Assembly: GCA_029964075.1 (NCBI GenBank)
Contig: CM057144.1
Location: 2,131,281-2,195,280, forward strand
Source of the DNA: Patiria pectinifera
Lineage: Eukaryota > Echinodermata > Asteroidea > Valvatida > Asterinidae
Direction: 5' to 3'
Length of the DNA stretch: 64,000 bases
Positions 1 to 64,000 of the stretch are shown here, piece by piece; positions within the stretch are counted from its first letter, which is position 1; the number at the start of each line of letters is the position of its first letter. The notes beneath the pieces are model-generated. The model saw only the letters and a list, made by a program, of their open reading frames with translations. It was not told the origin of the DNA and did no database searches. Position numbers and translations under genes: made by a program.

Positions 1-620
1 CACAAAGGTTCTACTGTCACTTTCGAAGCGGTTTGTAAACATATTGGCGTTTAGAAACCACGCAGTAACTGTCGGATGGGAGCCCTATTTCAACAACTCC
101 GCTTCTGATGTGATGCTTTTCCTCGTCGAAAAAAAAATAACAGCGCCCTCTGTCAAGTTTCTATAGTCTAGTTCCGAGACTGAAACATTCTGACTATTCT
201 GAAATTAAAGTATTAAGTCAGGCAACCGTCATATTCAAAATTAAAACCAGCATCTACAAGCCCAAAACGTGAAACAAGTCAGTTCAATAATATTTGCTAA
301 AGCATACATATCCTCCAAATCCATTTATTTCTGAAAAACGCAGCAAAATCAAATGTTGTACATTCCCTTTAACTGTACAAGTGTATTACACAACAATATT
401 GATTTTCAATTTTAATATATAGATCCACATTAAAAAAAAATCAAGCTGCATTTTACCTTAGTGCATTCCGCTGTAGAAAATGTATTAAACTTCAACATTA
501 ACCTTAAAATTAATACAGATTATTAAATGTTGTATACACCTTGAATGCACATAGCCAGTTTATTAAAAAGTAACACAAGAAGAATTAGGCATTTTACCCA
601 TAATTTATAATGGTAATATA

Positions 621-1145
621 CAGGGCAAGTCAAAAAGAAAGTTACCGAATTTTTTTTTTTTAAATATTCAAAAGCAATTAAATTTGAAACACCAATGAAG
701 TATATCCGAAAAGAGCATCTTCTTCCACCCATCTCAAAAAAGAAAAGAAAAAAGAATTACTGAAATTGATCCATGCTATCAAGAGTTATGGATGTTTTAC
801 TAAAAAAAACCAATCTGTATGGCTGTCCATGGAATGTCATTAGAAGCTATTGAGCTGGGCCTGTATTAGTTACAAATTAAATGCTTATGTTTCATTGAAG
901 TCAATATCGGCATTCATCGGTTCGTAGATTGGTAAATGATCAGTGGTGGTCAGCCGAGTTTTGTGGGGTTTTTTTTATTGAAAAAGACAAAACCTGCAAA
1001 TTGAGTATGTAAATTACGTGAAATGTTCACAGTTAAAAGTCAATAAGATGTACTTTATCCTCATTTTTTTTAATGTGAAACGGAGCAAGCCAAATATTTG
1101 TAAAGTATTGTTCAAATAGGGTAATTTTCTTTTTGACTCGCCCTG
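621..1145. mobile_element. Mariner-type MITE, about 525 bp
   Basis: Terminal inverted repeats of about 27 bp: CAGGGCAAGTCAAAAAGAAA at the left and its near-perfect reverse complement ending at 1145. CAGGG... ends are typical of the Tc1/mariner group. TA lies just left of the element; the right TA is no longer recognisable. No coding capacity. Confidence 0.6.
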
Positions 1146-1229
1146 CACATGTATGATTAACAAAACAAAATGTACTTCAATGTTTACTTGACATCCCTTC
1201 ATCAATTGTTAAACTGTTATTTATTTTAT

Positions 1230-1286
1230 TTATTTTATTTTATTTCTTTCTGGTAATGAAACCAAGGATTCCTCAAAAGTACCCTA
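1230..1286 (-). mobile_element. 3' end of a SINE-like repeat
   Basis: Reverse complement of the end of the repeat at 9475-9545: AGGAATCCTTGGTTTCATTA followed by CCAGAAAG and an ATAA-rich tail. Lies directly against the truncated MITE that starts at 1288. Confidence 0.45.
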
Positions 1287-1287
1287 A

Positions 1288-1465
1288 GGCCAAAAAAAAA
1301 AAGTCTCCGGTTTCTGGTATGGAGCTTGCCCCAAAAGTGGTGCGGCGACGCGGCTTTTTTTTTTTTTTTTTTATTTTTTTTTTTTTTTGTCAATGTGATG
1401 TGATGAAATGAAATGGTGCCCGACTTAGACTAAACTTAGTATGTAGAGAGAGCACATAAATCATA
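1288..1465 (+). mobile_element. Truncated Harbinger-type MITE (GGCC...AAGTCTCCGG family)
   Basis: Left end and about 170 bp of the same element found complete at 34108-34492 and 37605-37985. It starts GGCC, an A-run and AGTCTCCGGTTTCTGGTAT; the right half and right terminal repeat are missing. Confidence 0.65.
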
Positions 1466-1837
1466 AAGAAAATTGTCGTTTAGTAGGCCGGCACAGGGTC
1501 TAGTAGTGGCCGTAACTTGCAGGATTGCGCCAACCTCGATCTCCCAAGTGTTCCATTGGCTGAAATGATATTCAGATATTGCGTATAATTTGTTTAGTGA
1601 CTTGGTTCATTAATTTGGTTCATGAGATTTCAGGCATTTGACCAAATTAAGACAGTTAAACGGCATGGGCGTCGCCAGTTTTTTTCAAGGGGGAAGCAAA
1701 TTTTCGCCAAAAATTCCTTAACTTTTTCATTATAATCTCAATTTATCATTTTATTCGAGCGTGAGCAGGGGAGCATTTGCCCCCCCCCCATCAACTAATG
1801 TAAAATCAGGCCAGTGTCGAAGAGAAAATATGCCTAA

Positions 1838-1951
1838 AGCCCGGTTTATACTTCAAGCGAAAGTAAAAGTGAAGCGAAATTCCTGACATCAACAATACAT
1901 TAAAAGCGCGTCTACCATTGTTGACATGAAATTTGCTGTGTGAACCTGGCT
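1838..1951. mobile_element. Short AGCCCGG hairpin MITE
   Basis: Inverted ends AGCCCGGTTTATACTTC and its counterpart ending CCTGGCT, flanked by TAA and TTA. A shorter relative of the 186-bp element at 42471-42656. Confidence 0.55.
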
Positions 1952-2429
1952 TTAGACCAACTGGTAGTTATGAATAAATTGATGTGATCATGTGATTTTT
2001 TTCGACATTATCACGCAAAGAAGAAACTTGGCCTGTGGTTTGTTTTTTTACAAAGCAATGAGCAACAAAGAGAGCATTTTCGACCAAAGCATTTTGGACA
2101 CGAAAAAAATTACTGTAAAGACTATAACCAATTTGACCATATTGTTTTCAATAAAAACCCAAACTTTTAATTTAATTACGAATATGTTTGGCATTAATGA
2201 AATCAAACTTGAAGTCATATCAGAATGCCTTAAACTGGACTTAGTCTTACAAATCAAATAAAACATATTTATTGCATTAAGTTTTTCCTAAAAAAATATA
2301 TAAAAAATTACACACTCCAAAAATATACAAAATTAGACTCAAAGTTGCAAAATATGCTTTTTGCTGTTTAGGTTCTATAAATATAGAGTATATAAGTATT
2401 TATACGAGAGGCTGGTAAAGTGCGCCAAT

Positions 2430-2492
2430 ATTTCTCCAGCTTACAGGAAGATTTCTCCAGCTTAGAGGAAGATTTCTCCAGCTTAGAGGAAG
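2430..2492. repeat. Three tandem 21-bp repeats
   Basis: Unit ATTTCTCCAGCTTAGAGGAAG repeated three times without gaps, the first copy with two changes. Confidence 0.9.
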
Positions 2493-2909
2493 ATTGGGCT
2501 GTAACTCTAAGAATGTTTTCCAGCTTGTCATTGCAAAGCCCGAAGTTATGCAACAATCACATTAGCTCTCACGCAAGCTTTACGCTATAATTTTTTTAAC
2601 GTTTTTCAAAAATGTCAACTGTCAACCGCAATTTTAAGGTTGGTGGGTTAACGGGGCCCGATTTCTTGGCTCTGCTGACCGGCAGCGAAAAATCCCAGCT
2701 TACTATAGCAGAATATTCCCTGCTTAGCGTATTTCACGGGTCAGCTGGGAATGTTGGATCCTGCGCACGCGTGCATTCCGTAACTAAGGATTCTGTGCTT
2801 ACAGGGTTAGCGCAGAATTTTTCTGCTAGCGCGGTTAGCGCAAAATGGTGATCGCAAGCACGGATTCTTCGGTAAGCAAAGCCATGAAATTCGGCCCAGA
2901 TACACAGTA

Positions 2910-3096
2910 CAGTCGAATCTCGTTAGTACAAACTCTGTTAATACAAAATTCTGGTTATAACAAACATAAAGCCTTAGTCCCGACTGTGCATTTATGTGCA
3001 CAATGAATGGGACTGATGTTCCTCTTAATACAAAATTCTGATATAACAAACAATTTGGCTAGGTCTGAACGAGTTTGTATTAACGAGACTCAACAG
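2910..3096. mobile_element. Pogo/Tigger-type MITE, 187 bp
   Basis: Inverted ends CAGTCGAATCTCGTTAGTAC and CTGTTGAGTCTCGTTAATAC (read inward from the right), with internal subterminal repeats of TAATACAAAATTCTG. Perfect TA duplication on both sides (2908-2909, 3097-3098). Confidence 0.75.
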
Positions 3097-3923
3097 TATA
3101 TTGCTTTTTGGCCCATTGCTCAATTTGTATAATCCCATAATATATTCTCTAATTTGTACAAAGTCTTTAACCTTAATGTACAAAATGTGCAATCTGCTAG
3201 TGAAGGCTCTTGTAGTTTAAACTTGACAGAATAAAGAACAGAACAGAAAAGAAGCGCAGTTAGGCTTATAACTTATACATACAAATACCCAACTGTCTTG
3301 GAAGGGTTGCTGTAGTTAAAGCAGTTTAACCCTAAAAGGGCCGGGGGGGGGGGCGGAATCCTCCCCCTCCCCCCCTCAACATTTTCCGCGATAGCCTCTA
3401 AAAAAAATTATAAATAGCTGTTATGACTTTTTAGCCTCAAGCTTTGCGCATCTTTTGATACCAAAAACATAAAAATCGGACCACGGGTTGCCGCGTAGCG
3501 GAAAAATTTCCGGCGCTACGCGCCGTGAAAACTGAATTTTCCGATATACGTCGTGTACTCAGAGCAGAATTGTCATTCGTACATATGAATAATTAATTAC
3601 CAATAATTCCAAAACCCTTAGACCTATAGTCATGAAATTTCTTGGGTACGTTAAGGAAGAGTTGCTCTATGCATGTACTGAGTTTCCAAATTTTTCGTCA
3701 ATCGATGGCCGAGATCTTAGGATTCCGCCCCCTCCCCCAGCTGAGAGATGGTCAAAATAATCCGGCCCTTTTAGGGTTGAGCTGGTGGCGAAAGTACAGT
3801 TCTACGATGGATGCAGTACATCAGAATGATCAAGTTAAAGACGGACATTTTAAATTTGACAAAGAAAGAGATCTACCAATTTCCTTTTAATTACAGCGAA
3901 GAATTGCAGAGACGCAGCTAGGC

Positions 3924-3989
3924 TCATGCTTCTGCTAGGATGGGGTTTTTGACAACGCGGCCAGCAACTGGAAACTTCCCTTCAAAAGC
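3924..3989 (-). CDS. Terminal exon: end of cytoplasmic tail and stop
   Basis: Phase 0 acceptor ending ...tttgcag, then [20 protein letters not shown], Ala and TGA. Chosen because the upstream exon has a good phase 0 donor and this is the first downstream acceptor giving an open frame to a stop; the total then divides exactly by three. If the donor at 4614 were not used, the tail would read VSLEKNVC and stop at 4588. A possible poly(A) signal ATTAAA lies on this strand at 3886-3891, only about 30 bp beyond the stop. Confidence 0.72.
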   Translation of the reverse strand, partial: AFEGKFPVAGRVVKNPILAEA

Positions 3990-6900
3990 CTGCAAATCAA
4001 ACCAAAATGTATGGACTCAATAACAAACGGGGAAAAGAAAATCATCAGTACGATGGCTAGAATTCGTGAGAAAAAAAACGTAAGACAAGAAACACAATAA
4101 ATTAAGGGGCCACTTTGCTACCATCACGTCAGCAGGTTTTCCAATGATTGTGTTTTTTTGTTTAACACCTGAAACCACCAAAGCAGAATTTCAACACATG
4201 AATGGACAGCCTTTTGCTAAAGATAACTGACTTGATTATTTATACTGCTTTTTGACATTATCCACAAATTTCCATCAACTGGCGGAAAAAAAATCTTAGG
4301 TAACTTTTTCCGTCCATTTTTGATGAAAATTTGAGGGTGATTTTAAATATCAAAAAAAGAAAGAAAGAAAAGTATTCAACACATATTATAAGCCTACACG
4401 CCCATTCACATTTCAAAAACACTTTGGGTGGTTTAAGGTACTGTAAAAAAAAAATTACAACCACTGGAAAAACTGCTAACATGACAGAAGCAAAGTAGTC
4501 CCCTATATTGTGTTTCTTGTCATAAGCAGACTTGCATGGGACTTGGGACTCGATCCCCGAAACAATTCCAAGGCACAAACACAAAATTCAACAGACATTT
4601 TTTTCCAAACTCACCCTCTGGTCATAGTAGTTTCTAGCCTCCTGGCCGCTCGCCACGTAGGGCGTGACAAACTCGGGCTGCTTCACCGTCCTCCCTGCAA
4701 CGGGATTGAAGTACGCGTACATGACTCGCGGCTCGTACACCAGATACCTACGCCGCCGTCTTCGTAGTCGGAGGACCAAGAAACAACAGAGGCAGGACAG
4801 GACCAGCAACAGGGCTATCACGGCCAGCAGAATCAGCACAGCCGTCAACAGTGACATGGAGTCACCTAAACAACAGATGAGGCAAAGATAATGTGCTTTT
4901 ATAGGTTCTCACTGAGGTAGTGAAACTATCTCAAGAAAATTACGAACAATCAGTGTAGGGCTTGGAATTTTGACATTTTTACTTAAAAAGAAAATGCTTC
5001 CACGTACATGTACACCGCTTTTTCAATGAAACTAGCAAATGTGTGTTTTTCTCATATTAAGTTACAATTCGTCGCGTCAGTGCGACAAGGTCGTAACTTA
5101 ATTCTGCAACAAAGTCGTAACTCGCGCGAATACGCGCTGTGCAACAAGGTCGAATCTCGACGTGCATTGGCTTTGTGTACATCCGGGTTATTTAAGTAAT
5201 CTACGACCTTTGACACTCTGAAACTTGCATTTCACGTACGGCGCACTTTAGGAGATATGACCTTGTTGCACGTACACGGCAAATTTTTGTCACCAAGTGG
5301 CTCTGTAATCTGTATGCTTAAAATACAACTGCATATTTGCAGTTTGAAAAGTTTACATTTTCTGCAGAGAAACCTTCATACAGTTTAAATTTGACAAGAT
5401 TTTACGTGTTCACAATTAGTTCATGTGTCCAATTGCTGTGATGAAATAAAAACAACTATTGTGTCTGTCATGAAATGAGTACAAAAGGTTGATTTGAGAG
5501 CGTTTTTCAGGTCCTGTTTCGCACTGATAGCAACGTGCAAACGTCTCTAGTCAAACGCTGGTCAAAATGTCATAGTAAAACCTCTGGATAAACAGGACTC
5601 CCTGCAGCGTAGTATGAATGCGCGCGGCTATTGGTTACCAGCGAAGCAACCAACCCCAGTAGGCTGGTTCCAAATAGTCGACTAGCGTAGTCAACCACCG
5701 TCGACTAGACAGAGTTTGGGCAAACGTTAGTTAACCATTGGTCAACTATAGTCCTTGCGCGAACTTGGCCTGTGCTTTAGATATACAAAGACCCTTTACC
5801 ATATGCACACACCAACTATTCAAACATTTCAAAAGTGATCACAAAGATTTCCACAATGTGATTTAGCTAAAACTCTGAAGCAAAGTGTCTATATAAATAA
5901 ACATGTACCTGGCGCCACGGTTGGGGCAAAAGTAACTGGTTTCTCCGTAGGTACAGGAATAACTGACTCGCAGTTGGAGCCGGTGAATGCAGTGGCACAT
6001 CTGAAATTGGACGGCAGAAACATGTGTAAGGTTTAGAGTCTGATCACTCATTTGAGATAAAAAAAATGTTGAGATAAACCAACATGAGGCCCAGTTATAA
6101 TAATAATAATAATATCAAAGTCTTATATAGCGCACGTATCTACCAACTATTAGGTACTCAAGGCGCTGGAGATATGTCTATTATTAAAGAAAGGTAAATA
6201 AAGTTTATGAGAAATATGAGACCCATTATGTGGCACCTTATAAGGGTTTACAAGGTGCTGCGGCGCATATTGCAGCCACTGCCAGAAACACCAGGGCAAA
6301 CCCCTTCTCTTAGCGACAAGTGTTACTGGGTTCTTTAACGTGCATTACACAACACGAGGGACCTACGGCTTTACGTCCCATCCGAAGGACGAAGCAATAA
6401 TGGTGAAGTGCCTTGCTCAAGAGCACAAGCACCATGTTCCAACAGTCAGGATTCGAACCCATGTACCACGGCACACGGGTTGAACACCGTAACAATTGGA
6501 CCACAGTACCCCACGTACATGCACCATGTGACTGTCATGGCAAAAAAAACATTAAACAGTAACAGCTACATACATTCGCATTATGTCAAATTAAGTGGGG
6601 TACTTCTATAGTCCTGTTGCCCCTCTTCTTAAGAATTTCTTCTGTATGGTACAGTCTAACAAAGACTAGCCATAAGTACCCGTGATGACCTTCATATGCA
6701 AGGCATGACTGCCTGGGTTACATGTACGCATTAACCAGGCACATCTCTGCTGCTGTGAATGTTACGCTCTTTTTAAGAAACAATGCTAGATTGAACAAAG
6801 GTCTAAAACAGCCAGGCAACTAATACAACCTATAACTTAATTGATGCTGTTTTATGACGAGAATACCAAGCAGCAGCTCGGATTTTACAATGTGCTTTCG

Positions 6901-9900
6901 TTCATCTCCAATGGAGTACCAAAGTGTGACGTCATTTAGAACCAGAAAGTGTAGTGCAAACAAATGGAGTACGCGCACGTGTTGGTTCACGGGCTGAATC
7001 ACGCGCTAATGTCTTTTACACACATTTTGTGCGCGTGACGTATTCACTTCGGTACTCCAATTGCTGAACTTCTTACCTGCATGTATAATCCAAGGCTGGG
7101 TAATTGCCAGAGACATCACACGTCCCTCCGTTCTGGCAGAAGTTGGGCGGGCAAGCAGTTGTGGAGACTGCGGTACACAAGAGAGTACGGGAAGAAAATG
7201 AAACACCACTGCGTCTCAAGTGCTAGCCTGTCTTTTTGGAGTTGTATACACTAATTCGGCAGCAGTCATTTTCTGAGTTACGTGGCGCCAGGCTCGCCCG
7301 AGTCGCACTCCAGTAATACGAGCACACTCTGGACCCCTTCGACCTAAGCGTTACCAAAAGGCGCGCGTGTCTTGTCTTTAAGAACGCTTGGGACACGCAC
7401 GCGAATGTTGTTACACCTTAAAAATGGCTTGTTCGTTGAAAAAAAAGCCATGCAGATCATAGCACTTTGACGTCTTGATGTGCATTTTTTAAGTCGAATC
7501 TACCGAAGTACAAGTCTTATTGGGTTGAAACTTAGCATGTACTTAGATAGGGATGATATATCAATACCTGAAAGACTGTACCCGTTTTACCTCAGTAATC
7601 AACTGTTATTTTAATACACTGGTGCAAAAAAAGCCTCTCGAGCATTGATTTCATTGAGCACGACACAACCCCGACTCACCCATAGCGGTGACCTGAGGAT
7701 CCACATTCAGTGTGGTCTGTCCGTCTGTTAGTGCCCTCGATGATGACAGTGTCGACAACATCGACTCGATCACTCTGGCGGTGATGGCTGACTCTGCTGG
7801 GACCTGGACGACACCCATGAACATCACTTTGCCGTCTCTTACAACCAACTGGACTGGATGGACTTGGTTTATGTCACTTGTTGCTGGCGTTAGTCCCAAC
7901 TCAGATTGAATCTTTCAACAAACAAACAAAAGAAATTCAGGACCAGATTTATATACCAACAAAATACCATGGGGTAAAAGTATCCTACTGAAAAGTGTTC
8001 AAGGATTGTTAAAGGTACAGTCCTTCATTTGTAATTTGTGCATTGTGTTCGTTTGAAGCAACAAAAGTACTCAAAATCTAAAGAAGGGAGCTCAAAACTA
8101 ACTTGATGCAGTTTTAGCTCAGAGAATGCTGTTTATTCCGAGGAAAACAATATTCTAGGATCTCGATTTCAAATCAAAAGTTACTAGGTCACGTTTTGAA
8201 TTCCGCCCGAATTCAGCCTTTTCATTCAGCTTATTGCAGCTACGCAATGTTGCGCGCTGAACTGACAAATTATAGCAACGCGATTCGTAGAATTGAAAAC
8301 TAGCTACTAATGGAAATTTCAAACGATGCGTCTTTAGACGCATGGCCTTCTTCATCGTTTTCTTCAAAATGACAGCTTGCCAGAAAAACTAATTTCACAG
8401 GGAGTTTATTAGTCCTATTACTATCTTTAAACCGAGTATGATGTTCAACAATAATTTTGTCAAGTAACTTTTTGGATAGCTGCATCCGACCGTATACAGG
8501 GCGGCCGGATAAAACCAAACATGCTTGAGTATTTTCGCATCTGATTTCACCGGATCCAATTTCACTGGACGCAATTTTTTCTAATCAGATTCACAAAGGA
8601 AGTCACATGGTTGTCATCATGTGACTGGTCATCATGTGACAGATTTTAGGAGGAATCGGGCATGTGTGCGGTAACCTTAACCGCAACGGTAAAAAAATAC
8701 CATCGATGGGGTGATCTGGGAAACTGGTAAAATCGGGAAGGTGTGGAAAAAGCTAAATACGCAATTAACTTACCACTTTAGCCACCACCGCCAACAACCC
8801 AGGTGTACTGATGTCGCCTAAACCTAATGCAGTCCCGTTGATCCCTTCCACATTCATTTCTATCGTTACTGCTCGGAATCCTAGAAAAAAAAAAATTATT
8901 ATGAAATTGTTAATCAGAATGACGCAACCAGTCTTCTGCTGGTTGTGGTTCGAGTGCTGCCCGGGGCTATGGTGGGTGTTCCCTTGGGTGTTCCCTTGAG
9001 CAAGGCGCTTTGTCATTCATTGCTTCTCTCCACCCAGGTGTATAGGCCCTGTGAGGGCAGAGTTGGTTACTGTGAGAGGTTGATTACGGCCAAGAGCGCC
9101 GAAATGGTTGCCTACCAGTTGGTATCCTCCCCAGGGAGTTGAGAATGTTTCAGGGTTGTTAACCCCTTGAACAGGGGTAATAATAATTGTAAAGCGCTTT
9201 GATACCCAGTTTCAGGGTGGCGTACCACATTGGTACTTTCCTCGCCTTCCACCAAATTGTGACCTCAGTCATCGAATCCCTAGACCTGGGCGTGAACAAT
9301 ATGTGGATTGGGTTTTCAGCCCAGATTTTCACTGCCTGATTTAAATCATAGGTGTTGTGTGTAAGTTTTTCCCAGAATATTCTTCTGGGGTTTTCCTCCC
9401 ACCTCTAAAACTGTAATTTCTTCTCATTGTCTTCTCTCCACAGGTTTCTTCAGGCTTGCGAGCTACAGTGCCTAGGGCGCTTTTGAGGAATCCTTGGTTT
9501 AATTACCAGAAAATGATTAATAATAATAAATAATAATAATGATACCCAGTTTATACAAGTTATATAAATGCCTGTTATTATTATCATCAATCCAGAGATC
9601 TACAGTCCATAAATCCATAGGTCTTCTGGAATGCGCGGACCGCTTGTAAATATACGTAAGCTGTAATAATGCTACTGTCACTGACCGTTTTGGGTGCAGC
9701 TGTTTCCAGAACTGTCCCAGAAGTATCCGTCGAGTTCCCGACAGGCACACCTGTATCTAGCAGGGAGTTCACTGAAGGGGACTGGCAGGCAGTACTGGCC
9801 AGGTGTCGCTGCACAGAGGCCAGGATTCAATACACACGGATCTGTCAAGATAATTTAGAAGAAAAAAAAAGGACAATGAAACTTCACTGTTTTCCACTTC

Positions 9901-12900
9901 ATTTTAATTGCAACGTTATGCAGGGGACCTGGGCTCTGTGGATAATGGGTGATAAGACAGGCTAGGTCCCTTCTGGGCCGAGCAAAAGCCTGGCAGGCTG
10001 AAATCACAATTGCTAATTCTCACCTGTCTGACAATTTCTTTGAATACAGGTGCAGGTGAAACGATTGATGCCGTCTTCACAGGTTTCCCCGCTCAAGCAA
10101 GGGTTGGGATTACAATCGTCGATGTCTGTGAGGTAGAAAGAAAATCCTGTCAGCATGTTGTGCATTTCCCCAATGAATTGTTAGAAGCACTGTGTGCTCA
10201 GTGCTTTATTACAAGTGCGTGTGAGAAAGTAGCAGTTGGCTTGGCAATTAACCCTCGGAGTCGAGTGACCAAAAAAATCACACCGTGAAACCACATGGAG
10301 AATTTTATCACCACACTGTTTCTAGGTCAATAACCCCCTCATGCACAAGATATAGGCAGGTCACATGGCCTTCGTGTGGGCCAGGATTGTTTACGACCTG
10401 TCTGAGCTCTGGGCGGCACGAGGGGTTGACACAGAGAGATCGGCGGCACAAAGATGTTGGCCACTAAGATCTCCAATTACTGCACAAAGGCATTAGGCGC
10501 CGCTTGGGGCTGCTGTCTTTCAACACTCCTTACTCGGCAGTGGTTAGGGTCTGGCCAATGGGAGTCTACAGGCTTGTGGTGTATACCAGGGGTGAGGATT
10601 ACATGGAATCTTGGCCTTATTGGCCAATTGAAAAAAAAGTGATGACCATATTTGGAAAATGTGGAGAATTTTATCACCACGTGGCTACACCGAGGGTTAA
10701 AGGTACTGTAGGTATAGTTTTTTTCATCAGATGTTTTTGTTGGATGTCCAATTTAAAAGTTGACAAGATCGGTTAAATCCTTGAAACCAGCAATTGTTAT
10801 TTTTTTATTTTTTTACAGAAGGGTACCAATAGTTTCACAGAGGATCAACTTCAAATGAGTAAAGGAGTAATGCATGGATGATATTTAAGTGCGCGACAAC
10901 CAACCATTTGATGGTCTACTAAGCAGTACCTGCATAGCACTGTCAACATGAAAGGTACGAATTCCTCTTTGATTCACTTCAGTTAAAACAAAACAGCAGC
11001 AGTCACAAGAAATACTACCAACTGACCTGTCTCACAGTCGCTTCCTGTGAAACCTTCTACACAAGTACAGGCGTAGCTGTTCAAGCCGTCGTTACAGGCT
11101 CCCCCATTCATGCAAGGGTCGGGATCACAATCATCAATATCTACAAATTAAACATGGACACAGACGGATAATCAGACAATTAAGCTTTGAATCCAACCCA
11201 GACAATGATCAAAACATTCAACCTGTTCGTCCATTTTTTTTGCCATTATGAAGAGGAGTGTGTGGTTTTATGTATTTCAAGTCTTGAATTTAGAACGCAA
11301 TTCCAGTTCCAAAGGCACGGTTGGAGTGATTCACAGCTCGGCGTAATAGCTCAGCTTAATCTACAGCTGGTCTACCTGTGCTCACATTGAGAATACTTCT
11401 TTAGTGGGACGCTAGTACGACAGACCAACATCCCAAATGTCAAAAAAAAAAGGAGTTCTAGCGCCCCAGTTAGTGGGACTAATACCGTCTGAACTTGATG
11501 AAGTTTAATTGATGTCAATGTATATGAGGATGGACTTCAACAAACTGTTATGTGGCTCTGCCTCCTAGACACAGGACGCAGTGGCTTCTGTTTTGGGCAG
11601 GAAGTCAAAATCAGCAAAAATACTATTTTATACTGACCTATTTCACAGTCCTTTCCTGTGAACCCCTCTACACAAGTGCAAACGTAGCTATTGGTGTCAT
11701 CTTCACAAGCTCCTCCATTCATACATGGGTTGGGATCACAGTTATCTGCATGTAAACAATCAAACCGATTGAAATAGAAAAATAAGTTATTCTCAACGAT
11801 GACAAATGTGCAAATTTTGATTGTAGCTCAGCTCAGATCAAGAAATTCATAAGACAGCTGCAATTGAAAGTGGATGCTGATGAAAAGGAATTTGTCAAAA
11901 ACTATGAGCTAGGTGAAGCAACTTACCCCTTGCAGTAACTGCAGAGTCCACATCCAGGGTACTCTGTCCATCAGTTAAGGGCGCTGCAGCAGCTTGTCTG
12001 GATAAGACTTCCATGATGGTGTCAGCAGTTACAGGCGAAGCCACTGGGACGAATATATCACCTGTGAAAACTACACCATCTAGTCCAACGGAAATCGCAC
12101 CGCTGACCGATTCAACGTCGCTGGTTGTTGCGTTCTCTCCAAGTACACTTGCAATCTGGAAAAGAACGAGATGAAACTTGTGTCAACATTTCACAATCAA
12201 GCTGGTGACTTATACTAAGTCAAAGAAGTCTGCCACCACATGAAAATTACGGACATGCCATTGATGAGCCCCCTCTTTTGAGGTTTATCCTTGCATTTCA
12301 TCCAGGATGCAATCAAAGTCGGCGTATGGCTTACCACTCTTGCCACCAGGTCTGCCAACGCCCTGGACGCTGCAGAGTTAGGATCTGTGTAGTCTGCAGG
12401 GTCGAGAGCAGAGCCGTTTACTCCTCTGACGTTCAGTACAACTGTAACAGATCTCACACCTGAAAAGCAAGGATCAAAATGAAATCAATGTGTAAAAACG
12501 CAGTATACAGAAGATCCTGATCATTGACGCCTCGCTGTAGAATTCTAGTGATTTACTGACAACTGTAGAGTAAGCACTGACAAATACCTCAGGTGGCAAA
12601 TGGTTTTGCGGTTATACTGTCTAATTCATGTTGCGTCTAATTGGCATCTTTTAATGAGGATGGACTTCAACAAACTTGCCAGAGTGCTCATCATGCTAGA
12701 CACAGAATACCTTGGCTATTTTCACAGCAATCCAATTGGCAAACACACACTATTTTATACTGACCTATTTCACAGTCGTATCCGGTGAACCCCTCTACAC
12801 AAGCGCAGACGTAGCTATTGATGCCATCTTCACAAGATCCTCCATTCATACAAGGGTTGGGATCACAGTTATCTTCATCTAAAAATCGAACACAGGTGAC

Positions 12901-15900
12901 AAATACTCAATGACAACAGATGTGGAATTTTTGGATTGAAGCTATAAAGACAGGATCAAGAAATTAGAATGACAGCCATAACTGAGCGTGGAAAATTGAT
13001 GAAAAGGAACAAAGCAAAAACTATGAGTAAGGTGAAGCAACTTACCGATTGCAGTAACTGCAGGGTCCACATTCAGAGTACTCTGTCCATCAGTTAAGGG
13101 TGCTGCAGCAGCTTGATTGGATAAGACTTCCATGATGGTGTCAGCAGTTACAGGCGAATCCACTGGGACGAATACATCACCTGTGAAAACTACACCATCT
13201 GGTCCAACAGATATCCCACCAATAACAGATTCAACATCGCTAGTTGTCGCATTCTCTCCAAGTACACTTGCAATCTGAAAAAGAACGAGATGAAACTTGT
13301 GTCAACACATCAATTTGAAGAAGATGTCTATCCTCATCAGTGAGGATAACGCTAGCTTGAGGTACTAGCATTTAAGTCTTGGCATTTCATCTGTAATCTA
13401 CGCGTTCCGGAAAAGTAAAAGGTGAAATGACTTACCACTCTGGCCACCAGTTCTGCCAACTCCATCGAAGCTGCAGAGTTGGGATCAGTGAAGTCTGAGG
13501 AGACCAGGGCGGTGCCATTTACTCCTCTGACATTCAGGACAATGGTTACTGATCTCAGACCTGAAAACCAATCAAAACAGGCATGAAAAAGGAACAGTTG
13601 CACGAGCAGCGAAGTTTGAGAAGGTCCTGCAAAAGATACCAACTGTTAAGTCCTGGTGCTTCTGAAGATTGAACACAGAGGAATGCCTCAACAAATGTCC
13701 ACAATTGTTGTGTATTTACACTTTCTGAAAAATGCTTTAATAGCCATCATTTTGCGTCCTTCAAAACTGTGTCTCTTTACTAAGTGAAATTTCTCGCTGG
13801 ACACACCACGTACCGAATAACTTGGAAAAGAATATATTTACCTATTTCACAGTCATTTCCAGTGAATCCTTCTACACAAGTACAGACGTAGCTGTTGACA
13901 CCATCCGCGCAACTACCTCCATTCATGCAAGGGTTGGGATCACAATTATCTTCATCTAAAGATTCAAATGTGGACAGAAACATCTTTGATGTTAGAGACA
14001 AAACCAATGAACTTTTTTCAGTGTAGCTTTGAGAAGAACCCAGGAACAGAAAGAAATTAGAAGGAAAGCCGTTATGAATAAGAAAAGTACAAATAATTCA
14101 AACACAAATCAACAGATCCAAGAGCAGCACGAATGTGAACCTACAACACAAGACTGTAACTTACCCATAGCAGTAACTGCAGGGTCCACATTCAGAGTAC
14201 TCTGTCCATCAGTTAAGGGTGCTGCAGCAGCTTGATTGGATAGGACGTCCATGATGGTGTCAGCAGTTACAGGCGAATCCACTGGGACGAATACATCACC
14301 TGTGAAAACTACACCATCTGGTCCAACAGATATCCCACCAATAACAGATTCAACGTCGCTAGTTGTGGCATTCTCTCCAAGTACACTTGCAATCTGCAAA
14401 AGAAGAAACTTGTGTCAACAGATCAATTTGAAGTAGATGTCTCTCCTCATCAGTGAGGATAACGCTAGCTTGAGGTACTAGCATGTAAGTCTTGGCATTT
14501 CATCTGTACTCTACGCGTTCCAGAAAAGCAAAAGGTGAAATGACTTACCACTCTGGCCACCAGTTCCGCCAACTCCATCGAAGCTGCAGAGTTGGGATCG
14601 GTGAAGTCTGAGGAGACCAAGGCGGTGCCATTTACTCCTCTGACATTCAGGACAATGGTTACTGATCTCAGACCTGAAAACCAATCAAAACAGGCATGAA
14701 AAAGGAACGGTTGCACGAGCAGCGAAGTTTTTTGAAGGTCCTGCAAAGGATACCAACTGTTAAGTCCTGGTGCTTCTGAAGATTGAACACAGAGGAATGC
14801 CTCAACAAATGTCCACAATTGTTGTGTATTTACACTTTCTGAAAAATGCTTTAATAGCCATCATTTTGCGTCTTTCAAAACTGTGTCTCTCTACTAAGTG
14901 AAATTTCTCGCTGGACACACCACGTACCAAATAACTTGCAAAAGAATATATTTACCTATTTCACAGTCGCTTCCAGTAAATCCCTCTACACAAGTGCAAA
15001 CGTAGCTATTGACACCATCCGCGCAACTACCTCCATTCATACAAGGGTTGGGATCACAATTATCTTCATCTAAAGATTCAAATGTGGACAGAAACACCTT
15101 TGATGTCAGAGACAAAACCAATGAACTTTTTTCAGTGTAGCTTTGAGAAGAACCCACGAACAGAAAGAAATAAGAAGGATAGTCGTTATGAATAAGAAAA
15201 GTACAAATAATGCAAACACAAATCAACAGATCCAAGAGTAGCACGAATGTGAACCTACAACGCAAGACTGTAACTTACCCATAGCAGTAACTGCAGGGTC
15301 CACATCCAGAGTACTCTGTCCATCAGTTAAGGGTGCTGCAGCAGCTTGATTGGATAAGACGTCCATGATGGTGTCAGCAGTTACAGGTGAATCCACTGGG
15401 ACGAATACATCACCTGTGAAAACTACACCATCTGGTCCAACAGATATCCCACCAATAACAGATTCAACATCGCTAGTTGTGGCATTCTCTCCAAGTACGC
15501 TTGCAATCTGAAAAAGAAGAAACTTGTGTCAACCCATCAATTTGAAGTAGATGTCTATCCTCATCAGTGAGGATAACGCTAGTAATGTGATACTAGCATT
15601 TAAGTCTTGCTATTTCAATCTTTAATCTACGCGTTCCCAAAAAGCAAAAGGTGAAATGACTTACCACTCTGGCCACCAGTTCTGCCAACTCCATCGAAGC
15701 TGCAGAGTTGGGATCAGTGAAGTCTGAGGAGACCAGGGCGGTGCCATTTACTCCTCTGACATTCAGGACAATGGTTACTGATCTCAGACCTGAAAACCAA
15801 TCAAAACAGGCATGAAAAAGGAACGGTTGCAAGAGCAGCGAAGTTTGAGAAGGTCCTGCAAAAGATACCAACTGTTAAGTCCTGGTGCTTCTGAAGATTG

Positions 15901-18900
15901 AACACAGAGGAATGCCTCAACAAATGTGCACAATTGTTCTGTATTTACACTTTCTGAAAAATGCTTTCATAGCCATCATTTTGCGTCTTTCAAAACTGTG
16001 TCTCTCTACTAAGTGAAATTTCTCGCTGGACACACCACGTACCAAATAACTTGGAAAAGAATATATTTACCTATTTCGCAGTCGTTTCCAGTGAATCCCT
16101 CTACACAAGTACAGACGTAGCTGTTGACACCATCCGCGCAGCTACCTCCATTCATACAAGGGTTGGGATCGCAATTATCTTCATCTAAAGATTCAAATGT
16201 GGACAGAAACACCTTTGATGTTAGAGAAAAAACCAATTAACTTTTTTCAGTGTAGCTTTGAGAAAAAACCACGAACAGAAAGAAATTCGAAGGAAAGCAG
16301 TTATGAATAAGAAAAGTACAAATAATGCAAACACAAATCAACAGATCCGAGAGCAGCACGAATGTGAACCTACAACGCAAGACTGTAACTTACCTATAGC
16401 AGTAACTGCAGGGTCCACATCCAGAGTACTCTGTCCATCAGTTAAGGGTGCTGCAGCAGCTTGATTGGATAAGACGTCCATGATGGTGTCAGCAGTTACA
16501 GGCGAATCCACTGGGACGAATACATCACCTGTGAAAACTACACCATCTGGTCCAACAGATATCCCACCAATAACAGATTCAACGTCGCTAGTTGTGGCAT
16601 TCTCTCCAAGTACACTTGCAATCTGGAAAAGAAGAAACTTGTGTCAACACATCAATTTGAAGTAGATGTCTATCCTCATCAGTGCGGATAACGCTAGTAA
16701 TGTGGTACTAGCATTTAAGTCTTGCTATTTCAATCTTTAATCTACGCGTTCCCAGAAAGCAAATGGTGAAATGACTTACCACTCTGGCCACCAGTGCTGC
16801 CAAATCCATCGAAGCTGCAGAGTTGGGATCGGTGAAGTCTGAGGAGACCAGGGCAGTGCCATTTACTCCTCTGACATTCAGGACAATGGTGACTGATCTC
16901 AGACCTGAAAACCAAGCAAAACAGGCATGAAAAAGGAACGGGTGCACGAGCAGCGAAGCTTTTTGGAGGTCCTGCAAAGGATACCAACTGTTAAGTCCTG
17001 GTGCTTCTGAAGATTGAACACAGAGGAATGCCTCAACAAATGTGCACAATTGTTCTGTATTTACCTTAACTTTCTGAAAAATGCTTTAATAGCCATCATT
17101 TTGAGTTTTTCAAAATTGTGTCTCTTTACTCAGTGAAATTTCTCGCTGGACACACCATGTACTAAATAACTTGGAAAAGCATATATTTACCTATTTCACA
17201 TTCGCTTCCAGTGAATCCCTCTGCACAAGTACAGACATAGCTATTGACACCATCCGCGCAACTACCTCCATTCATGCAAGGGTTGGGATCACAATTATCT
17301 TCATCTAAAGATTCAAATGTGGACAGAAACACCTTTGATGTCAGAGAAAACACCAATAACAATGTAGCCTTGAGAAGAACCCAAGAACCAGAAATTTGAA
17401 TGAAAGCCTTTATAAGAAAAGAACAAAATGTTGCAAACACAAATCAACAGATCCAAGAGTAGCACGAATGTGAACCAACAATGCAAGACTGTAACTTACC
17501 CATAGCAGTAACTGCAGGGTCCACATCCAGAGTACTCTGTCCATCAGTTAAGGGTGCTGCAGCAGCTTGATTGGATAAGACTTCCATGATGGTTTCAGCA
17601 GTTACAGGCGAATCCACTGGGACGAATACATCACCTGTGAACACTACACCATCTGGTCCAACAGATATCCCACCAATAACAGATTCAACATCGCTAGTTG
17701 TTGCGTTCTCTCCAAGTACACTTGCAATCTGGAAAAGAAGAAACTTGTGTCAACACATCAATTTGAAGTTGATGTCTATCCTCATCAGTGAGGATAACGC
17801 TAGTAATGTGGTACTAGCATTTAAGTCTTGCTATTTCAATCTTTAATCTACGCGTTCCCAAAAAGCAAAAGGTAAAATGACATACCACTCTGGCCACCAG
17901 TTCGGCCAACTCCATCGAAGCTGCAGAGTTGGGATCGGTGAAGTCTGAGGAGACCAGGGCAGTGCCATTTACTCCTCTGACATTCAGGACAATGGTGACT
18001 GATCTCAGACCTGAAAACCAATCAAAACAGGCATGAAAAAGGAACGGGTGCACAGGCAGCAAAGTTTGAGGTCCTGCAAAGGCTACCAACTGTTAAGTCC
18101 TGGTGCTTCTGAAGATTGAACACGGAGGAATGCCTCAACAAATGTGCACAATTGTTCTGTATTTACACTTTCTGAAAAATACTTTAATAGCCATCATTTT
18201 GCGTCTTTCAAAACTGTGTCTCTCTACTAAGTGAAATTTCTCGCTGGACACACCACGTACCAAATAACTTGGAAAAGAATATATTTACCTATTTCACAGT
18301 CGTTTCCAGTGAATCCCTCTACACAAGTACAGACGTAGCTATTGACACCATCCGCGCAACTACCTCCATTCATGCAAGGGTTGGGATCACAATTATCTTC
18401 ATCTAAAGATTCAAATGTGGACAGAAACACCTTTGATGTTAGAGACAAAACCAATGAACTTTTTTCAGTGTAGCTTTGAGAAGAACCCAGGAGCAGAAAG
18501 AAATTAGAAGGATAGTCGTTATGAATAAGAAAAGTACAAATAATGCAAACACAAATCAATAGATCCAAGAGTAGCACGAATGTGAACCTACAACGCAAGA
18601 CTGTAACTTACCCATAGCAGTAACTGCAGGGTCCACATCCAGAGTACTCTGTCCATCAGTTAAGGGTGCTGCAGCAGCTTGATTGGATAAGACTTCCATG
18701 ATGGTTTCAGCAGTTACAGGCGAATCCACTGGGACGAATACATCACCTGTGAAAACTACACCATCTGGTCCAACAGATATCCCCCCGATAACAGATACAA
18801 CGTCGCTAGTTGTGGCATTCTCTCCAAGTACACTTGCAATCTGGAAAAGAAGAAACTTGTGTCAACCCATCAATTTGAAGTAGATGTCTATCCTCATCAG

Positions 18901-21900
18901 TGCGGATAACGCTAGTAATGTGGTACTAGCATTTAAGTCTTGCCATTTCATCTGTAATCTACGCGTTCCGGAAAAGCAAAAGGTGAAATGACTTACCACT
19001 CTGGCCACCAGTTCTGCCAACTCCATCGAAGCTGCAGAGTTGGGATCGGTGAAGTCTGAGGAGATGAGGGCGGTGCCATTTACTCCTCTGACATTCAGGA
19101 CAATGGTTACTGATCTCAGACCTGAAAACCAATCAAAACAGGCATGAAAAAGGAACGGTTGCACGAGCAGCGAAGTTTGAGAAGGTCCTGCAAAGGCTAC
19201 CAACTGTTAAGTCCTGGTGCTTCTGAAGATTGAACACAGAGGAATGCCTCAACAAATGTCCACAATTGTTGTGTATTTACACTTTCTGAAAAATGCTATT
19301 ATATAATGGCCATCATTTTCCATGAGTCTTTCAAAACTGTATCTCTCTACTACGTGAAATTTCTCGCTGGACACACCACTTCGAAAAGAATCTATTTACC
19401 TATTTCGCAGTCGCTTCCTGTGAATCCCTCTACACAAGTACAGACGTAGCTATTGACACCATCCGCGCAACTACCTCCATTCATACAAGGGTTGGGATCA
19501 CAATTATCTTCATCTAAAGATTCAAATGTGGACAGAAACACCTTTTGATGTCAGAGACAAAACCAATAACAATGTAGCCTTGAGAAGAACCCAAGAACCA
19601 GAAATTTAAATGAAAGCCTTTATGAATAAGAAAAGAACAAAATGTTGCAAACACAAATCAACAGATCCGAGAGCAGCACGAATGTGAACCTACAACGCAA
19701 GACTGTAACTTACCCATAGCAGTAACTGCAGGGTCCACATCCAGAGTACTCTGTCCATCAGTTAAGGGTGCTGCAGCAGCTTGATTGGATAAGACTTCCA
19801 TGATGGTGTCAGCAGTTACAGGCGAATCCACTGGGACGAATACATCACCTGTGAAAACTACACCATCTGGTCCAACAGATATCCCACCAATAACAGATTC
19901 AACGTCGCTAGTTGTGGCATTCTCTCCAAGCACACTTGCAATCTGGAAAAGAAGAAACTTGTGTCAACACATCAATTTGAAGTAGATGTCTATCCTCATC
20001 AGTGAGGATAATGCTAGCTTGAGGTACTAGCATGTAAGTCTTGGCATTTCATCTGTAATCTACGCGTTCCCAAAAAGCAAAAGGTGAAATGACTTACCAC
20101 TCTGGCCACCAGTTCCGCCAACTCCATCGAAGCTGCAGAGTTGGGATCAGCGAAGTCTGATGAGATGAGGGCGGTGCCATTTATTCCTCTGACATTCAGG
20201 ACAATGGTGACTGATCTCAGACCTGAAAACCAATCAAAACAGGCATGAAAAAGGAACGGGTGCACGAGCAGCGAAGTTTTTTGGAGGTCCTGCAAAGGAT
20301 ACCAACTGTTGAGTCCTGGTGCTTCTGAAGATTGAACACGGAGGAATGCCTCAACAAATGTGCACAATTGTTCTGTATTGACACTTTCTGAAAAATGCTA
20401 TTATATAATAGCCATCATTTTGCATGAGTTTTTCAAAACTGTGTCTCTCTACTAAGTGAAATTTCTCGCTGGACACACCACGTACCAAATAACTTGGAAA
20501 AGAATATATTTACCTATTTCACAGTCATTTCCAGTGAATCCCTCTACACAAGTACAGACGTAGCTATTGACACCATCCGTGCAACTACCTCCATTCATAC
20601 AAGGGTTGGGATCACAATTATCTTCATCTAAAGATTCAAATGTGGACAGAAACACCTTTGCTGTTAGAGACAAAACCAATGAACTTTTGTCAGTGTAGCT
20701 TTGAGAAGAACCCAGGAACAGAAAGAAATTAGAAGGATAGTCGTTATGAATAAGAAAAGTACAAATAATGCAAACACAAATCAACAGATCCAAGAGCAGC
20801 ACGAATGTGAACCTACAACGCAAGACTGTAACTTACCCATAGCAGTAACTGCAGGGTCCACATCCAGAGTACTCTGTCCATCAGTTAAGGGTGCTGCAGC
20901 AGCTTGATTGGATAAGACTTCCATGATGGTGTCAGCAGTTACAGGCGAATCCACTGGGACCAATACATCACCTGTGAAAACTACACCATCTGGTGCAACG
21001 GAAATCGCACCGCTGACCGATTCAACGTTGCTGGTTGTCGCATTCTCTCCAAGTACACTTGCAATCTGGAAAGGAAAGAAACTAGGTATCAAAAGTTTGT
21101 TAATATGAAGTTGATGTCTTACTTAACTCTCCAGCAAGTATGTCAACCGCATTCTGTTGAGGATTTTGCATTTACGACTTGACATTTTATCTTTAACTTG
21201 TGTTACCAAAACCAAACTTTGACGTGACTTACCACTCTGGCCACCAGTTCTGCCAACTCCATCGAAGCCGCAGAGTTGGGATCGGTGAAGTCTGAGGAGT
21301 TGAGAGCGGTGCCATTTACTCCTACAATACTCAGTACAATGTTGACGGATCTCAGACCTGAAAATCAATCAACGGCAATTTCAAAGTGATGTTAGCACTT
21401 AGCATTACATCATGTCACGTGGTGTTTGTAGAACTCTCCGATTTACTGTTCAATTTCCTTACATTTTGCAATGTACTATTGTGTACATGCTCTCGAAATA
21501 GGCAAAAACAACAGTCGTGCTTGGGCCTGACATTATACAAATAATGAATGTTTGTGAGTGCAATGGTAAGAATAATTTCAAGAGGTGACAGATGAAATGT
21601 TCCATTCCCATCGGCTTCGCCTCATGGAATGGAACATTTCATCTGTCACCGAATGAAATTATTCTTTCCATTGCACGAACGTGAAACATTCATTATTTGT
21701 TTAATATAACACCTGAATAAATCCTTGTCGTCTAATTGTTAACTTTTAATAGCCAATTTATTCGGGTTAAAAACTGTTTAAAAGTTCGACAAGTTCATCA
21801 CATTACATTTATGCAAACTGCTCAACAGGCTGAGGACAATCATATTCAATTTATCTTGATTTAAAACAGCGCCACCACCAGCAGCAGTGACACCGTGCAA

Positions 21901-24900
21901 TGGAAGTTCTATTCAGCGTGCAATAGAACTTCCATTGCACTGTGCGCTGCGCACGCGCCATGCGTTGGGACGAATAATTCAATGACATGTGATCAACGAT
22001 CCACCAATCAGATGACGGGGATTTATTCAGGTGTTGTATAAAAACAAACTGTCCTTTTTGGACATCACAAAAACATTAGAGCAAACAGCACCCTTTTTGT
22101 AAACTTACCAGTTTCACAGTTGTTTCCAGTGAATCCTTCTACACAAGTGCAGACGTAGCTGTTGACACCATCCGCGCAACTACCTCCATTCATACAAGGG
22201 TTGGGATCACAATTATCTTCATCTAGATGTCAGAAACATGTCGGATTAGGTTACTTCAATGACCACAGAAACAAAATACTCCTTGTAGCTTTGAGAAGAA
22301 ACTAAGAACCAGACAAAATTAGAATTAAAGCAGTTAGAATGAGAAACGTAGAAAATGTCGAAAAAGGACGCAACGAAATCTAAGAACGGCAAGGTGAAGA
22401 AAGAAGGCAAGACTGCAACTCACCCACTGCAGTAACTGCAGGGTCCACATCCAGAGTACTCTGTCCATCAGTTAAGGGTGCTGCAGCAGCTTGATTGGAT
22501 AAGACGTCCATGATGGTGTCAGCAGTTACAGGCGAATCCACTGGGACGAATACATCACCTGTGAAAACTACACCATCTGGTCCAACGGAAATCGCACCAC
22601 TGACCGATTCAACGTCGCTTGTTGTGGCATTCTCTCCAAGTACACTTGCAATCTGGAAAGGAAAGAAACTAGGTATCAAAAGTTTGTTAATATGAAGTTG
22701 ATGTCTTACTTAACTCTCCAGCAAGTATGTCAACCGCATTCTGTTGAGGATTTTGCATTTACGACTTGACATTTTATCTTTAACTTGTGTTACTAAAACC
22801 AAACTTTGATGTGACTTACCACTCTGGCCACCAGTTCTGCCAACTCCATAGAAGCTGCAGAGTTGGGATCGGTGAAGTCTGAGGAGAAGAGGGCGGTGTT
22901 ATTTACTCCTACAATACTCAGTACAATGGTGACGGATCTCAGACCTGAAAATCAATCAATGGCAATTTCAAAGCGATGTTAGCACTTAGCATTACATCAT
23001 GTCACGTGGTGTTTGTAGAACTCTCGGATTTACTGTTCAATTTCCTTAATATATTTTGCAATGTACTATTGTGTACATGCTCTCGAAATAGGCAAAAACA
23101 ACGGTCGTGCTTGGGCCTGACATTATACAAATAATGAATGTTTCACGTTCGTGCAATGGTAAGAATAATTTCAAGAGGTGACAGATGAAATGTTCCATTC
23201 CCCTCGGCTTCGCCTGTGGAATGGAACATTTCATCTGTCACCAAATGAAATTATTCTTTCCATTGCACGAACGTGAAACATTCATTATTTGTTTTATATA
23301 ACACCTGAATAAATCCTTGTCATCTAATTGTTAACTTTTAATAGCCAATTTATTCGGGTTAAAAACTGTTTAAAAGTTTGACATGTTCATCATATTACAT
23401 TTATGCAAACTGCTCAACAGGCTGAGAACAAATCATATTCAATTTATCTTGATTTAAAACAGCGCCACCACCAGCAGCAGTGACATCGTGCAATGGATGT
23501 TCTATTCAGCGTGCAATAGAACTTCCATTGCACTGTGCACTGCGCGCCACACGCGCCATGCGTTGGGACGAATAATTCAATGACATGTGATCAACGATCC
23601 ACCAATCAGATGACGGGGATTTATTCAGGTGTTGTATAAAAACAAACTGTCCTTTTTGGACATCACAAAAACATTAGAGCAAACAGCACCCTTTTTGTAT
23701 ACCTACCAGTTTCACAGTCATTTCCTGTAAATCCTTCTACACAAGTGCAGACGTAGCTGTTGACACCATCCGCGCAACTACCTCCATTCATACAAGGGTT
23801 GGGATCACAATTATCTTCATCTAGATGTCAGAAACATGTCGGATTAGGTTACTTCAATGACCACAGAAACAAAATAACGCAATATAGCTTTGAGAAGAAA
23901 ATAAGAACCAGACAAACTTAGAATTAAAGCAGTTAGAATGAGAAACGTAGAAAATGTCGAAAAAGGACGCAACAAAATCTAAGAACGGCAAGGTGAAGAA
24001 AGAAGGCAAGACTGCAACTTACCTACTGCAGTAACTGCAGGGTCCACATTCAGAGTACTCTGTCCATCAGTTAAGGGTGCTGCAGCAGCTTGATTGGATA
24101 AGACTTCCATGATGGTGTCAGCAGTTACAGGCGAATCCACTGGGACGAATACATCACCTGTGAAAACTACACCATCTGGTCCAACGGAAATCGCACCAAT
24201 AACCGATTCAACGTCACTAGTTGTCGCATTCTCTCCAAGTACACTTGCAATCTGGAAAGGAAAGAAACTAGGTATCAAAAGTTTGTTAATATGAAGTTGA
24301 TGTCTTACTTAACTCTCCAGCAAGTATGTCAACCGCATTCTGTTGAGGATTTTGCATTTACGACTTGACATTTTATCTTTTAACTTGTGTTACCAAAACC
24401 AAACTTTGACGTGTCTTACCACTCTGGCCACCAGTTCTGCCAACTCCATCGAAGCTGCAGAGTTGGGATCAGTGAAGTCTGAGGAGATGAGGGCGGTGCC
24501 ATTTACTCCTACAATACTCAGTACAATTGTGACTGATCTCAGACCTGAAAACCAATCAACGGCAATTTCAAAGTGATGTTAGCACTTAGCATTACATCAT
24601 GTCACGTGGTGTTTGTAGAAATCTTGGATTGACTGTTCAATTTCCTTACATTTTGCAATGTACTATTGTGTACATGCTCTCTAAATAGGTAAAAACAACA
24701 GTCGTGCTTGGGCCTGACATTATACAAATAATGAATGTTTGTGAGTGCAATGGTAAGAATAATTTCATGAGGTGACAGATGAAATGTTCCATTCGCCTCG
24801 GCTTCCCCTCGTGGAATGGAACATTTCATCTGTCACCGAATGAAATTATTCTTTTCATTGCACGAACGAGAAACATTCATTATTTGTTTTATATAACACC

Positions 24901-27900
24901 TGAATAAATCCTTGTCATCTAATTGTTAACTTTTAATAGCAAATTTATTCGGGTAAAAAACTGTTTAAAAGTTCGACAAGTTCATCATATAACATTTATG
25001 CAAACTGCTCAACAGGCTGAGTACAATCATATTCAATTTATCTTGATTTAAAACAGCGCCACCACCAGCAGCAGTGACACCGTGCAATGGAAGTTCTATT
25101 CACCGTGCAATAGAACTTCCATTGCACTGTGCGCTGCGCGCCACACGCGCCATGCGTTGGGACGAATAATTCAATGACATGTGATCAACGATCCACCAAT
25201 CAGATGACAGGGATTTATTCAGGTGTTGTATAAAAACAAACTGTCCTTTTTGGACATCACAAAAACATCAGAGCAAAAGGCACCCTTTTTGTATACCTAC
25301 CAGTTTCACAGTCGTTTCCAGTGAATCCCTCTGCACAAGTACAGACGTAGCTGTTGACACCATCCGCGCAACAACCTCCATTCATACAAGGGTTGGGATC
25401 ACAATTATCTTCATCTAGATGTTAGAAATATCGGATTAGGTTACTTCAATGACCACAGAAACAAAATTAAGCAATGTAGCTTTGAGAAGAAACTAAGAAC
25501 CAGACAAAATTAGAATTAAAGCAGTTAGAATGAGAAAGGTAGAAAATGTCGAAAAAGGATGCAACGAAATCTAAGAATGGCAAGGTGAAGAAAGACGGCA
25601 AGACTGCAACTTACCTACTGCAGTAACTGCAGGGTCCACATCCAGAGTACTCTGTCCATCAGTTAAGGGTGCTGCAGCAGCTTGATTGGATAAGACTTCC
25701 ATGATGGTTTCAGCAGTTACAGGTGAATCCACTGGGACGAATACATCACCTGTGAAAACTACACCGTCTGGTCCAACCGAAATCGAACCACAGACGCTTT
25801 CAACATCGCTTGTTGTCGCATTGTCTCTTAGTATACTTTCAATCTAGTAAAGATGAAACTGAATTGTGTTACCATTTCAAAATTGCAGGAGATGTCTTAT
25901 AACCCATCAGTGTGGTTGAAGCTAATAAGTATTTGGTAGTAGCACTCAGAACTTGACATTTCATTTATATACTGGAGTGCATGTTTCTGCAAAACAAATG
26001 TTGTGGAAACATTAGTTTTCAGCTTGGACATAAGATGGGATGGAAGGGCCTCGGAAAGGCCTGAAAAAGTGACCACTCATCGTTTAGTTTGACTTGGCAT
26101 CATATGAATGTGTTTTACGAACATTTAGGAATTAAAAAAATGACTTACCACCCTGGCCACCAGTTCCGCCAACTCCATCGAAGCTGCAGAGTTGGGATCA
26201 GTGAAGTCTGAGGAGACCAGGGCGGTGGCATTTACTCCTCTGATATTGAGTACAATGGTTACTGATCTCAGACCTGGAAAAAAAACATTTAAAACATCGA
26301 TGTCGAACTCATATCAGCATCAGTAATGAAGCTTGTCACGTGAAGTCTGGAATAAACTATTGAGTGAGAAATGCCTAATGTTTCACTATGTGCTATTGGA
26401 TACTGACCAACTGAAAAGGCAAAACACACTAACATCAATTATCTTTGTGCCTGACTTACAGTGCCCGGTGGTACGTTTTGGTACAACAGAAAAATTTGAC
26501 ATTAATGACGGCAAAACAACATTGATTTTTGGGTTTCCATCACCTCCTGCCTCCATTTTCACTCCGCCCCAATATTTTTCATGTATAATAGTGTGTTGTT
26601 TTCTCCAATAAATGTATTTTCCAGACAAGTTTCTCACCAAATCTACAGACACGGTCGCACTGATTTGCATGCAAACATTGTGCATGACATACTGAGCACA
26701 CTGGGCAAAATCATAGTGCTAATGCATACGTTATCGTATAGTCGGGAACCATGACGAGTCGATGTGATATTTGTACGACAACGCTCTAGGTACAATACAG
26801 AATGTATAATGCTAAAGCAATACGTCATCGTATAGTCGGGCACCATGACGAGTCCATGTGGAATTGATACGACAACGCTCTAGGCACCATACAGTGAGGG
26901 CGTGTTGTACAGTACTCATGGCCGCAGTTCAAAGTTTGACATCTAGCTTGCAAGGGTACATGTAGGCCAATCATTGCATTGTTTGTTTGAACACTCAGTC
27001 AACTGTAAACCTACATGTAGTCTGCTATAAACTGTAAGGTTCATTAGCCATTCCAAATTCTAGACACAAACCCTAGGTCATTAAACAGCTGACTGGTACT
27101 TAATATAAGTAGTTTTCATGTTTGTTGTGTCTTCTTTTAGGATTATCTGACATTGTCCCCTCAATTCACTTTGAATGTGAAGAAGTGGAACTTATAAATA
27201 TAACATATAATTCCCCTCCCGACCAATTTCTTTCAATCTTGAGTGATGAAAACCTGAACATCAATGTTGACTGGCCTTACCAATTTCACAGTCGCTTCCA
27301 GTGAATCCCTCTGCACAAGTGCAGATGTAGCTATCGACACCATCCGCGCAACAACCTCCGTTCATACAAGGATTGGGATCACAATTATCTTCATCTACAT
27401 GTTAGAAATTAGTCGGATTAGGCTTCTTCAATGACAACAAAAGGAAAAGTCAAAGGGAAACTAGGATGTGTTCTGGGGTCAAGTTGTCAATGATTGCTAA
27501 CCAATTTAGTGGTACATGGTGGTTGATGAGTATTGGGTAAATGCACAAAAACAGTAATTTACCTGGTGTTGAAGACTGCATTGTTGAGGCTGACATTGGT
27601 CCTTGTGTAGTTGGTCCCTCTAGATCTGTGGTTGGTTGATGGGCTTGCGCAGTTGGCCCCTCTGTCGTTGGCTGATTGGCTTGTGTAGTTGGTCCCTCTG
27701 TGGTTGGCTGATTGGCTTGCGTAGTTGGCCCGTCTGTGGTTGGTTGATTGCCTTGCGTAGTTGGCCCGTCTGTGGTTGGTTGATTGGATTGTGTAGTTGG
27801 TCCGTCTGTGGTTGGTTGATTGGCTTGCGTAGTTGGTCCCTCTGTGGTTGGTTGATTGGCCTGTGTAGTTGGTCCTTCTGTGCTTGGTTGATTGGCTTGC

Positions 27901-30900
27901 GTAGTTGGCCCCTCTGTGGTTGGTTGATTGGCTTGCGTAGTTGGTCCCTCTGTGGTTGGTTGATTGGCTTGTGTAGTTGGCCCGTCTGTGGTTGGTTGAT
28001 TGGCCTGCGTAGTTGGTCCTTCTGTGGTTGGTTGATTGGCTTGCGTAGTTGGTCCCTCTGTGGTTGGCTGATTGGCTTGCGTAGTTGGCCCGTCTGTGGT
28101 TGGTTGATTGGCTTGCGTAGTTGGCCCGTCTGTGGTTGGTTGATTGGCTTGCGTAGTTGGCCCGTCTGTGGTTGGTTGATTGGCTTGCGTAGTTGGCCCG
28201 TCTGTGGTTGGTTGATTGGCTTGTGTAGTTGGTCCCTCTGTGGTTGGTTGATTGGCTTGCGTAGTTGGCCCGTCTGTGGTTGGTTGATTGGCTTGCGTAG
28301 TTGGTCCCTCTGTGGTTGGTTGATTGGCTTGTGTAGTTGGTCCCTCTGTGGTTGGTTGATTGGCTTGCGTAGTTGGCCCGTCTGTGGTTGGTTGATTGGC
28401 TTGTGTAGTTGGTCCCTCTGTGGTTGGTTGATTGGCTTGCGTAGTTGGTCCCTCTGTGGTTGGTTGATTGGCTTGCGTAGTTGGTCCGTCTGTGGTTGGT
28501 TGATTGGCTTGCGTAGTTGGTCCTTCTGTGGTTGGTTGATTGGCTTGCGTAGTTGGTCCTTCTGTGGTTGGTTGATTGGCTTGCGTAGTTGGTCCCTCTG
28601 TGGTTGGCTGATTGGCTTGTGTAGTTGGTCCTTCTGTGGTTGGTTGATTGGCTTGCGTAGTTGGTCCTTCTGTGGTTGGTTGATTGGCTTGAGTAGTTGG
28701 CCCGTCAGTGGTTGGTTGATTGGCTTGCGTAGTTGGTCCTTCAGTGGTTGGTTGATTGGCTTGCGTAGTTGGCCCTTCTGTGGTTGGTTGATTGGCTTGT
28801 GTAGTTGGTCCTTCTGTGGTTGGTTGATTGGCTTGTGAAGTTGGCCCGTCTGTGGTTGGTTGATTGGATTGTGTAGTTGGTCTGTCTGTGGTTGGTTGAT
28901 TGGCCTGTGTAGTTGGCCCGTCTGTGGTTGGTTGATTGGCCTGTGTAGTTGGCCCGTCAGTCGTTGGTTGATTGGCTTGTGTAGTTGGCCCGTCTGTGGT
29001 TGGTTGATTGGCTTGTGTAGTTGGTCCTTCTGTGGTTGGTTGATTGGCCTGTGTAGTTGGTCCCTCTGTGGTTGGTTGATTGGCTTGCGTAGTTGGCCCG
29101 TCTGTGGTTGGTTGATTGGATTGTGTAGTTGGTCTGTCTGTGGTTGGTTGATTGGCCTGTGTAGTTGGCCCGTCTGTGGTTGGTTGATTGGCCTGTGTAG
29201 TTGGCCCGTCAGTCGTTGGTTGATTGGCTTGTGTAGTTGGCCCGTCTGTGGTTGGTTGATTGGCTTGCGTAGTTGGCCCGTCTGTGGTTGGTTGATTGGC
29301 TTGTGTAGTTGGCCCGTCTGTGGTTGGTTGATTGGCTTGCGTAGTTGGTCCGTCTGTGGTTGGTTGATTGGCTTGCGTAGTCGGTCCTTCTGTGGTTGGT
29401 TGATTGGCTTGCGTAGTTGGTCCTTCTGTGGTTGGTTGATTGGCCTGTGTAGTCGGTCCTTCTGTGGTTGGTTGATTGGCTTGCGTAGTTGGTCCGTCTG
29501 TGGTTGGTTGATTGGCTTGCGTAGTTGGCCCGTCTGTGGTTGGTTGATTGGCTTGCATAGTTGGCCCCTCTGTGGTTGGTTGATTGGCTTGCGTAGTTGG
29601 TCCCTCTGTGGTTGGTTGATTGGCTTGCGTAGTTGGTCCTTCTGTGGTTGGTTGATTGGCTTGCGTAGTCAGTCCTTCTGTGGTTGGTTGATTGGCTTGC
29701 GTAGTTGGTCCCTCTGTGGTTGGTTGATTGGCTTGCGTAGTTGGTCCTTCTGTGGTTGGTTGATTGGCTTGCGTAGTCAGTCCTTCTGTGGTTGGTTGAT
29801 TGGATTGAGTAGTTGGCCCCTCTGTGGTTGGTTGATTGGCTTGCGTAGTTGGCCCCTCTGTGGTTGGTTGATTGGCCTGTGTAGTTGGTCCTTCTGTGGT
29901 TGGTTGATTGGCCTGCGTAGTTGGTCCTTCTGTGGTTGGTTGATTGGCTTGTGTAGTTGGCCCGTCTGTGGTTGGTTGATTGGCTTGCGTAGTTGGTCCC
30001 TCTGTGGTTGGTTGATTGGCCTGCGTAGTCGGTCCTTCTGTGGTTGGTTGATTGGCTCGCGTAGTTGGCCCCTCTGTGGTTGGTTGATTGGCTTGCGTAG
30101 TTGGTCCGTCTGTGGTTGGTTGATTGGCTTGCGTAGTTGGTCCGTCTGTGGTTGGTTGATTGGCTTGCGTAGTCGGTCCTTCTGTGGTTGGTTGATTGGC
30201 TTGCGTAGTTGGTCCCTCTGTGGTTGGTTGATTGGCTTGCGTAGTTGGTCCCTCTGTCGTTGGCTGATTGGCTTGCGTAGTTGGTCCCTCTGTGGTTGGT
30301 TGATTGGCTTGCGTAGTTGGTCCGTCTGTGGTTGGTTGATTGGCTTGCGTAGTTGGTCCGTCTGTGGTTGGTTGATTGGCTTGCGTAGTTGGTCCGTCTG
30401 TGGTTGGTTGATTGGCTTGCGTAGTTGGTCCTTCTGTGGTTGGTTGATTGGCTTGCGTAGTTGGTCCTTCTGTGGTTGGTTGATTGGCTTGCGTAGTTGG
30501 CCCGTCTGTGGTTGGTTGATTGGCTTGCGTAGTTGGTCCCTCTGTGGTTGGCTGATTGGCTTGCGTAGTTGGCCCGTCTGTGGTTGGTTGATTGGCTTGC
30601 GTAGTTGGTCCCTCTGTGGTTGGCTGATTGGCTTGCGTAGTTGGTCCTTCTGTGGTTGGTTGATTGGCTTGCGTAGTTGGTCCCTCTGTGGTTGGTTGAA
30701 TTGTTGAAGGTTCAGCAGTAGTCGGTGTTGATGCTGGTTAAGAAAAACACACCCATTACTGTTATATCGTTCATGCATTTTGGACCAGCATTAATTACAT
30801 ATTTCTTGATGACTGGCCAGTTGCTTCCACCTTGATTTACAAAGATGACAACAAATGCTATCTGTATAAAAGACAAGCTAGGTTGATGTGTTGATCTATG

Positions 30901-33900
30901 CAGACACGCTTGGTGCAAGGAATGCCCGATGCATATACATTACAAAATGGAGATCCTCAAATTTACAGTATCTGATGGGCCAAATGTATTTCAGGAATAA
31001 TGATGCAGCCCAACATATCAAAATTTATCTCATTTCACGGGGCCTTAAATGTACGGAGATACTAGATGTAAATTGGAATTCCAACTCTTTTATATGGTCA
31101 ATTTTTCTAATGTAATTAAAACTGCTTTTTTGAAGCTGCCCAGATGACATGAAACTCCTGACTGAACAAGTGAAAAAAAATTCATGATTTCTTTTTCGTG
31201 GGAAAAGAGGAAATGGACAATTTCAAACAATGATTCTCACACCAAGGCTCTTGGAGGCAAGGCTGAGTTTGGGCAGAAGAACTCCTGATTCAGAAGCGCA
31301 TAAACTGTACCTGTAACCTCAAATGTGAAGCTCTCTGCTGCCGTGCAACCATCCGAGTTAGTCACGTTGCAGGTGACTGTGTGGGATCCAAGACCAAAGT
31401 CACCCCCGGTCACACTCAGACCGGTACCATCGCCAGAGTCTGAGCACGTGATGGGCTGAGCGTCAGAATTTGTGGCGGTTACCTCGGCCCAAGCCACTGT
31501 GACTGTTGATTGGCCTGTCCCGGGAGTCTGGGTGCCAACCATCGGTACCGTTAGAGATGGAAGAGCTGTGGAAATAAAGCAAAAACACGAGAACATTGTT
31601 TACCACAAAGGCTAGGTTTTGAAGGAATATTATGACATATCTTTTCTGTGACAGTGTAGTTCTGAAAAGAACGGGAGTTGAGAAGTGTTCTTGACGTTTT
31701 GGAGAGTGTACTCTAGCCATCCTCAGAACAGGCAGAGTACATTGTCACAAACAATTTTATTTTTTTAGCAGTGATTGTATCCATCATAACCTTACAGGGT
31801 AGTGCGTGTCGAAAGACAGCTATGGCACTTGTTCACAATAAGAATGGTGGAATTTACAGGCACCGATTGTGTAACCAGTGAAAATACTAATATCATCATG
31901 TTCTGGTAACTTTTGCCCTTCACCGACATATACTCAGTGTTTCAAGCAGTGGGTCCCACATACTGAAAACACATGTCTCAGCGAGGGGTTAGGGAGCATG
32001 TAAAGTTACAAACGACATAATGTGATTGGATCATTTTCTGCCTCAGATTGTTTAGTTTGTTTCATCCCACTGCGTTGTCATTTCGTGTGGATGCCATGCT
32101 TGAGAAACCCCAATGGTTACAAAGAGACAGGCAAGAATCTTGAACGCACTGCTGCCATATGCCTGATGCTTGTGCAATGACTATTCAGGTTCAGAATACA
32201 ATCAGAAGGCTGCACTCGGCAATATTCATGCCTGAGCCAGTTAACATACACATGGTTCCTTGTGGGCTACAAGAAACAGAGTAACTAGGGACAATAATAC
32301 ACCAGTCAGTGCTTCATAAGGAATACACAACAGAGTTTTAATTGAAACAAAAGGATATAAAGAAAACAAAGGACTTACACACAACTATTGTATGCTGTGT
32401 GTGTGGGCATGTTCATCAATTCAAACCGTGGGTGAAAAATACCAGAGAACAAAAAGAAAACAATATCGTCCACGGTTCCAAGCATGTGTCCGCGCCAGAT
32501 TGGGGTCGTGTACAAAACATATGTGAGTCTTCCTAAAAAGTACAAACAATAGAGGGACAATAGGACGTCCATGCTCGCTGGTGTGAACGCGAATGTATGT
32601 ACGTGTTCTACATAACCCCCGAGGACCGACACACAGGGAGAACAGATCCTTTCGGTCCTCGGGCATTGGGTATTTGTTGAAAATGGTCTTCTGTAGCTGG
32701 TTTGTGTGCCTAGTCTATGGGAGAGCGTTATAGTACAGGGACAGAGGTCGACACAAAGCATTGTCCTCGGGAGTATAGTAAAACTAGAGTGTGTGCACAC
32801 GCAGTGTACCAGCACAAAGTGCTATCACAAGTGGTCACGAAGTGCCATGTACATCATGGACAACATTGACCTGAAAACCAGTTGTTTTTACTATTCCAAT
32901 CATTTTTTTTCTCCAGTAAACAAAACATTGTATTCAACAAACGGCCTTTCATTTGTAAAGGCAGTCTCATGATCTTATTATTGACGAAAACATGGATACT
33001 GGAGTTCCCATTTAAGATATTTTTACCTGTGACATTGAAGGTGAAACTGGACCAGTCCGTGGTTCCGTCGTCAAAATTAGCAGAGCAGGTGATTGTGTGA
33101 GACCCAAGTCCAAAGTCTCCCCCGGTCAGAGAGATGCTGGCTCCATCTAGCGAGTCAATACAAGTGACGGAACCATTGAGGGTAGTCCCAGTTTTCATGG
33201 CAGTAACTCCTGTCCAGGTCAGCGAAACATTTGCTTGGGTGGCATCAATACATTGATTCTCCACATCTGGCACGAGCACGTAGGCCGCTGTGAGGTGAAT
33301 AACAGAACAGCGAAACATTTTGCAATCAAAAACAAGCCGACACATGGGTGTTGCCCTTTGTCCTTACTTTAGTCAAGCCTGTTTTTTTGCAAAACTCTGC
33401 ATGCAACAAACCTAATCAAACCAACTGCCAATGCACTTTTGGAAATCCACCTGTAGACAAGGCCACAAATGACTGGTGATCAGATCGATTGCAACAAGGA
33501 TTTTCAATAGTTTTCTAAAGTGTAAGACATTATGTGGATTTCTCTAGATTCAGACTAAGTAATAATGAGCTAACACTAAGATACTGGCAATTTCCAAACA
33601 AACATTCCAAAATTGATGGATTTAATCTCCATTACCCTGGCAGATTGGGTTTTCAGAGATTATACTTGGACATTTTTGCCGCAGGTCTAGGCTAGCAATT
33701 GTGAATGAGAAATGTGTATTTTCCAGTAAGCAGGAGCATAAATCATCATTGATGAACTTTGCTTACAAAAGATCAATGCAGTATTTTGAGATCAACGTGT
33801 TCAAGATGTTGGCAAAGGTTGCCTATTGTTTTATAGTAACATTTTGTAGTGGTGATTATTTAGAAATTCTCTAAGAGCTTTGCAATGAATCCATAACCCT

Positions 33901-36900
33901 TGACTCACGTTCGCCACAGATGTAGTTGTTCTTTTGGTTGCAGCTGTCATCACCCCATGCATTGTCTCTGTCTGTCATCTCCCCACTTAATTCATCCTTA
34001 TATATATGCACACAATCTTGCCCTGCTCCTCCATCTGGTTCCACAGGAGATCTATTTGTATTCCAGAAGAACACATCCTACACGAGAAAGAAAACAATAA
34101 ACAGTTAGGCCAAAAAAAAAAAGTCTCCGGTTTCTGGTATGGAGCTTGTCCAAAAAGTGGTGCGGCCACGCGGCTTTTTTTTTTTTTTACCCGACTTTTT
34201 TGCTTCAAATTTGCTCCAAATGTCGGCTGATGACTGCAAATGGTGCCCGACTAAACTTCGTGCAAATATATGGGAGTCCATGCAGAGAGGCCACATGAAG
34301 CTTATTCTCGATCATAGCCCCATCTAAAAACACGTTGAAATTACGCAGCAGCAGAATTCCAGTCAAACCAGTGAGTTTGGCGGTTTTGAGACATCATCTT
34401 TCATTGAAAAAAAAACTTTTTCATTTGGCCGACGCGCATGGCTACGGCGACGCGCGCGCATACCAGAAACCGGAGACTTTTTTTTTTTGGCCTTATGGTG
34501 AAATAATTCACTTTTACAATATTTTCCATTAAATGGCCTGAAATTTGATAAACACAATCAAAGATCCTGCCAATGCATTGTTTGTAAGTTTATATAATAT
34601 TGTTTTCGTAATCCAGATATGGAAATGCTGTTGCTTTTCTTTATTTTTTGTTGCTTTTCAAAGCCGTTGTTTTAATTAAGCTTTCTAAGCAAATTTGTTT
34701 CCTCTGGTGTTGTTTAAGGGGGAGGGTGGCTTCTAAAAAAGGTTGATTTTGTTATTGTTTTTGTGTTTCTTGTTAAAAAATATATATGCGTACATGTTAC
34801 TAAGTTTGTTCAGCCAGGCTCTTAACACCAGTTTCAAATACATGTGGGCATAGGTTTGCAGGGCACAATATGATGGGGGTGGGGGGGGGTGCTTGGAAGC
34901 AAGCAACAGTGTTTCTCTGTTGGCCACAAAGGTGTGTGTCCAAAAAGAATAGATGTAAACTAACCGCAACAGTGCCATCGATCCAGGTATAAGTATCTGC
35001 AACATCACGATCAGTCAATCCAATCCAAAAGCCAGTGTTGGTGTCTGGCACAATGGTTTCTGTAAAAACCAAAAAGACATTATAATAAACAGTGTGATGA
35101 ACAGTTTTAAACATCAGTGTAGGAGTTGTGACATTTACGTGACAGTCCTTCTGATTTGAAAATCACACTGGTGTGTGGAAAAACGCACACCTGGACAAAG
35201 ATAATAATTGTGATGCTTATTTCATCATATTCTTATGGAATTTGCGCAATATAATGTATTAATTATTATTAATTATTATAACAATTTATTAGTATGGCGT
35301 CTTTAACCAGTTGAATATTGTACATATGTATATAAAAAACATTCCCTGCTTCTTTTGGGGGTGCTCTTAAAAATAAATGTTAAAATTGAATTTATCATTA
35401 TCAGTTGTTAGAATAACAAAGGTTATGAACTTTTTTGTGTGGCACCCTAAAAAATAACTGTAAAATGTAATTCATAAATACCTCAGACAGTTTAGCTATT
35501 CCTATTGGTCGAGAGCCCGTCACGTGGCCGGTCTTAAACGGATGATAAAAACATGGCTAGCTGGTCTTAAACACTTTTCCAGTGTCACAATATAATGTGG
35601 ACTCCTAAAAATCCAGTGCCTCTTTCATCGGTTGAACATTCACAATCCTCACGTAGGCATGCGCAACACGACCAGGGAGTCAAAATTTTATAGTTCTAAA
35701 TTCAAAACGCAACGCGCCAGGTGCGTTCTACGCGACATCACGCAGAACATGATACGCGCGCGTCAATCTCCATAAAAGGGTTGTTTACATCTTACTCGCC
35801 AGCTGAACACTCCATTATTTTGCAAGAAGGATGTTTCAAAAAGCATAAAGTGAATTTGTTGAACAAAATCGGGATGTTTTGAACGAATTATATGATTTTT
35901 TCTTACCGAAAAGGTATTTATGAATGGGAATAAATATTCCCATTGGCTATACAAAAGTTTTTTTACTTTCCAATGAGATAGCAAACGGAAAAATAAAAAA
36001 AAAAATCAGTCCATACAACGTTTTAATTAAATGCAGCTTTTGAATAAAGTCAAATTTCAGTGAAGTAAAGTCGGACCCACAAGTAAGTCAACATCCACAA
36101 CTTGTGGATTTTGACTTACTTGTAGGTCCTTCAACACACTACCATCACAACCCAGCCCTAAATTCCATCATCAACGTCATGTCCAAAGTGCTGCAAGTGC
36201 CATCTTAACGCGCATACCACTTCGGTGTGTGTAGGTGTAAACATACTGCAAAGACCAAGCCCAACACCCGCGACTCGGGCCAAATTCTAACTTCAGCTTG
36301 AGCGTGAAACAAGCACAACACACAAAGCTCTTCATTTGTAAGGAGTTGTTGCTTCTAAATGTTCTAAAACCAATTAATTCATTTAAGGACATCATATTCT
36401 TCGAAAAGTCTTAGCAACCTCGACTTCATGGGCTGCGTGCTCATTCCTTCACAACCCCGGGCCATGTAGAATACGAAAATGATGCTGATTGACAATTCAG
36501 TGCATTTTTGCACACGTACAAATGTATTTCGAAGGATGCAAGCCCTGTATTTATTCGCCTTGTCTCCTGCATGTCATGTTATGTACAAAAGTTCTGTTCA
36601 AGACTGCCTTTACAAAATGCCTCTAAAGTCAGGCAGGCAGAGGTTTTTTTGTGTGCTGTATACGTAAGACGGCTTACGTAAGAGGGATACGTTTAGAAGG
36701 ATTGAAAAGTCACATTTCAAACAAAGTTCCGTAAGCAAATGCAAAGGTCTGGCTACAACATATTTTGGCTTATACTCACTTGACTTATATATTATTCAAT
36801 ACAAGTCAAATATCCACAGCCAATCCTGCAGAGATGAGTTAATACTCACCGTATACATAGTACTGTTGCTGGGCAGTATGGATGCTGGCAAGATGCCCAC

Positions 36901-39463
36901 CGGCAGCTATACAGGCAGCCTCAGCCGTATCCCAATTCACTCTATCTCCATTTGAGGCAAAGTAGACGACATTGAAGCAGAAACTTCCCTCTCTGTGCCA
37001 GCCATCTGGACAGCAATCACCTAAAGATACGAAATTTGTTGACATGAACAAAATTGACTTGGGGGCGAGGGGGGGGGGGCCTGCTGGACATCACAAGAAC
37101 ACTATAGGGGGCTCTGTTCATATGACACATCTTACGTATGCTTATGCCCCTTAGCTTCACATCAAAACGGCAAATTTAATTTGTACCTTTTTCAACATGG
37201 GTACATTTTTTTGGCAAGTTCAAAAAGTACCTCTGAATTCGCCTTTTTTGTTCCTCACCACGAAAAAGTGTGGGGGGGGGGATGATCAAATAGTCCCCTA
37301 CCCCTGATCCCATCAGTTGAGACAAGTTCAATGAGGTATTTTACATGAGATGACTTGAAGGATTCCCCAAAGCTTATCACAAGCCCAGGGTACGTACATC
37401 ACCTTTAGTTTAGTCAGTCAGTGTTCTCAAAAGACTTGAAATTGAATGTTGTCCTCACTGGCACTGCTGTGAACAACACAGCTAAAATAAACCCCGTGTA
37501 GAAATTCGTTGACCATATGTGCCTGCTGTGAATGGGCTCAAACATTTCTATCTGCTCTATGAAACCGACCCAATAAAAATGTCAAATTCCTTACGTTAGG
37601 GCTAGGCCAAAAAAAAAGGTCTCCGGTTTCTGGTATGGAGCTTGCCCAAAAAGTGGTGCGGCGACGCGGCTTTTTTTTTTTTTTTTTACCCGATTATTTT
37701 GCTTCAAATGTCGGCTGATGACCAGACTGCAAATGGTGCCCGACTAAACTTAGTGCACATATATCGGAGTCCAGAGAGGCCACATATAGCTTATTCTCGA
37801 CCATAACCCAATCTAAACACACGTTAAAATTGTGCAGCAGCAGCAGGATTCCAGTCAAACCAGTGAGTTTGGCGGTTTTGAGACATCATCTTTCATTGAA
37901 AAAAAAAACCTTTTTCATTTTGCCGACGCGCATGGCTACGGCGACGCGCGCGCATACCAGAAACCGGAGACTTTTTTTTTTGGCCTTACTGACCAAAAAC
38001 AGAAGGAAGGTATCAGTGACGACTGTTCATCGCTTAAGTAAAAAAAACTTATGAACGGCAAACCGGCCTACACGAAACATATCTCGTGATCAGCGAACGG
38101 GGACACAACACACTGACTTAATTCCAAGCCGGCTTTTGTTCGTGTGTCACCGCCCAAAAAAAAAAGCCATAATAACGCAATAGTGAAAGTGAACTGACTT
38201 AATGACATCAGCAACTTTTCGCGTTGTTTTTGCCCCATAGAACGTGACAGAGTTTGAATTTGTCTCTTCAAGAAAACTCAACAACAAAGAAGAATCAGTA
38301 TTGATTGTCATGATTTGATTTTGACGAAAAAAACTTGGCCAAAACGTTCGTTGCTGTTCACTTAACCGATTTTGGCCGAAAAAAAGGAATTTTGAAAAAT
38401 GTTTTTGGGCATAATTCGTCCGTTCGTGAAAACGCTGACGAAGTGCGGCTTTGAAGGTTCTTTGTATTTTGAGTGACGTTATTATTGGAAACGAAAAATG
38501 AAATGCATGAACTGCAAATGATCCCATGCCTTTAAATGATAGACACGTAAATAATCTGAACACTGAATCGTCTTGCTGACGAACGTTACCTTAAAACATT
38601 CTTGCCATTTTTTTTTAAAACTCCAATGCGGATGTGCATGTTGTAGGCCCATGAAGATGTATTTTGCACTTCAGTGAACTAAATCTTGGGCTTTAAACGT
38701 TAACAAGAAGCCACTAAATAACAATGCCGTTTCTAAGCTTCATCTTGTATACCTACATCTACTTGTCGTCACCATTTTGACGACTGAGGTGCCGTAAAGA
38801 ATCCGTCTAAACCGGTAAACTTTAAGCAATATGGCATTTTTTGATATTCTACCATTTTAATAAATGATGTCCTCTACGTTTTCTGCCACATTTCAATTTC
38901 AAGACACACAATTGCATCGCTCGTTAATTACGCTAATTATACAAAGTGGCGATACTGTGGCAACTGTGGCGAATCTGTGGCGAATCTGTGTACCAACACA
39001 ACGCTAGACCTATACACACGACGATTGTGCGTACTCCGATTTTTTTTTTGACGAAGTGACGAATCTTTATAGTATACGACAACGGAGATACAGCAGGGTT
39101 ATTGAACAACTAGGCTATCGCATCAGTTTTATATTTTTCAACTTTTTTGGGGGGGGGGGGATAAAAATGTATATGAAATTGCGATTTGAAAAATTAACAA
39201 ACTTCAGACGAGTTTCTCAAAACTCGGTTTTGTTGCTGTGTGGGCGTATTCTTGTCTACGTGATATTGTTCGTTTGCGACTGATCCACTCGCAATGTGTT
39301 ACATAAGACGTAATACTACACCCGCAAAGTTGCACTACGGGATCACTTTAAACGCAAAGTAAAAGAAAGTACAAAAAGAACACACAATTACATTACCTGC
39401 CAGGATCGTAGATAAGAGTAGAATTGCCCGGAAGAGCAGTGGTGACTTAGGATGCAAGAACAT
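3924..39463 (-). CDS. Giant lectin-HYR-mucin-(SEA-EGF)12 transmembrane mucin, 53 exons
   Basis: Reconstructed exon by exon on the minus strand: 53 coding exons totalling 11,124 bp, 3,707 residues plus stop, with every junction phase agreeing and GT-AG borders. Order: signal peptide (1-22), C-type lectin domain (23-167), two HYR domains (168-339), Thr/Pro mucin repeats (340-1396), EGF (1397-1434), twelve SEA-EGF modules (1435-3304), three EGF-type domains (3305-3428), SEA 13 (3429-3541), EGF (3542-3602), transmembrane helix (about 3607-3632) and cytoplasmic tail. Almost all extracellular exon borders are phase 1, the usual state for shuffled extracellular modules. Expected place: apical plasma membrane as a tethered mucin whose lectin tip stands beyond a rigid glycosylated stalk; this is inference from the domains. 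The C-terminal EGF-SEA-EGF-TM arrangement resembles vertebrate membrane mucins, but lectin and HYR domains at the other end are not part of those. Splicing is inferred from sequence only, so exon skipping within the array is possible. No gene symbol is recognised. Confidence 0.88.
4615..4865 (-). CDS. Transmembrane helix and start of cytoplasmic tail
   Basis: Phase 1 acceptor, phase 0 donor (gtgagt), 251 bp. After GDSM comes a hydrophobic run of about 26 residues ending [10 protein letters not shown], then six consecutive Arg and YLVYEPRV. The Cys cluster at the inner membrane face is a likely palmitoylation site and the Arg run a stop-transfer signal that fixes the tail inside. The tail continues with Tyr-containing motifs YAYFNPV, TPYV and NYYDQR, possible phosphorylation or endocytosis signals. 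Confidence 0.9.
4866..5908. other. Intron before the membrane exon
   Basis: No exon is needed here, as the phases of its borders agree. It contains a diverged inverted repeat around GTGCAACAAGGTCG (about 5130-5150) and GACCTTGTTGCAC (about 5261-5273), possibly an old MITE. Confidence 0.45.
5909..7167 (-). CDS. Last EGF domain, split by an intron, plus Thr/Pro linker
   Basis: Exons 7077-7167 and 5909-6000, joined in phase 2 inside the domain. Reads [20 protein letters not shown], then a loop ending DYTC, then [12 protein letters not shown]. The linker continues [20 protein letters not shown] to the membrane exon. All other EGF domains here lie on a single exon; this one is broken between the fourth and fifth Cys, so it has a separate origin. 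The intervening intron (6001-7076) contains a SINE. Confidence 0.85.
6098..6520 (-). mobile_element. tRNA-derived SINE, near full length, minus strand
   Basis: On the minus strand the head near 6510-6440 has a tRNA-like A region and a perfect B box GGGTTCGAATCCT, followed by a body with the conserved block CGTCCTTCGGATGGGACGTAAAGCCGT (read in parts), ACGTGCATT and an end with (ATT)n at 6098-6114. Lies in the intron that splits the last EGF. Related fragments occur near 8930, 42775 and 48780. Confidence 0.7.
7168..8773. other. Introns on either side of the second SEA 13 exon
   Basis: Two non-coding pieces, 7168-7679 and 7912-8773. The second includes GGTTGTCATCATGTGACTGG with an immediately repeated GTCATCATGTGAC near 8612-8641. 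Nothing else is supported. Confidence 0.5.
7680..8880 (-). CDS. SEA domain 13, closest to the membrane (residues about 3429-3541)
   Basis: Exons 8774-8880 (107 bp) and 7680-7911 (232 bp), phases 1-0-1 as in all the other SEA domains. First half [20 protein letters not shown] then [15 protein letters not shown], six residues shorter than the array copies. Second half starts [13 protein letters not shown], has [13 protein letters not shown] at the place of the cleavage loop and ends [17 protein letters not shown]. In vertebrate membrane mucins the SEA nearest the membrane is the one that self-cleaves at G-S; here the position reads G-V. Confidence 0.85.
8930..9545 (+). mobile_element. SINE and SINE-like repeat block
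   Basis: A diverged tRNA-SINE head (CCCTTGAGCAAGGCGCTTTG near 8995) leads to a tail TAATAATAATTGTAAAGCGC at 9178-9197. A second repeat follows and ends GAGGAATCCTTGGTTTAATT and an (AAT)n tail at about 9518-9540. It fills most of the intron between SEA 13 and the divergent EGF exon. Confidence 0.5.
9686..9841 (-). CDS. Divergent EGF-like exon (residues about 3377-3428)
   Basis: Found by following phase between its neighbours: acceptor ...gacag, donor gtcagt, 156 bp, phase 1-1. Reads [18 protein letters not shown], a Pro/Leu-rich loop, [20 protein letters not shown] and a last Cys in SCTQN. Six cysteines spaced as in an EGF but with longer loops than the other copies. The donor is weaker than average, so this exon might be optional. 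Confidence 0.75.
10024..10125 (-). CDS. Shortened EGF exon (residues about 3343-3376)
   Basis: Phase 1-1, 102 bp. Reads [19 protein letters not shown] then [15 protein letters not shown]. The loop between the fifth and sixth Cys has only four residues instead of eight, a 12-bp deletion relative to its neighbours. Splice sites and frame are intact, so it is probably expressed with an altered C-terminal hairpin. Confidence 0.82.
10126..11026. other. Intron between the shortened EGF and its neighbour
   Basis: Non-coding. It contains short direct repeats of GGAGAATTTTATCACCAC (near 10297 and 10664) but no recognisable element. Confidence 0.4.
11027..11140 (-). CDS. EGF exon after the array (residues about 3305-3342)
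   Basis: Phase 1-1, 114 bp. Starts [19 protein letters not shown] and continues [23 protein letters not shown] is closer to the calcium-binding EGF consensus than the DEDNC of the array. No SEA domain precedes it, so EGF domains stand side by side here. Confidence 0.9.
11638..12459 (-). CDS. SEA-EGF module 12, diverged copy (residues about 3151-3304)
   Basis: Exons 12335-12459, 11927-12155 and 11638-11745. Clearly older than the others: the first half reads [20 protein letters not shown] and [12 protein letters not shown], the second ends VDSAVTARG. The EGF exon is 108 bp, not 114: its acceptor has moved 6 bp inward, so the leading residues DE are lost and it starts D-NCDPNPC. Its mid-section is [13 protein letters not shown]. 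Confidence 0.9.
12765..13560 (-). CDS. SEA-EGF module 11 (residues about 2995-3150)
   Basis: Exons 13436-13560, 13046-13274 and 12765-12878. The second SEA half ends VDPAVTAI instead of VTAM. The EGF starts [19 protein letters not shown]. The intron to the next module has begun to diverge from the amplified units. Confidence 0.92.
13842..14673 (-). CDS. SEA-EGF module 10 (residues about 2839-2994)
   Basis: Exons 14549-14673, 14165-14393 and 13842-13955. Close to consensus, with [20 protein letters not shown] in the first half and [11 protein letters not shown] at the end of the second. Confidence 0.92.
14956..15789 (-). CDS. SEA-EGF module 9 (residues about 2683-2838)
   Basis: Exons 15665-15789, 15279-15507 and 14956-15069. 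Close to the consensus module; uses DTIMDVL in the second SEA half and GSDCEI in the EGF. Confidence 0.92.
16071..16904 (-). CDS. SEA-EGF module 8 (residues about 2527-2682)
   Basis: Exons 16780-16904, 16394-16622 and 16071-16184. The first SEA half ends [10 protein letters not shown] where most copies have [10 protein letters not shown]. Otherwise the standard module. Confidence 0.92.
17191..18010 (-). CDS. SEA-EGF module 7 (residues about 2371-2526)
   Basis: Exons 17886-18010, 17500-17728 and 17191-17304. The first SEA exon uses donor gtatg, where others use gtaag. The EGF reads [16 protein letters not shown], with Ala for Val and Glu for Asp. Confidence 0.92.
18289..19121 (-). CDS. SEA-EGF module 6 (residues about 2215-2370)
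   Basis: Exons 18997-19121, 18612-18840 and 18289-18402. The second SEA half reads [12 protein letters not shown] (others DVESV), and uses ETIMEVL instead of DTIMEVL. All splice sites match neighbouring modules. Confidence 0.92.
19400..20222 (-). CDS. SEA-EGF module 5 (residues about 2059-2214)
   Basis: Exons 20098-20222, 19714-19942 and 19400-19513. First half has RGINGT and SSDFADPN where most copies have RGVNGT and SSDFTDPN. The EGF ends with SDCEI. First of the short (about 1.11-kb) units after the foldback-bearing ones. Confidence 0.92.
20514..21357 (-). CDS. SEA-EGF module 4 (residues about 1903-2058)
   Basis: Exons 21233-21357, 20837-21065 and 20514-20627. The first half gains a second sequon (ALNSSDF) after VNGT. 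The second half reads [18 protein letters not shown], where others have SVGPDG and DVFVPVD. It is a hybrid at the border between long and short units: its first-half exon and upstream intron (21358-22108, with foldback) match modules 2-3, while its EGF and downstream intron match the short units. Confidence 0.92.
21537..21699. repeat. Foldback (hairpin) repeat, copy A
   Basis: Nested palindrome: outer arms CAAATAATGAATGTTT and AAACATTCATTATTTG, inner arms GGTGACAGATGAAATGTTCC and its complement at 21626-21650. Lies in the intron 21358-22108, directly next to an inverted-repeat-bounded segment. Confidence 0.85.
21706..22039. mobile_element. Inverted-repeat element beside foldback A
   Basis: Ends ATAACACCTGAATAAATCC and GGATTTATTCAGGTGTTGTAT are inverted repeats. 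The interior includes a 46-bp hairpin (21895-21940) with arms GTGCAATGGAAGTTCTATT. The same pair of foldback and element recurs in the next two long SEA-EGF units. Confidence 0.75.
22109..22944 (-). CDS. SEA-EGF module 3 (residues about 1747-1902)
   Basis: Exons 22820-22944, 22424-22652 and 22109-22222. The sequon is VNNT and the following residues are ALFSSDF. The second SEA exon uses donor gtgagt, where most use gtaag. Its upstream intron (22945-23706) contains the foldback element, nearly identical to those beside modules 2 and 4. Confidence 0.92.
23125..23639. mobile_element. Foldback plus inverted-repeat element, copy B
   Basis: Nearly identical to copy A, in the intron 22945-23706 between the EGF of module 2 and the SEA of module 3. 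Copied with the module, not independently inserted, because the flanking intron sequence is the same too. Confidence 0.8.
23707..24544 (-). CDS. SEA-EGF module 2 (residues about 1591-1746)
   Basis: Exons 24420-24544, 24023-24251 and 23707-23820. SEA reads [20 protein letters not shown] in its first half and [20 protein letters not shown] in its second. The EGF acceptor is followed by DEDNC as in the other copies, and the EGF ends DCET rather than DCEI, a mark shared by modules 1-3. The intron on its N-terminal side (24545-25300) carries the foldback element. Confidence 0.92.
24718..25231. mobile_element. Foldback plus inverted-repeat element, copy C
   Basis: Third copy, in the intron 24545-25300. 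The same outer and inner palindromes and the same terminal repeats, with a few substitutions (for instance ATTCGCCTCGGCTTCCC in the loop). Confidence 0.8.
25301..26273 (-). CDS. SEA-EGF module 1 (residues about 1435-1590)
   Basis: Exons 26149-26273 (SEA first half), 25615-25843 (SEA second half) and 25301-25414 (EGF). The most divergent of the internal SEA second halves: it starts [13 protein letters not shown] and reads [10 protein letters not shown], adding an unpaired Cys. The EGF again has GGCC instead of GGSC. The sequon in the first half is VNAT rather than VNGT. The intron between this SEA first half and the upstream EGF (26274-27280) is unlike those of other modules. Confidence 0.88.
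26721..26894. repeat. Two-copy direct repeat, 94-bp period
   Basis: Copies at 26721-26800 and 26815-26894 share ATCGTATAGTCGGG, CCATGACGAGTC and ACGACAACGCTCTAGG. They lie in the intron between EGF 1 and SEA 1. No known element recognised. Confidence 0.8.
27281..27394 (-). CDS. Exon 8: first EGF domain, with a seventh cysteine
   Basis: Phase 1-1 exon of 38 residues, [19 protein letters not shown] followed by a standard EGF C-terminal half. It ends in gtaagg. It differs from most array copies in reading GGCC instead of GGSC, giving an odd number of cysteines. Residues D-x-D-N-C and D-x4-Y resemble a calcium-binding EGF, though the usual Glu/Gln before the first Cys is Asn. It sits between the mucin domain and the first SEA domain. 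Confidence 0.9.
27563..30733 (-). CDS. Exon 7: mucin domain, 85 tandem 12-residue Thr/Pro repeats
   Basis: A single exon of 3,171 bp (1,057 residues), phase 1-1. The unit is QPTT(D/E)GPTTQAN, 36 bp; the first QPTT codon set begins at 30698 and the last at 27638, exactly 85 x 36 bp apart. The reading frame is open throughout because the 36-bp register never shifts. The coding frame has no internal Met upstream of 29558, so Met-based ORF calling makes the array look broken. A third of the residues are Thr and a sixth Pro, with paired TT and no Cys: a dense O-glycosylation stalk. D and E alternate irregularly at the one acidic position. The exon begins [11 protein letters not shown] and ends [10 protein letters not shown]. 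Length is probably polymorphic between alleles, and assembly may have collapsed or expanded it. Confidence 0.93.
27563..30733 (-). repeat. 36-bp coding minisatellite, about 85 copies
   Basis: The minisatellite underlying the mucin domain. Units differ by third-position changes and by the Asp/Glu codon. A higher-order repeat is visible: the distinctive run of variants starting at 28861 reappears at 29113, 252 bp (seven units) away, showing block duplication inside the array. Confidence 0.95.
31311..31565 (-). CDS. Exon 6: HYR domain 2
   Basis: Phase 1-1 exon of 85 residues, homologous to the preceding exon: [10 protein letters not shown], then [30 protein letters not shown] and SFTFEVTG. The shared block [10 protein letters not shown](I/V)TC shows that the two HYR exons arose by duplication. 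The donor is gtacag. Confidence 0.85.
31566..33026. other. Intron between the two HYR exons
   Basis: Contains a hairpin at about 32617-32663 with arms CCCCGAGGACCGA and TCGGTCCTCGGG around a loop of about 22 bases, and a 146-codon open stretch on the minus strand (32375-32815) that does not look like a protein. No other feature seen. Confidence 0.45.
33027..33287 (-). CDS. Exon 5: HYR domain 1
   Basis: Phase 1-1 exon of 87 residues. It shows the HYR (hyalin repeat) pattern: a beta strand with VSLTWTGV, then [27 protein letters not shown] and a final FTFNVTG. HYR domains are immunoglobulin-like adhesion modules, abundant in the echinoderm hyaline-layer protein hyalin. Here the domain links the lectin to the mucin stalk. 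Confidence 0.85.
33909..37020 (-). CDS. Exons 2-4: C-type lectin domain
   Basis: Three exons: 36850-37020, 34965-35059 and 33909-34077. The first carries the long-form start ([15 protein letters not shown]) and the helix region [17 protein letters not shown]. The second has the conserved core [10 protein letters not shown] and YTWIDG. The third has EPD followed by [14 protein letters not shown] and NYICGE. Cysteine spacing fits a complete long-form domain. EPD replaces the classical EPN (mannose type) or QPD (galactose type) motif, and WGD replaces the calcium-binding WND motif. Calcium-dependent sugar binding is therefore plausible but its specificity cannot be read off. Introns fall between the domain halves, with phases 1, 0 and 1. 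The 35060-36849 and 34078-34964 introns hold mobile DNA. Confidence 0.9.
34108..34492. mobile_element. Harbinger-type MITE, complete, 385 bp
   Basis: Terminal inverted repeats of about 35 bp (GGCC, A-run, AGTCTCCGGTTTCTGGTAT and the mirror ending AAACCGGAGACTTTTT...GGCC). Perfect 3-bp TTA duplication on both sides (34105-34107, 34493-34495), as made by PIF/Harbinger transposases. Sits in a lectin-domain intron. Confidence 0.8.
35060..36849. other. Intron within the lectin domain
   Basis: Mostly unremarkable AT-rich DNA. It has a near-perfect 57-bp palindrome at 36073-36129 (arms GGACCCACAAGTAAGTCAAC and its complement, no loop) and a diverged inverted pair GCTATTCCTATTGGT (about 35491) and CCCATTGGCTATAC (about 35939). 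Confidence 0.6.
37605..37985. mobile_element. Harbinger-type MITE, complete, 381 bp
   Basis: Second full copy of the family at 34108. The same terminal repeats; flanks CTA and TTA. It lies in the first large intron of the lectin-mucin gene. High identity to the other copy suggests fairly recent activity. Confidence 0.8.
39397..39463 (-). CDS. Exon 1: start codon and signal peptide
   Basis: Begins [20 protein letters not shown] and ends with an Ala and a phase-1 donor (gtaatg). A basic stretch precedes a hydrophobic core of about twelve residues, a typical cleavable secretion signal of about 22 residues. The next exon starts directly with the lectin domain, so cleavage close to the exon border would leave the lectin at the mature N-terminus. 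Confidence 0.85.
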
Positions 39464-39479
39464 ATCCACGCCTACGTGT

Positions 39480-39720
39480 ACACTGTTAAACTAGTTCAAC
39501 TTGCTTCAAAGTACTGTTTTCAATCACTTTTTTTTTTAAATAAGAAATGGAAATATCAGCAACCGTCCGTTCCTCACTCTGTGAGATAAGTTTGTGCAGA
39601 TTCCACCGCAGAACGAAGAGTGGACAAACTCAACTTGTGATAAGCTGGCAAACTTTGATGGACAGGATTCCGCTATCTGATTGGTCCATCCTCAGACCCC
39701 CCATGGGCCGCCAGTGATTG
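39480..39720 (-). promoter_or_regulatory. Possible promoter of the lectin-mucin gene
   Basis: Within 260 bp upstream of the start codon the minus strand has a TATA-like CTTATTTAAA (39536-39545) and a CCAAT box (39680-39684). Position is reasonable, but these motifs are common in AT-rich DNA and no transcription start is visible. Confidence 0.3.
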
Positions 39721-42470
39721 AGTACCTAAACCGACTATCTATTCCTAAGGTTGACTGATTCATCACACCACTGATCAAACTGAATGGCGTGAATTACTGT
39801 GGGAGGACTCATCCATCTATCCGACCTCTAAATGCAACCATTATAGGGAGTTTTTGTTCGGATTGTCCTCATCTACACGTACAGGGCAATACTTTAATAC
39901 CAACCCTAAAAAGTTGGCCTGCCGTGGCTGCCAAATTCAGAGCTCATTCTACTGCCCACCTATCTTAATTACCAAAAAATACCTGTCCTACCACTTGTTA
40001 ACTTCTGTAGAAAACGCCTAAATGAGGCAAATTGAGGTCCATGATACCAGGACAAACAGAGCACCAGGTTTGTTCGACTAGTCCCCCGTGGATCACGGCC
40101 GGCTGGCCCGCCTTTGGAGGGTCGAAATGACATTGTATGCGTTTTCATTTCTAAAATTTCGACGTGGATATTGTCCAAATTTTAATACACATTGTGAATT
40201 CCAAATCACCAGTGCTGAAGCCTGGCCAGTAACGTTCCGAGAGAGAAAACGTGTACTTTCGTCTAAGACAATCCGGGAAATTAAAGAATGTTTACGGCCT
40301 TTCGTTTCCCATCAAAGGCTAAATAAATGACCGCATTCAAATTGAGACTGCATGTGAAGTTCTCATAGATCTACAAGTAGTGTGCCATGTTTCTCAAAAC
40401 CATAACACTATTCCGAAATGTAAAGAGTGGCTATAGTCATATTAGGAAAAGTTTTTGATATATTCAAAGATTACGATACTCATAATGTACTTTTTAAAAT
40501 ACTTCAAACAATTCCGCTATTTATAGATTAGGCCTACACTGGAATGGCAAACCGAGCACAGCTCAAGACAAGTGTGGAATGAGATGAGAAGCAAACGAAC
40601 TGCCGAAACTTAGAAAGCACTCTGATTTAGACTAGGCACAGATACAACCCGGCATTTTGAAAGGCTTGATATTAAATCATCAAATGATATGAGTTTGAAT
40701 TCAAATGAGAAGCGGGAATTACACAGCTGTGATTTGAAGTATGGATTTTGTGTCTTGTGCCAAACAAAATTACTGTTGTAGTTGGAGATCCCGTCGATAA
40801 GCTTCATTTTTTCAAAGTCCCCTAGCTTTGTAGGCAACCCTGCAGACCTGCATGGTACAATTGAATGTTTCTGGTATTTTAGCTTCTTGTATATCGTAGC
40901 CCTTTGTATTTTATCCATTATTGTGACTTGTAATTTTAATGTAATGAATTTTGATATTGTAAATTTAAATTGCCATGTATTTTGATGTTGCCTGAAATAT
41001 TATCTAATAATAATAAATACTACTTTAATGGCATGCTTCCGCGAATTTCCCCCAAAATGGGAATTGCAGCCGTACAGGGCTATGATAACAATCTTCAGTA
41101 GTTGTTCATGTGCACAGAAGAATCAATATATACGAGGGATCAACTTTGCTCGATCTCCAAAACTGCATCCTTTCGTCAGCATCTGTAATGGCAATGGCTG
41201 TGCAACGGAGCCGGCTACTGGCGAGTAAACGCCACTGATGTTAGCCTAACCGGTTCCAAATAATGAGATCAGGTATCCGTAGGCCCTAACCAACTATCAA
41301 AAAAGCTGTATAGAAACTTCTCGGACACTGACAAAAAGGTTTCGAATTAATGTCATTTGTGGGGAATTTTCAGAATGAAAACAAGTCTTCATGGAGGCAC
41401 AGAACATATTTCACGTTTATGATGCTCGAGAAAGTTTTGCATTTTGTATATAAAGTTTTAAATCTCAATGTACACACCTGCTGCGTGCTGCATTGAATCA
41501 CCCATGTATTATCGTGCGGACCTTTATGAACGTAATGAACAGCAACTTCCGAGATTTGTATTTTTTGGGGGCTGGGTTTCTTGAACGGGTACCCGGGTAC
41601 TCGTGTGTGTGTTTCCCCCCTTTTTTTTGGGGGGGGGGGGACCCGTTTCCCGCACTACCCGTAAAAACTGCACACCCCTATAGTACAGCCGTGGACGTGA
41701 TTTTAGGAGGGGGTGGAATTTTAATTTAGGATGCCTGTTGACAAATTCACATCCACCTCACGTGCCTTCACACAGGATCAGATTTAGCGGTCCACAAACT
41801 GGTAGTTATGTTGATCTTTAAAACTCATTCCAAGACCGTCAAAGACAATTATTTTTAAAAAGTCCCCTTACTAATTCGTTGTACTTTTGTTTTCGTTAGA
41901 ATTCATAAAACAGGGTCAAAACCAAAGCGACAACTCCCTTGCCACGCAGATAGGCAATGATACTGCTAGACAAACAACTCCCCAAAAGCCTTGAAACTCT
42001 GCAGCTCCCGTCAAACATGACTGAACAACTGACAACAATATCGACTGTGATGAAGTGAAAATGCGGCATTTTTCCCCCATTTGTTTTTGACAATTACCGG
42101 TTTAATTTCACGGGACAACCGGCACATGTGTAACTTACAAAACAAAGAGATTGCCTTGAATTATTTTTCTATAGTATACAGCATGCATGAGCGTTGAAGC
42201 CTGATTCTATACACTCCCTTTTATCAAACGTCCCACTTTCACTGACCTTGCCTTTGCCATGTTTTCAGCAATGTACGATGATAAACCACAGTTCAAGTCA
42301 GAGATAGGTACCGAAAAGGTAGCTATGATGACAGCTACCCACGCACTTACAAATCTAACTTCTCCTCAGTTTGTACTGAATAGATCTTTCAAGCTTAAGT
42401 TACGAGTCAAACTTGTTTGAATACGATAGACATTATTTGTATAGACCATATACTATAGCGGGCATCTTTA

Positions 42471-42656
42471 AGCCCGGTTCATACTTCATGCGAAAGCGAA
42501 TGCGAAGCGAAGTTGACGTCATGAAACATTCGCTGCGAAATTCGCCGAGTTGAAATGTGTTCAACTTTTGCGAATTCGCAGCGCGAATACTTGCCATGAC
42601 GCCACAGATTCGCGTTCGCTTTCGCGTTCGCTTTCGCGCCGAGTACGAACCGGGCT
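42471..42656. mobile_element. AGCCCGG hairpin MITE, 186 bp, TTA duplication
   Basis: Ends AGCCCGGTTCATACTTC and GAGTACGAACCGGGCT, interior of self-complementary CGAAAGCGAA and TTCGCTTTCG motifs. Perfect TTA on both sides. A shorter relative lies at 1838-1951. Confidence 0.75.
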
Positions 42657-42770
42657 TTAGAGAAAGTCTTTAGTTATTTCAATTTAGTAAAAATGAATGC
42701 ACAAATTGTTTACTCCTGTATATGTCAGCAGAACAAAGGCATTGCCCTATAAGATGGCTTCTATAAAGTG

Positions 42771-42905
42771 GAGTGCCGTGGCCTCGTGGTCTGGAGCACT
42801 GAATTCGTGATCTGCGGGTAATTCTGCATGTTGTGGGTTCCAGTCCAGCCTGCGGCTATGGTGCTTGTGCCCTTAGGCAAGGCGCTTTGTCACTCATTGC
42901 CGTCA
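42771..42905 (+). mobile_element. tRNA-SINE fragment
   Basis: Head with GTGGCCTCGTGGTCTGGAGC and a B box GTGGGTTCCAGTCC, then GTGCCCTTAGGCAAGGCGCT, as in the SINEs near 8930 and 48780. The body is missing. Confidence 0.5.
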
Positions 42906-44550
42906 AATGGGGGTAACCTCGGTCATTTTTGAGACATATTTAACTATTGCTTTTATAACAAACTTGGTGAATTAGATTTTCCCTAATATTTAGAAAATGT
43001 AGACTAAACCCTACACTTTGGTGTTGTTTGGTGTCCAAAAATAGTACAAGGGGGTGGGCCCAAAAAAAGATGTGACCAATGTTACCTCCGTTTTGGGGCA
43101 ACAAGTTTTGGGTTTTTTTTCTAAAATAATTGTGACCACAACTCTGTTTTAGAAACAAAGTTGAAAAACTGTAGAAATTGTAGTGTGAAAACTTCTACAG
43201 TAACAGATTTTGCAAGTTCAAAGTACGTGTTCTTGATGGATGGAGCGTTGAAGGTTTCCCCCGTCACAGTGCATGCAATAACTTTCAAACTCGTGAAATA
43301 TAGTTGTACAGAACCAGCGCTTAGACACTTTCCCTTTTTTTTTGCAAAACAAACTCCACGCCTTTGACGTAGGCCCTACACCTGAAGTGTACGGCCTTCA
43401 AATTTGAGACCTGCTCCACTGGTTTTACAAAATGACTCGGGATTCACTAAAGGATAAATTATCACCGCGAAAAAAAGTCTCTCGTGCAACCACTGACGTG
43501 CACGTTCCAGTTCGGCGGGCAACTCTTTTGTATTCTTGCTATTATTCCGCCCTCTGCTGCTGGGTGTTTATGAAAATCTGTCAAGTACAAACACAATAAC
43601 ACTATACAGTCGAAGGAGTTCAAGTTCAATTCTGTGGTTTTCCACCGTCCGAGACCTTGAAATACCTCGTATTTAAAAGCTTTGTTCTGGATGCCAGCAG
43701 TGTTTTTTTTTTTTTGGTATGTGTGTGTTGACAAATTTACTGGCTGTTTGCATCTTTCGTAATGTGGGAGTAAAAAAGGCAAGGTCAGAAGCTTACAAAA
43801 AAAGTGAATTGCGTAGGAGCGACGTTAATGACTGGGCAAACATGTACTTTGTTAACTGTTGAGCCAACACTTTCCCAAATTCCAAAAACGACTGAGTCCT
43901 GCAGAATATCTCTCGAGCCTGGCCGGAGGTAAATAGGCAATTCCAAGGGAAAGTGGACAAGACTGAAAAGTGGACAATTTATGAAATGTTCCAATCTAGG
44001 AGAACCACTATGTGGTATCAAATTACAGGGAGCAACAGGGCCAACATGGAATATGGTTAACTGTACTTGTTTTTGTCAAAAATTGTTCGTTTGTTAAAAC
44101 ATTTAGGGAATCGGGTTGGCCTAATCATGTTGGCACCTTGGTTTTGCATGAAAAATGCAAATTTTATTGTGAATTCTTTCCTATTGTATTATATTTCATT
44201 ACAGTTCTCCACTGGCTGATAAATTTTTTTTTACAAGATATACAGAATCATAGATAAAAAAAAATTCACAATTTAAATAAACTGTTAAGAAAGAGTTTAT
44301 GCCAGATTACGGATTAAGCCAGTGAGCGGCAAGATGGAATTTACAGGTGACTAGCACCTCTACAGAGCCATCCTACCACAGGAAAACGAGATTCTATTTT
44401 TTTTTTTTAAAAGGGGGCGTATGATACGTAGAAAATAAGGCCAAAGGAGAAAGCAAGGAAAAGAAGGAAGAATTTCAAAAAAGGGGGACCCGGTATGCGA
44501 TACTAGAACTGAACAGAAAAAGTGTTCATGTCAATTGTCAAGTGGGAGAA

Positions 44551-45012
44551 TGGCGTTTTTAAGGCAGCTAGAGAGAAGGGTTCATATTCATGAGAAAAGA
44601 GTTCCATTATGTTGCAGTTCATCAAATTCAGATTTAATGCCGTGTTAGAAATCATGAAGAGGAAGTAATGTGAGTGACGTAACGTGAGTGACGGTACCTC
44701 TCTGTAATCTAATGTTCCTTACATCTAAACTACACACTGATTTGATTCAAAAAGGGTTTCTAAACAATGCTACCTTTGTGTTTCAGACTGTTTGAGGGAC
44801 TTTAAACAACACAATTGCAAGAATATTTCCATGTTTTTTTGTAACGTGAGTGACGACCAAAAACACAAGTAAATGAATAGGTTGAATTTGTCTTTCCATT
44901 TTTGAGTAGGCCTCCTTACCCCAAGGTTGTTGTATGGCTGGTTTGATTCAGCTTGATTAAATACTTTTAAGCAGTGAGAGGCCAAAGTTACCTCATATAT
45001 CATATAAATGTA
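44551..45012 (+). repeat. Dispersed repeat with GTGAGTGACG motifs, copy 1
   Basis: About 460 bp matched along its length by 62830-63346 in the same orientation. Recognisable by ATGCCGTGTTAGAA, GAAGAGGAAGTAA, repeated AACGTGAGTGACG and ACCCCAAGGTTGTTGTATGG. No terminal repeats or ORF found; class unknown. Confidence 0.75.
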
Positions 45013-46998
45013 ATGTATGTAACAATGGAATTACCCTCCTTAATCAGCTAAACATTCAGAAATTTTGCTCCAGTCAAATTGTTTAATTTCAATCGCTTGC
45101 AAAATATAAAAATGACATATGTACACAACTAACACAAGCACACTACCCATAACGGTGAGTTTGTTTTTTAAATGAATTCATAACCAAAGAAAAATGGACT
45201 AAAATAATGTTTTTGGGTTTTTTTCAAAACAGTGAGGGAACAAATATATTACACAAAAGGTTTTAAAGGTTTATCCAAATTAGCCATATTTCCACACAAA
45301 AAAGCCAGCTTGGTAACCATCATTTTCAAATTCAGCATCCCAAAATTAGGTATAGAATAGCTATGGCACCAACTTCTACTCGGAAATGCCTCTTCATTCT
45401 TTTTGAAATATCGTCTAGACTATCCTGAAAACACTATGTAAAAGAACCACTGGTCCTTAACATGATCGGTGCCGCGAGTTTCTATTTATATGATGTTATG
45501 CTTTATACTATGCTACAGAAATGTGGTTATGAAATTACATTTTTAAGCAGTGGCCCGTTAAAACAAACAAGGCCGGATGCACTATGCAAGAACAACTAAA
45601 GTTTTGTCAACAACAACCTACGTCTTTGAAATGTCAAGGGTATATGGGTACATGTAGATTAACCTCGAAGTAACATCTCACCCTGAACTAGTCTAAATGG
45701 GCGTGTAAAGAGTACACCCCCGGCCCCGGCGCGTCGGTAACCTTTTCGTAATGGATAACAACTTTCAGTGTAGCTTAGTAAAGTTTTCCATTGGAAAAGT
45801 AAAACCTTGGACGTGTTTACACAACTCGTGTACATATACGTCATTACATTTCTAGACTGTTCTTTTCAAGCTACACGATAATTTTAATTGATGTACATGT
45901 ACCATGAGGGTTGTCTGTTGCATGTCGGTATAGTACATGCTAATGTACTCCAATAGGAGTGCATTGGCGGATTCTTTGACCATAGACTATCACGCTTTGA
46001 TCATGTGAAGAAATCAAACATATTTTCTCCATGCTTTGACCATGGAGCTATTAATACATGGACTCACCAGCCAAGCGATTTTACCACAGACGTGGCAGAC
46101 TTGTTTACTTTGGTCTTATTGTTTATTGCTGACCAAACCATGGCTAAGTTTTCTGCCAATACCCTGTGACAGTTCTTGGAGTGTTCTCTGGTTCACTCCA
46201 AAGTATGGACAGTGGCAGATACTAGAGGGTTTTGCAAAAAAAATGGGCGAGTCACTTTTTTTTCCAATACTGAATTGATTTGGAGGATCAAATAGGGCAA
46301 GAGTTAAACTGTGTATTTTCTTTTTATTAACTGCCTATTTTTTTTGCAATTCCATTTGAGAGTGTATGTACAAGCAAAAGTTAAGGATCGGTTGGTTTAT
46401 CACTATCAGAAACACAAAATTCTTCTCCCTTTTTTGCCCAGTGAGTTTAAGCTTCTTGAGATCAGGTTGGTATATAGCGGTACCTTCCTAACCGGATGAT
46501 CACCTCCATGGTCCAATGTAGTCTGGTGCGGATGCAAAAAAGGAGGGGGACAGGGCGGAAAAAACTCATAAAGCTGCTCTGACTGATAGTAATAACAATT
46601 ACCAGTTATGTCCACCTGTTCGCAACAATCGGACATAAAACAATTTGACGGGCCAGACCCCCCTCCCCCTTGCAAAAAAAAAAATCTTTGATACCCCCCT
46701 GGTACTGGTAGTGACTCCGGTTTGAACCTTGCCCAAGAGCCAATAGTGGTTTGGGTTTTGTGAGTCTCACTGCAATTTTTTGTCACCCTCCCACTCCCAC
46801 CTCTAAAAGAAAAAAATGATATTTCTTCCTCCCCTACATTCAACAAACTATTTTGACTATCCAGCTAACTGTCAAGTGATTATAGCAAATAAAAATAATG
46901 TTACCACAATACCAGGTTTTTTTATGAAAACAAAATGCTTGTTAAGTGTTAAAAAAGTTGATAAGTTGGGTCCAAGTTACTCGGACTAGCTAGAGACA

Positions 46999-47522
46999 GA
47001 CAGTGTTGCAGTCGAGTACTTTTTTTTCCCAGTACCGAGTACTGCCGAGTACTTAGGTTGCCGAGTACGAGTACAAGTATGAGTACTTGTACTCCGAGTA
47101 CAAGAACAGGTCTCCGAGTACGAGTACTTGTACTTACGAGTACGAGTACTTGTAGTTGTATTTCCGAATACGGCCATACGGCAAATGGTTCACTGTGCGT
47201 AATTAGCCCAGGCCCAGGTAAACCGATATACAGACCCACTCACGGCTATCTGTTAAATTTGTTTGTCCGAACGTGCCCAGAGAAAAATCAGGAAACTTCG
47301 ATTTCTCCGCAAGCTGTTCACCATTTCAAACTGAAAGTATCGATAAAATAAGGCTGTGGTCTACATGGTCAAGCTACAACCCCCCCCCCCCCCAGGAGTG
47401 CTATTCGAGTACGAGTACTTTAATGCTCGAGTTTGAGTACCGTCAATTCGAGTACGAGTACTCAAAAAAAGTACTCGAGTAGCACTTGAATACGAGTACC
47501 GAGTACGAGTACTACAACACTG
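46999..47522. mobile_element. hAT-like non-autonomous element rich in GAGTAC
   Basis: Ends CAGTGTTGCAGT and the inverted AGTACTACAACACTG match the CAGNGTTGC start of many hAT elements. Subterminal regions (47020-47160, 47403-47515) are made of overlapping GAGTACGAGTAC palindromes. No clear 8-bp duplication. Confidence 0.55.
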
Positions 47523-48774
47523 ACAGGCCAGACTCAGCACGTCAAAACGAGTCCATACATTATTGCGAGACACAACCACAACGCACAGCAAATTCCTTGT
47601 GCGATTTCAGAGGCAAATTTCGAGATAAAAAAGAAACAGAGAGTTGCACTTCTGGTGCAAAGTGATCCCGTAACACCAGTAAAATCATCCAAATTGTTTG
47701 TACTTACCGCGCTTGATTTCAGCATGGATATGTGTCGTCAGTGACCCAGCTTTTCACTCGCTCCGTGCGCGCGTGGATGCAACACAAGTGAATCCGGAAG
47801 TACGTTTAGGGGACCAGACTATCATGAAAATGTTGCCACTTGGGGGCGCTCCCAATTTCTCAATTTGCTTTACAAACAGTGACCATTTAAGCAATGTAGA
47901 AAAAACCTTTTTTAGTTTTATTGAAGGTTAAAAAAAAGTGATTTGGCGGGGGGGGGGGACGAAAAGGGAGGGGAAAACTGTATTATAATGATCGGATAAT
48001 AAACGTACAATGAACGAATTTGATTAACTTGTGTTTCGTCCTTAAATAAAATGACTTAGGCAGTTACTGATCGAGTTACTTAATTAGCCTCACATTTTTG
48101 GGAAGTAATTTCCAAAATACCCACTCCTGCAGAAGTTGAGTTAAATTAGTTAATGATAGCATAGGCCTACTTTTTCGATAATTTAGGTCGCATTTAGGCC
48201 AGGTCGCAGTAGACACGCTCAGTTGAAAACTTTCAATCTACCTGGCGAAAGTTTAGTCAAATGTATTGTCAATAAAGGCTCTTCCATATGCATGGCAAGG
48301 TACGAGTGTTGATCATATCATTGTTACATGTATAGGCATATTTCGAAAGAAAAAGGCAGTGTAGAGTGTTTGTCTGAACGGATGGGTGAGAGAGCGCAGT
48401 GTCTAGGCTTAGAAAGGAGTGACACCAGCCCCAACCTGGTTACTGTCGGCCTTGCATAAGTTAATATTATTCGACTATTATGATTACAATGACACCATCA
48501 TAGGCTACAAGGACACCAACAATTAAACCACACACCGCCACATAATCCATTAACCTTTGAAAACGCATTGGCGCGAATCGCGGTTTGACAGTGTTTCCGA
48601 TCATCACAACAGATATGAAGGGGAGGACGTGCAATAGTTACCTTCGGATGCCGCTCACCCCAATCTGTGAAATACACAAGGGGAAATGCCAACGGTACGT
48701 CAGCTTCCCGACTACGTCGTGTGCCATGCTATGGCCTATACGCCCTGCACAGCGTATTACTCGCTGATAACGGG

Positions 48775-49030
48775 GTGAGAGGGCCTAGTGGACTCATGCT
48801 CTGGGGTTTCAGAGGCAACAGTGGCGTGGGTTCAAGCCCGGGCCCGGACACTTGTGCCCTTGGGCAAGGCACTTAACCATTATTGCTTCGTCCTTCGGAT
48901 GGGACGTAAAGCCGTCCTGTGGGTTGAATAAAATGCACATAAAAGAACCCAGCAAACACTTATCGCTAGTAAGACTAAGAGAAGGGGTTCGCCCAACCTC
49001 GTCCCCAGTGCTTACTTTATTTCCAACGTT
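48775..49030 (+). mobile_element. tRNA-derived SINE, plus strand
   Basis: B box GGGTTCAAGCCCGG, then GTGCCCTTGGGCAAGGCACT, TCGTCCTTCGGATGGGACGT and AAAGCCGTCCTGTGG, the same core as the SINE at 6098-6520 in the other orientation. Confidence 0.65.
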
Positions 49031-50023
49031 GTTTCCAATAGCAAACCCTGGATAGGAAACTTCCTTCCTGCATCCTGATTCGATACCGCAATTGGCTAGA
49101 AATTATTTATATCGTGTACTTGGTGTTGTTATTCACCTTCGTGCAGTACGTGTTTTCGCGATCACTCGTCCACGCCTTCTCGAAAATGCCTATTCATTTC
49201 CTTTCCAGTTTGTTAATATTAATATGAAATGTGATACTGCATGTTGTCTCGTTAAGATCGTAACAGTTTAATTAAAATGAAATCATGTTTTCGTAACTCA
49301 CGCCATGCTCGCGCTGCGACGAATTGATTCTGTTTTTACCCAAGACACCGCATACAAAAACAAACGCAAATGTAACGCACAGGCAGGCACCAGACTACTC
49401 CTAATTTGCATACGTGTTCAAAAATCTTGCACATGCAAATGATCCAATACCAGGGTGAGAGAGCAGGTAGTGGGCGCGTACTGCTCGACACCCTGGGGAC
49501 GAGGTTGGGGGTTCGCCCCGGTGTTTCTGACAGTTATCCTCATACATACACCATATGAGGCTGTACGCGATAGCCACACCAGACGTTTGTACAGAATCTA
49601 ACAGATACAGATATGCCATCTTTCGAATTCTGATCAATGCCCCAGCAGTACAATGGACTAATAAATTTATAATAATGCACGCATGCGCATAAATGGGCCT
49701 GGCATGAAGCGAACGCAGTCCGCCTGAAAATGTACTCTTTTTTTTCAAGACAAACTTGTAAAAGAATGCAGGAAACAGCATCGTAGATTTCAACATTTTC
49801 TCTGTCCTGGGGCAAGCCCACCGATCGACCACCTGGCAAGGCGTGCCTCCCCCTAGTATGGCACGCTCACTTAACACCCCTTCATAACACACACCGTTTC
49901 CTAAAAGTTAGATCCACCCCTGTGCGAAGAAAAATGTATTGAAGGCAGCCGGCTAAGTGCCCTATTTTACCATAGAGAAAGGACAAATAACCCAAAAAAA
50001 GTTGGCGAAAATTAATGACTCAC

Positions 50024-50249
50024 TGGTTGTCACTGCCGTCACACGTTGTTTACCAGTGAAAAGGGAAAGCGCTTTATTGTTGAAGAATTGAGCTCCGTAC
50101 GTTTGACTGCATATCTCTCCAGCGTCTAGTCGGCCGGGACCAGCGTCGCATGGTTGGTCGCATTGTAGGCCATCAACGGTTCGCTTTGAAATACACAAAA
50201 GGCATCCAGAACCGAGAAGTTCGTTGTTTGATAACGTTCGCAGTGTCAT
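50024..50249 (-). CDS. Weak candidate exon, unknown product
   Basis: Open frame from an ATG at 50249 to a good donor (gtgagt) in phase 1, reading MTLRTLSNNELLGSGCLLCI and later GLQCDQPCDAGPGRLDAGEI then CSQTYGAQFF. Four closely spaced Cys and low-repeat composition look more protein-like than the surroundings. GRLDAGEICSQTYG faintly recalls the segment near the end of ADAMTS protease domains, but this is not enough for an assignment. No partner exon was found. Confidence 0.22.
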
Positions 50250-52152
50250 AATACTAACTCGCAGATTGTGAAAAATAGTAGGCCTATAGATAACTAATAA
50301 TCTCCGCGTACTAACCGTGGATCCTCACAATATTATTAATTCCACTCTTAAAGATCAAGGATCAAATTCGACCTTGAATCCGCAGCGGATTGATCTGACA
50401 CTCTTCTTGGTTGAAAATGACAACATTTAGAGTAAAACTGACATTTTTGGGGTAAAATTGAGAAGGGTAATTTTGACCTAGAAAAGTGCCCATCAGGTAA
50501 ATTTGACTGCTTTTAAGAGTGTAAACTATATTAAAACTCCCTGCTCAAATTGACCCAGAGTTTCTATTATGGTCTTACCCATTATATTACCGAGTCAAAA
50601 ATTACACTTCCGGGTCAAACTGACTTCTAATAAAACCAAGGTTTTCGGGTCAAAATGACCCGAAAATGTGTCATATGTTTTTTCCCGGCAACGATCACTT
50701 TTTCGACCAACAAGAGTGTCATTTTTTCACCTGGAAAAGTGTTAACCTGGATGATCCCACATTCCGGGTCAATCTGACTAGTAAGAGCCTTTTTAGAGTG
50801 TACTATTTTCATCCTTAGAGACAGTAATTTCAGTATTACTTCTCAGTTTGGATGATCGTTGAAAAGCACATTCGGATGAACGGTCACAAAACTACACACT
50901 GAAAATTTGCCGTTTTAATTTCAAAGTATTAACCAAGCGTATTTTCAGGGTACGATATTTTGCTCCTCAAAAATCGAACGGTCGGAGCGCTAAAGTCGTC
51001 ATATTAGTTCCGACCTCTTATTTTTTTTCAACTACAAGCCCGTATATCTTTTATCAATCTAATATTATGTTGACAATTTCGTAAAAACATTCTATGGTTT
51101 CATTCACTCTAAAACTAAAAAAAAAAAAATCGCTGACGCGTCTGATGTACACTAGCGGGGTTTTCTGTCATTTGTGGTCGTTATTGAGAGACGTGATTTC
51201 TTTTTTTCCGCGACCCACATAATTATCTTTGAAATGTAGCAGAAAATAATAAGAAGGAAAATTGTGATAACGTCGGGCGAAAGGATACATTTAAGGCAAG
51301 CGAAAGCGACAGCTTGTGCGGTCTGCATTAAAACTTGACAACCCGAGTCTTTCGCTCAAACGCCTTCCAAAATACGCCTACTCTCGCCTTTGCACTGCAC
51401 CCCTAAAATTGGCAAAGCTCCGGAAATAAACACGAAGATTTTTATAGTCAAAATGCCAGCGAAACGTTGAAAATGCCTCCCTCCTAGCTTCCGCAGCCGG
51501 TGGCCGAACGGTTCAGCAGTTAACTGTGCATGACGGAAATTAATTCGACAAGCATTTTATGAGCGACAAAAGAACTTTCCCTTCCCATTTATTGCGGGCC
51601 CAACTCACTCTCTAGTTGATACACTTTCTGGTAATTTTGTGCCAGTCAGCCGTGGGAAATTTATCCTGACAAGTTCCACAATAAAGCTACAAATAATAGA
51701 CAGCCGAATTGTGATTATTCATAAAATCGCTAATACTATCTTATATTATATTTTAATTTAATGGGTCGTTGGTGCATGTAATTAATTTTCCTGTCTTTTC
51801 TTTGTAAAACTAAAATAAATATGTGATGATGCTGACGTAAGAGATTATGGAGCAATAGCTCCATGCTCTACTTGACAGTCCGAACAATATATAGTTAATT
51901 CGGAAAGTCCAAAGAATATTTACCGGTTTGACATCGGTGCAGTCTAAAATTTCGACTCTTATGAAAACCAGACTGATTGGTTATAGTGCACATACCTAAG
52001 TGGAAATTATTAGGATAGTGACTGGTCACGTGGTAGGGTTAGAGTCCAAACAAAGTAAAAGAGATCAGATTTTATAGGAGTCCCAATTTCACATGACACC
52101 GGTAGCACTGCCACACAATAGGTACCAAACCAACGAATCTGAAAATAGGGTT

Positions 52153-52364
52153 ACGTCTCGATAGTCCGAAGTCCCATTGGTACGACGTCCCATTGGTCGG
52201 ACGAAACATAATACTGTGTAGTTCCACTGGTTCAGGTTGACTGACCCTAACCCTAACCGTAATCCTATGGGACCAATGGGACTTTGGACCAATGGGATTT
52301 CGGACCTATGGGACTTCGGACCAATGGGCCGTCGGACCAATGGTACTTCGGACTATAGAGACGT
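52153..52364. repeat. Foldback element with telomere-like centre
   Basis: Arms built from CGTCTCGATAGTCCGAAGT and CCATTGGTCCGA motifs, inverted on the right as GGACTATAGAGACGT. The centre holds CCCTAACCCTAACC at 52245-52258. Confidence 0.75.
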
Positions 52365-52589
52365 CCCCGAAAATAGGACACGAAACCGGTTCTGTTATAT
52401 ACACTGATTTGACAATATTTCATCCATCCATCCGTCTGTTTACAGTCCGTCTGTCCCCGAAATCGAGGGTTGGATTGCATGATGATCATGGTCCTCTTGG
52501 GCGGATAGCTCAATAATAATGTCATGTTTTTACGGCCGTCCTTAGATACGTCATTCATAGAAGAAAATCGGATCGTGAGTGGCGTTATC

Positions 52590-53130
52590 ACTGAACACGA
52601 ACAAAATACATGGCCATCGCCAGCAAACGAATATTGATTTACCTGCAGTTATGAAACTACAATTGTGAATCTGCATTTTCTTTACAATATTTTGTGAAAC
52701 GGCTCAGCGGTCACCACTGCCCTTATGTAAGGTGGTTTGGGACGCCCCCCCCCCCCTGTTCATGTCGAAGTGGTCCAGTCTGTCGGACAGTGTTTTAATT
52801 CTCCTCCGATCAGACCCACACCTTATAAATTGGTCAAGCGAAGTCAGTAGGACAAAGGCATGGTATCCGGTCACGGCTATATGATGCCTTTATATAATTG
52901 ATCCCATGGAATGCCCAGTGCGTCACCTAATGACTGTCAGATACGCCTGGGCGCTCCTTTTTTTGAACGCCATATTCTCCGGCCAGCTGGTTGGCGTCGA
53001 TGCGCATCCTCAACTTCAAGGGCGAACTTTGACCGAAGATGCAGGGGCTAAAATAAAACAACAACACTACGACAATATCATGACGTGCTTTGGTGTCTCT
53101 CTGCGCTAATAGAAAACTATCAAGCGTATC
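52590..53130 (+). repeat. Duplicated segment, copy 1
   Basis: Matches 54490-54910 over most of its length in the same orientation, including GGTATCCGGTCACGGCTAT, a TATATAA box and AGATACGCCTGGGCGCTC. Contains the short ORF described separately. Confidence 0.8.
52906..53109 (+). CDS. Short ORF with signal-like start, downstream of a TATA box
   Basis: 67 codons. A TATA box (52891-52897) stands only 8 bp before the first ATG, so the second ATG at 52930 (MTVRYAWALLFLNAIFSGQL) is the better start. It would give a hydrophobic, signal-like N-terminus followed by a small polar peptide ending MTCFGVSLR. The related segment at 54.66 kb keeps the frame ungapped for about 39 codons but has CTG at the second start and a 2-bp insertion later. 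It could be a young secreted peptide gene, a first exon, or chance. Confidence 0.3.
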   Translation: MECPVRHLMTVRYAWALLFLNAIFSGQLVGVDAHPQLQGRTLTEDAGAKIKQQHYDNIMTCFGVSLR

Positions 53131-53619
53131 CAGACTTTGTGACCAGGGTTGGGGGAGGGCCGGGGGGATCATGGACAACTTGAACATCAGACCATTGGAA
53201 TGGCAACTGATGGCACATCCCAATCTCCCAATCTGTGAATTATACTGTGCCAGCTTCCCTGACTGGCGTCGGATTATTATATATATACGTAGTAGTACGC
53301 CCCGCACTCGCTGATCACTCATTATCCTATCTTTCCAATTCTGTTGAAATCGCGTGGCGCGGGACATTCTGGGATACTAGATGCTCTGTGGTGCAATCTG
53401 AGGCATTTCCTGGCCACTTTTCCCCTGACTTTTTGAATGAAATGTGCTCGTATTTAGGGAGATGGGCTGGGTCATCAAAGTTGATATGATTACATCACAA
53501 ACATCACATCAAAACTGTAGCTTGACTCTCTTTCGAGATTCGCCCTCTTTAGCTTGATCCATGATTTTCAGTCGTCACTAAAAATCAGCTCAAGTCGTAT
53601 CTATCGGCGAGCACCTCCT

Positions 53620-53935
53620 CAAGGGCGGATCCAGAACACAATCTTTGGGGGACAAAAACATTTATGGTTCCCCCAAAAATGGGTCAAAAAAATTACGGCG
53701 AGGGGTTCGGGGCCCGCTTAAGGACCCCGAAAAAATTGTTGGATTCTAGATGCTCTGTGGTGTGATCTCAGGCAATTTTTGACCAGTTTAACTACATAAT
53801 TTTTGAGGAAAAGATGGTGGTGTACGCAGTGCCTGCCTTTATTGCGACGTCACTTCAAAAAAAATTTAAAATGGGTTCGGGGTTTTTTTTTGGGGGGGGG
53901 GCGTGGCTCCCGTTGCCCCCCCGGATCCGCCCTTG
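53620..53935. mobile_element. hAT-type MITE, 316 bp, 8-bp target duplication
   Basis: Inverted ends CAAGGGCGGATCC. Flanks CACCTCCT and CACCTCCA form an 8-bp duplication with one change, the hAT size. A related fragment lies at about 53370-53455 (CTAGATGCTCTGTGGTG). Confidence 0.8.
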
Positions 53936-54489
53936 CACCTCCATACACATTTTTTTTCAGCGTTTGCTTTGACATTCCTTATTTTATAACAAAACTAACA
54001 AACTCGAAAATTGGACACCTAACTTCTTTGAGGTCATGGATTTTTTTAACCCGATCATCGGAGCCCAACTTTTTTGGGCTCCCATGGGACGAACTGTGGT
54101 CGCCCGTAGCTGACCCGGGTCAACACCTCTGTGCGCTCAAGACCAGTGTTAAAGGCACACAATGATCATTGCATTTATCCCAAAAGTCCGTTACATCGAA
54201 TTATTATCAAAAAAAGCTTAGTAGTGGTACTAAACACCCCAGAAAATTATTCCGTTCGGTTTGCTGTCATTAAGAAGAAATCAAGAAAATGTAGACGAAT
54301 TCCAACAACCAGTCAATCGACTAGGTTTGGGAAATAAAGAGTTAATAGCCCAAACCATGTTTCGTGATCAAAATGTTGTGCATGGTTTTAACACAGTTTT
54401 CTCGAAAAAGTGTAACATCCACTGAAGCTGAGACTTCCCCAGGTTCGATTCTGAGCATTCTACTTGGGTTTTTGAGTGGTTATTGGAAA

Positions 54490-54910
54490 CGAACAAAATG
54501 CATGGTCAGCAAGTGATCGTATATGCATATATGCATCATTGAACAGTACTTGACCTGCCAAGTGCCTGGTGCATCTGCATTCTCTTCGCAACAATATTGT
54601 GTGAAACGGACAAAGGCATGGTATCCGGTCACGGCTATGATACCTTTATATAATTGATCCCATGGAATGCTGCAGTGCGTATCCAGCTGACAGTCAGATA
54701 CGCCTGGGCGCTCTATTCTTGCTCAACTTGGGTCGCCGGTCAACTGGTCAGTTGCGAAGCTTGTCCAGCGTTCAAGGACTGTCTTTTGACCGAAGAGGCG
54801 CGGCAGAAGTTACACAACAACAGCACCACGACAATATGATGACGTGCTTTGGTGTCTCTCTGCGCTCATAGAAAGTTATCCAGCGTATCCAGGCTTTGTG
54901 TCTGGGGTGG
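54490..54910 (+). pseudogene. Duplicated segment, copy 2, ORF broken
   Basis: Second copy of the 52.6-53.1 kb segment. Same TATATAA (about 54647-54653) and LTVRYAWAL reading, but no ATG at the matching start and a 2-bp insertion after LTEEARQKL that shifts the frame. The nucleotide match continues through GACGTGCTTTGGTGTCTCTC beyond the frameshift. Confidence 0.4.
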
Positions 54911-57069
54911 GGGGGGGGGATCATGGGCGTCGCTATACCCTTTAAATCGGGGTGGGGGGGGGGGTTGACAACAAATTTGGCGATGGACCACTCTGTGCTG
55001 GAGCTTGAAGGTAGCCAAGATTTTTTTGGGTCACTCAGCCGGCAATTTGTTTTTAAAGTGAGGGCACGGGCGGTTTGTCGGAACCATCTGACTAATGGGG
55101 CACTGTTCAAGCGAGTATTTGTTTTCATTAGTAAAATTGGTTATTAACCCCCATTAATATTTGGTAAATACTGCCCTTTTCCATTTCCTTTTTAGGTGCC
55201 CTTTTTTTCAAAAACAAGTGGCCTTTTACGAGTAGTCTGAGTATCACCCGTTATCCACGGATCCAAGTCCCCTGTATAACGTATGATATGTCAAGGCATG
55301 CAGATTTATGCGATTCGCGCCTCAGCAAATCGAAGTGAACTTTACTACATCGTGGCGTCATTTCATTCCCAAATCAGGACTAAATTTCTGATTGGTCTAT
55401 TCGAAAGCATTATTTTGTAATGGGCGTGTGTTGCATAACATAATATAGAGCGCGTGACCATGCCGCTGTTGCTGCGTCTTGGGATTTTGGGTGGTTTTTT
55501 TTTTGTATCCATGTCTACGACGCGACAACCGGTGAATGACCGAATAACCGATACAGAAAGTGCCCGCTGATTGGTCAAAATCTAGAGGTCAAGATACGGT
55601 GGTCTTGCATAATTAATCAGCGAATTTGCTCAATGTAATAGACCTTGGCCTACGCATGGTCTGTTTACATAAACTATTTACAAGTGCCTTTTTTGGAATT
55701 TCGCGCGACCGTCGGCAATTGTGCCGCCCTGAAAAGCGCCATCTATTGTCCGACAGTGTGCATGATCGTCCGGTTTGGACAGCGCCCCCATTGGAAGATG
55801 GTATGAGTAAATAATCCAAAACATGAAATTGTCGGGGAGTTCAGGCAGTAATACCCCTTTAAGTCAACAAAAACCAAAAAATTTCTGGGGGTGTGACTCA
55901 AAAAAAGCAACGGGAGAGCGACATTAAGAAAGCCAAACACTAGAAAAAAATAAACCAAGATTAAGTTTGTTGACGATTGTCTAGATGGTTGGGCTTGAAA
56001 GATAGATCTGACAGTTTGGTTATAAATGTTTCAACAAGGAGCTCCACCTGGACTCCAACATGGGCTACGAGGTGAAACGAGGCCAAAGTCTGTCCAGTTA
56101 TCTCCACCAACCGTGTGAAAGACTCAGATAGTTCACTGTCAAGAAAACTAAGAGAATCAAGAAGAAACTTATCAATGTATTTTTGGATGTGGAATGAAGT
56201 CCCACTTGAACCAAGTCTAGGTTGAATGTTGGCAGGGAAGTCTGCACGAGATGTAATTAGGGATCAAAGACATTAACCCCGACAGGCGTGTTTGCTCAAG
56301 TCGCGTTAAGTATTGAACCTGATTCCAATGTGCATCAGGTATAATTGTATGGCCCTCTGCAGGATATATTTTATCATGAATGTCTATTGTTGATAATGTT
56401 TTCATCGTGATTACTTACTCGGTCAAAAGTTACCTTTGAGTTACCTTTGTGCAGAATTTGGGCGCGTTCCCCCTTCAGAGGGTCAGCCTATAGTCCTTTT
56501 ACCTCACCGACTGACTGACTGACTGTCACTTCTGAGGTGGACAGGTTACCTCTCCGTAACCGACTCTCACTTATGACTTCATTACACTGGTCTAGGAGCA
56601 GCTTACGATTCCCGGGACATACCGTTATTTCGTTTTACCGTTTTGCATGTCCTCAAAAACAAAAACAGTAAACGAACTATTGACCGTCATGTCATTTTAC
56701 AGTTTTGTAAAACGGTCAAACGGCTTTAAGATAAATACGGTTATTTCGTTTTATCAGGTTAGTAAAATTCATTACAGCATAACGATCAATGATTTTTGTT
56801 TTTCAGTTTTACACAAATAACTTTGAAAAACAGCAAAACGGTCAGTATTGAATACAGACTGTTTTTATTTTTTATTTAAGTGTCATAGTTTACAGTCCGT
56901 GGTGCATTTTGTGGCGGTGGGCAAGGGGGGGGGGTGGAGTGGGACCATGCCGTGCACGAAGACTGTGTTACCTCGGCATAATTAATGCGTGGTGTGATTC
57001 CTGGCGTAACCCTGACGTAAGACCTAGTCCGAAGAGGGCGTTTTGTCAGTGACTACGGCCACAGCAATG
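54911..57069. other. Intergenic region upstream of nvd
   Basis: No supported gene. It holds G-runs near 54950, a CGACTGACTGACTGACTG tract near 56509, and a stretch at 56610-56850 where ACCGTTTT and AAAACGGT motifs recur in both orientations, suggesting an old palindromic element. Confidence 0.45.
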
Positions 57070-57334
57070 GGCGTCACGTGATGATCGGGGTGGCCTTTGG
57101 TTAAGCGTTCAATTACCCGAGTCGATCCGGGTTAGCTACTCCAACGCAGCCACAGAAATTGACAACGTCACGTGACTACCTTTTTTTTCAACATGGGACG
57201 CAGACTATTAAACGAGTGTGTTCTATTTGCTTGACATACAGTGCTCAATAATAATTTATATAATCGTGATCCACATTGCGTCCCTTTTTGGAAACTTGGA
57301 TTTTGTTTGTTAGAATCAAGATTCCTTTTCCACA
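57070..57334 (+). promoter_or_regulatory. nvd: Likely nvd promoter: TATA box and two CACGTG boxes
   Basis: TTTATATAAT at 57255-57264 lies about 70 bp before the start codon, a good distance for a TATA box with a short leader. Two CACGTG E-boxes (57075-57080 and 57169-57174), each preceded by GT as GTCACGTGA, lie 80-190 bp further up. Such sites bind bHLH or bHLH-leucine zipper factors; the functional reading is inference. Confidence 0.45.
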
Positions 57335-57746
57335 ATGGGCCAAACAGCAGTTGCTCACTCTCTCTTGCTGTACGTAGTCGCCCCTGCTCTCGTTTCGATC
57401 GCTATTTGCAGAGGTGGTCTGATTCCCGCGACCGCTTCTTCAGGGGATGGCAGCATCTCTTGGCCGGTTTTCTTCGCGACGTACGGCCTGCTGGCTGGCT
57501 TGGCGTACTTGACGGCAGCCATGTTGTCGTTCATCTACAGCCCTCTGGAGTTTTACGGCGATGAAGGGAGAGATTCCTACTTGATTGGCAAGGCCCAGGC
57601 CGGGCTGTCCAAGGAAGAAGCGGTGGCAGAGATGAAACGATCGCGGAAGATCGGTGACATACCTCCCGTCTATCCCAATGGTTGGTTCATTGTCTTCAGG
57701 TCTGCGCAGGTCAAGAAGATGGAGACGAAATACGCACATGTCCTAG
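57335..57746 (+). CDS. nvd: nvd exon 1: N-terminal membrane region
   Basis: Residues 1-137, start [20 protein letters not shown]. Contains both predicted membrane segments and YSPLEFYG, and ends with [19 protein letters not shown], the conserved entry to the Rieske domain. Phase 1 donor gtacgt. Confidence 0.93.
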
Positions 57747-60700
57747 GTACGTAATAAAGCGTCATACCGCAAGTTTGCCCTTCTGACGGATATCTCTTTT
57801 TCATGTAAATTAAACAAGGCAAGGAAAGCATACTCAATCTTGTCAAAGAGCGCGCAAAATTATATGCGATCCATTCAATGGAAGCCTTCATGCATCTGAT
57901 CATAATTGTCGGTTTTTACGAAGGCCTGTTTTTTTTTTTTTTTAGAGTTTTCGTATAATTTTGAAACTTATCTACTGGTTTTCTGTGGAGAAATGGATTT
58001 GTACATTCATTGCACAATTTTTATATTCTAAAATGATTAGTATTTTATATTGCATGCAATAGTGTTTTGATGTAGCGATTGTCCATTTTTTTTGTGTATA
58101 AATAATAATTATATTTTCAATGAGAGACGACAGCATGTAATTTCCAGTTTGGGATTTAATAAAGTTTTATCTATCTGTCGGATTTAACCAATACATTGGC
58201 GTTATGTGAGTAATCCCTTTAAAGAACGGTGATTTTTTTCTTGTTATTGTGCATATCGGCAAACAATTCTGGGGCATATTATCTCTGATATCGCTGATAG
58301 CATGCATCAAAGTGCAGACGGCACGTACACTAACAAACAAAACCGGCCATCGTCTCGGCTTTTGATATGGCAAAAAGAAAATAACTAATAATAATTTAAA
58401 AAAATCTGGACCTATTTTCAACAGGCAGTGGCAGGTTTGACATATAGGTCAAGGGCCAGGGCCACTTGAAGCAGGTGAATGCTAATAATAACGCAGGAGT
58501 AATAATGGAATAATATTTTGTCTCCCGAGACTGTGCCAATGATGAACATGAAGATGATGATGATGATGGGATGATGATGATGATGATGGGGATGATGGGG
58601 ATGATAATGATGATGATGATGAATAAATTAACACACTTTGAATTATTAGTGGCCCGACAATAATGCAGGGTAGACTGGTTCCCGCCCGCTATCAGATTTA
58701 ATAATGTACAGGCCAGGAACCAGTCTACTCGCACGACGCAATAAAATCAACCCGAAGTAAAAGCCTTTTCCAGAGGGTTACAGCAAATGTAACAACAATG
58801 TTTCTATGTACATTTTGGGAAGTACATCTTAACGCGTCTGTCTTTGCCCAGGCCTGCACGTGGCCGTATTTCGCGGGGAGAGCGGACAGGTGTACATCGT
58901 GGATGCTTACTGCCCTCATCTTGGCGCCAATCTGGCATTTGGCGGGAAAGTCAAGGGGGAGTGCATAGAGTGCCCGTTCCATGGATGGACGTATCAAGGG
59001 GAGGACGGCAAATGCGTTCATATCGCCTATGCAGACAAAGGTATTATGGTGGTTCACAATAAGTCGTGGAAGGCGACCTCAAACACCTGCAAGATTTAAC
59101 GAGAATACAGCACATCCGGGGACATGTAGGCCCTGTAGGATCTACAATGTGTAGATTTTGTTTTGCTTTTTATGTTGCGTCCTGTCTGAGACCATCAAAA
59201 TCAAGGGCAATACGGGTGTTTCGAAATGAAAGAAAGCATTACAAATTACAACGTATTGGACACATTGCTAATTGATGACTGTGGTGAATTAAAGTTGTTG
59301 ACAATTGGGTTAATTTAAACACGGGAGTTTGCGACTAGGCTAGTCAGTGTTTGGTACCAAGACGTCCACAGGAAACGTGAGCGTGGGCTGAATGGTGAGA
59401 CTAAAAAGCTCTGTGGCGAGTTCATCCATAAGTGAATTCCTGTAACACCCCGCCCCCTACAAAAAGGAAATAGCAAATATAAACATTTAAATGTAAACAT
59501 TTCAGAGGCTTTTTAATCTGACGAAGACACTTCTTTTATTCCGCTTGTTGCCACAGTGCCAGACTTTGTCAAGGTAACCACTTATCGATCCCTGGAAATC
59601 AATGGCTTGATATTGATATGGTACCACGCGGAAGAGGAGGAGCCGTCCTGGTACCCGCCCGAGATCGAGAAAATCAAGACCGGCGAGTTGGTGTACAGTG
59701 GTTGCTGGGAAGCCTACTTGGACTGTCACATCCAGGTGAGGTGTAGTCTGGGTCCCAGACTAGATTCATAGTTGTTTCCCTTATAATGCAGCCGGTTCCT
59801 GTCCTTTTTTTGGTCCTGCTACCAACTCAATGACCACCATGCGCATGCTCAAGTTGATAACGACTCGGAAATGGTTCATAGACTTCACTTTCCTTCATAA
59901 ATTTGTTGAAAAAGAGTGGAAGCCGTGCACAGGACTTCGAGCTTGTATTTCTGATGAAATTCGGATGGAATTGGGTGCTATAACTGTTCTTTTTTGCAAT
60001 CGAGCGTAAGCGTCCTATGGTGATGGGCTTCGGTACTAATTCTAAGGGTGATCATATTTGGATGGAATTTTCTCCCAAAGGTTAACCCCAAACAAATGAT
60101 ACCAGAAAATAAAACCAGACGATTAAAGCTTTAATTTGATGTGTGTCTCAAACACCTTGAAGAGTTGTGAGTTTTTTTCATGATTTCTGGAAGTCGGCGT
60201 AATTATCACTGAGGTCTATAAGGCAGTTTATTTACTGGTCTGCAACATTAGGAACTAGGGCACTGGGAGGCCCTACACAAATTAGAGCATGCCTAACTCG
60301 GGTGTATGAGCTTCAATATAGTACGCGGGAAAATAGAATTTGTCCTCAGATCATCGCCATTTCTGATGAAAATTTGATGCAAATTTAGTAAAATAAAAAA
60401 AAAAATAAAAAAATCATTTTTTTAATCTCCGTAGGACATTGTGGAAAACGGTGGTGATTCGTCGCACCTTGATTACGTTCACGGACCGTAAGTGTAGTAG
60501 TAATATCATGGTATGTGCTCTTTGTGGTTTATTTGCTTGCAGCCCAGTGATTCTTCTGTTTTTCGACGTGCTACTGATGACGTGCACTGCACGTTATTTC
60601 TTAGAATAGGGGAGTGTCTTTAATTATGAATACCTTCACTAGCGAACCATAATTCACAAAAAATGTGGTCAGTTGACAGTTTCACAAATTGTGTGGTCAA

Positions 60701-62571
60701 CAAACAACCAAACCAAAAAAGACCAACCCAGCTTACAAACATCAAGCAAACACCCAACAGCCCATACAACCCAATTAACCAGACAATCTAACAAACAAAA
60801 ACAAACACCCCAAAAATGGTTAAATTATACAATGCTGTTCTTTAATGAAATCTGGCTTATCAATTAATTAACTAAACTAATTTCTTTCTTTTTTGAACCA
60901 TAAGCTGGAGTAGTGTTTAGACGAATTTGGGATAAAATTATTTATTACATACTTATTTATTACTTATTATGTACATATTTTTGTATTATATACATTTTAT
61001 TTGTTTTCTTAATAACCCTTCTACAGGCAAATCCACCAGAAGCGTTTCATCAATGTCAAATGGGAGGCTCATCCGACAAAGAAATATCTCAGCACGACCT
61101 ACTCCGAGAGGGTGCCGTTTTGGAGTTCCAAACCCGACAAAATTTTCCATGAACAGGTGTTTTTTTTTCTTGTTTTTTTTTAAGGTTTTTGTTCAAACGT
61201 TCAAATGTCTCTCCAAGGGGTCTCCCCCAGCTCTCTCTGTTTTTGTCGTTGAGGGGGTACTTGTACATCGAGATAAATGTCAAGCATTGAATCACTCTTT
61301 CCCTTAGAATTCCGACCATAGTATGTGAATTTGAAACGCCAAAACTGTTTACCTACCAGGTCTCAAAATTTCATTTGCGACGGGGCAGTGTTCATTTCGG
61401 TAGCACGTAATTAAACATAGCCGTGGTTTTAGTAGGTAGTGTAACAGTAATTGTTGACTCGCCTGCGCTTGTTCATCGTTAGTCGAGCCATGGTCATACT
61501 TTACAATAAGAACGGCCTACCTTATACCTAGCGTGGACATTCCTTTGTCTTCATGTACTTTAAGGAAATGAAGTTACTAGAATAACTTTCATGAAGTTAC
61601 TAGAATAATCTTTTTAATCAACTTCGGCATTATTCATCCTCAACAATTACATAAATGCCATAATAAGTGTGGATTCATTGATTTGCAATCCACAGTATGG
61701 GCCTGGTCTGTCCTACGTTGATGACGGTGGGGATCACTACTTCCTCACGGGTTCTGTACCAGTGGGACCCTTCCGGCAAAAAACAGTGTTCATGGTGTAC
61801 TGTACTCCATCCTCTCCCTTCAATTTGGCGAGTCGTCTCTTCGCGAAACTCTATGTTTATTTTTCTTATGTTGTGGTGAGTGAAATTCCAAACGTTTCAT
61901 AGCCTCCAAGCCTCAGACGAGTATCCTTTTCCACGTCTACCCCCCCCCTAATAAAAATCCTTGCAACGCCACTGAGACTGATGTCCATCCCCTCTTCGGG
62001 TGCATACCTATGTTCCCCAATACCGATGTTCCCTATACCTGACCCTGACCCTAGCCCCTATAACCCTAACCCTAATCGTAAGGGCTTCGGGGAACATCGG
62101 TTTGGGGGAACATAGGTATTGATACTGAGGAACATCGGGAATCCCTCCCTTTACTACAACATTATGCTGAACGCAATAGAAGGGTGAAATTTTGGAGTTC
62201 GCTGTCACCCCAGTCGTTTTATTACACTTGGCTTAGCTCTTCGAATTCAGTGCCTGTGGCGCCCGAAACTGTACCAAAACACCCGATCAGCCTATATAGA
62301 GTTATTGGTTTTTCAGTGAATAAATACAATGTAATTGGCCCACAACGAAGCACAGGTGGTAATGGGTTGTTTCTGTTATGTGTGTGTTACTTTGTCGTGT
62401 GTGTTATTATAGATCAAAGGAGATGTGATTGTCTGGGCTAACAAGACCTACCGGCCCAAGCCCCCACTGGTCAAGGAGGACCCGTTTATCGCACAGCATC
62501 GCCGCTGGTTCGCCCAGTTCTACACTGAGAACAGCCCGCGACTCCGCCCCGCTGACTCCCTGCAGTGGTAA
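57335..62571 (+). CDS. nvd: Neverland/DAF-36-type Rieske oxygenase (cholesterol 7-desaturase), 7 exons
   Basis: Seven exons: 57335-57746, 58852-59040, 59557-59735, 60435-60487, 61027-61156, 61696-61875 and 62413-62571; 1,302 bp, 433 residues, all phases agreeing, all introns GT-AG. The family converts cholesterol to 7-dehydrocholesterol, the first step of ecdysteroid or dafachronic-acid synthesis in arthropods and nematodes; orthologs occur in non-vertebrate deuterostomes. Seen here: two hydrophobic segments near the N-terminus (about 9-30 and 43-68), Rieske ligands CPHLG (C158, H160) and CPFHGW (C178, H181), and the mononuclear iron site [14 protein letters not shown] (D268, H271, H276). The length matches known family members. 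The start has a strong context (A at -3, G at +4). It reads outward from the mucin gene, in the opposite direction and about 18 kb away, with no sign of co-regulation. Confidence 0.93.
57747..58851. other. nvd intron 1
   Basis: Holds an imperfect ATG trinucleotide repeat (about 58545-58622) and an inverted repeat with arms GTAGACTGGTTCC and GGAACCAGTCTAC (58670-58729). No exon expected. Confidence 0.7.
58852..59040 (+). CDS. nvd: nvd exon 2: Rieske [2Fe-2S] domain
   Basis: Residues 138-200. Holds both halves of the cluster-binding site, [14 protein letters not shown] and [13 protein letters not shown], 20 residues apart. Acceptor ttgcccag, donor gtatta, phase 1-1. Confidence 0.95.
59557..59735 (+). 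CDS. nvd: nvd exon 3: linker to catalytic domain
   Basis: Residues 201-260: [39 protein letters not shown] and [12 protein letters not shown]. The WYH(A) and P-x-W blocks are typical of this family. Phase 1 in, phase 0 out. Confidence 0.93.
60435..60487 (+). CDS. nvd: nvd exon 4: mononuclear iron site (53-bp exon)
   Basis: A short exon carrying [17 protein letters not shown], the 2-His-1-carboxylate iron site D-x2-H-x4-H. Acceptor ccgtag, donor gtaagt, phase 2 out. Too short for ORF searches; found by homology and phase. Confidence 0.95.
61027..61156 (+). CDS. nvd: nvd exon 5
   Basis: Residues 278-321: [33 protein letters not shown] and [11 protein letters not shown], part of the catalytic fold. 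Acceptor ttctacag, donor gtgttt. The donor lies before a T-run and is weaker than the others, but frame and family length support it. Confidence 0.9.
61696..61875 (+). CDS. nvd: nvd exon 6
   Basis: Residues 322-381: [36 protein letters not shown] and a hydrophobic segment ending VYFSYVV. Includes the conserved PVGPFRQ-type strand. Phase 0-0. Confidence 0.92.
62004..62119. repeat. Foldback element with telomere-like centre, second case
   Basis: Arms ATACCTATGTTCCCC and GGGGAACATAGGTAT, further GATGTTCCC and GGGAACATCGG motifs, centre AACCCTAACCCTAA at about 62062-62075. Unrelated arms to the 52.2-kb case but the same plan. Lies in nvd intron 6. Confidence 0.75.
62413..62571 (+). CDS. nvd: nvd exon 7: C-terminus and stop
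   Basis: Residues 382-433: [40 protein letters not shown] and [12 protein letters not shown], then TAA at 62569-62571. The block VWxNKxYxxxPxLVKxD followed by the WFxQFYxEN region is diagnostic of the family. A possible poly(A) signal ATTAAA lies at 62652-62657. Confidence 0.95.
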
Positions 62572-62829
62572 ACAGCGGACACGGCGGGGAAGTGGAAATT
62601 GTATGAAATCTTCCAAAACTACAAGCATCTTAACATCACATATGGTGTCAAATTAAAGGGGACAGCAAGATCTTTCATTTGAGTGGTGTGCCAATGAGAT
62701 CGAATGTAATTAATTGTGATTTTGGGTAAAAAAACAAACAACTGGATTTTGGGGCTAAAATCATGGATTTTAGGTAGTCATTTTGGCAACTTGTTTTAAC
62801 ATGCACAGAATGTGACTGTTATCGAGAGT

Positions 62830-63346
62830 TTTTGTGTTTAAGGCAGAGAGAAAGGTTCATATATTATAAGAAAAGAGTTTCATTGTATTCAAGTTCATCA
62901 AACTCAGATTTTATGCCGTGTTAGAACCCATGAAGAGGAAGTAACGTGAGAGACGTAACGTGAGTGACGTTACTTCCCTGTAATATAATGTCCCTTGCAT
63001 CTAAAATACACGCTTATTTGATTCAAAATAGGTTTTTATATCTAGCTATGGGTTGAATGAAAGGTAAAACAATGTTATTTTTGTGTTGCAGACTACAATT
63101 TGAGGAGACTGAAACAACAAAATTGCAGAACAATTGTCCATGTCCTTTTTTTGTAACGTGAGCGACGACCAACAAAACACATGTTTTCAAAAAGTGAATG
63201 AATGGATTGAATTTTTTTCTTTCCATTTTTGAGTACCCCTTACCCCAAGGTATTGTATGGCTGGTTTGATTCAGTTTGATCAAATACCTTTGAAGAAGTG
63301 AGAGGTCAAAGTGGCCTCATGGCATATAAATGTAACGTGAGTGACG
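62830..63346 (+). repeat. Dispersed repeat with GTGAGTGACG motifs, copy 2
   Basis: Counterpart of 44551-45012, starting soon after the nvd gene. Shares ATGCCGTGTTAGAA, GAAGAGGAAGTAACGTGAG and ACCCCAAGGTATTGTATGG. Confidence 0.75.
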
Positions 63347-63379
63347 GTAGAATTGCCCATTTCATAAAGTCAATATTAT

Positions 63380-63873
63380 ACAAATATTGAATGCTTCGAG
63401 TGGTGTAGTAAAACTAGCCTCGGGAAAATAGAATGCTCCATGGATCACCGAGGGAGGCTTGTTTTACTTCACCACGAGATAAAGCATTCAATATTTGTTT
63501 TATAACACTTCAGTCACAGATTCTGCTTGGTTTTAATATTTTAAATTATTCAAATCTGAACACAGTTGAAATAAACTTCAATTTCAATACAAAATTGGTG
63601 GAAAATGTATTTCTCTCTTCCAAACTACCCCTTCGCGAAATGTTTGAACCCAAGTCTGTGGCGCGCTCTCTTTGGAACAAAACGCGCAACGCGCAACGCG
63701 CACACCAGCATGCATTTGCACACAAATACCGCGCCTCGTGGAAATAGTACTTTGGTTGCTACGGATATAGTACATGTACTTTTGGCCGTGCACAGAAAGA
63801 TAGCAAAAATGGGAAGTATCATGTGACTCGCTCTCGGCCAATCAAGACACAGAATCTGTGGATGAGGTGTTAT
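63380..63873. mobile_element. Foldback plus inverted-repeat element, second family
   Basis: Palindrome 63380-63497 with outer arms CAAATATTGAATGCTT and AAGCATTCAATATTTG, followed by a segment with inverted ends ATAACACTTCAGTCACAGAT (from 63502) and the complement ending GGTGTTAT at 63873. Same plan as the elements in the SEA-EGF introns but a different sequence inside. Confidence 0.7.
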
Positions 63874-64000
63874 AAATCTTGCTGCACCGGCAGGGCGCCC
63901 CTGAAATATCCCATATTATGCAACACAAAAAATTAAGCTTATTTATTCCCGCTTTGATAGCGTAATGAACATTATAATTATGTGAAGAAGTACAATTGAA

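Follow-up and report, generated by a model that had tools for sequence, protein, structure and literature searches.

Introduction

Membrane mucins of the MUC3, MUC12 and MUC17 type carry domains in the order EGF-SEA-EGF at their base, the SEA domains of MUC1 and MUC17 cleave themselves at the site G-SVVV, and MUC16 combines several SEA domains in one mucin. In MUC17, the SEA domain lies between mucin domain and membrane, undergoes self-cleavage and is accompanied by a PDZ motif (available sections of PMC6705488). Cnidarian mucins with a SEA domain have been reported (available sections of PMC9080433), and among echinoderms SEA is found in some syndecans, the agrins being described without it (available sections of PMC10381214). 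Sea-urchin receptors for egg jelly, members of the PKD1 family, are large membrane proteins bearing a C-type lectin-like domain (CTLD; available sections of PMC1934368).

Here we analyse a gene of the starfish Patiria pectinifera within a 64,000-nucleotide stretch of genomic DNA (the window), the predicted product of which is, by architecture, a SEA-type membrane mucin. The starfish protein resembles MUC3, MUC12 and MUC17 in its mucin domain, its SEA domain with EGFs, its transmembrane (TM) segment and its cytoplasmic tail (available sections of PMC6705488 and PMC9080433), but has neither a self-cleavage motif nor a PDZ-type C-terminus (by eye), and adds a CTLD-HYR head and twelve SEA-EGF units. 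Multiple SEA domains, and the best structural matches of its module, liken it to MUC16, whereas its SEA units alternate with EGFs and stand apart from the mucin repeats. With the receptors for egg jelly it shares a CTLD in a large echinoderm membrane protein, but no REJ, GPS or PLAT domain was found in the five model pieces scanned.

Among the titles and abstract openings listed from the open-licence literature we found no description of a CTLD-HYR-mucin-SEA protein, and the available portion of PMC5460417 names none. Three Patiria miniata proteins, which look like automatic predictions, were used for comparison under their automatic names: NCBI 'mucin-17-like [Patiria miniata]' (3,108 aa, hereafter P0121), 'neurogenic locus notch homolog protein 2-like' (2,041 aa, P0002) and 'protein eyes shut homolog isoform X2' (P0001).

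Results

Gene model and features of the window

The final model of the minus-strand gene comprises 53 exons with 11,124 coding bases and 3,707 residues, has GT-AG borders at 52/52 introns and contains a sole stop codon, at its end; it reproduces the size and ends of the single 53-exon, 3,707-residue frame put forward in the preliminary description. Starting exons were taken from open reading frames and a phase-aware exon-chaining script run on the minus strand, which yielded 51 exons, most of them correct. Its errors (six EGF exons too short, one EGF and the signal-peptide exon absent, the last exon wrong) were reset manually, guided by splice sites and by the sister copies, with the two ends of the gene known beforehand. 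The hand-set start is backed by P0121, the alignment with which begins at residue 1, and the hand-set end by P0001, which has an identical C-terminal ending.

On the minus strand of the span the chaining scored 593. Chance controls reached 3.4 for its plus strand, 8.1 for the reversed sequence and, across 40-64 kb, 3.8 and 4.1 for the two strands; for the head region by itself the values were 42.2 and, on the opposite strand, 0.7. The codon table had been derived from motifs of the same gene and so favours it, which inflates this contrast, though the gap is still large. Among the 52 introns, 36 are in phase 1, 15 in phase 0 (13 of them inside SEA domains) and one in phase 2, and 20 exons are phase 1-1. 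The features of the model, in the direction of transcription, are as follows.

39397..39463, minus: exon 1, with ATG and signal peptide (hydrophobic N-terminus by reading; aligns to P0121 residue 1)
33909..37020, minus: CTLD, exons 37020-36850, 35059-34965 and 34077-33909 (Pfam Lectin_C)
33027..33287, minus: HYR-like domain 1 (HYR1), one exon, phase 1-1 (identity to HYR2)
31311..31565, minus: HYR domain 2 (HYR2), one exon, phase 1-1 (Pfam HYR, near cut-off)
27563..30733, minus: mucin domain, one 3,171-base exon, ~85 repeats of 12 residues (TRF)
27281..27394, minus: EGF 0, at the mucin-array junction, with an extra odd cysteine (exon model)
11638..26273, minus: twelve SEA-EGF units of three exons each (SEA by fold, EGF by Pfam)
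9686..11140, minus: three further EGF-like exons, 11140-11027, 10125-10024 and 9841-9686 (Pfam EGF)
7680..8880, minus: 13th, membrane-proximal SEA, exons 8880-8774 and 7911-7680 (homology to array SEA)
5909..7167, minus: split EGF, exons 7167-7077 and 6000-5909, and juxtamembrane linker (Pfam EGF, near cut-off)
4615..4865, minus: predicted TM segment, Arg-rich stop-transfer and start of the cytoplasmic tail (by reading; P0001 and P0002 C-termini align)
3924..3989, minus: last coding exon, with tail end and stop (same ending in P0001)

By tblastn, neither the head nor the C-terminus nor a piece of two units had a second copy elsewhere in the window, and Rfam gave 0 matches. Several other features were noted. 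The last intron holds an inverted repeat (4081-4524; 66% self-complementary over 462 columns) resembling a fold-back element. A dispersed repeat occurs at 1287-1440, 34106-34495 and 37603-37988 (copies 80-88% identical), with two copies in introns of the mucin gene, and two repeat pairs lie at 44555-45036/62834-63358 (76% identical) and 52850-53174/54608-54926 (78% identical). A Rieske [2Fe-2S] exon at 58833-59096 on the plus strand (Pfam 3e-18), with open frames matching no Pfam family nearby (57314-57751 and 59517-59768), may belong to a plus-strand Rieske oxygenase gene, for example a cholesterol desaturase.

Relatives in Patiria miniata

P0121 runs from signal peptide through CTLD, two HYRs, a Thr-rich stretch, a SEA array, EGFs, SEA and EGF to TM and tail. 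This is the whole order of the window protein, except that the array of P0121 lacks EGFs, so that the order does recur, minus array EGFs, in another echinoderm sequence, where the preliminary description had proposed to look for it. Its accompanying remark that no named protein has this layout should be toned down, P0121 being public under an automatic name. The window head aligned to P0121 over residues 1-339 to 1-340 (65% identity), and the C-terminal 403 residues over residues 3-376 (60% identity).

Over the same 403 residues the identity is 96% with P0002 and 94% with P0001, both of which have the SEA-EGF array and base in common with the window protein but, as models, lack the N-terminus. 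P0002 starts within the CTLD and reaches the tail, its head part being 82% identical over 230 columns; P0001 starts inside the mucin repeats, without the head, and may be a prediction cut short or a genuinely short form. P0002 and P0001 probably come from the same contig. Array SEA counts were 12 in the window, 11 in P0001, 7 in P0002 and 17 in P0121 (15 by pattern and two more by reading), and the window carries an extra EGF 0 relative to its P. miniata counterparts. A TM and tail are present in all four proteins.

Protein searches required shared 5-mers, scored a capped number of candidates and covered lengths of about 857-2,727, 1,240-3,944 and 1,019-3,241 residues, limits that diverged, very long or very short relatives could escape. 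With an EGF-free query, only the three P. miniata proteins, and no vertebrate mucin, were matched at E ≤ 1 among 7,985 scored candidates of about 1,019-3,241 aa sharing 5-mers. With EGF-containing queries, Notch and Crumbs proteins dominated the best 120 of 711 and of 792 matches. Notch, Crumbs and eyes shut were rejected as relatives beyond their EGFs, since of 200 fetched proteins those reached by an array SEA at E ≤ 1 were P0001, P0002 and P0121 alone.

Lectin-HYR head

The CTLD scored well above the Pfam Lectin_C cut-off (74.1 bits versus 22.6, E 1.8e-20), in agreement with the lectin domain first read from the sequence, and CTLD sequence matches appeared in the PDB among the best 60 of 145. 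Sugar-binding CTLDs carry EPN or QPD, E, and WND. By reading, the window CTLD shows neither EPN nor QPD with WND; its calcium/sugar site reads EPD...QDC...WGD, and that of P0121 reads EPD, EDC, WGD, keeping one more acidic residue. With the site altered to EPD, Q before DC, and WGD, calcium-dependent sugar binding by the head would be doubtful.

Two HYR domains had also been proposed. HYR2 came near the Pfam HYR cut-off (19.9 bits versus 21.7) and its P0121 counterpart passed (26.7), whereas HYR1 had no Pfam HYR (PF02494) match in the window and its P0121 counterpart reached 12.6 bits; HYR1 and HYR2 share 48% identity (E 6e-21). Of the 200 fetched proteins, a home-made HYR profile detected HYRs in P0002 and P0121 only, missing several that carry precomputed Pfam HYR, so the call rests on Pfam and internal identity. 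Structure prediction of the head was unsuccessful (pLDDT 38.5, two sequences). Against the same 200 proteins the head matched P0121, P0002 and two Branchiostoma proteins (P0070 and P0120), the latter through the CTLD at 26-27% identity.

Mucin stalk and adjoining cysteines

The single mucin exon holds 85.4 copies of a 36-bp repeat (TRF), encoding about 1,050 Thr-rich residues (32.7% Thr; 50.3% P+T+S). These values bear out the mucin repeats of the preliminary description and provide the long P/T/S tandem-repeat domain by which SEA-type membrane mucins are recognised. EGF 0 (27394-27281) and EGF 1 (25414-25301), both on the minus strand, each have a seventh cysteine (GGCC), and SEA 1 (25843-25615, minus) has one lone cysteine. 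All three odd cysteines adjoin the mucin domain and are absent from the first units of P0001 and P0002; inter-chain disulphides are a possible function.

An array of SEA domains hidden from sequence profiles

Each unit of the array consists of SEA exons of 125 and 229 bases and an EGF exon of 114 or 108 bases. The EGFs were recognised by Pfam EGF. Pfam SEA (PF01390) gave no match to a window module scanned on its own, a 317-aa window piece reached 13.6 bits against a cut-off of 26.4, and among 14 P. miniata modules 0 matched Pfam SEA at E ≤ 1 and 0 matched NCBIfam. The SEA fold was found in a structure model of a P. miniata module 99% identical to a window module: Foldseek scores were modest (E 6e-4 to 8e-4, TM 0.61-0.68), and the best structural matches were MUC16 chains, with 10-11% identity in the structural alignments. 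The array SEA domains are too diverged for recognition by standard sequence profiles. The twelve SEA-EGF modules of the preliminary description were confirmed in this way, SEA via fold and EGF via Pfam, and a 13th SEA lies beyond them, between EGF-like domains near the membrane. The domain search suggested there as a check found the CTLD and failed for HYR1 and, in Pfam, for SEA, which was recovered by fold.

At the cleavage position the 12 array modules have the loop DGVVF and the last SEA has DGKVMF, and no self-cleavage motif was seen in 13/13 modules. A pattern caught 15 of the 17 EGF-like domains, all 15 with the C-x-D/N...Y/F-x-C spacing of hydroxylated, calcium-binding EGFs.

Some matches were set aside. 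Lactamase_B (1.3e-19 in P0121) and similar Pfam matches are sums of weak scores over repeats: no single stretch passes, and single modules reach 0.091 at best. Strong whole-protein Pfam scores of this kind on repeat proteins, with no passing stretch, are probably artefacts in automatic domain lists. A PDB sequence search with a SEA-EGF unit gave EGF matches among the best 60 of 133; three neurexin rows covering residues 54-155, partly SEA, were taken as EGF-anchored.

Growth of the array

Successive units are spaced by 1,729, 1,600, 1,587, 1,135 and then 1,101-1,116 bases, that is, 1.6-1.7 kb for units 1-3 and about 1.1 kb for the remainder. The intron after the EGF falls into two classes: in units 1-3 it measures 751-762 bases, with copies 96-97% identical, and in units 4-10 it measures 278-291 bases, with copies 91-97% identical. 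Across the two classes the identity drops to 42-45%. The SEA-internal intron groups differently: units 2-4 are 98-99% identical and units 5-11 89-96%, with unit 1 closer to the latter class (70-73%). As the two introns split the units at different places, unit 4 is a hybrid, as perhaps is unit 1. Unit 12 is distinct in both its SEA intron (46-50%) and the preceding intron (48-55%).

Over all unit pairs, mean exon identities were 90.2, 94.1 and 90.7%, and mean intron identities 71.7, 71.2 and 67.7%. The ratio of mean dN to mean dS over 66 SEA pairs was 0.27; SEA coding is constrained on average. By these comparisons the array grew as entire three-exon blocks of genomic sequence were copied in tandem, and the pattern points to at least two waves of copying, with coding constraint and exchange between units, from which gene conversion is not distinguishable in these comparisons.

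Membrane base and tail

Below the array, Pfam EGF matched three stretches (3.6e-19) over a piece that also contains the 12th array EGF, the domain at 9841-9686 being EGF-like only below cut-offs. The 13th SEA is 47% identical to an array SEA (E 1e-26), and the split EGF after it scored 21.2 bits against a cut-off of 21.5. SEA is therefore flanked by EGFs between mucin and membrane and followed by one TM and a tail, a layout in which SEA is called by the fold of an array module, the last SEA by homology and the TM by reading. The MUC3/12/17-type EGF-SEA-EGF-TM base that had been proposed accordingly stands in the model, with the split EGF 0.3 bit under its cut-off. The protein ends in ILAEA, with no PDZ-binding motif by eye. 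A tail stretch, VMY...NPxAG...VASGQEA, is common to P0121 (26 residues, 50% identical), which suggests a cytoplasmic partner.

Discussion

We hold the gene and its layout, as modelled, to be very probably correct. The preliminary description had joined the exons into one gene without a phase error; we did not accept this agreement as proof of one gene, since with most introns in phase 1 (36/52, and 20 exons 1-1) it hardly tests the claim. What upholds a single gene is that P0121 and P0002, both predicted proteins, bridge its parts. That a lectin-HYR gene and one or more separate mucin-SEA-EGF genes were misread as one via phase 1 introns would fit those phases and the beginning of P0001 within the mucin, but is highly improbable, given that P0121 and P0002 each join the parts, that the introns beside the mucin exon are short (577 and 168 bases), that AATAAA is absent from the minus strand at 31761-25219 (15 occur in 3000-39500), and that by reading no TM or stop follows the head.

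The best overall explanation, which we favour with moderate confidence, is a single-pass membrane mucin of the epithelial glycocalyx with a recognition head; on that role taken by itself our judgement is evenly balanced. The protein would sit on epithelial cells within the glycocalyx, its O-glycosylated stalk and SEA/EGF rod acting as a spacer that may hold the head a few hundred nanometres off the membrane. Glycosylated mucin extends by about 0.25 nm per residue, an EGF by 3 nm and a SEA by 4 nm, so a stalk of the order of 260 nm and a rod of about 85 nm would lift the head off the membrane by roughly one-third of a micrometre. EGF spacing of the calcium-binding type would stiffen the rod. 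Without a SEA self-cleavage motif the ectodomain would stay covalently attached, unlike the breakable MUC1/MUC17 heterodimer. The head may serve to recognise a microbe, a particle or a ligand in the matrix, and through its tail the protein may be linked to uptake or to the cell cortex. The roles that the preliminary description named, from mucosal defence and symbiont capture to glue, are guesses.

Other roles were weighed against the glycocalyx mucin. A receptor for immunity or symbiont capture whose lectin head binds sugar in a calcium-dependent way would suit the well-supported CTLD (Pfam), the distance of the head from the membrane and the additional acidic site residue retained in P0121; the window site (EPD, Q before DC, WGD), set against EPN/QPD, E and WND, makes this fairly unlikely. 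Relatives confined to P. miniata in the EGF-free search and varying array SEA counts (12, 11, 7, 17) are what a gamete-recognition or gamete-coat protein of sperm or egg, its repeat number changing fast between species, might show, and SpREJ1-3 carry CTLDs, with one EGF in SpREJ1 (available sections of PMC1934368). We nevertheless consider such a protein unlikely, because no REJ, GPS or PLAT occurs in the five model pieces scanned or in the whole of P0121, and SEA coding is constrained on average. An adhesive or mucus component, its ectodomain shed or its base spliced off to serve as tube-foot or epidermal glue, recalls a described sea-star footprint protein with several EGF domains and the tandem EGFs common in marine adhesives (available sections of PMC9382459). 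It is very unlikely given the TM and tail of all four proteins and the lack of the self-cleavage motif in 13/13 SEA modules, and the available sections of PMC9382459 name no such protein.

As to the history of the family, we tentatively suggest, as a possibility we would not yet favour, that starfish possess a SEA-type mucin family that either acquired its MUC17-like base, MUC16-like SEA array and lectin-HYR tip separately from vertebrates or is an ancient mucin heavily diverged, with the reach of the head tuned by copying SEA-EGF or SEA-only genomic units. On this reading, profile searches fail to see the SEA domains, and the family would have escaped notice for that reason. A starfish EGF-SEA-EGF-TM protein with a hidden SEA array suggests that profile-based surveys can miss mucins of this kind, and the two rod-lengthening unit types in paralogues may offer a natural test of whether stalk length itself is selected.
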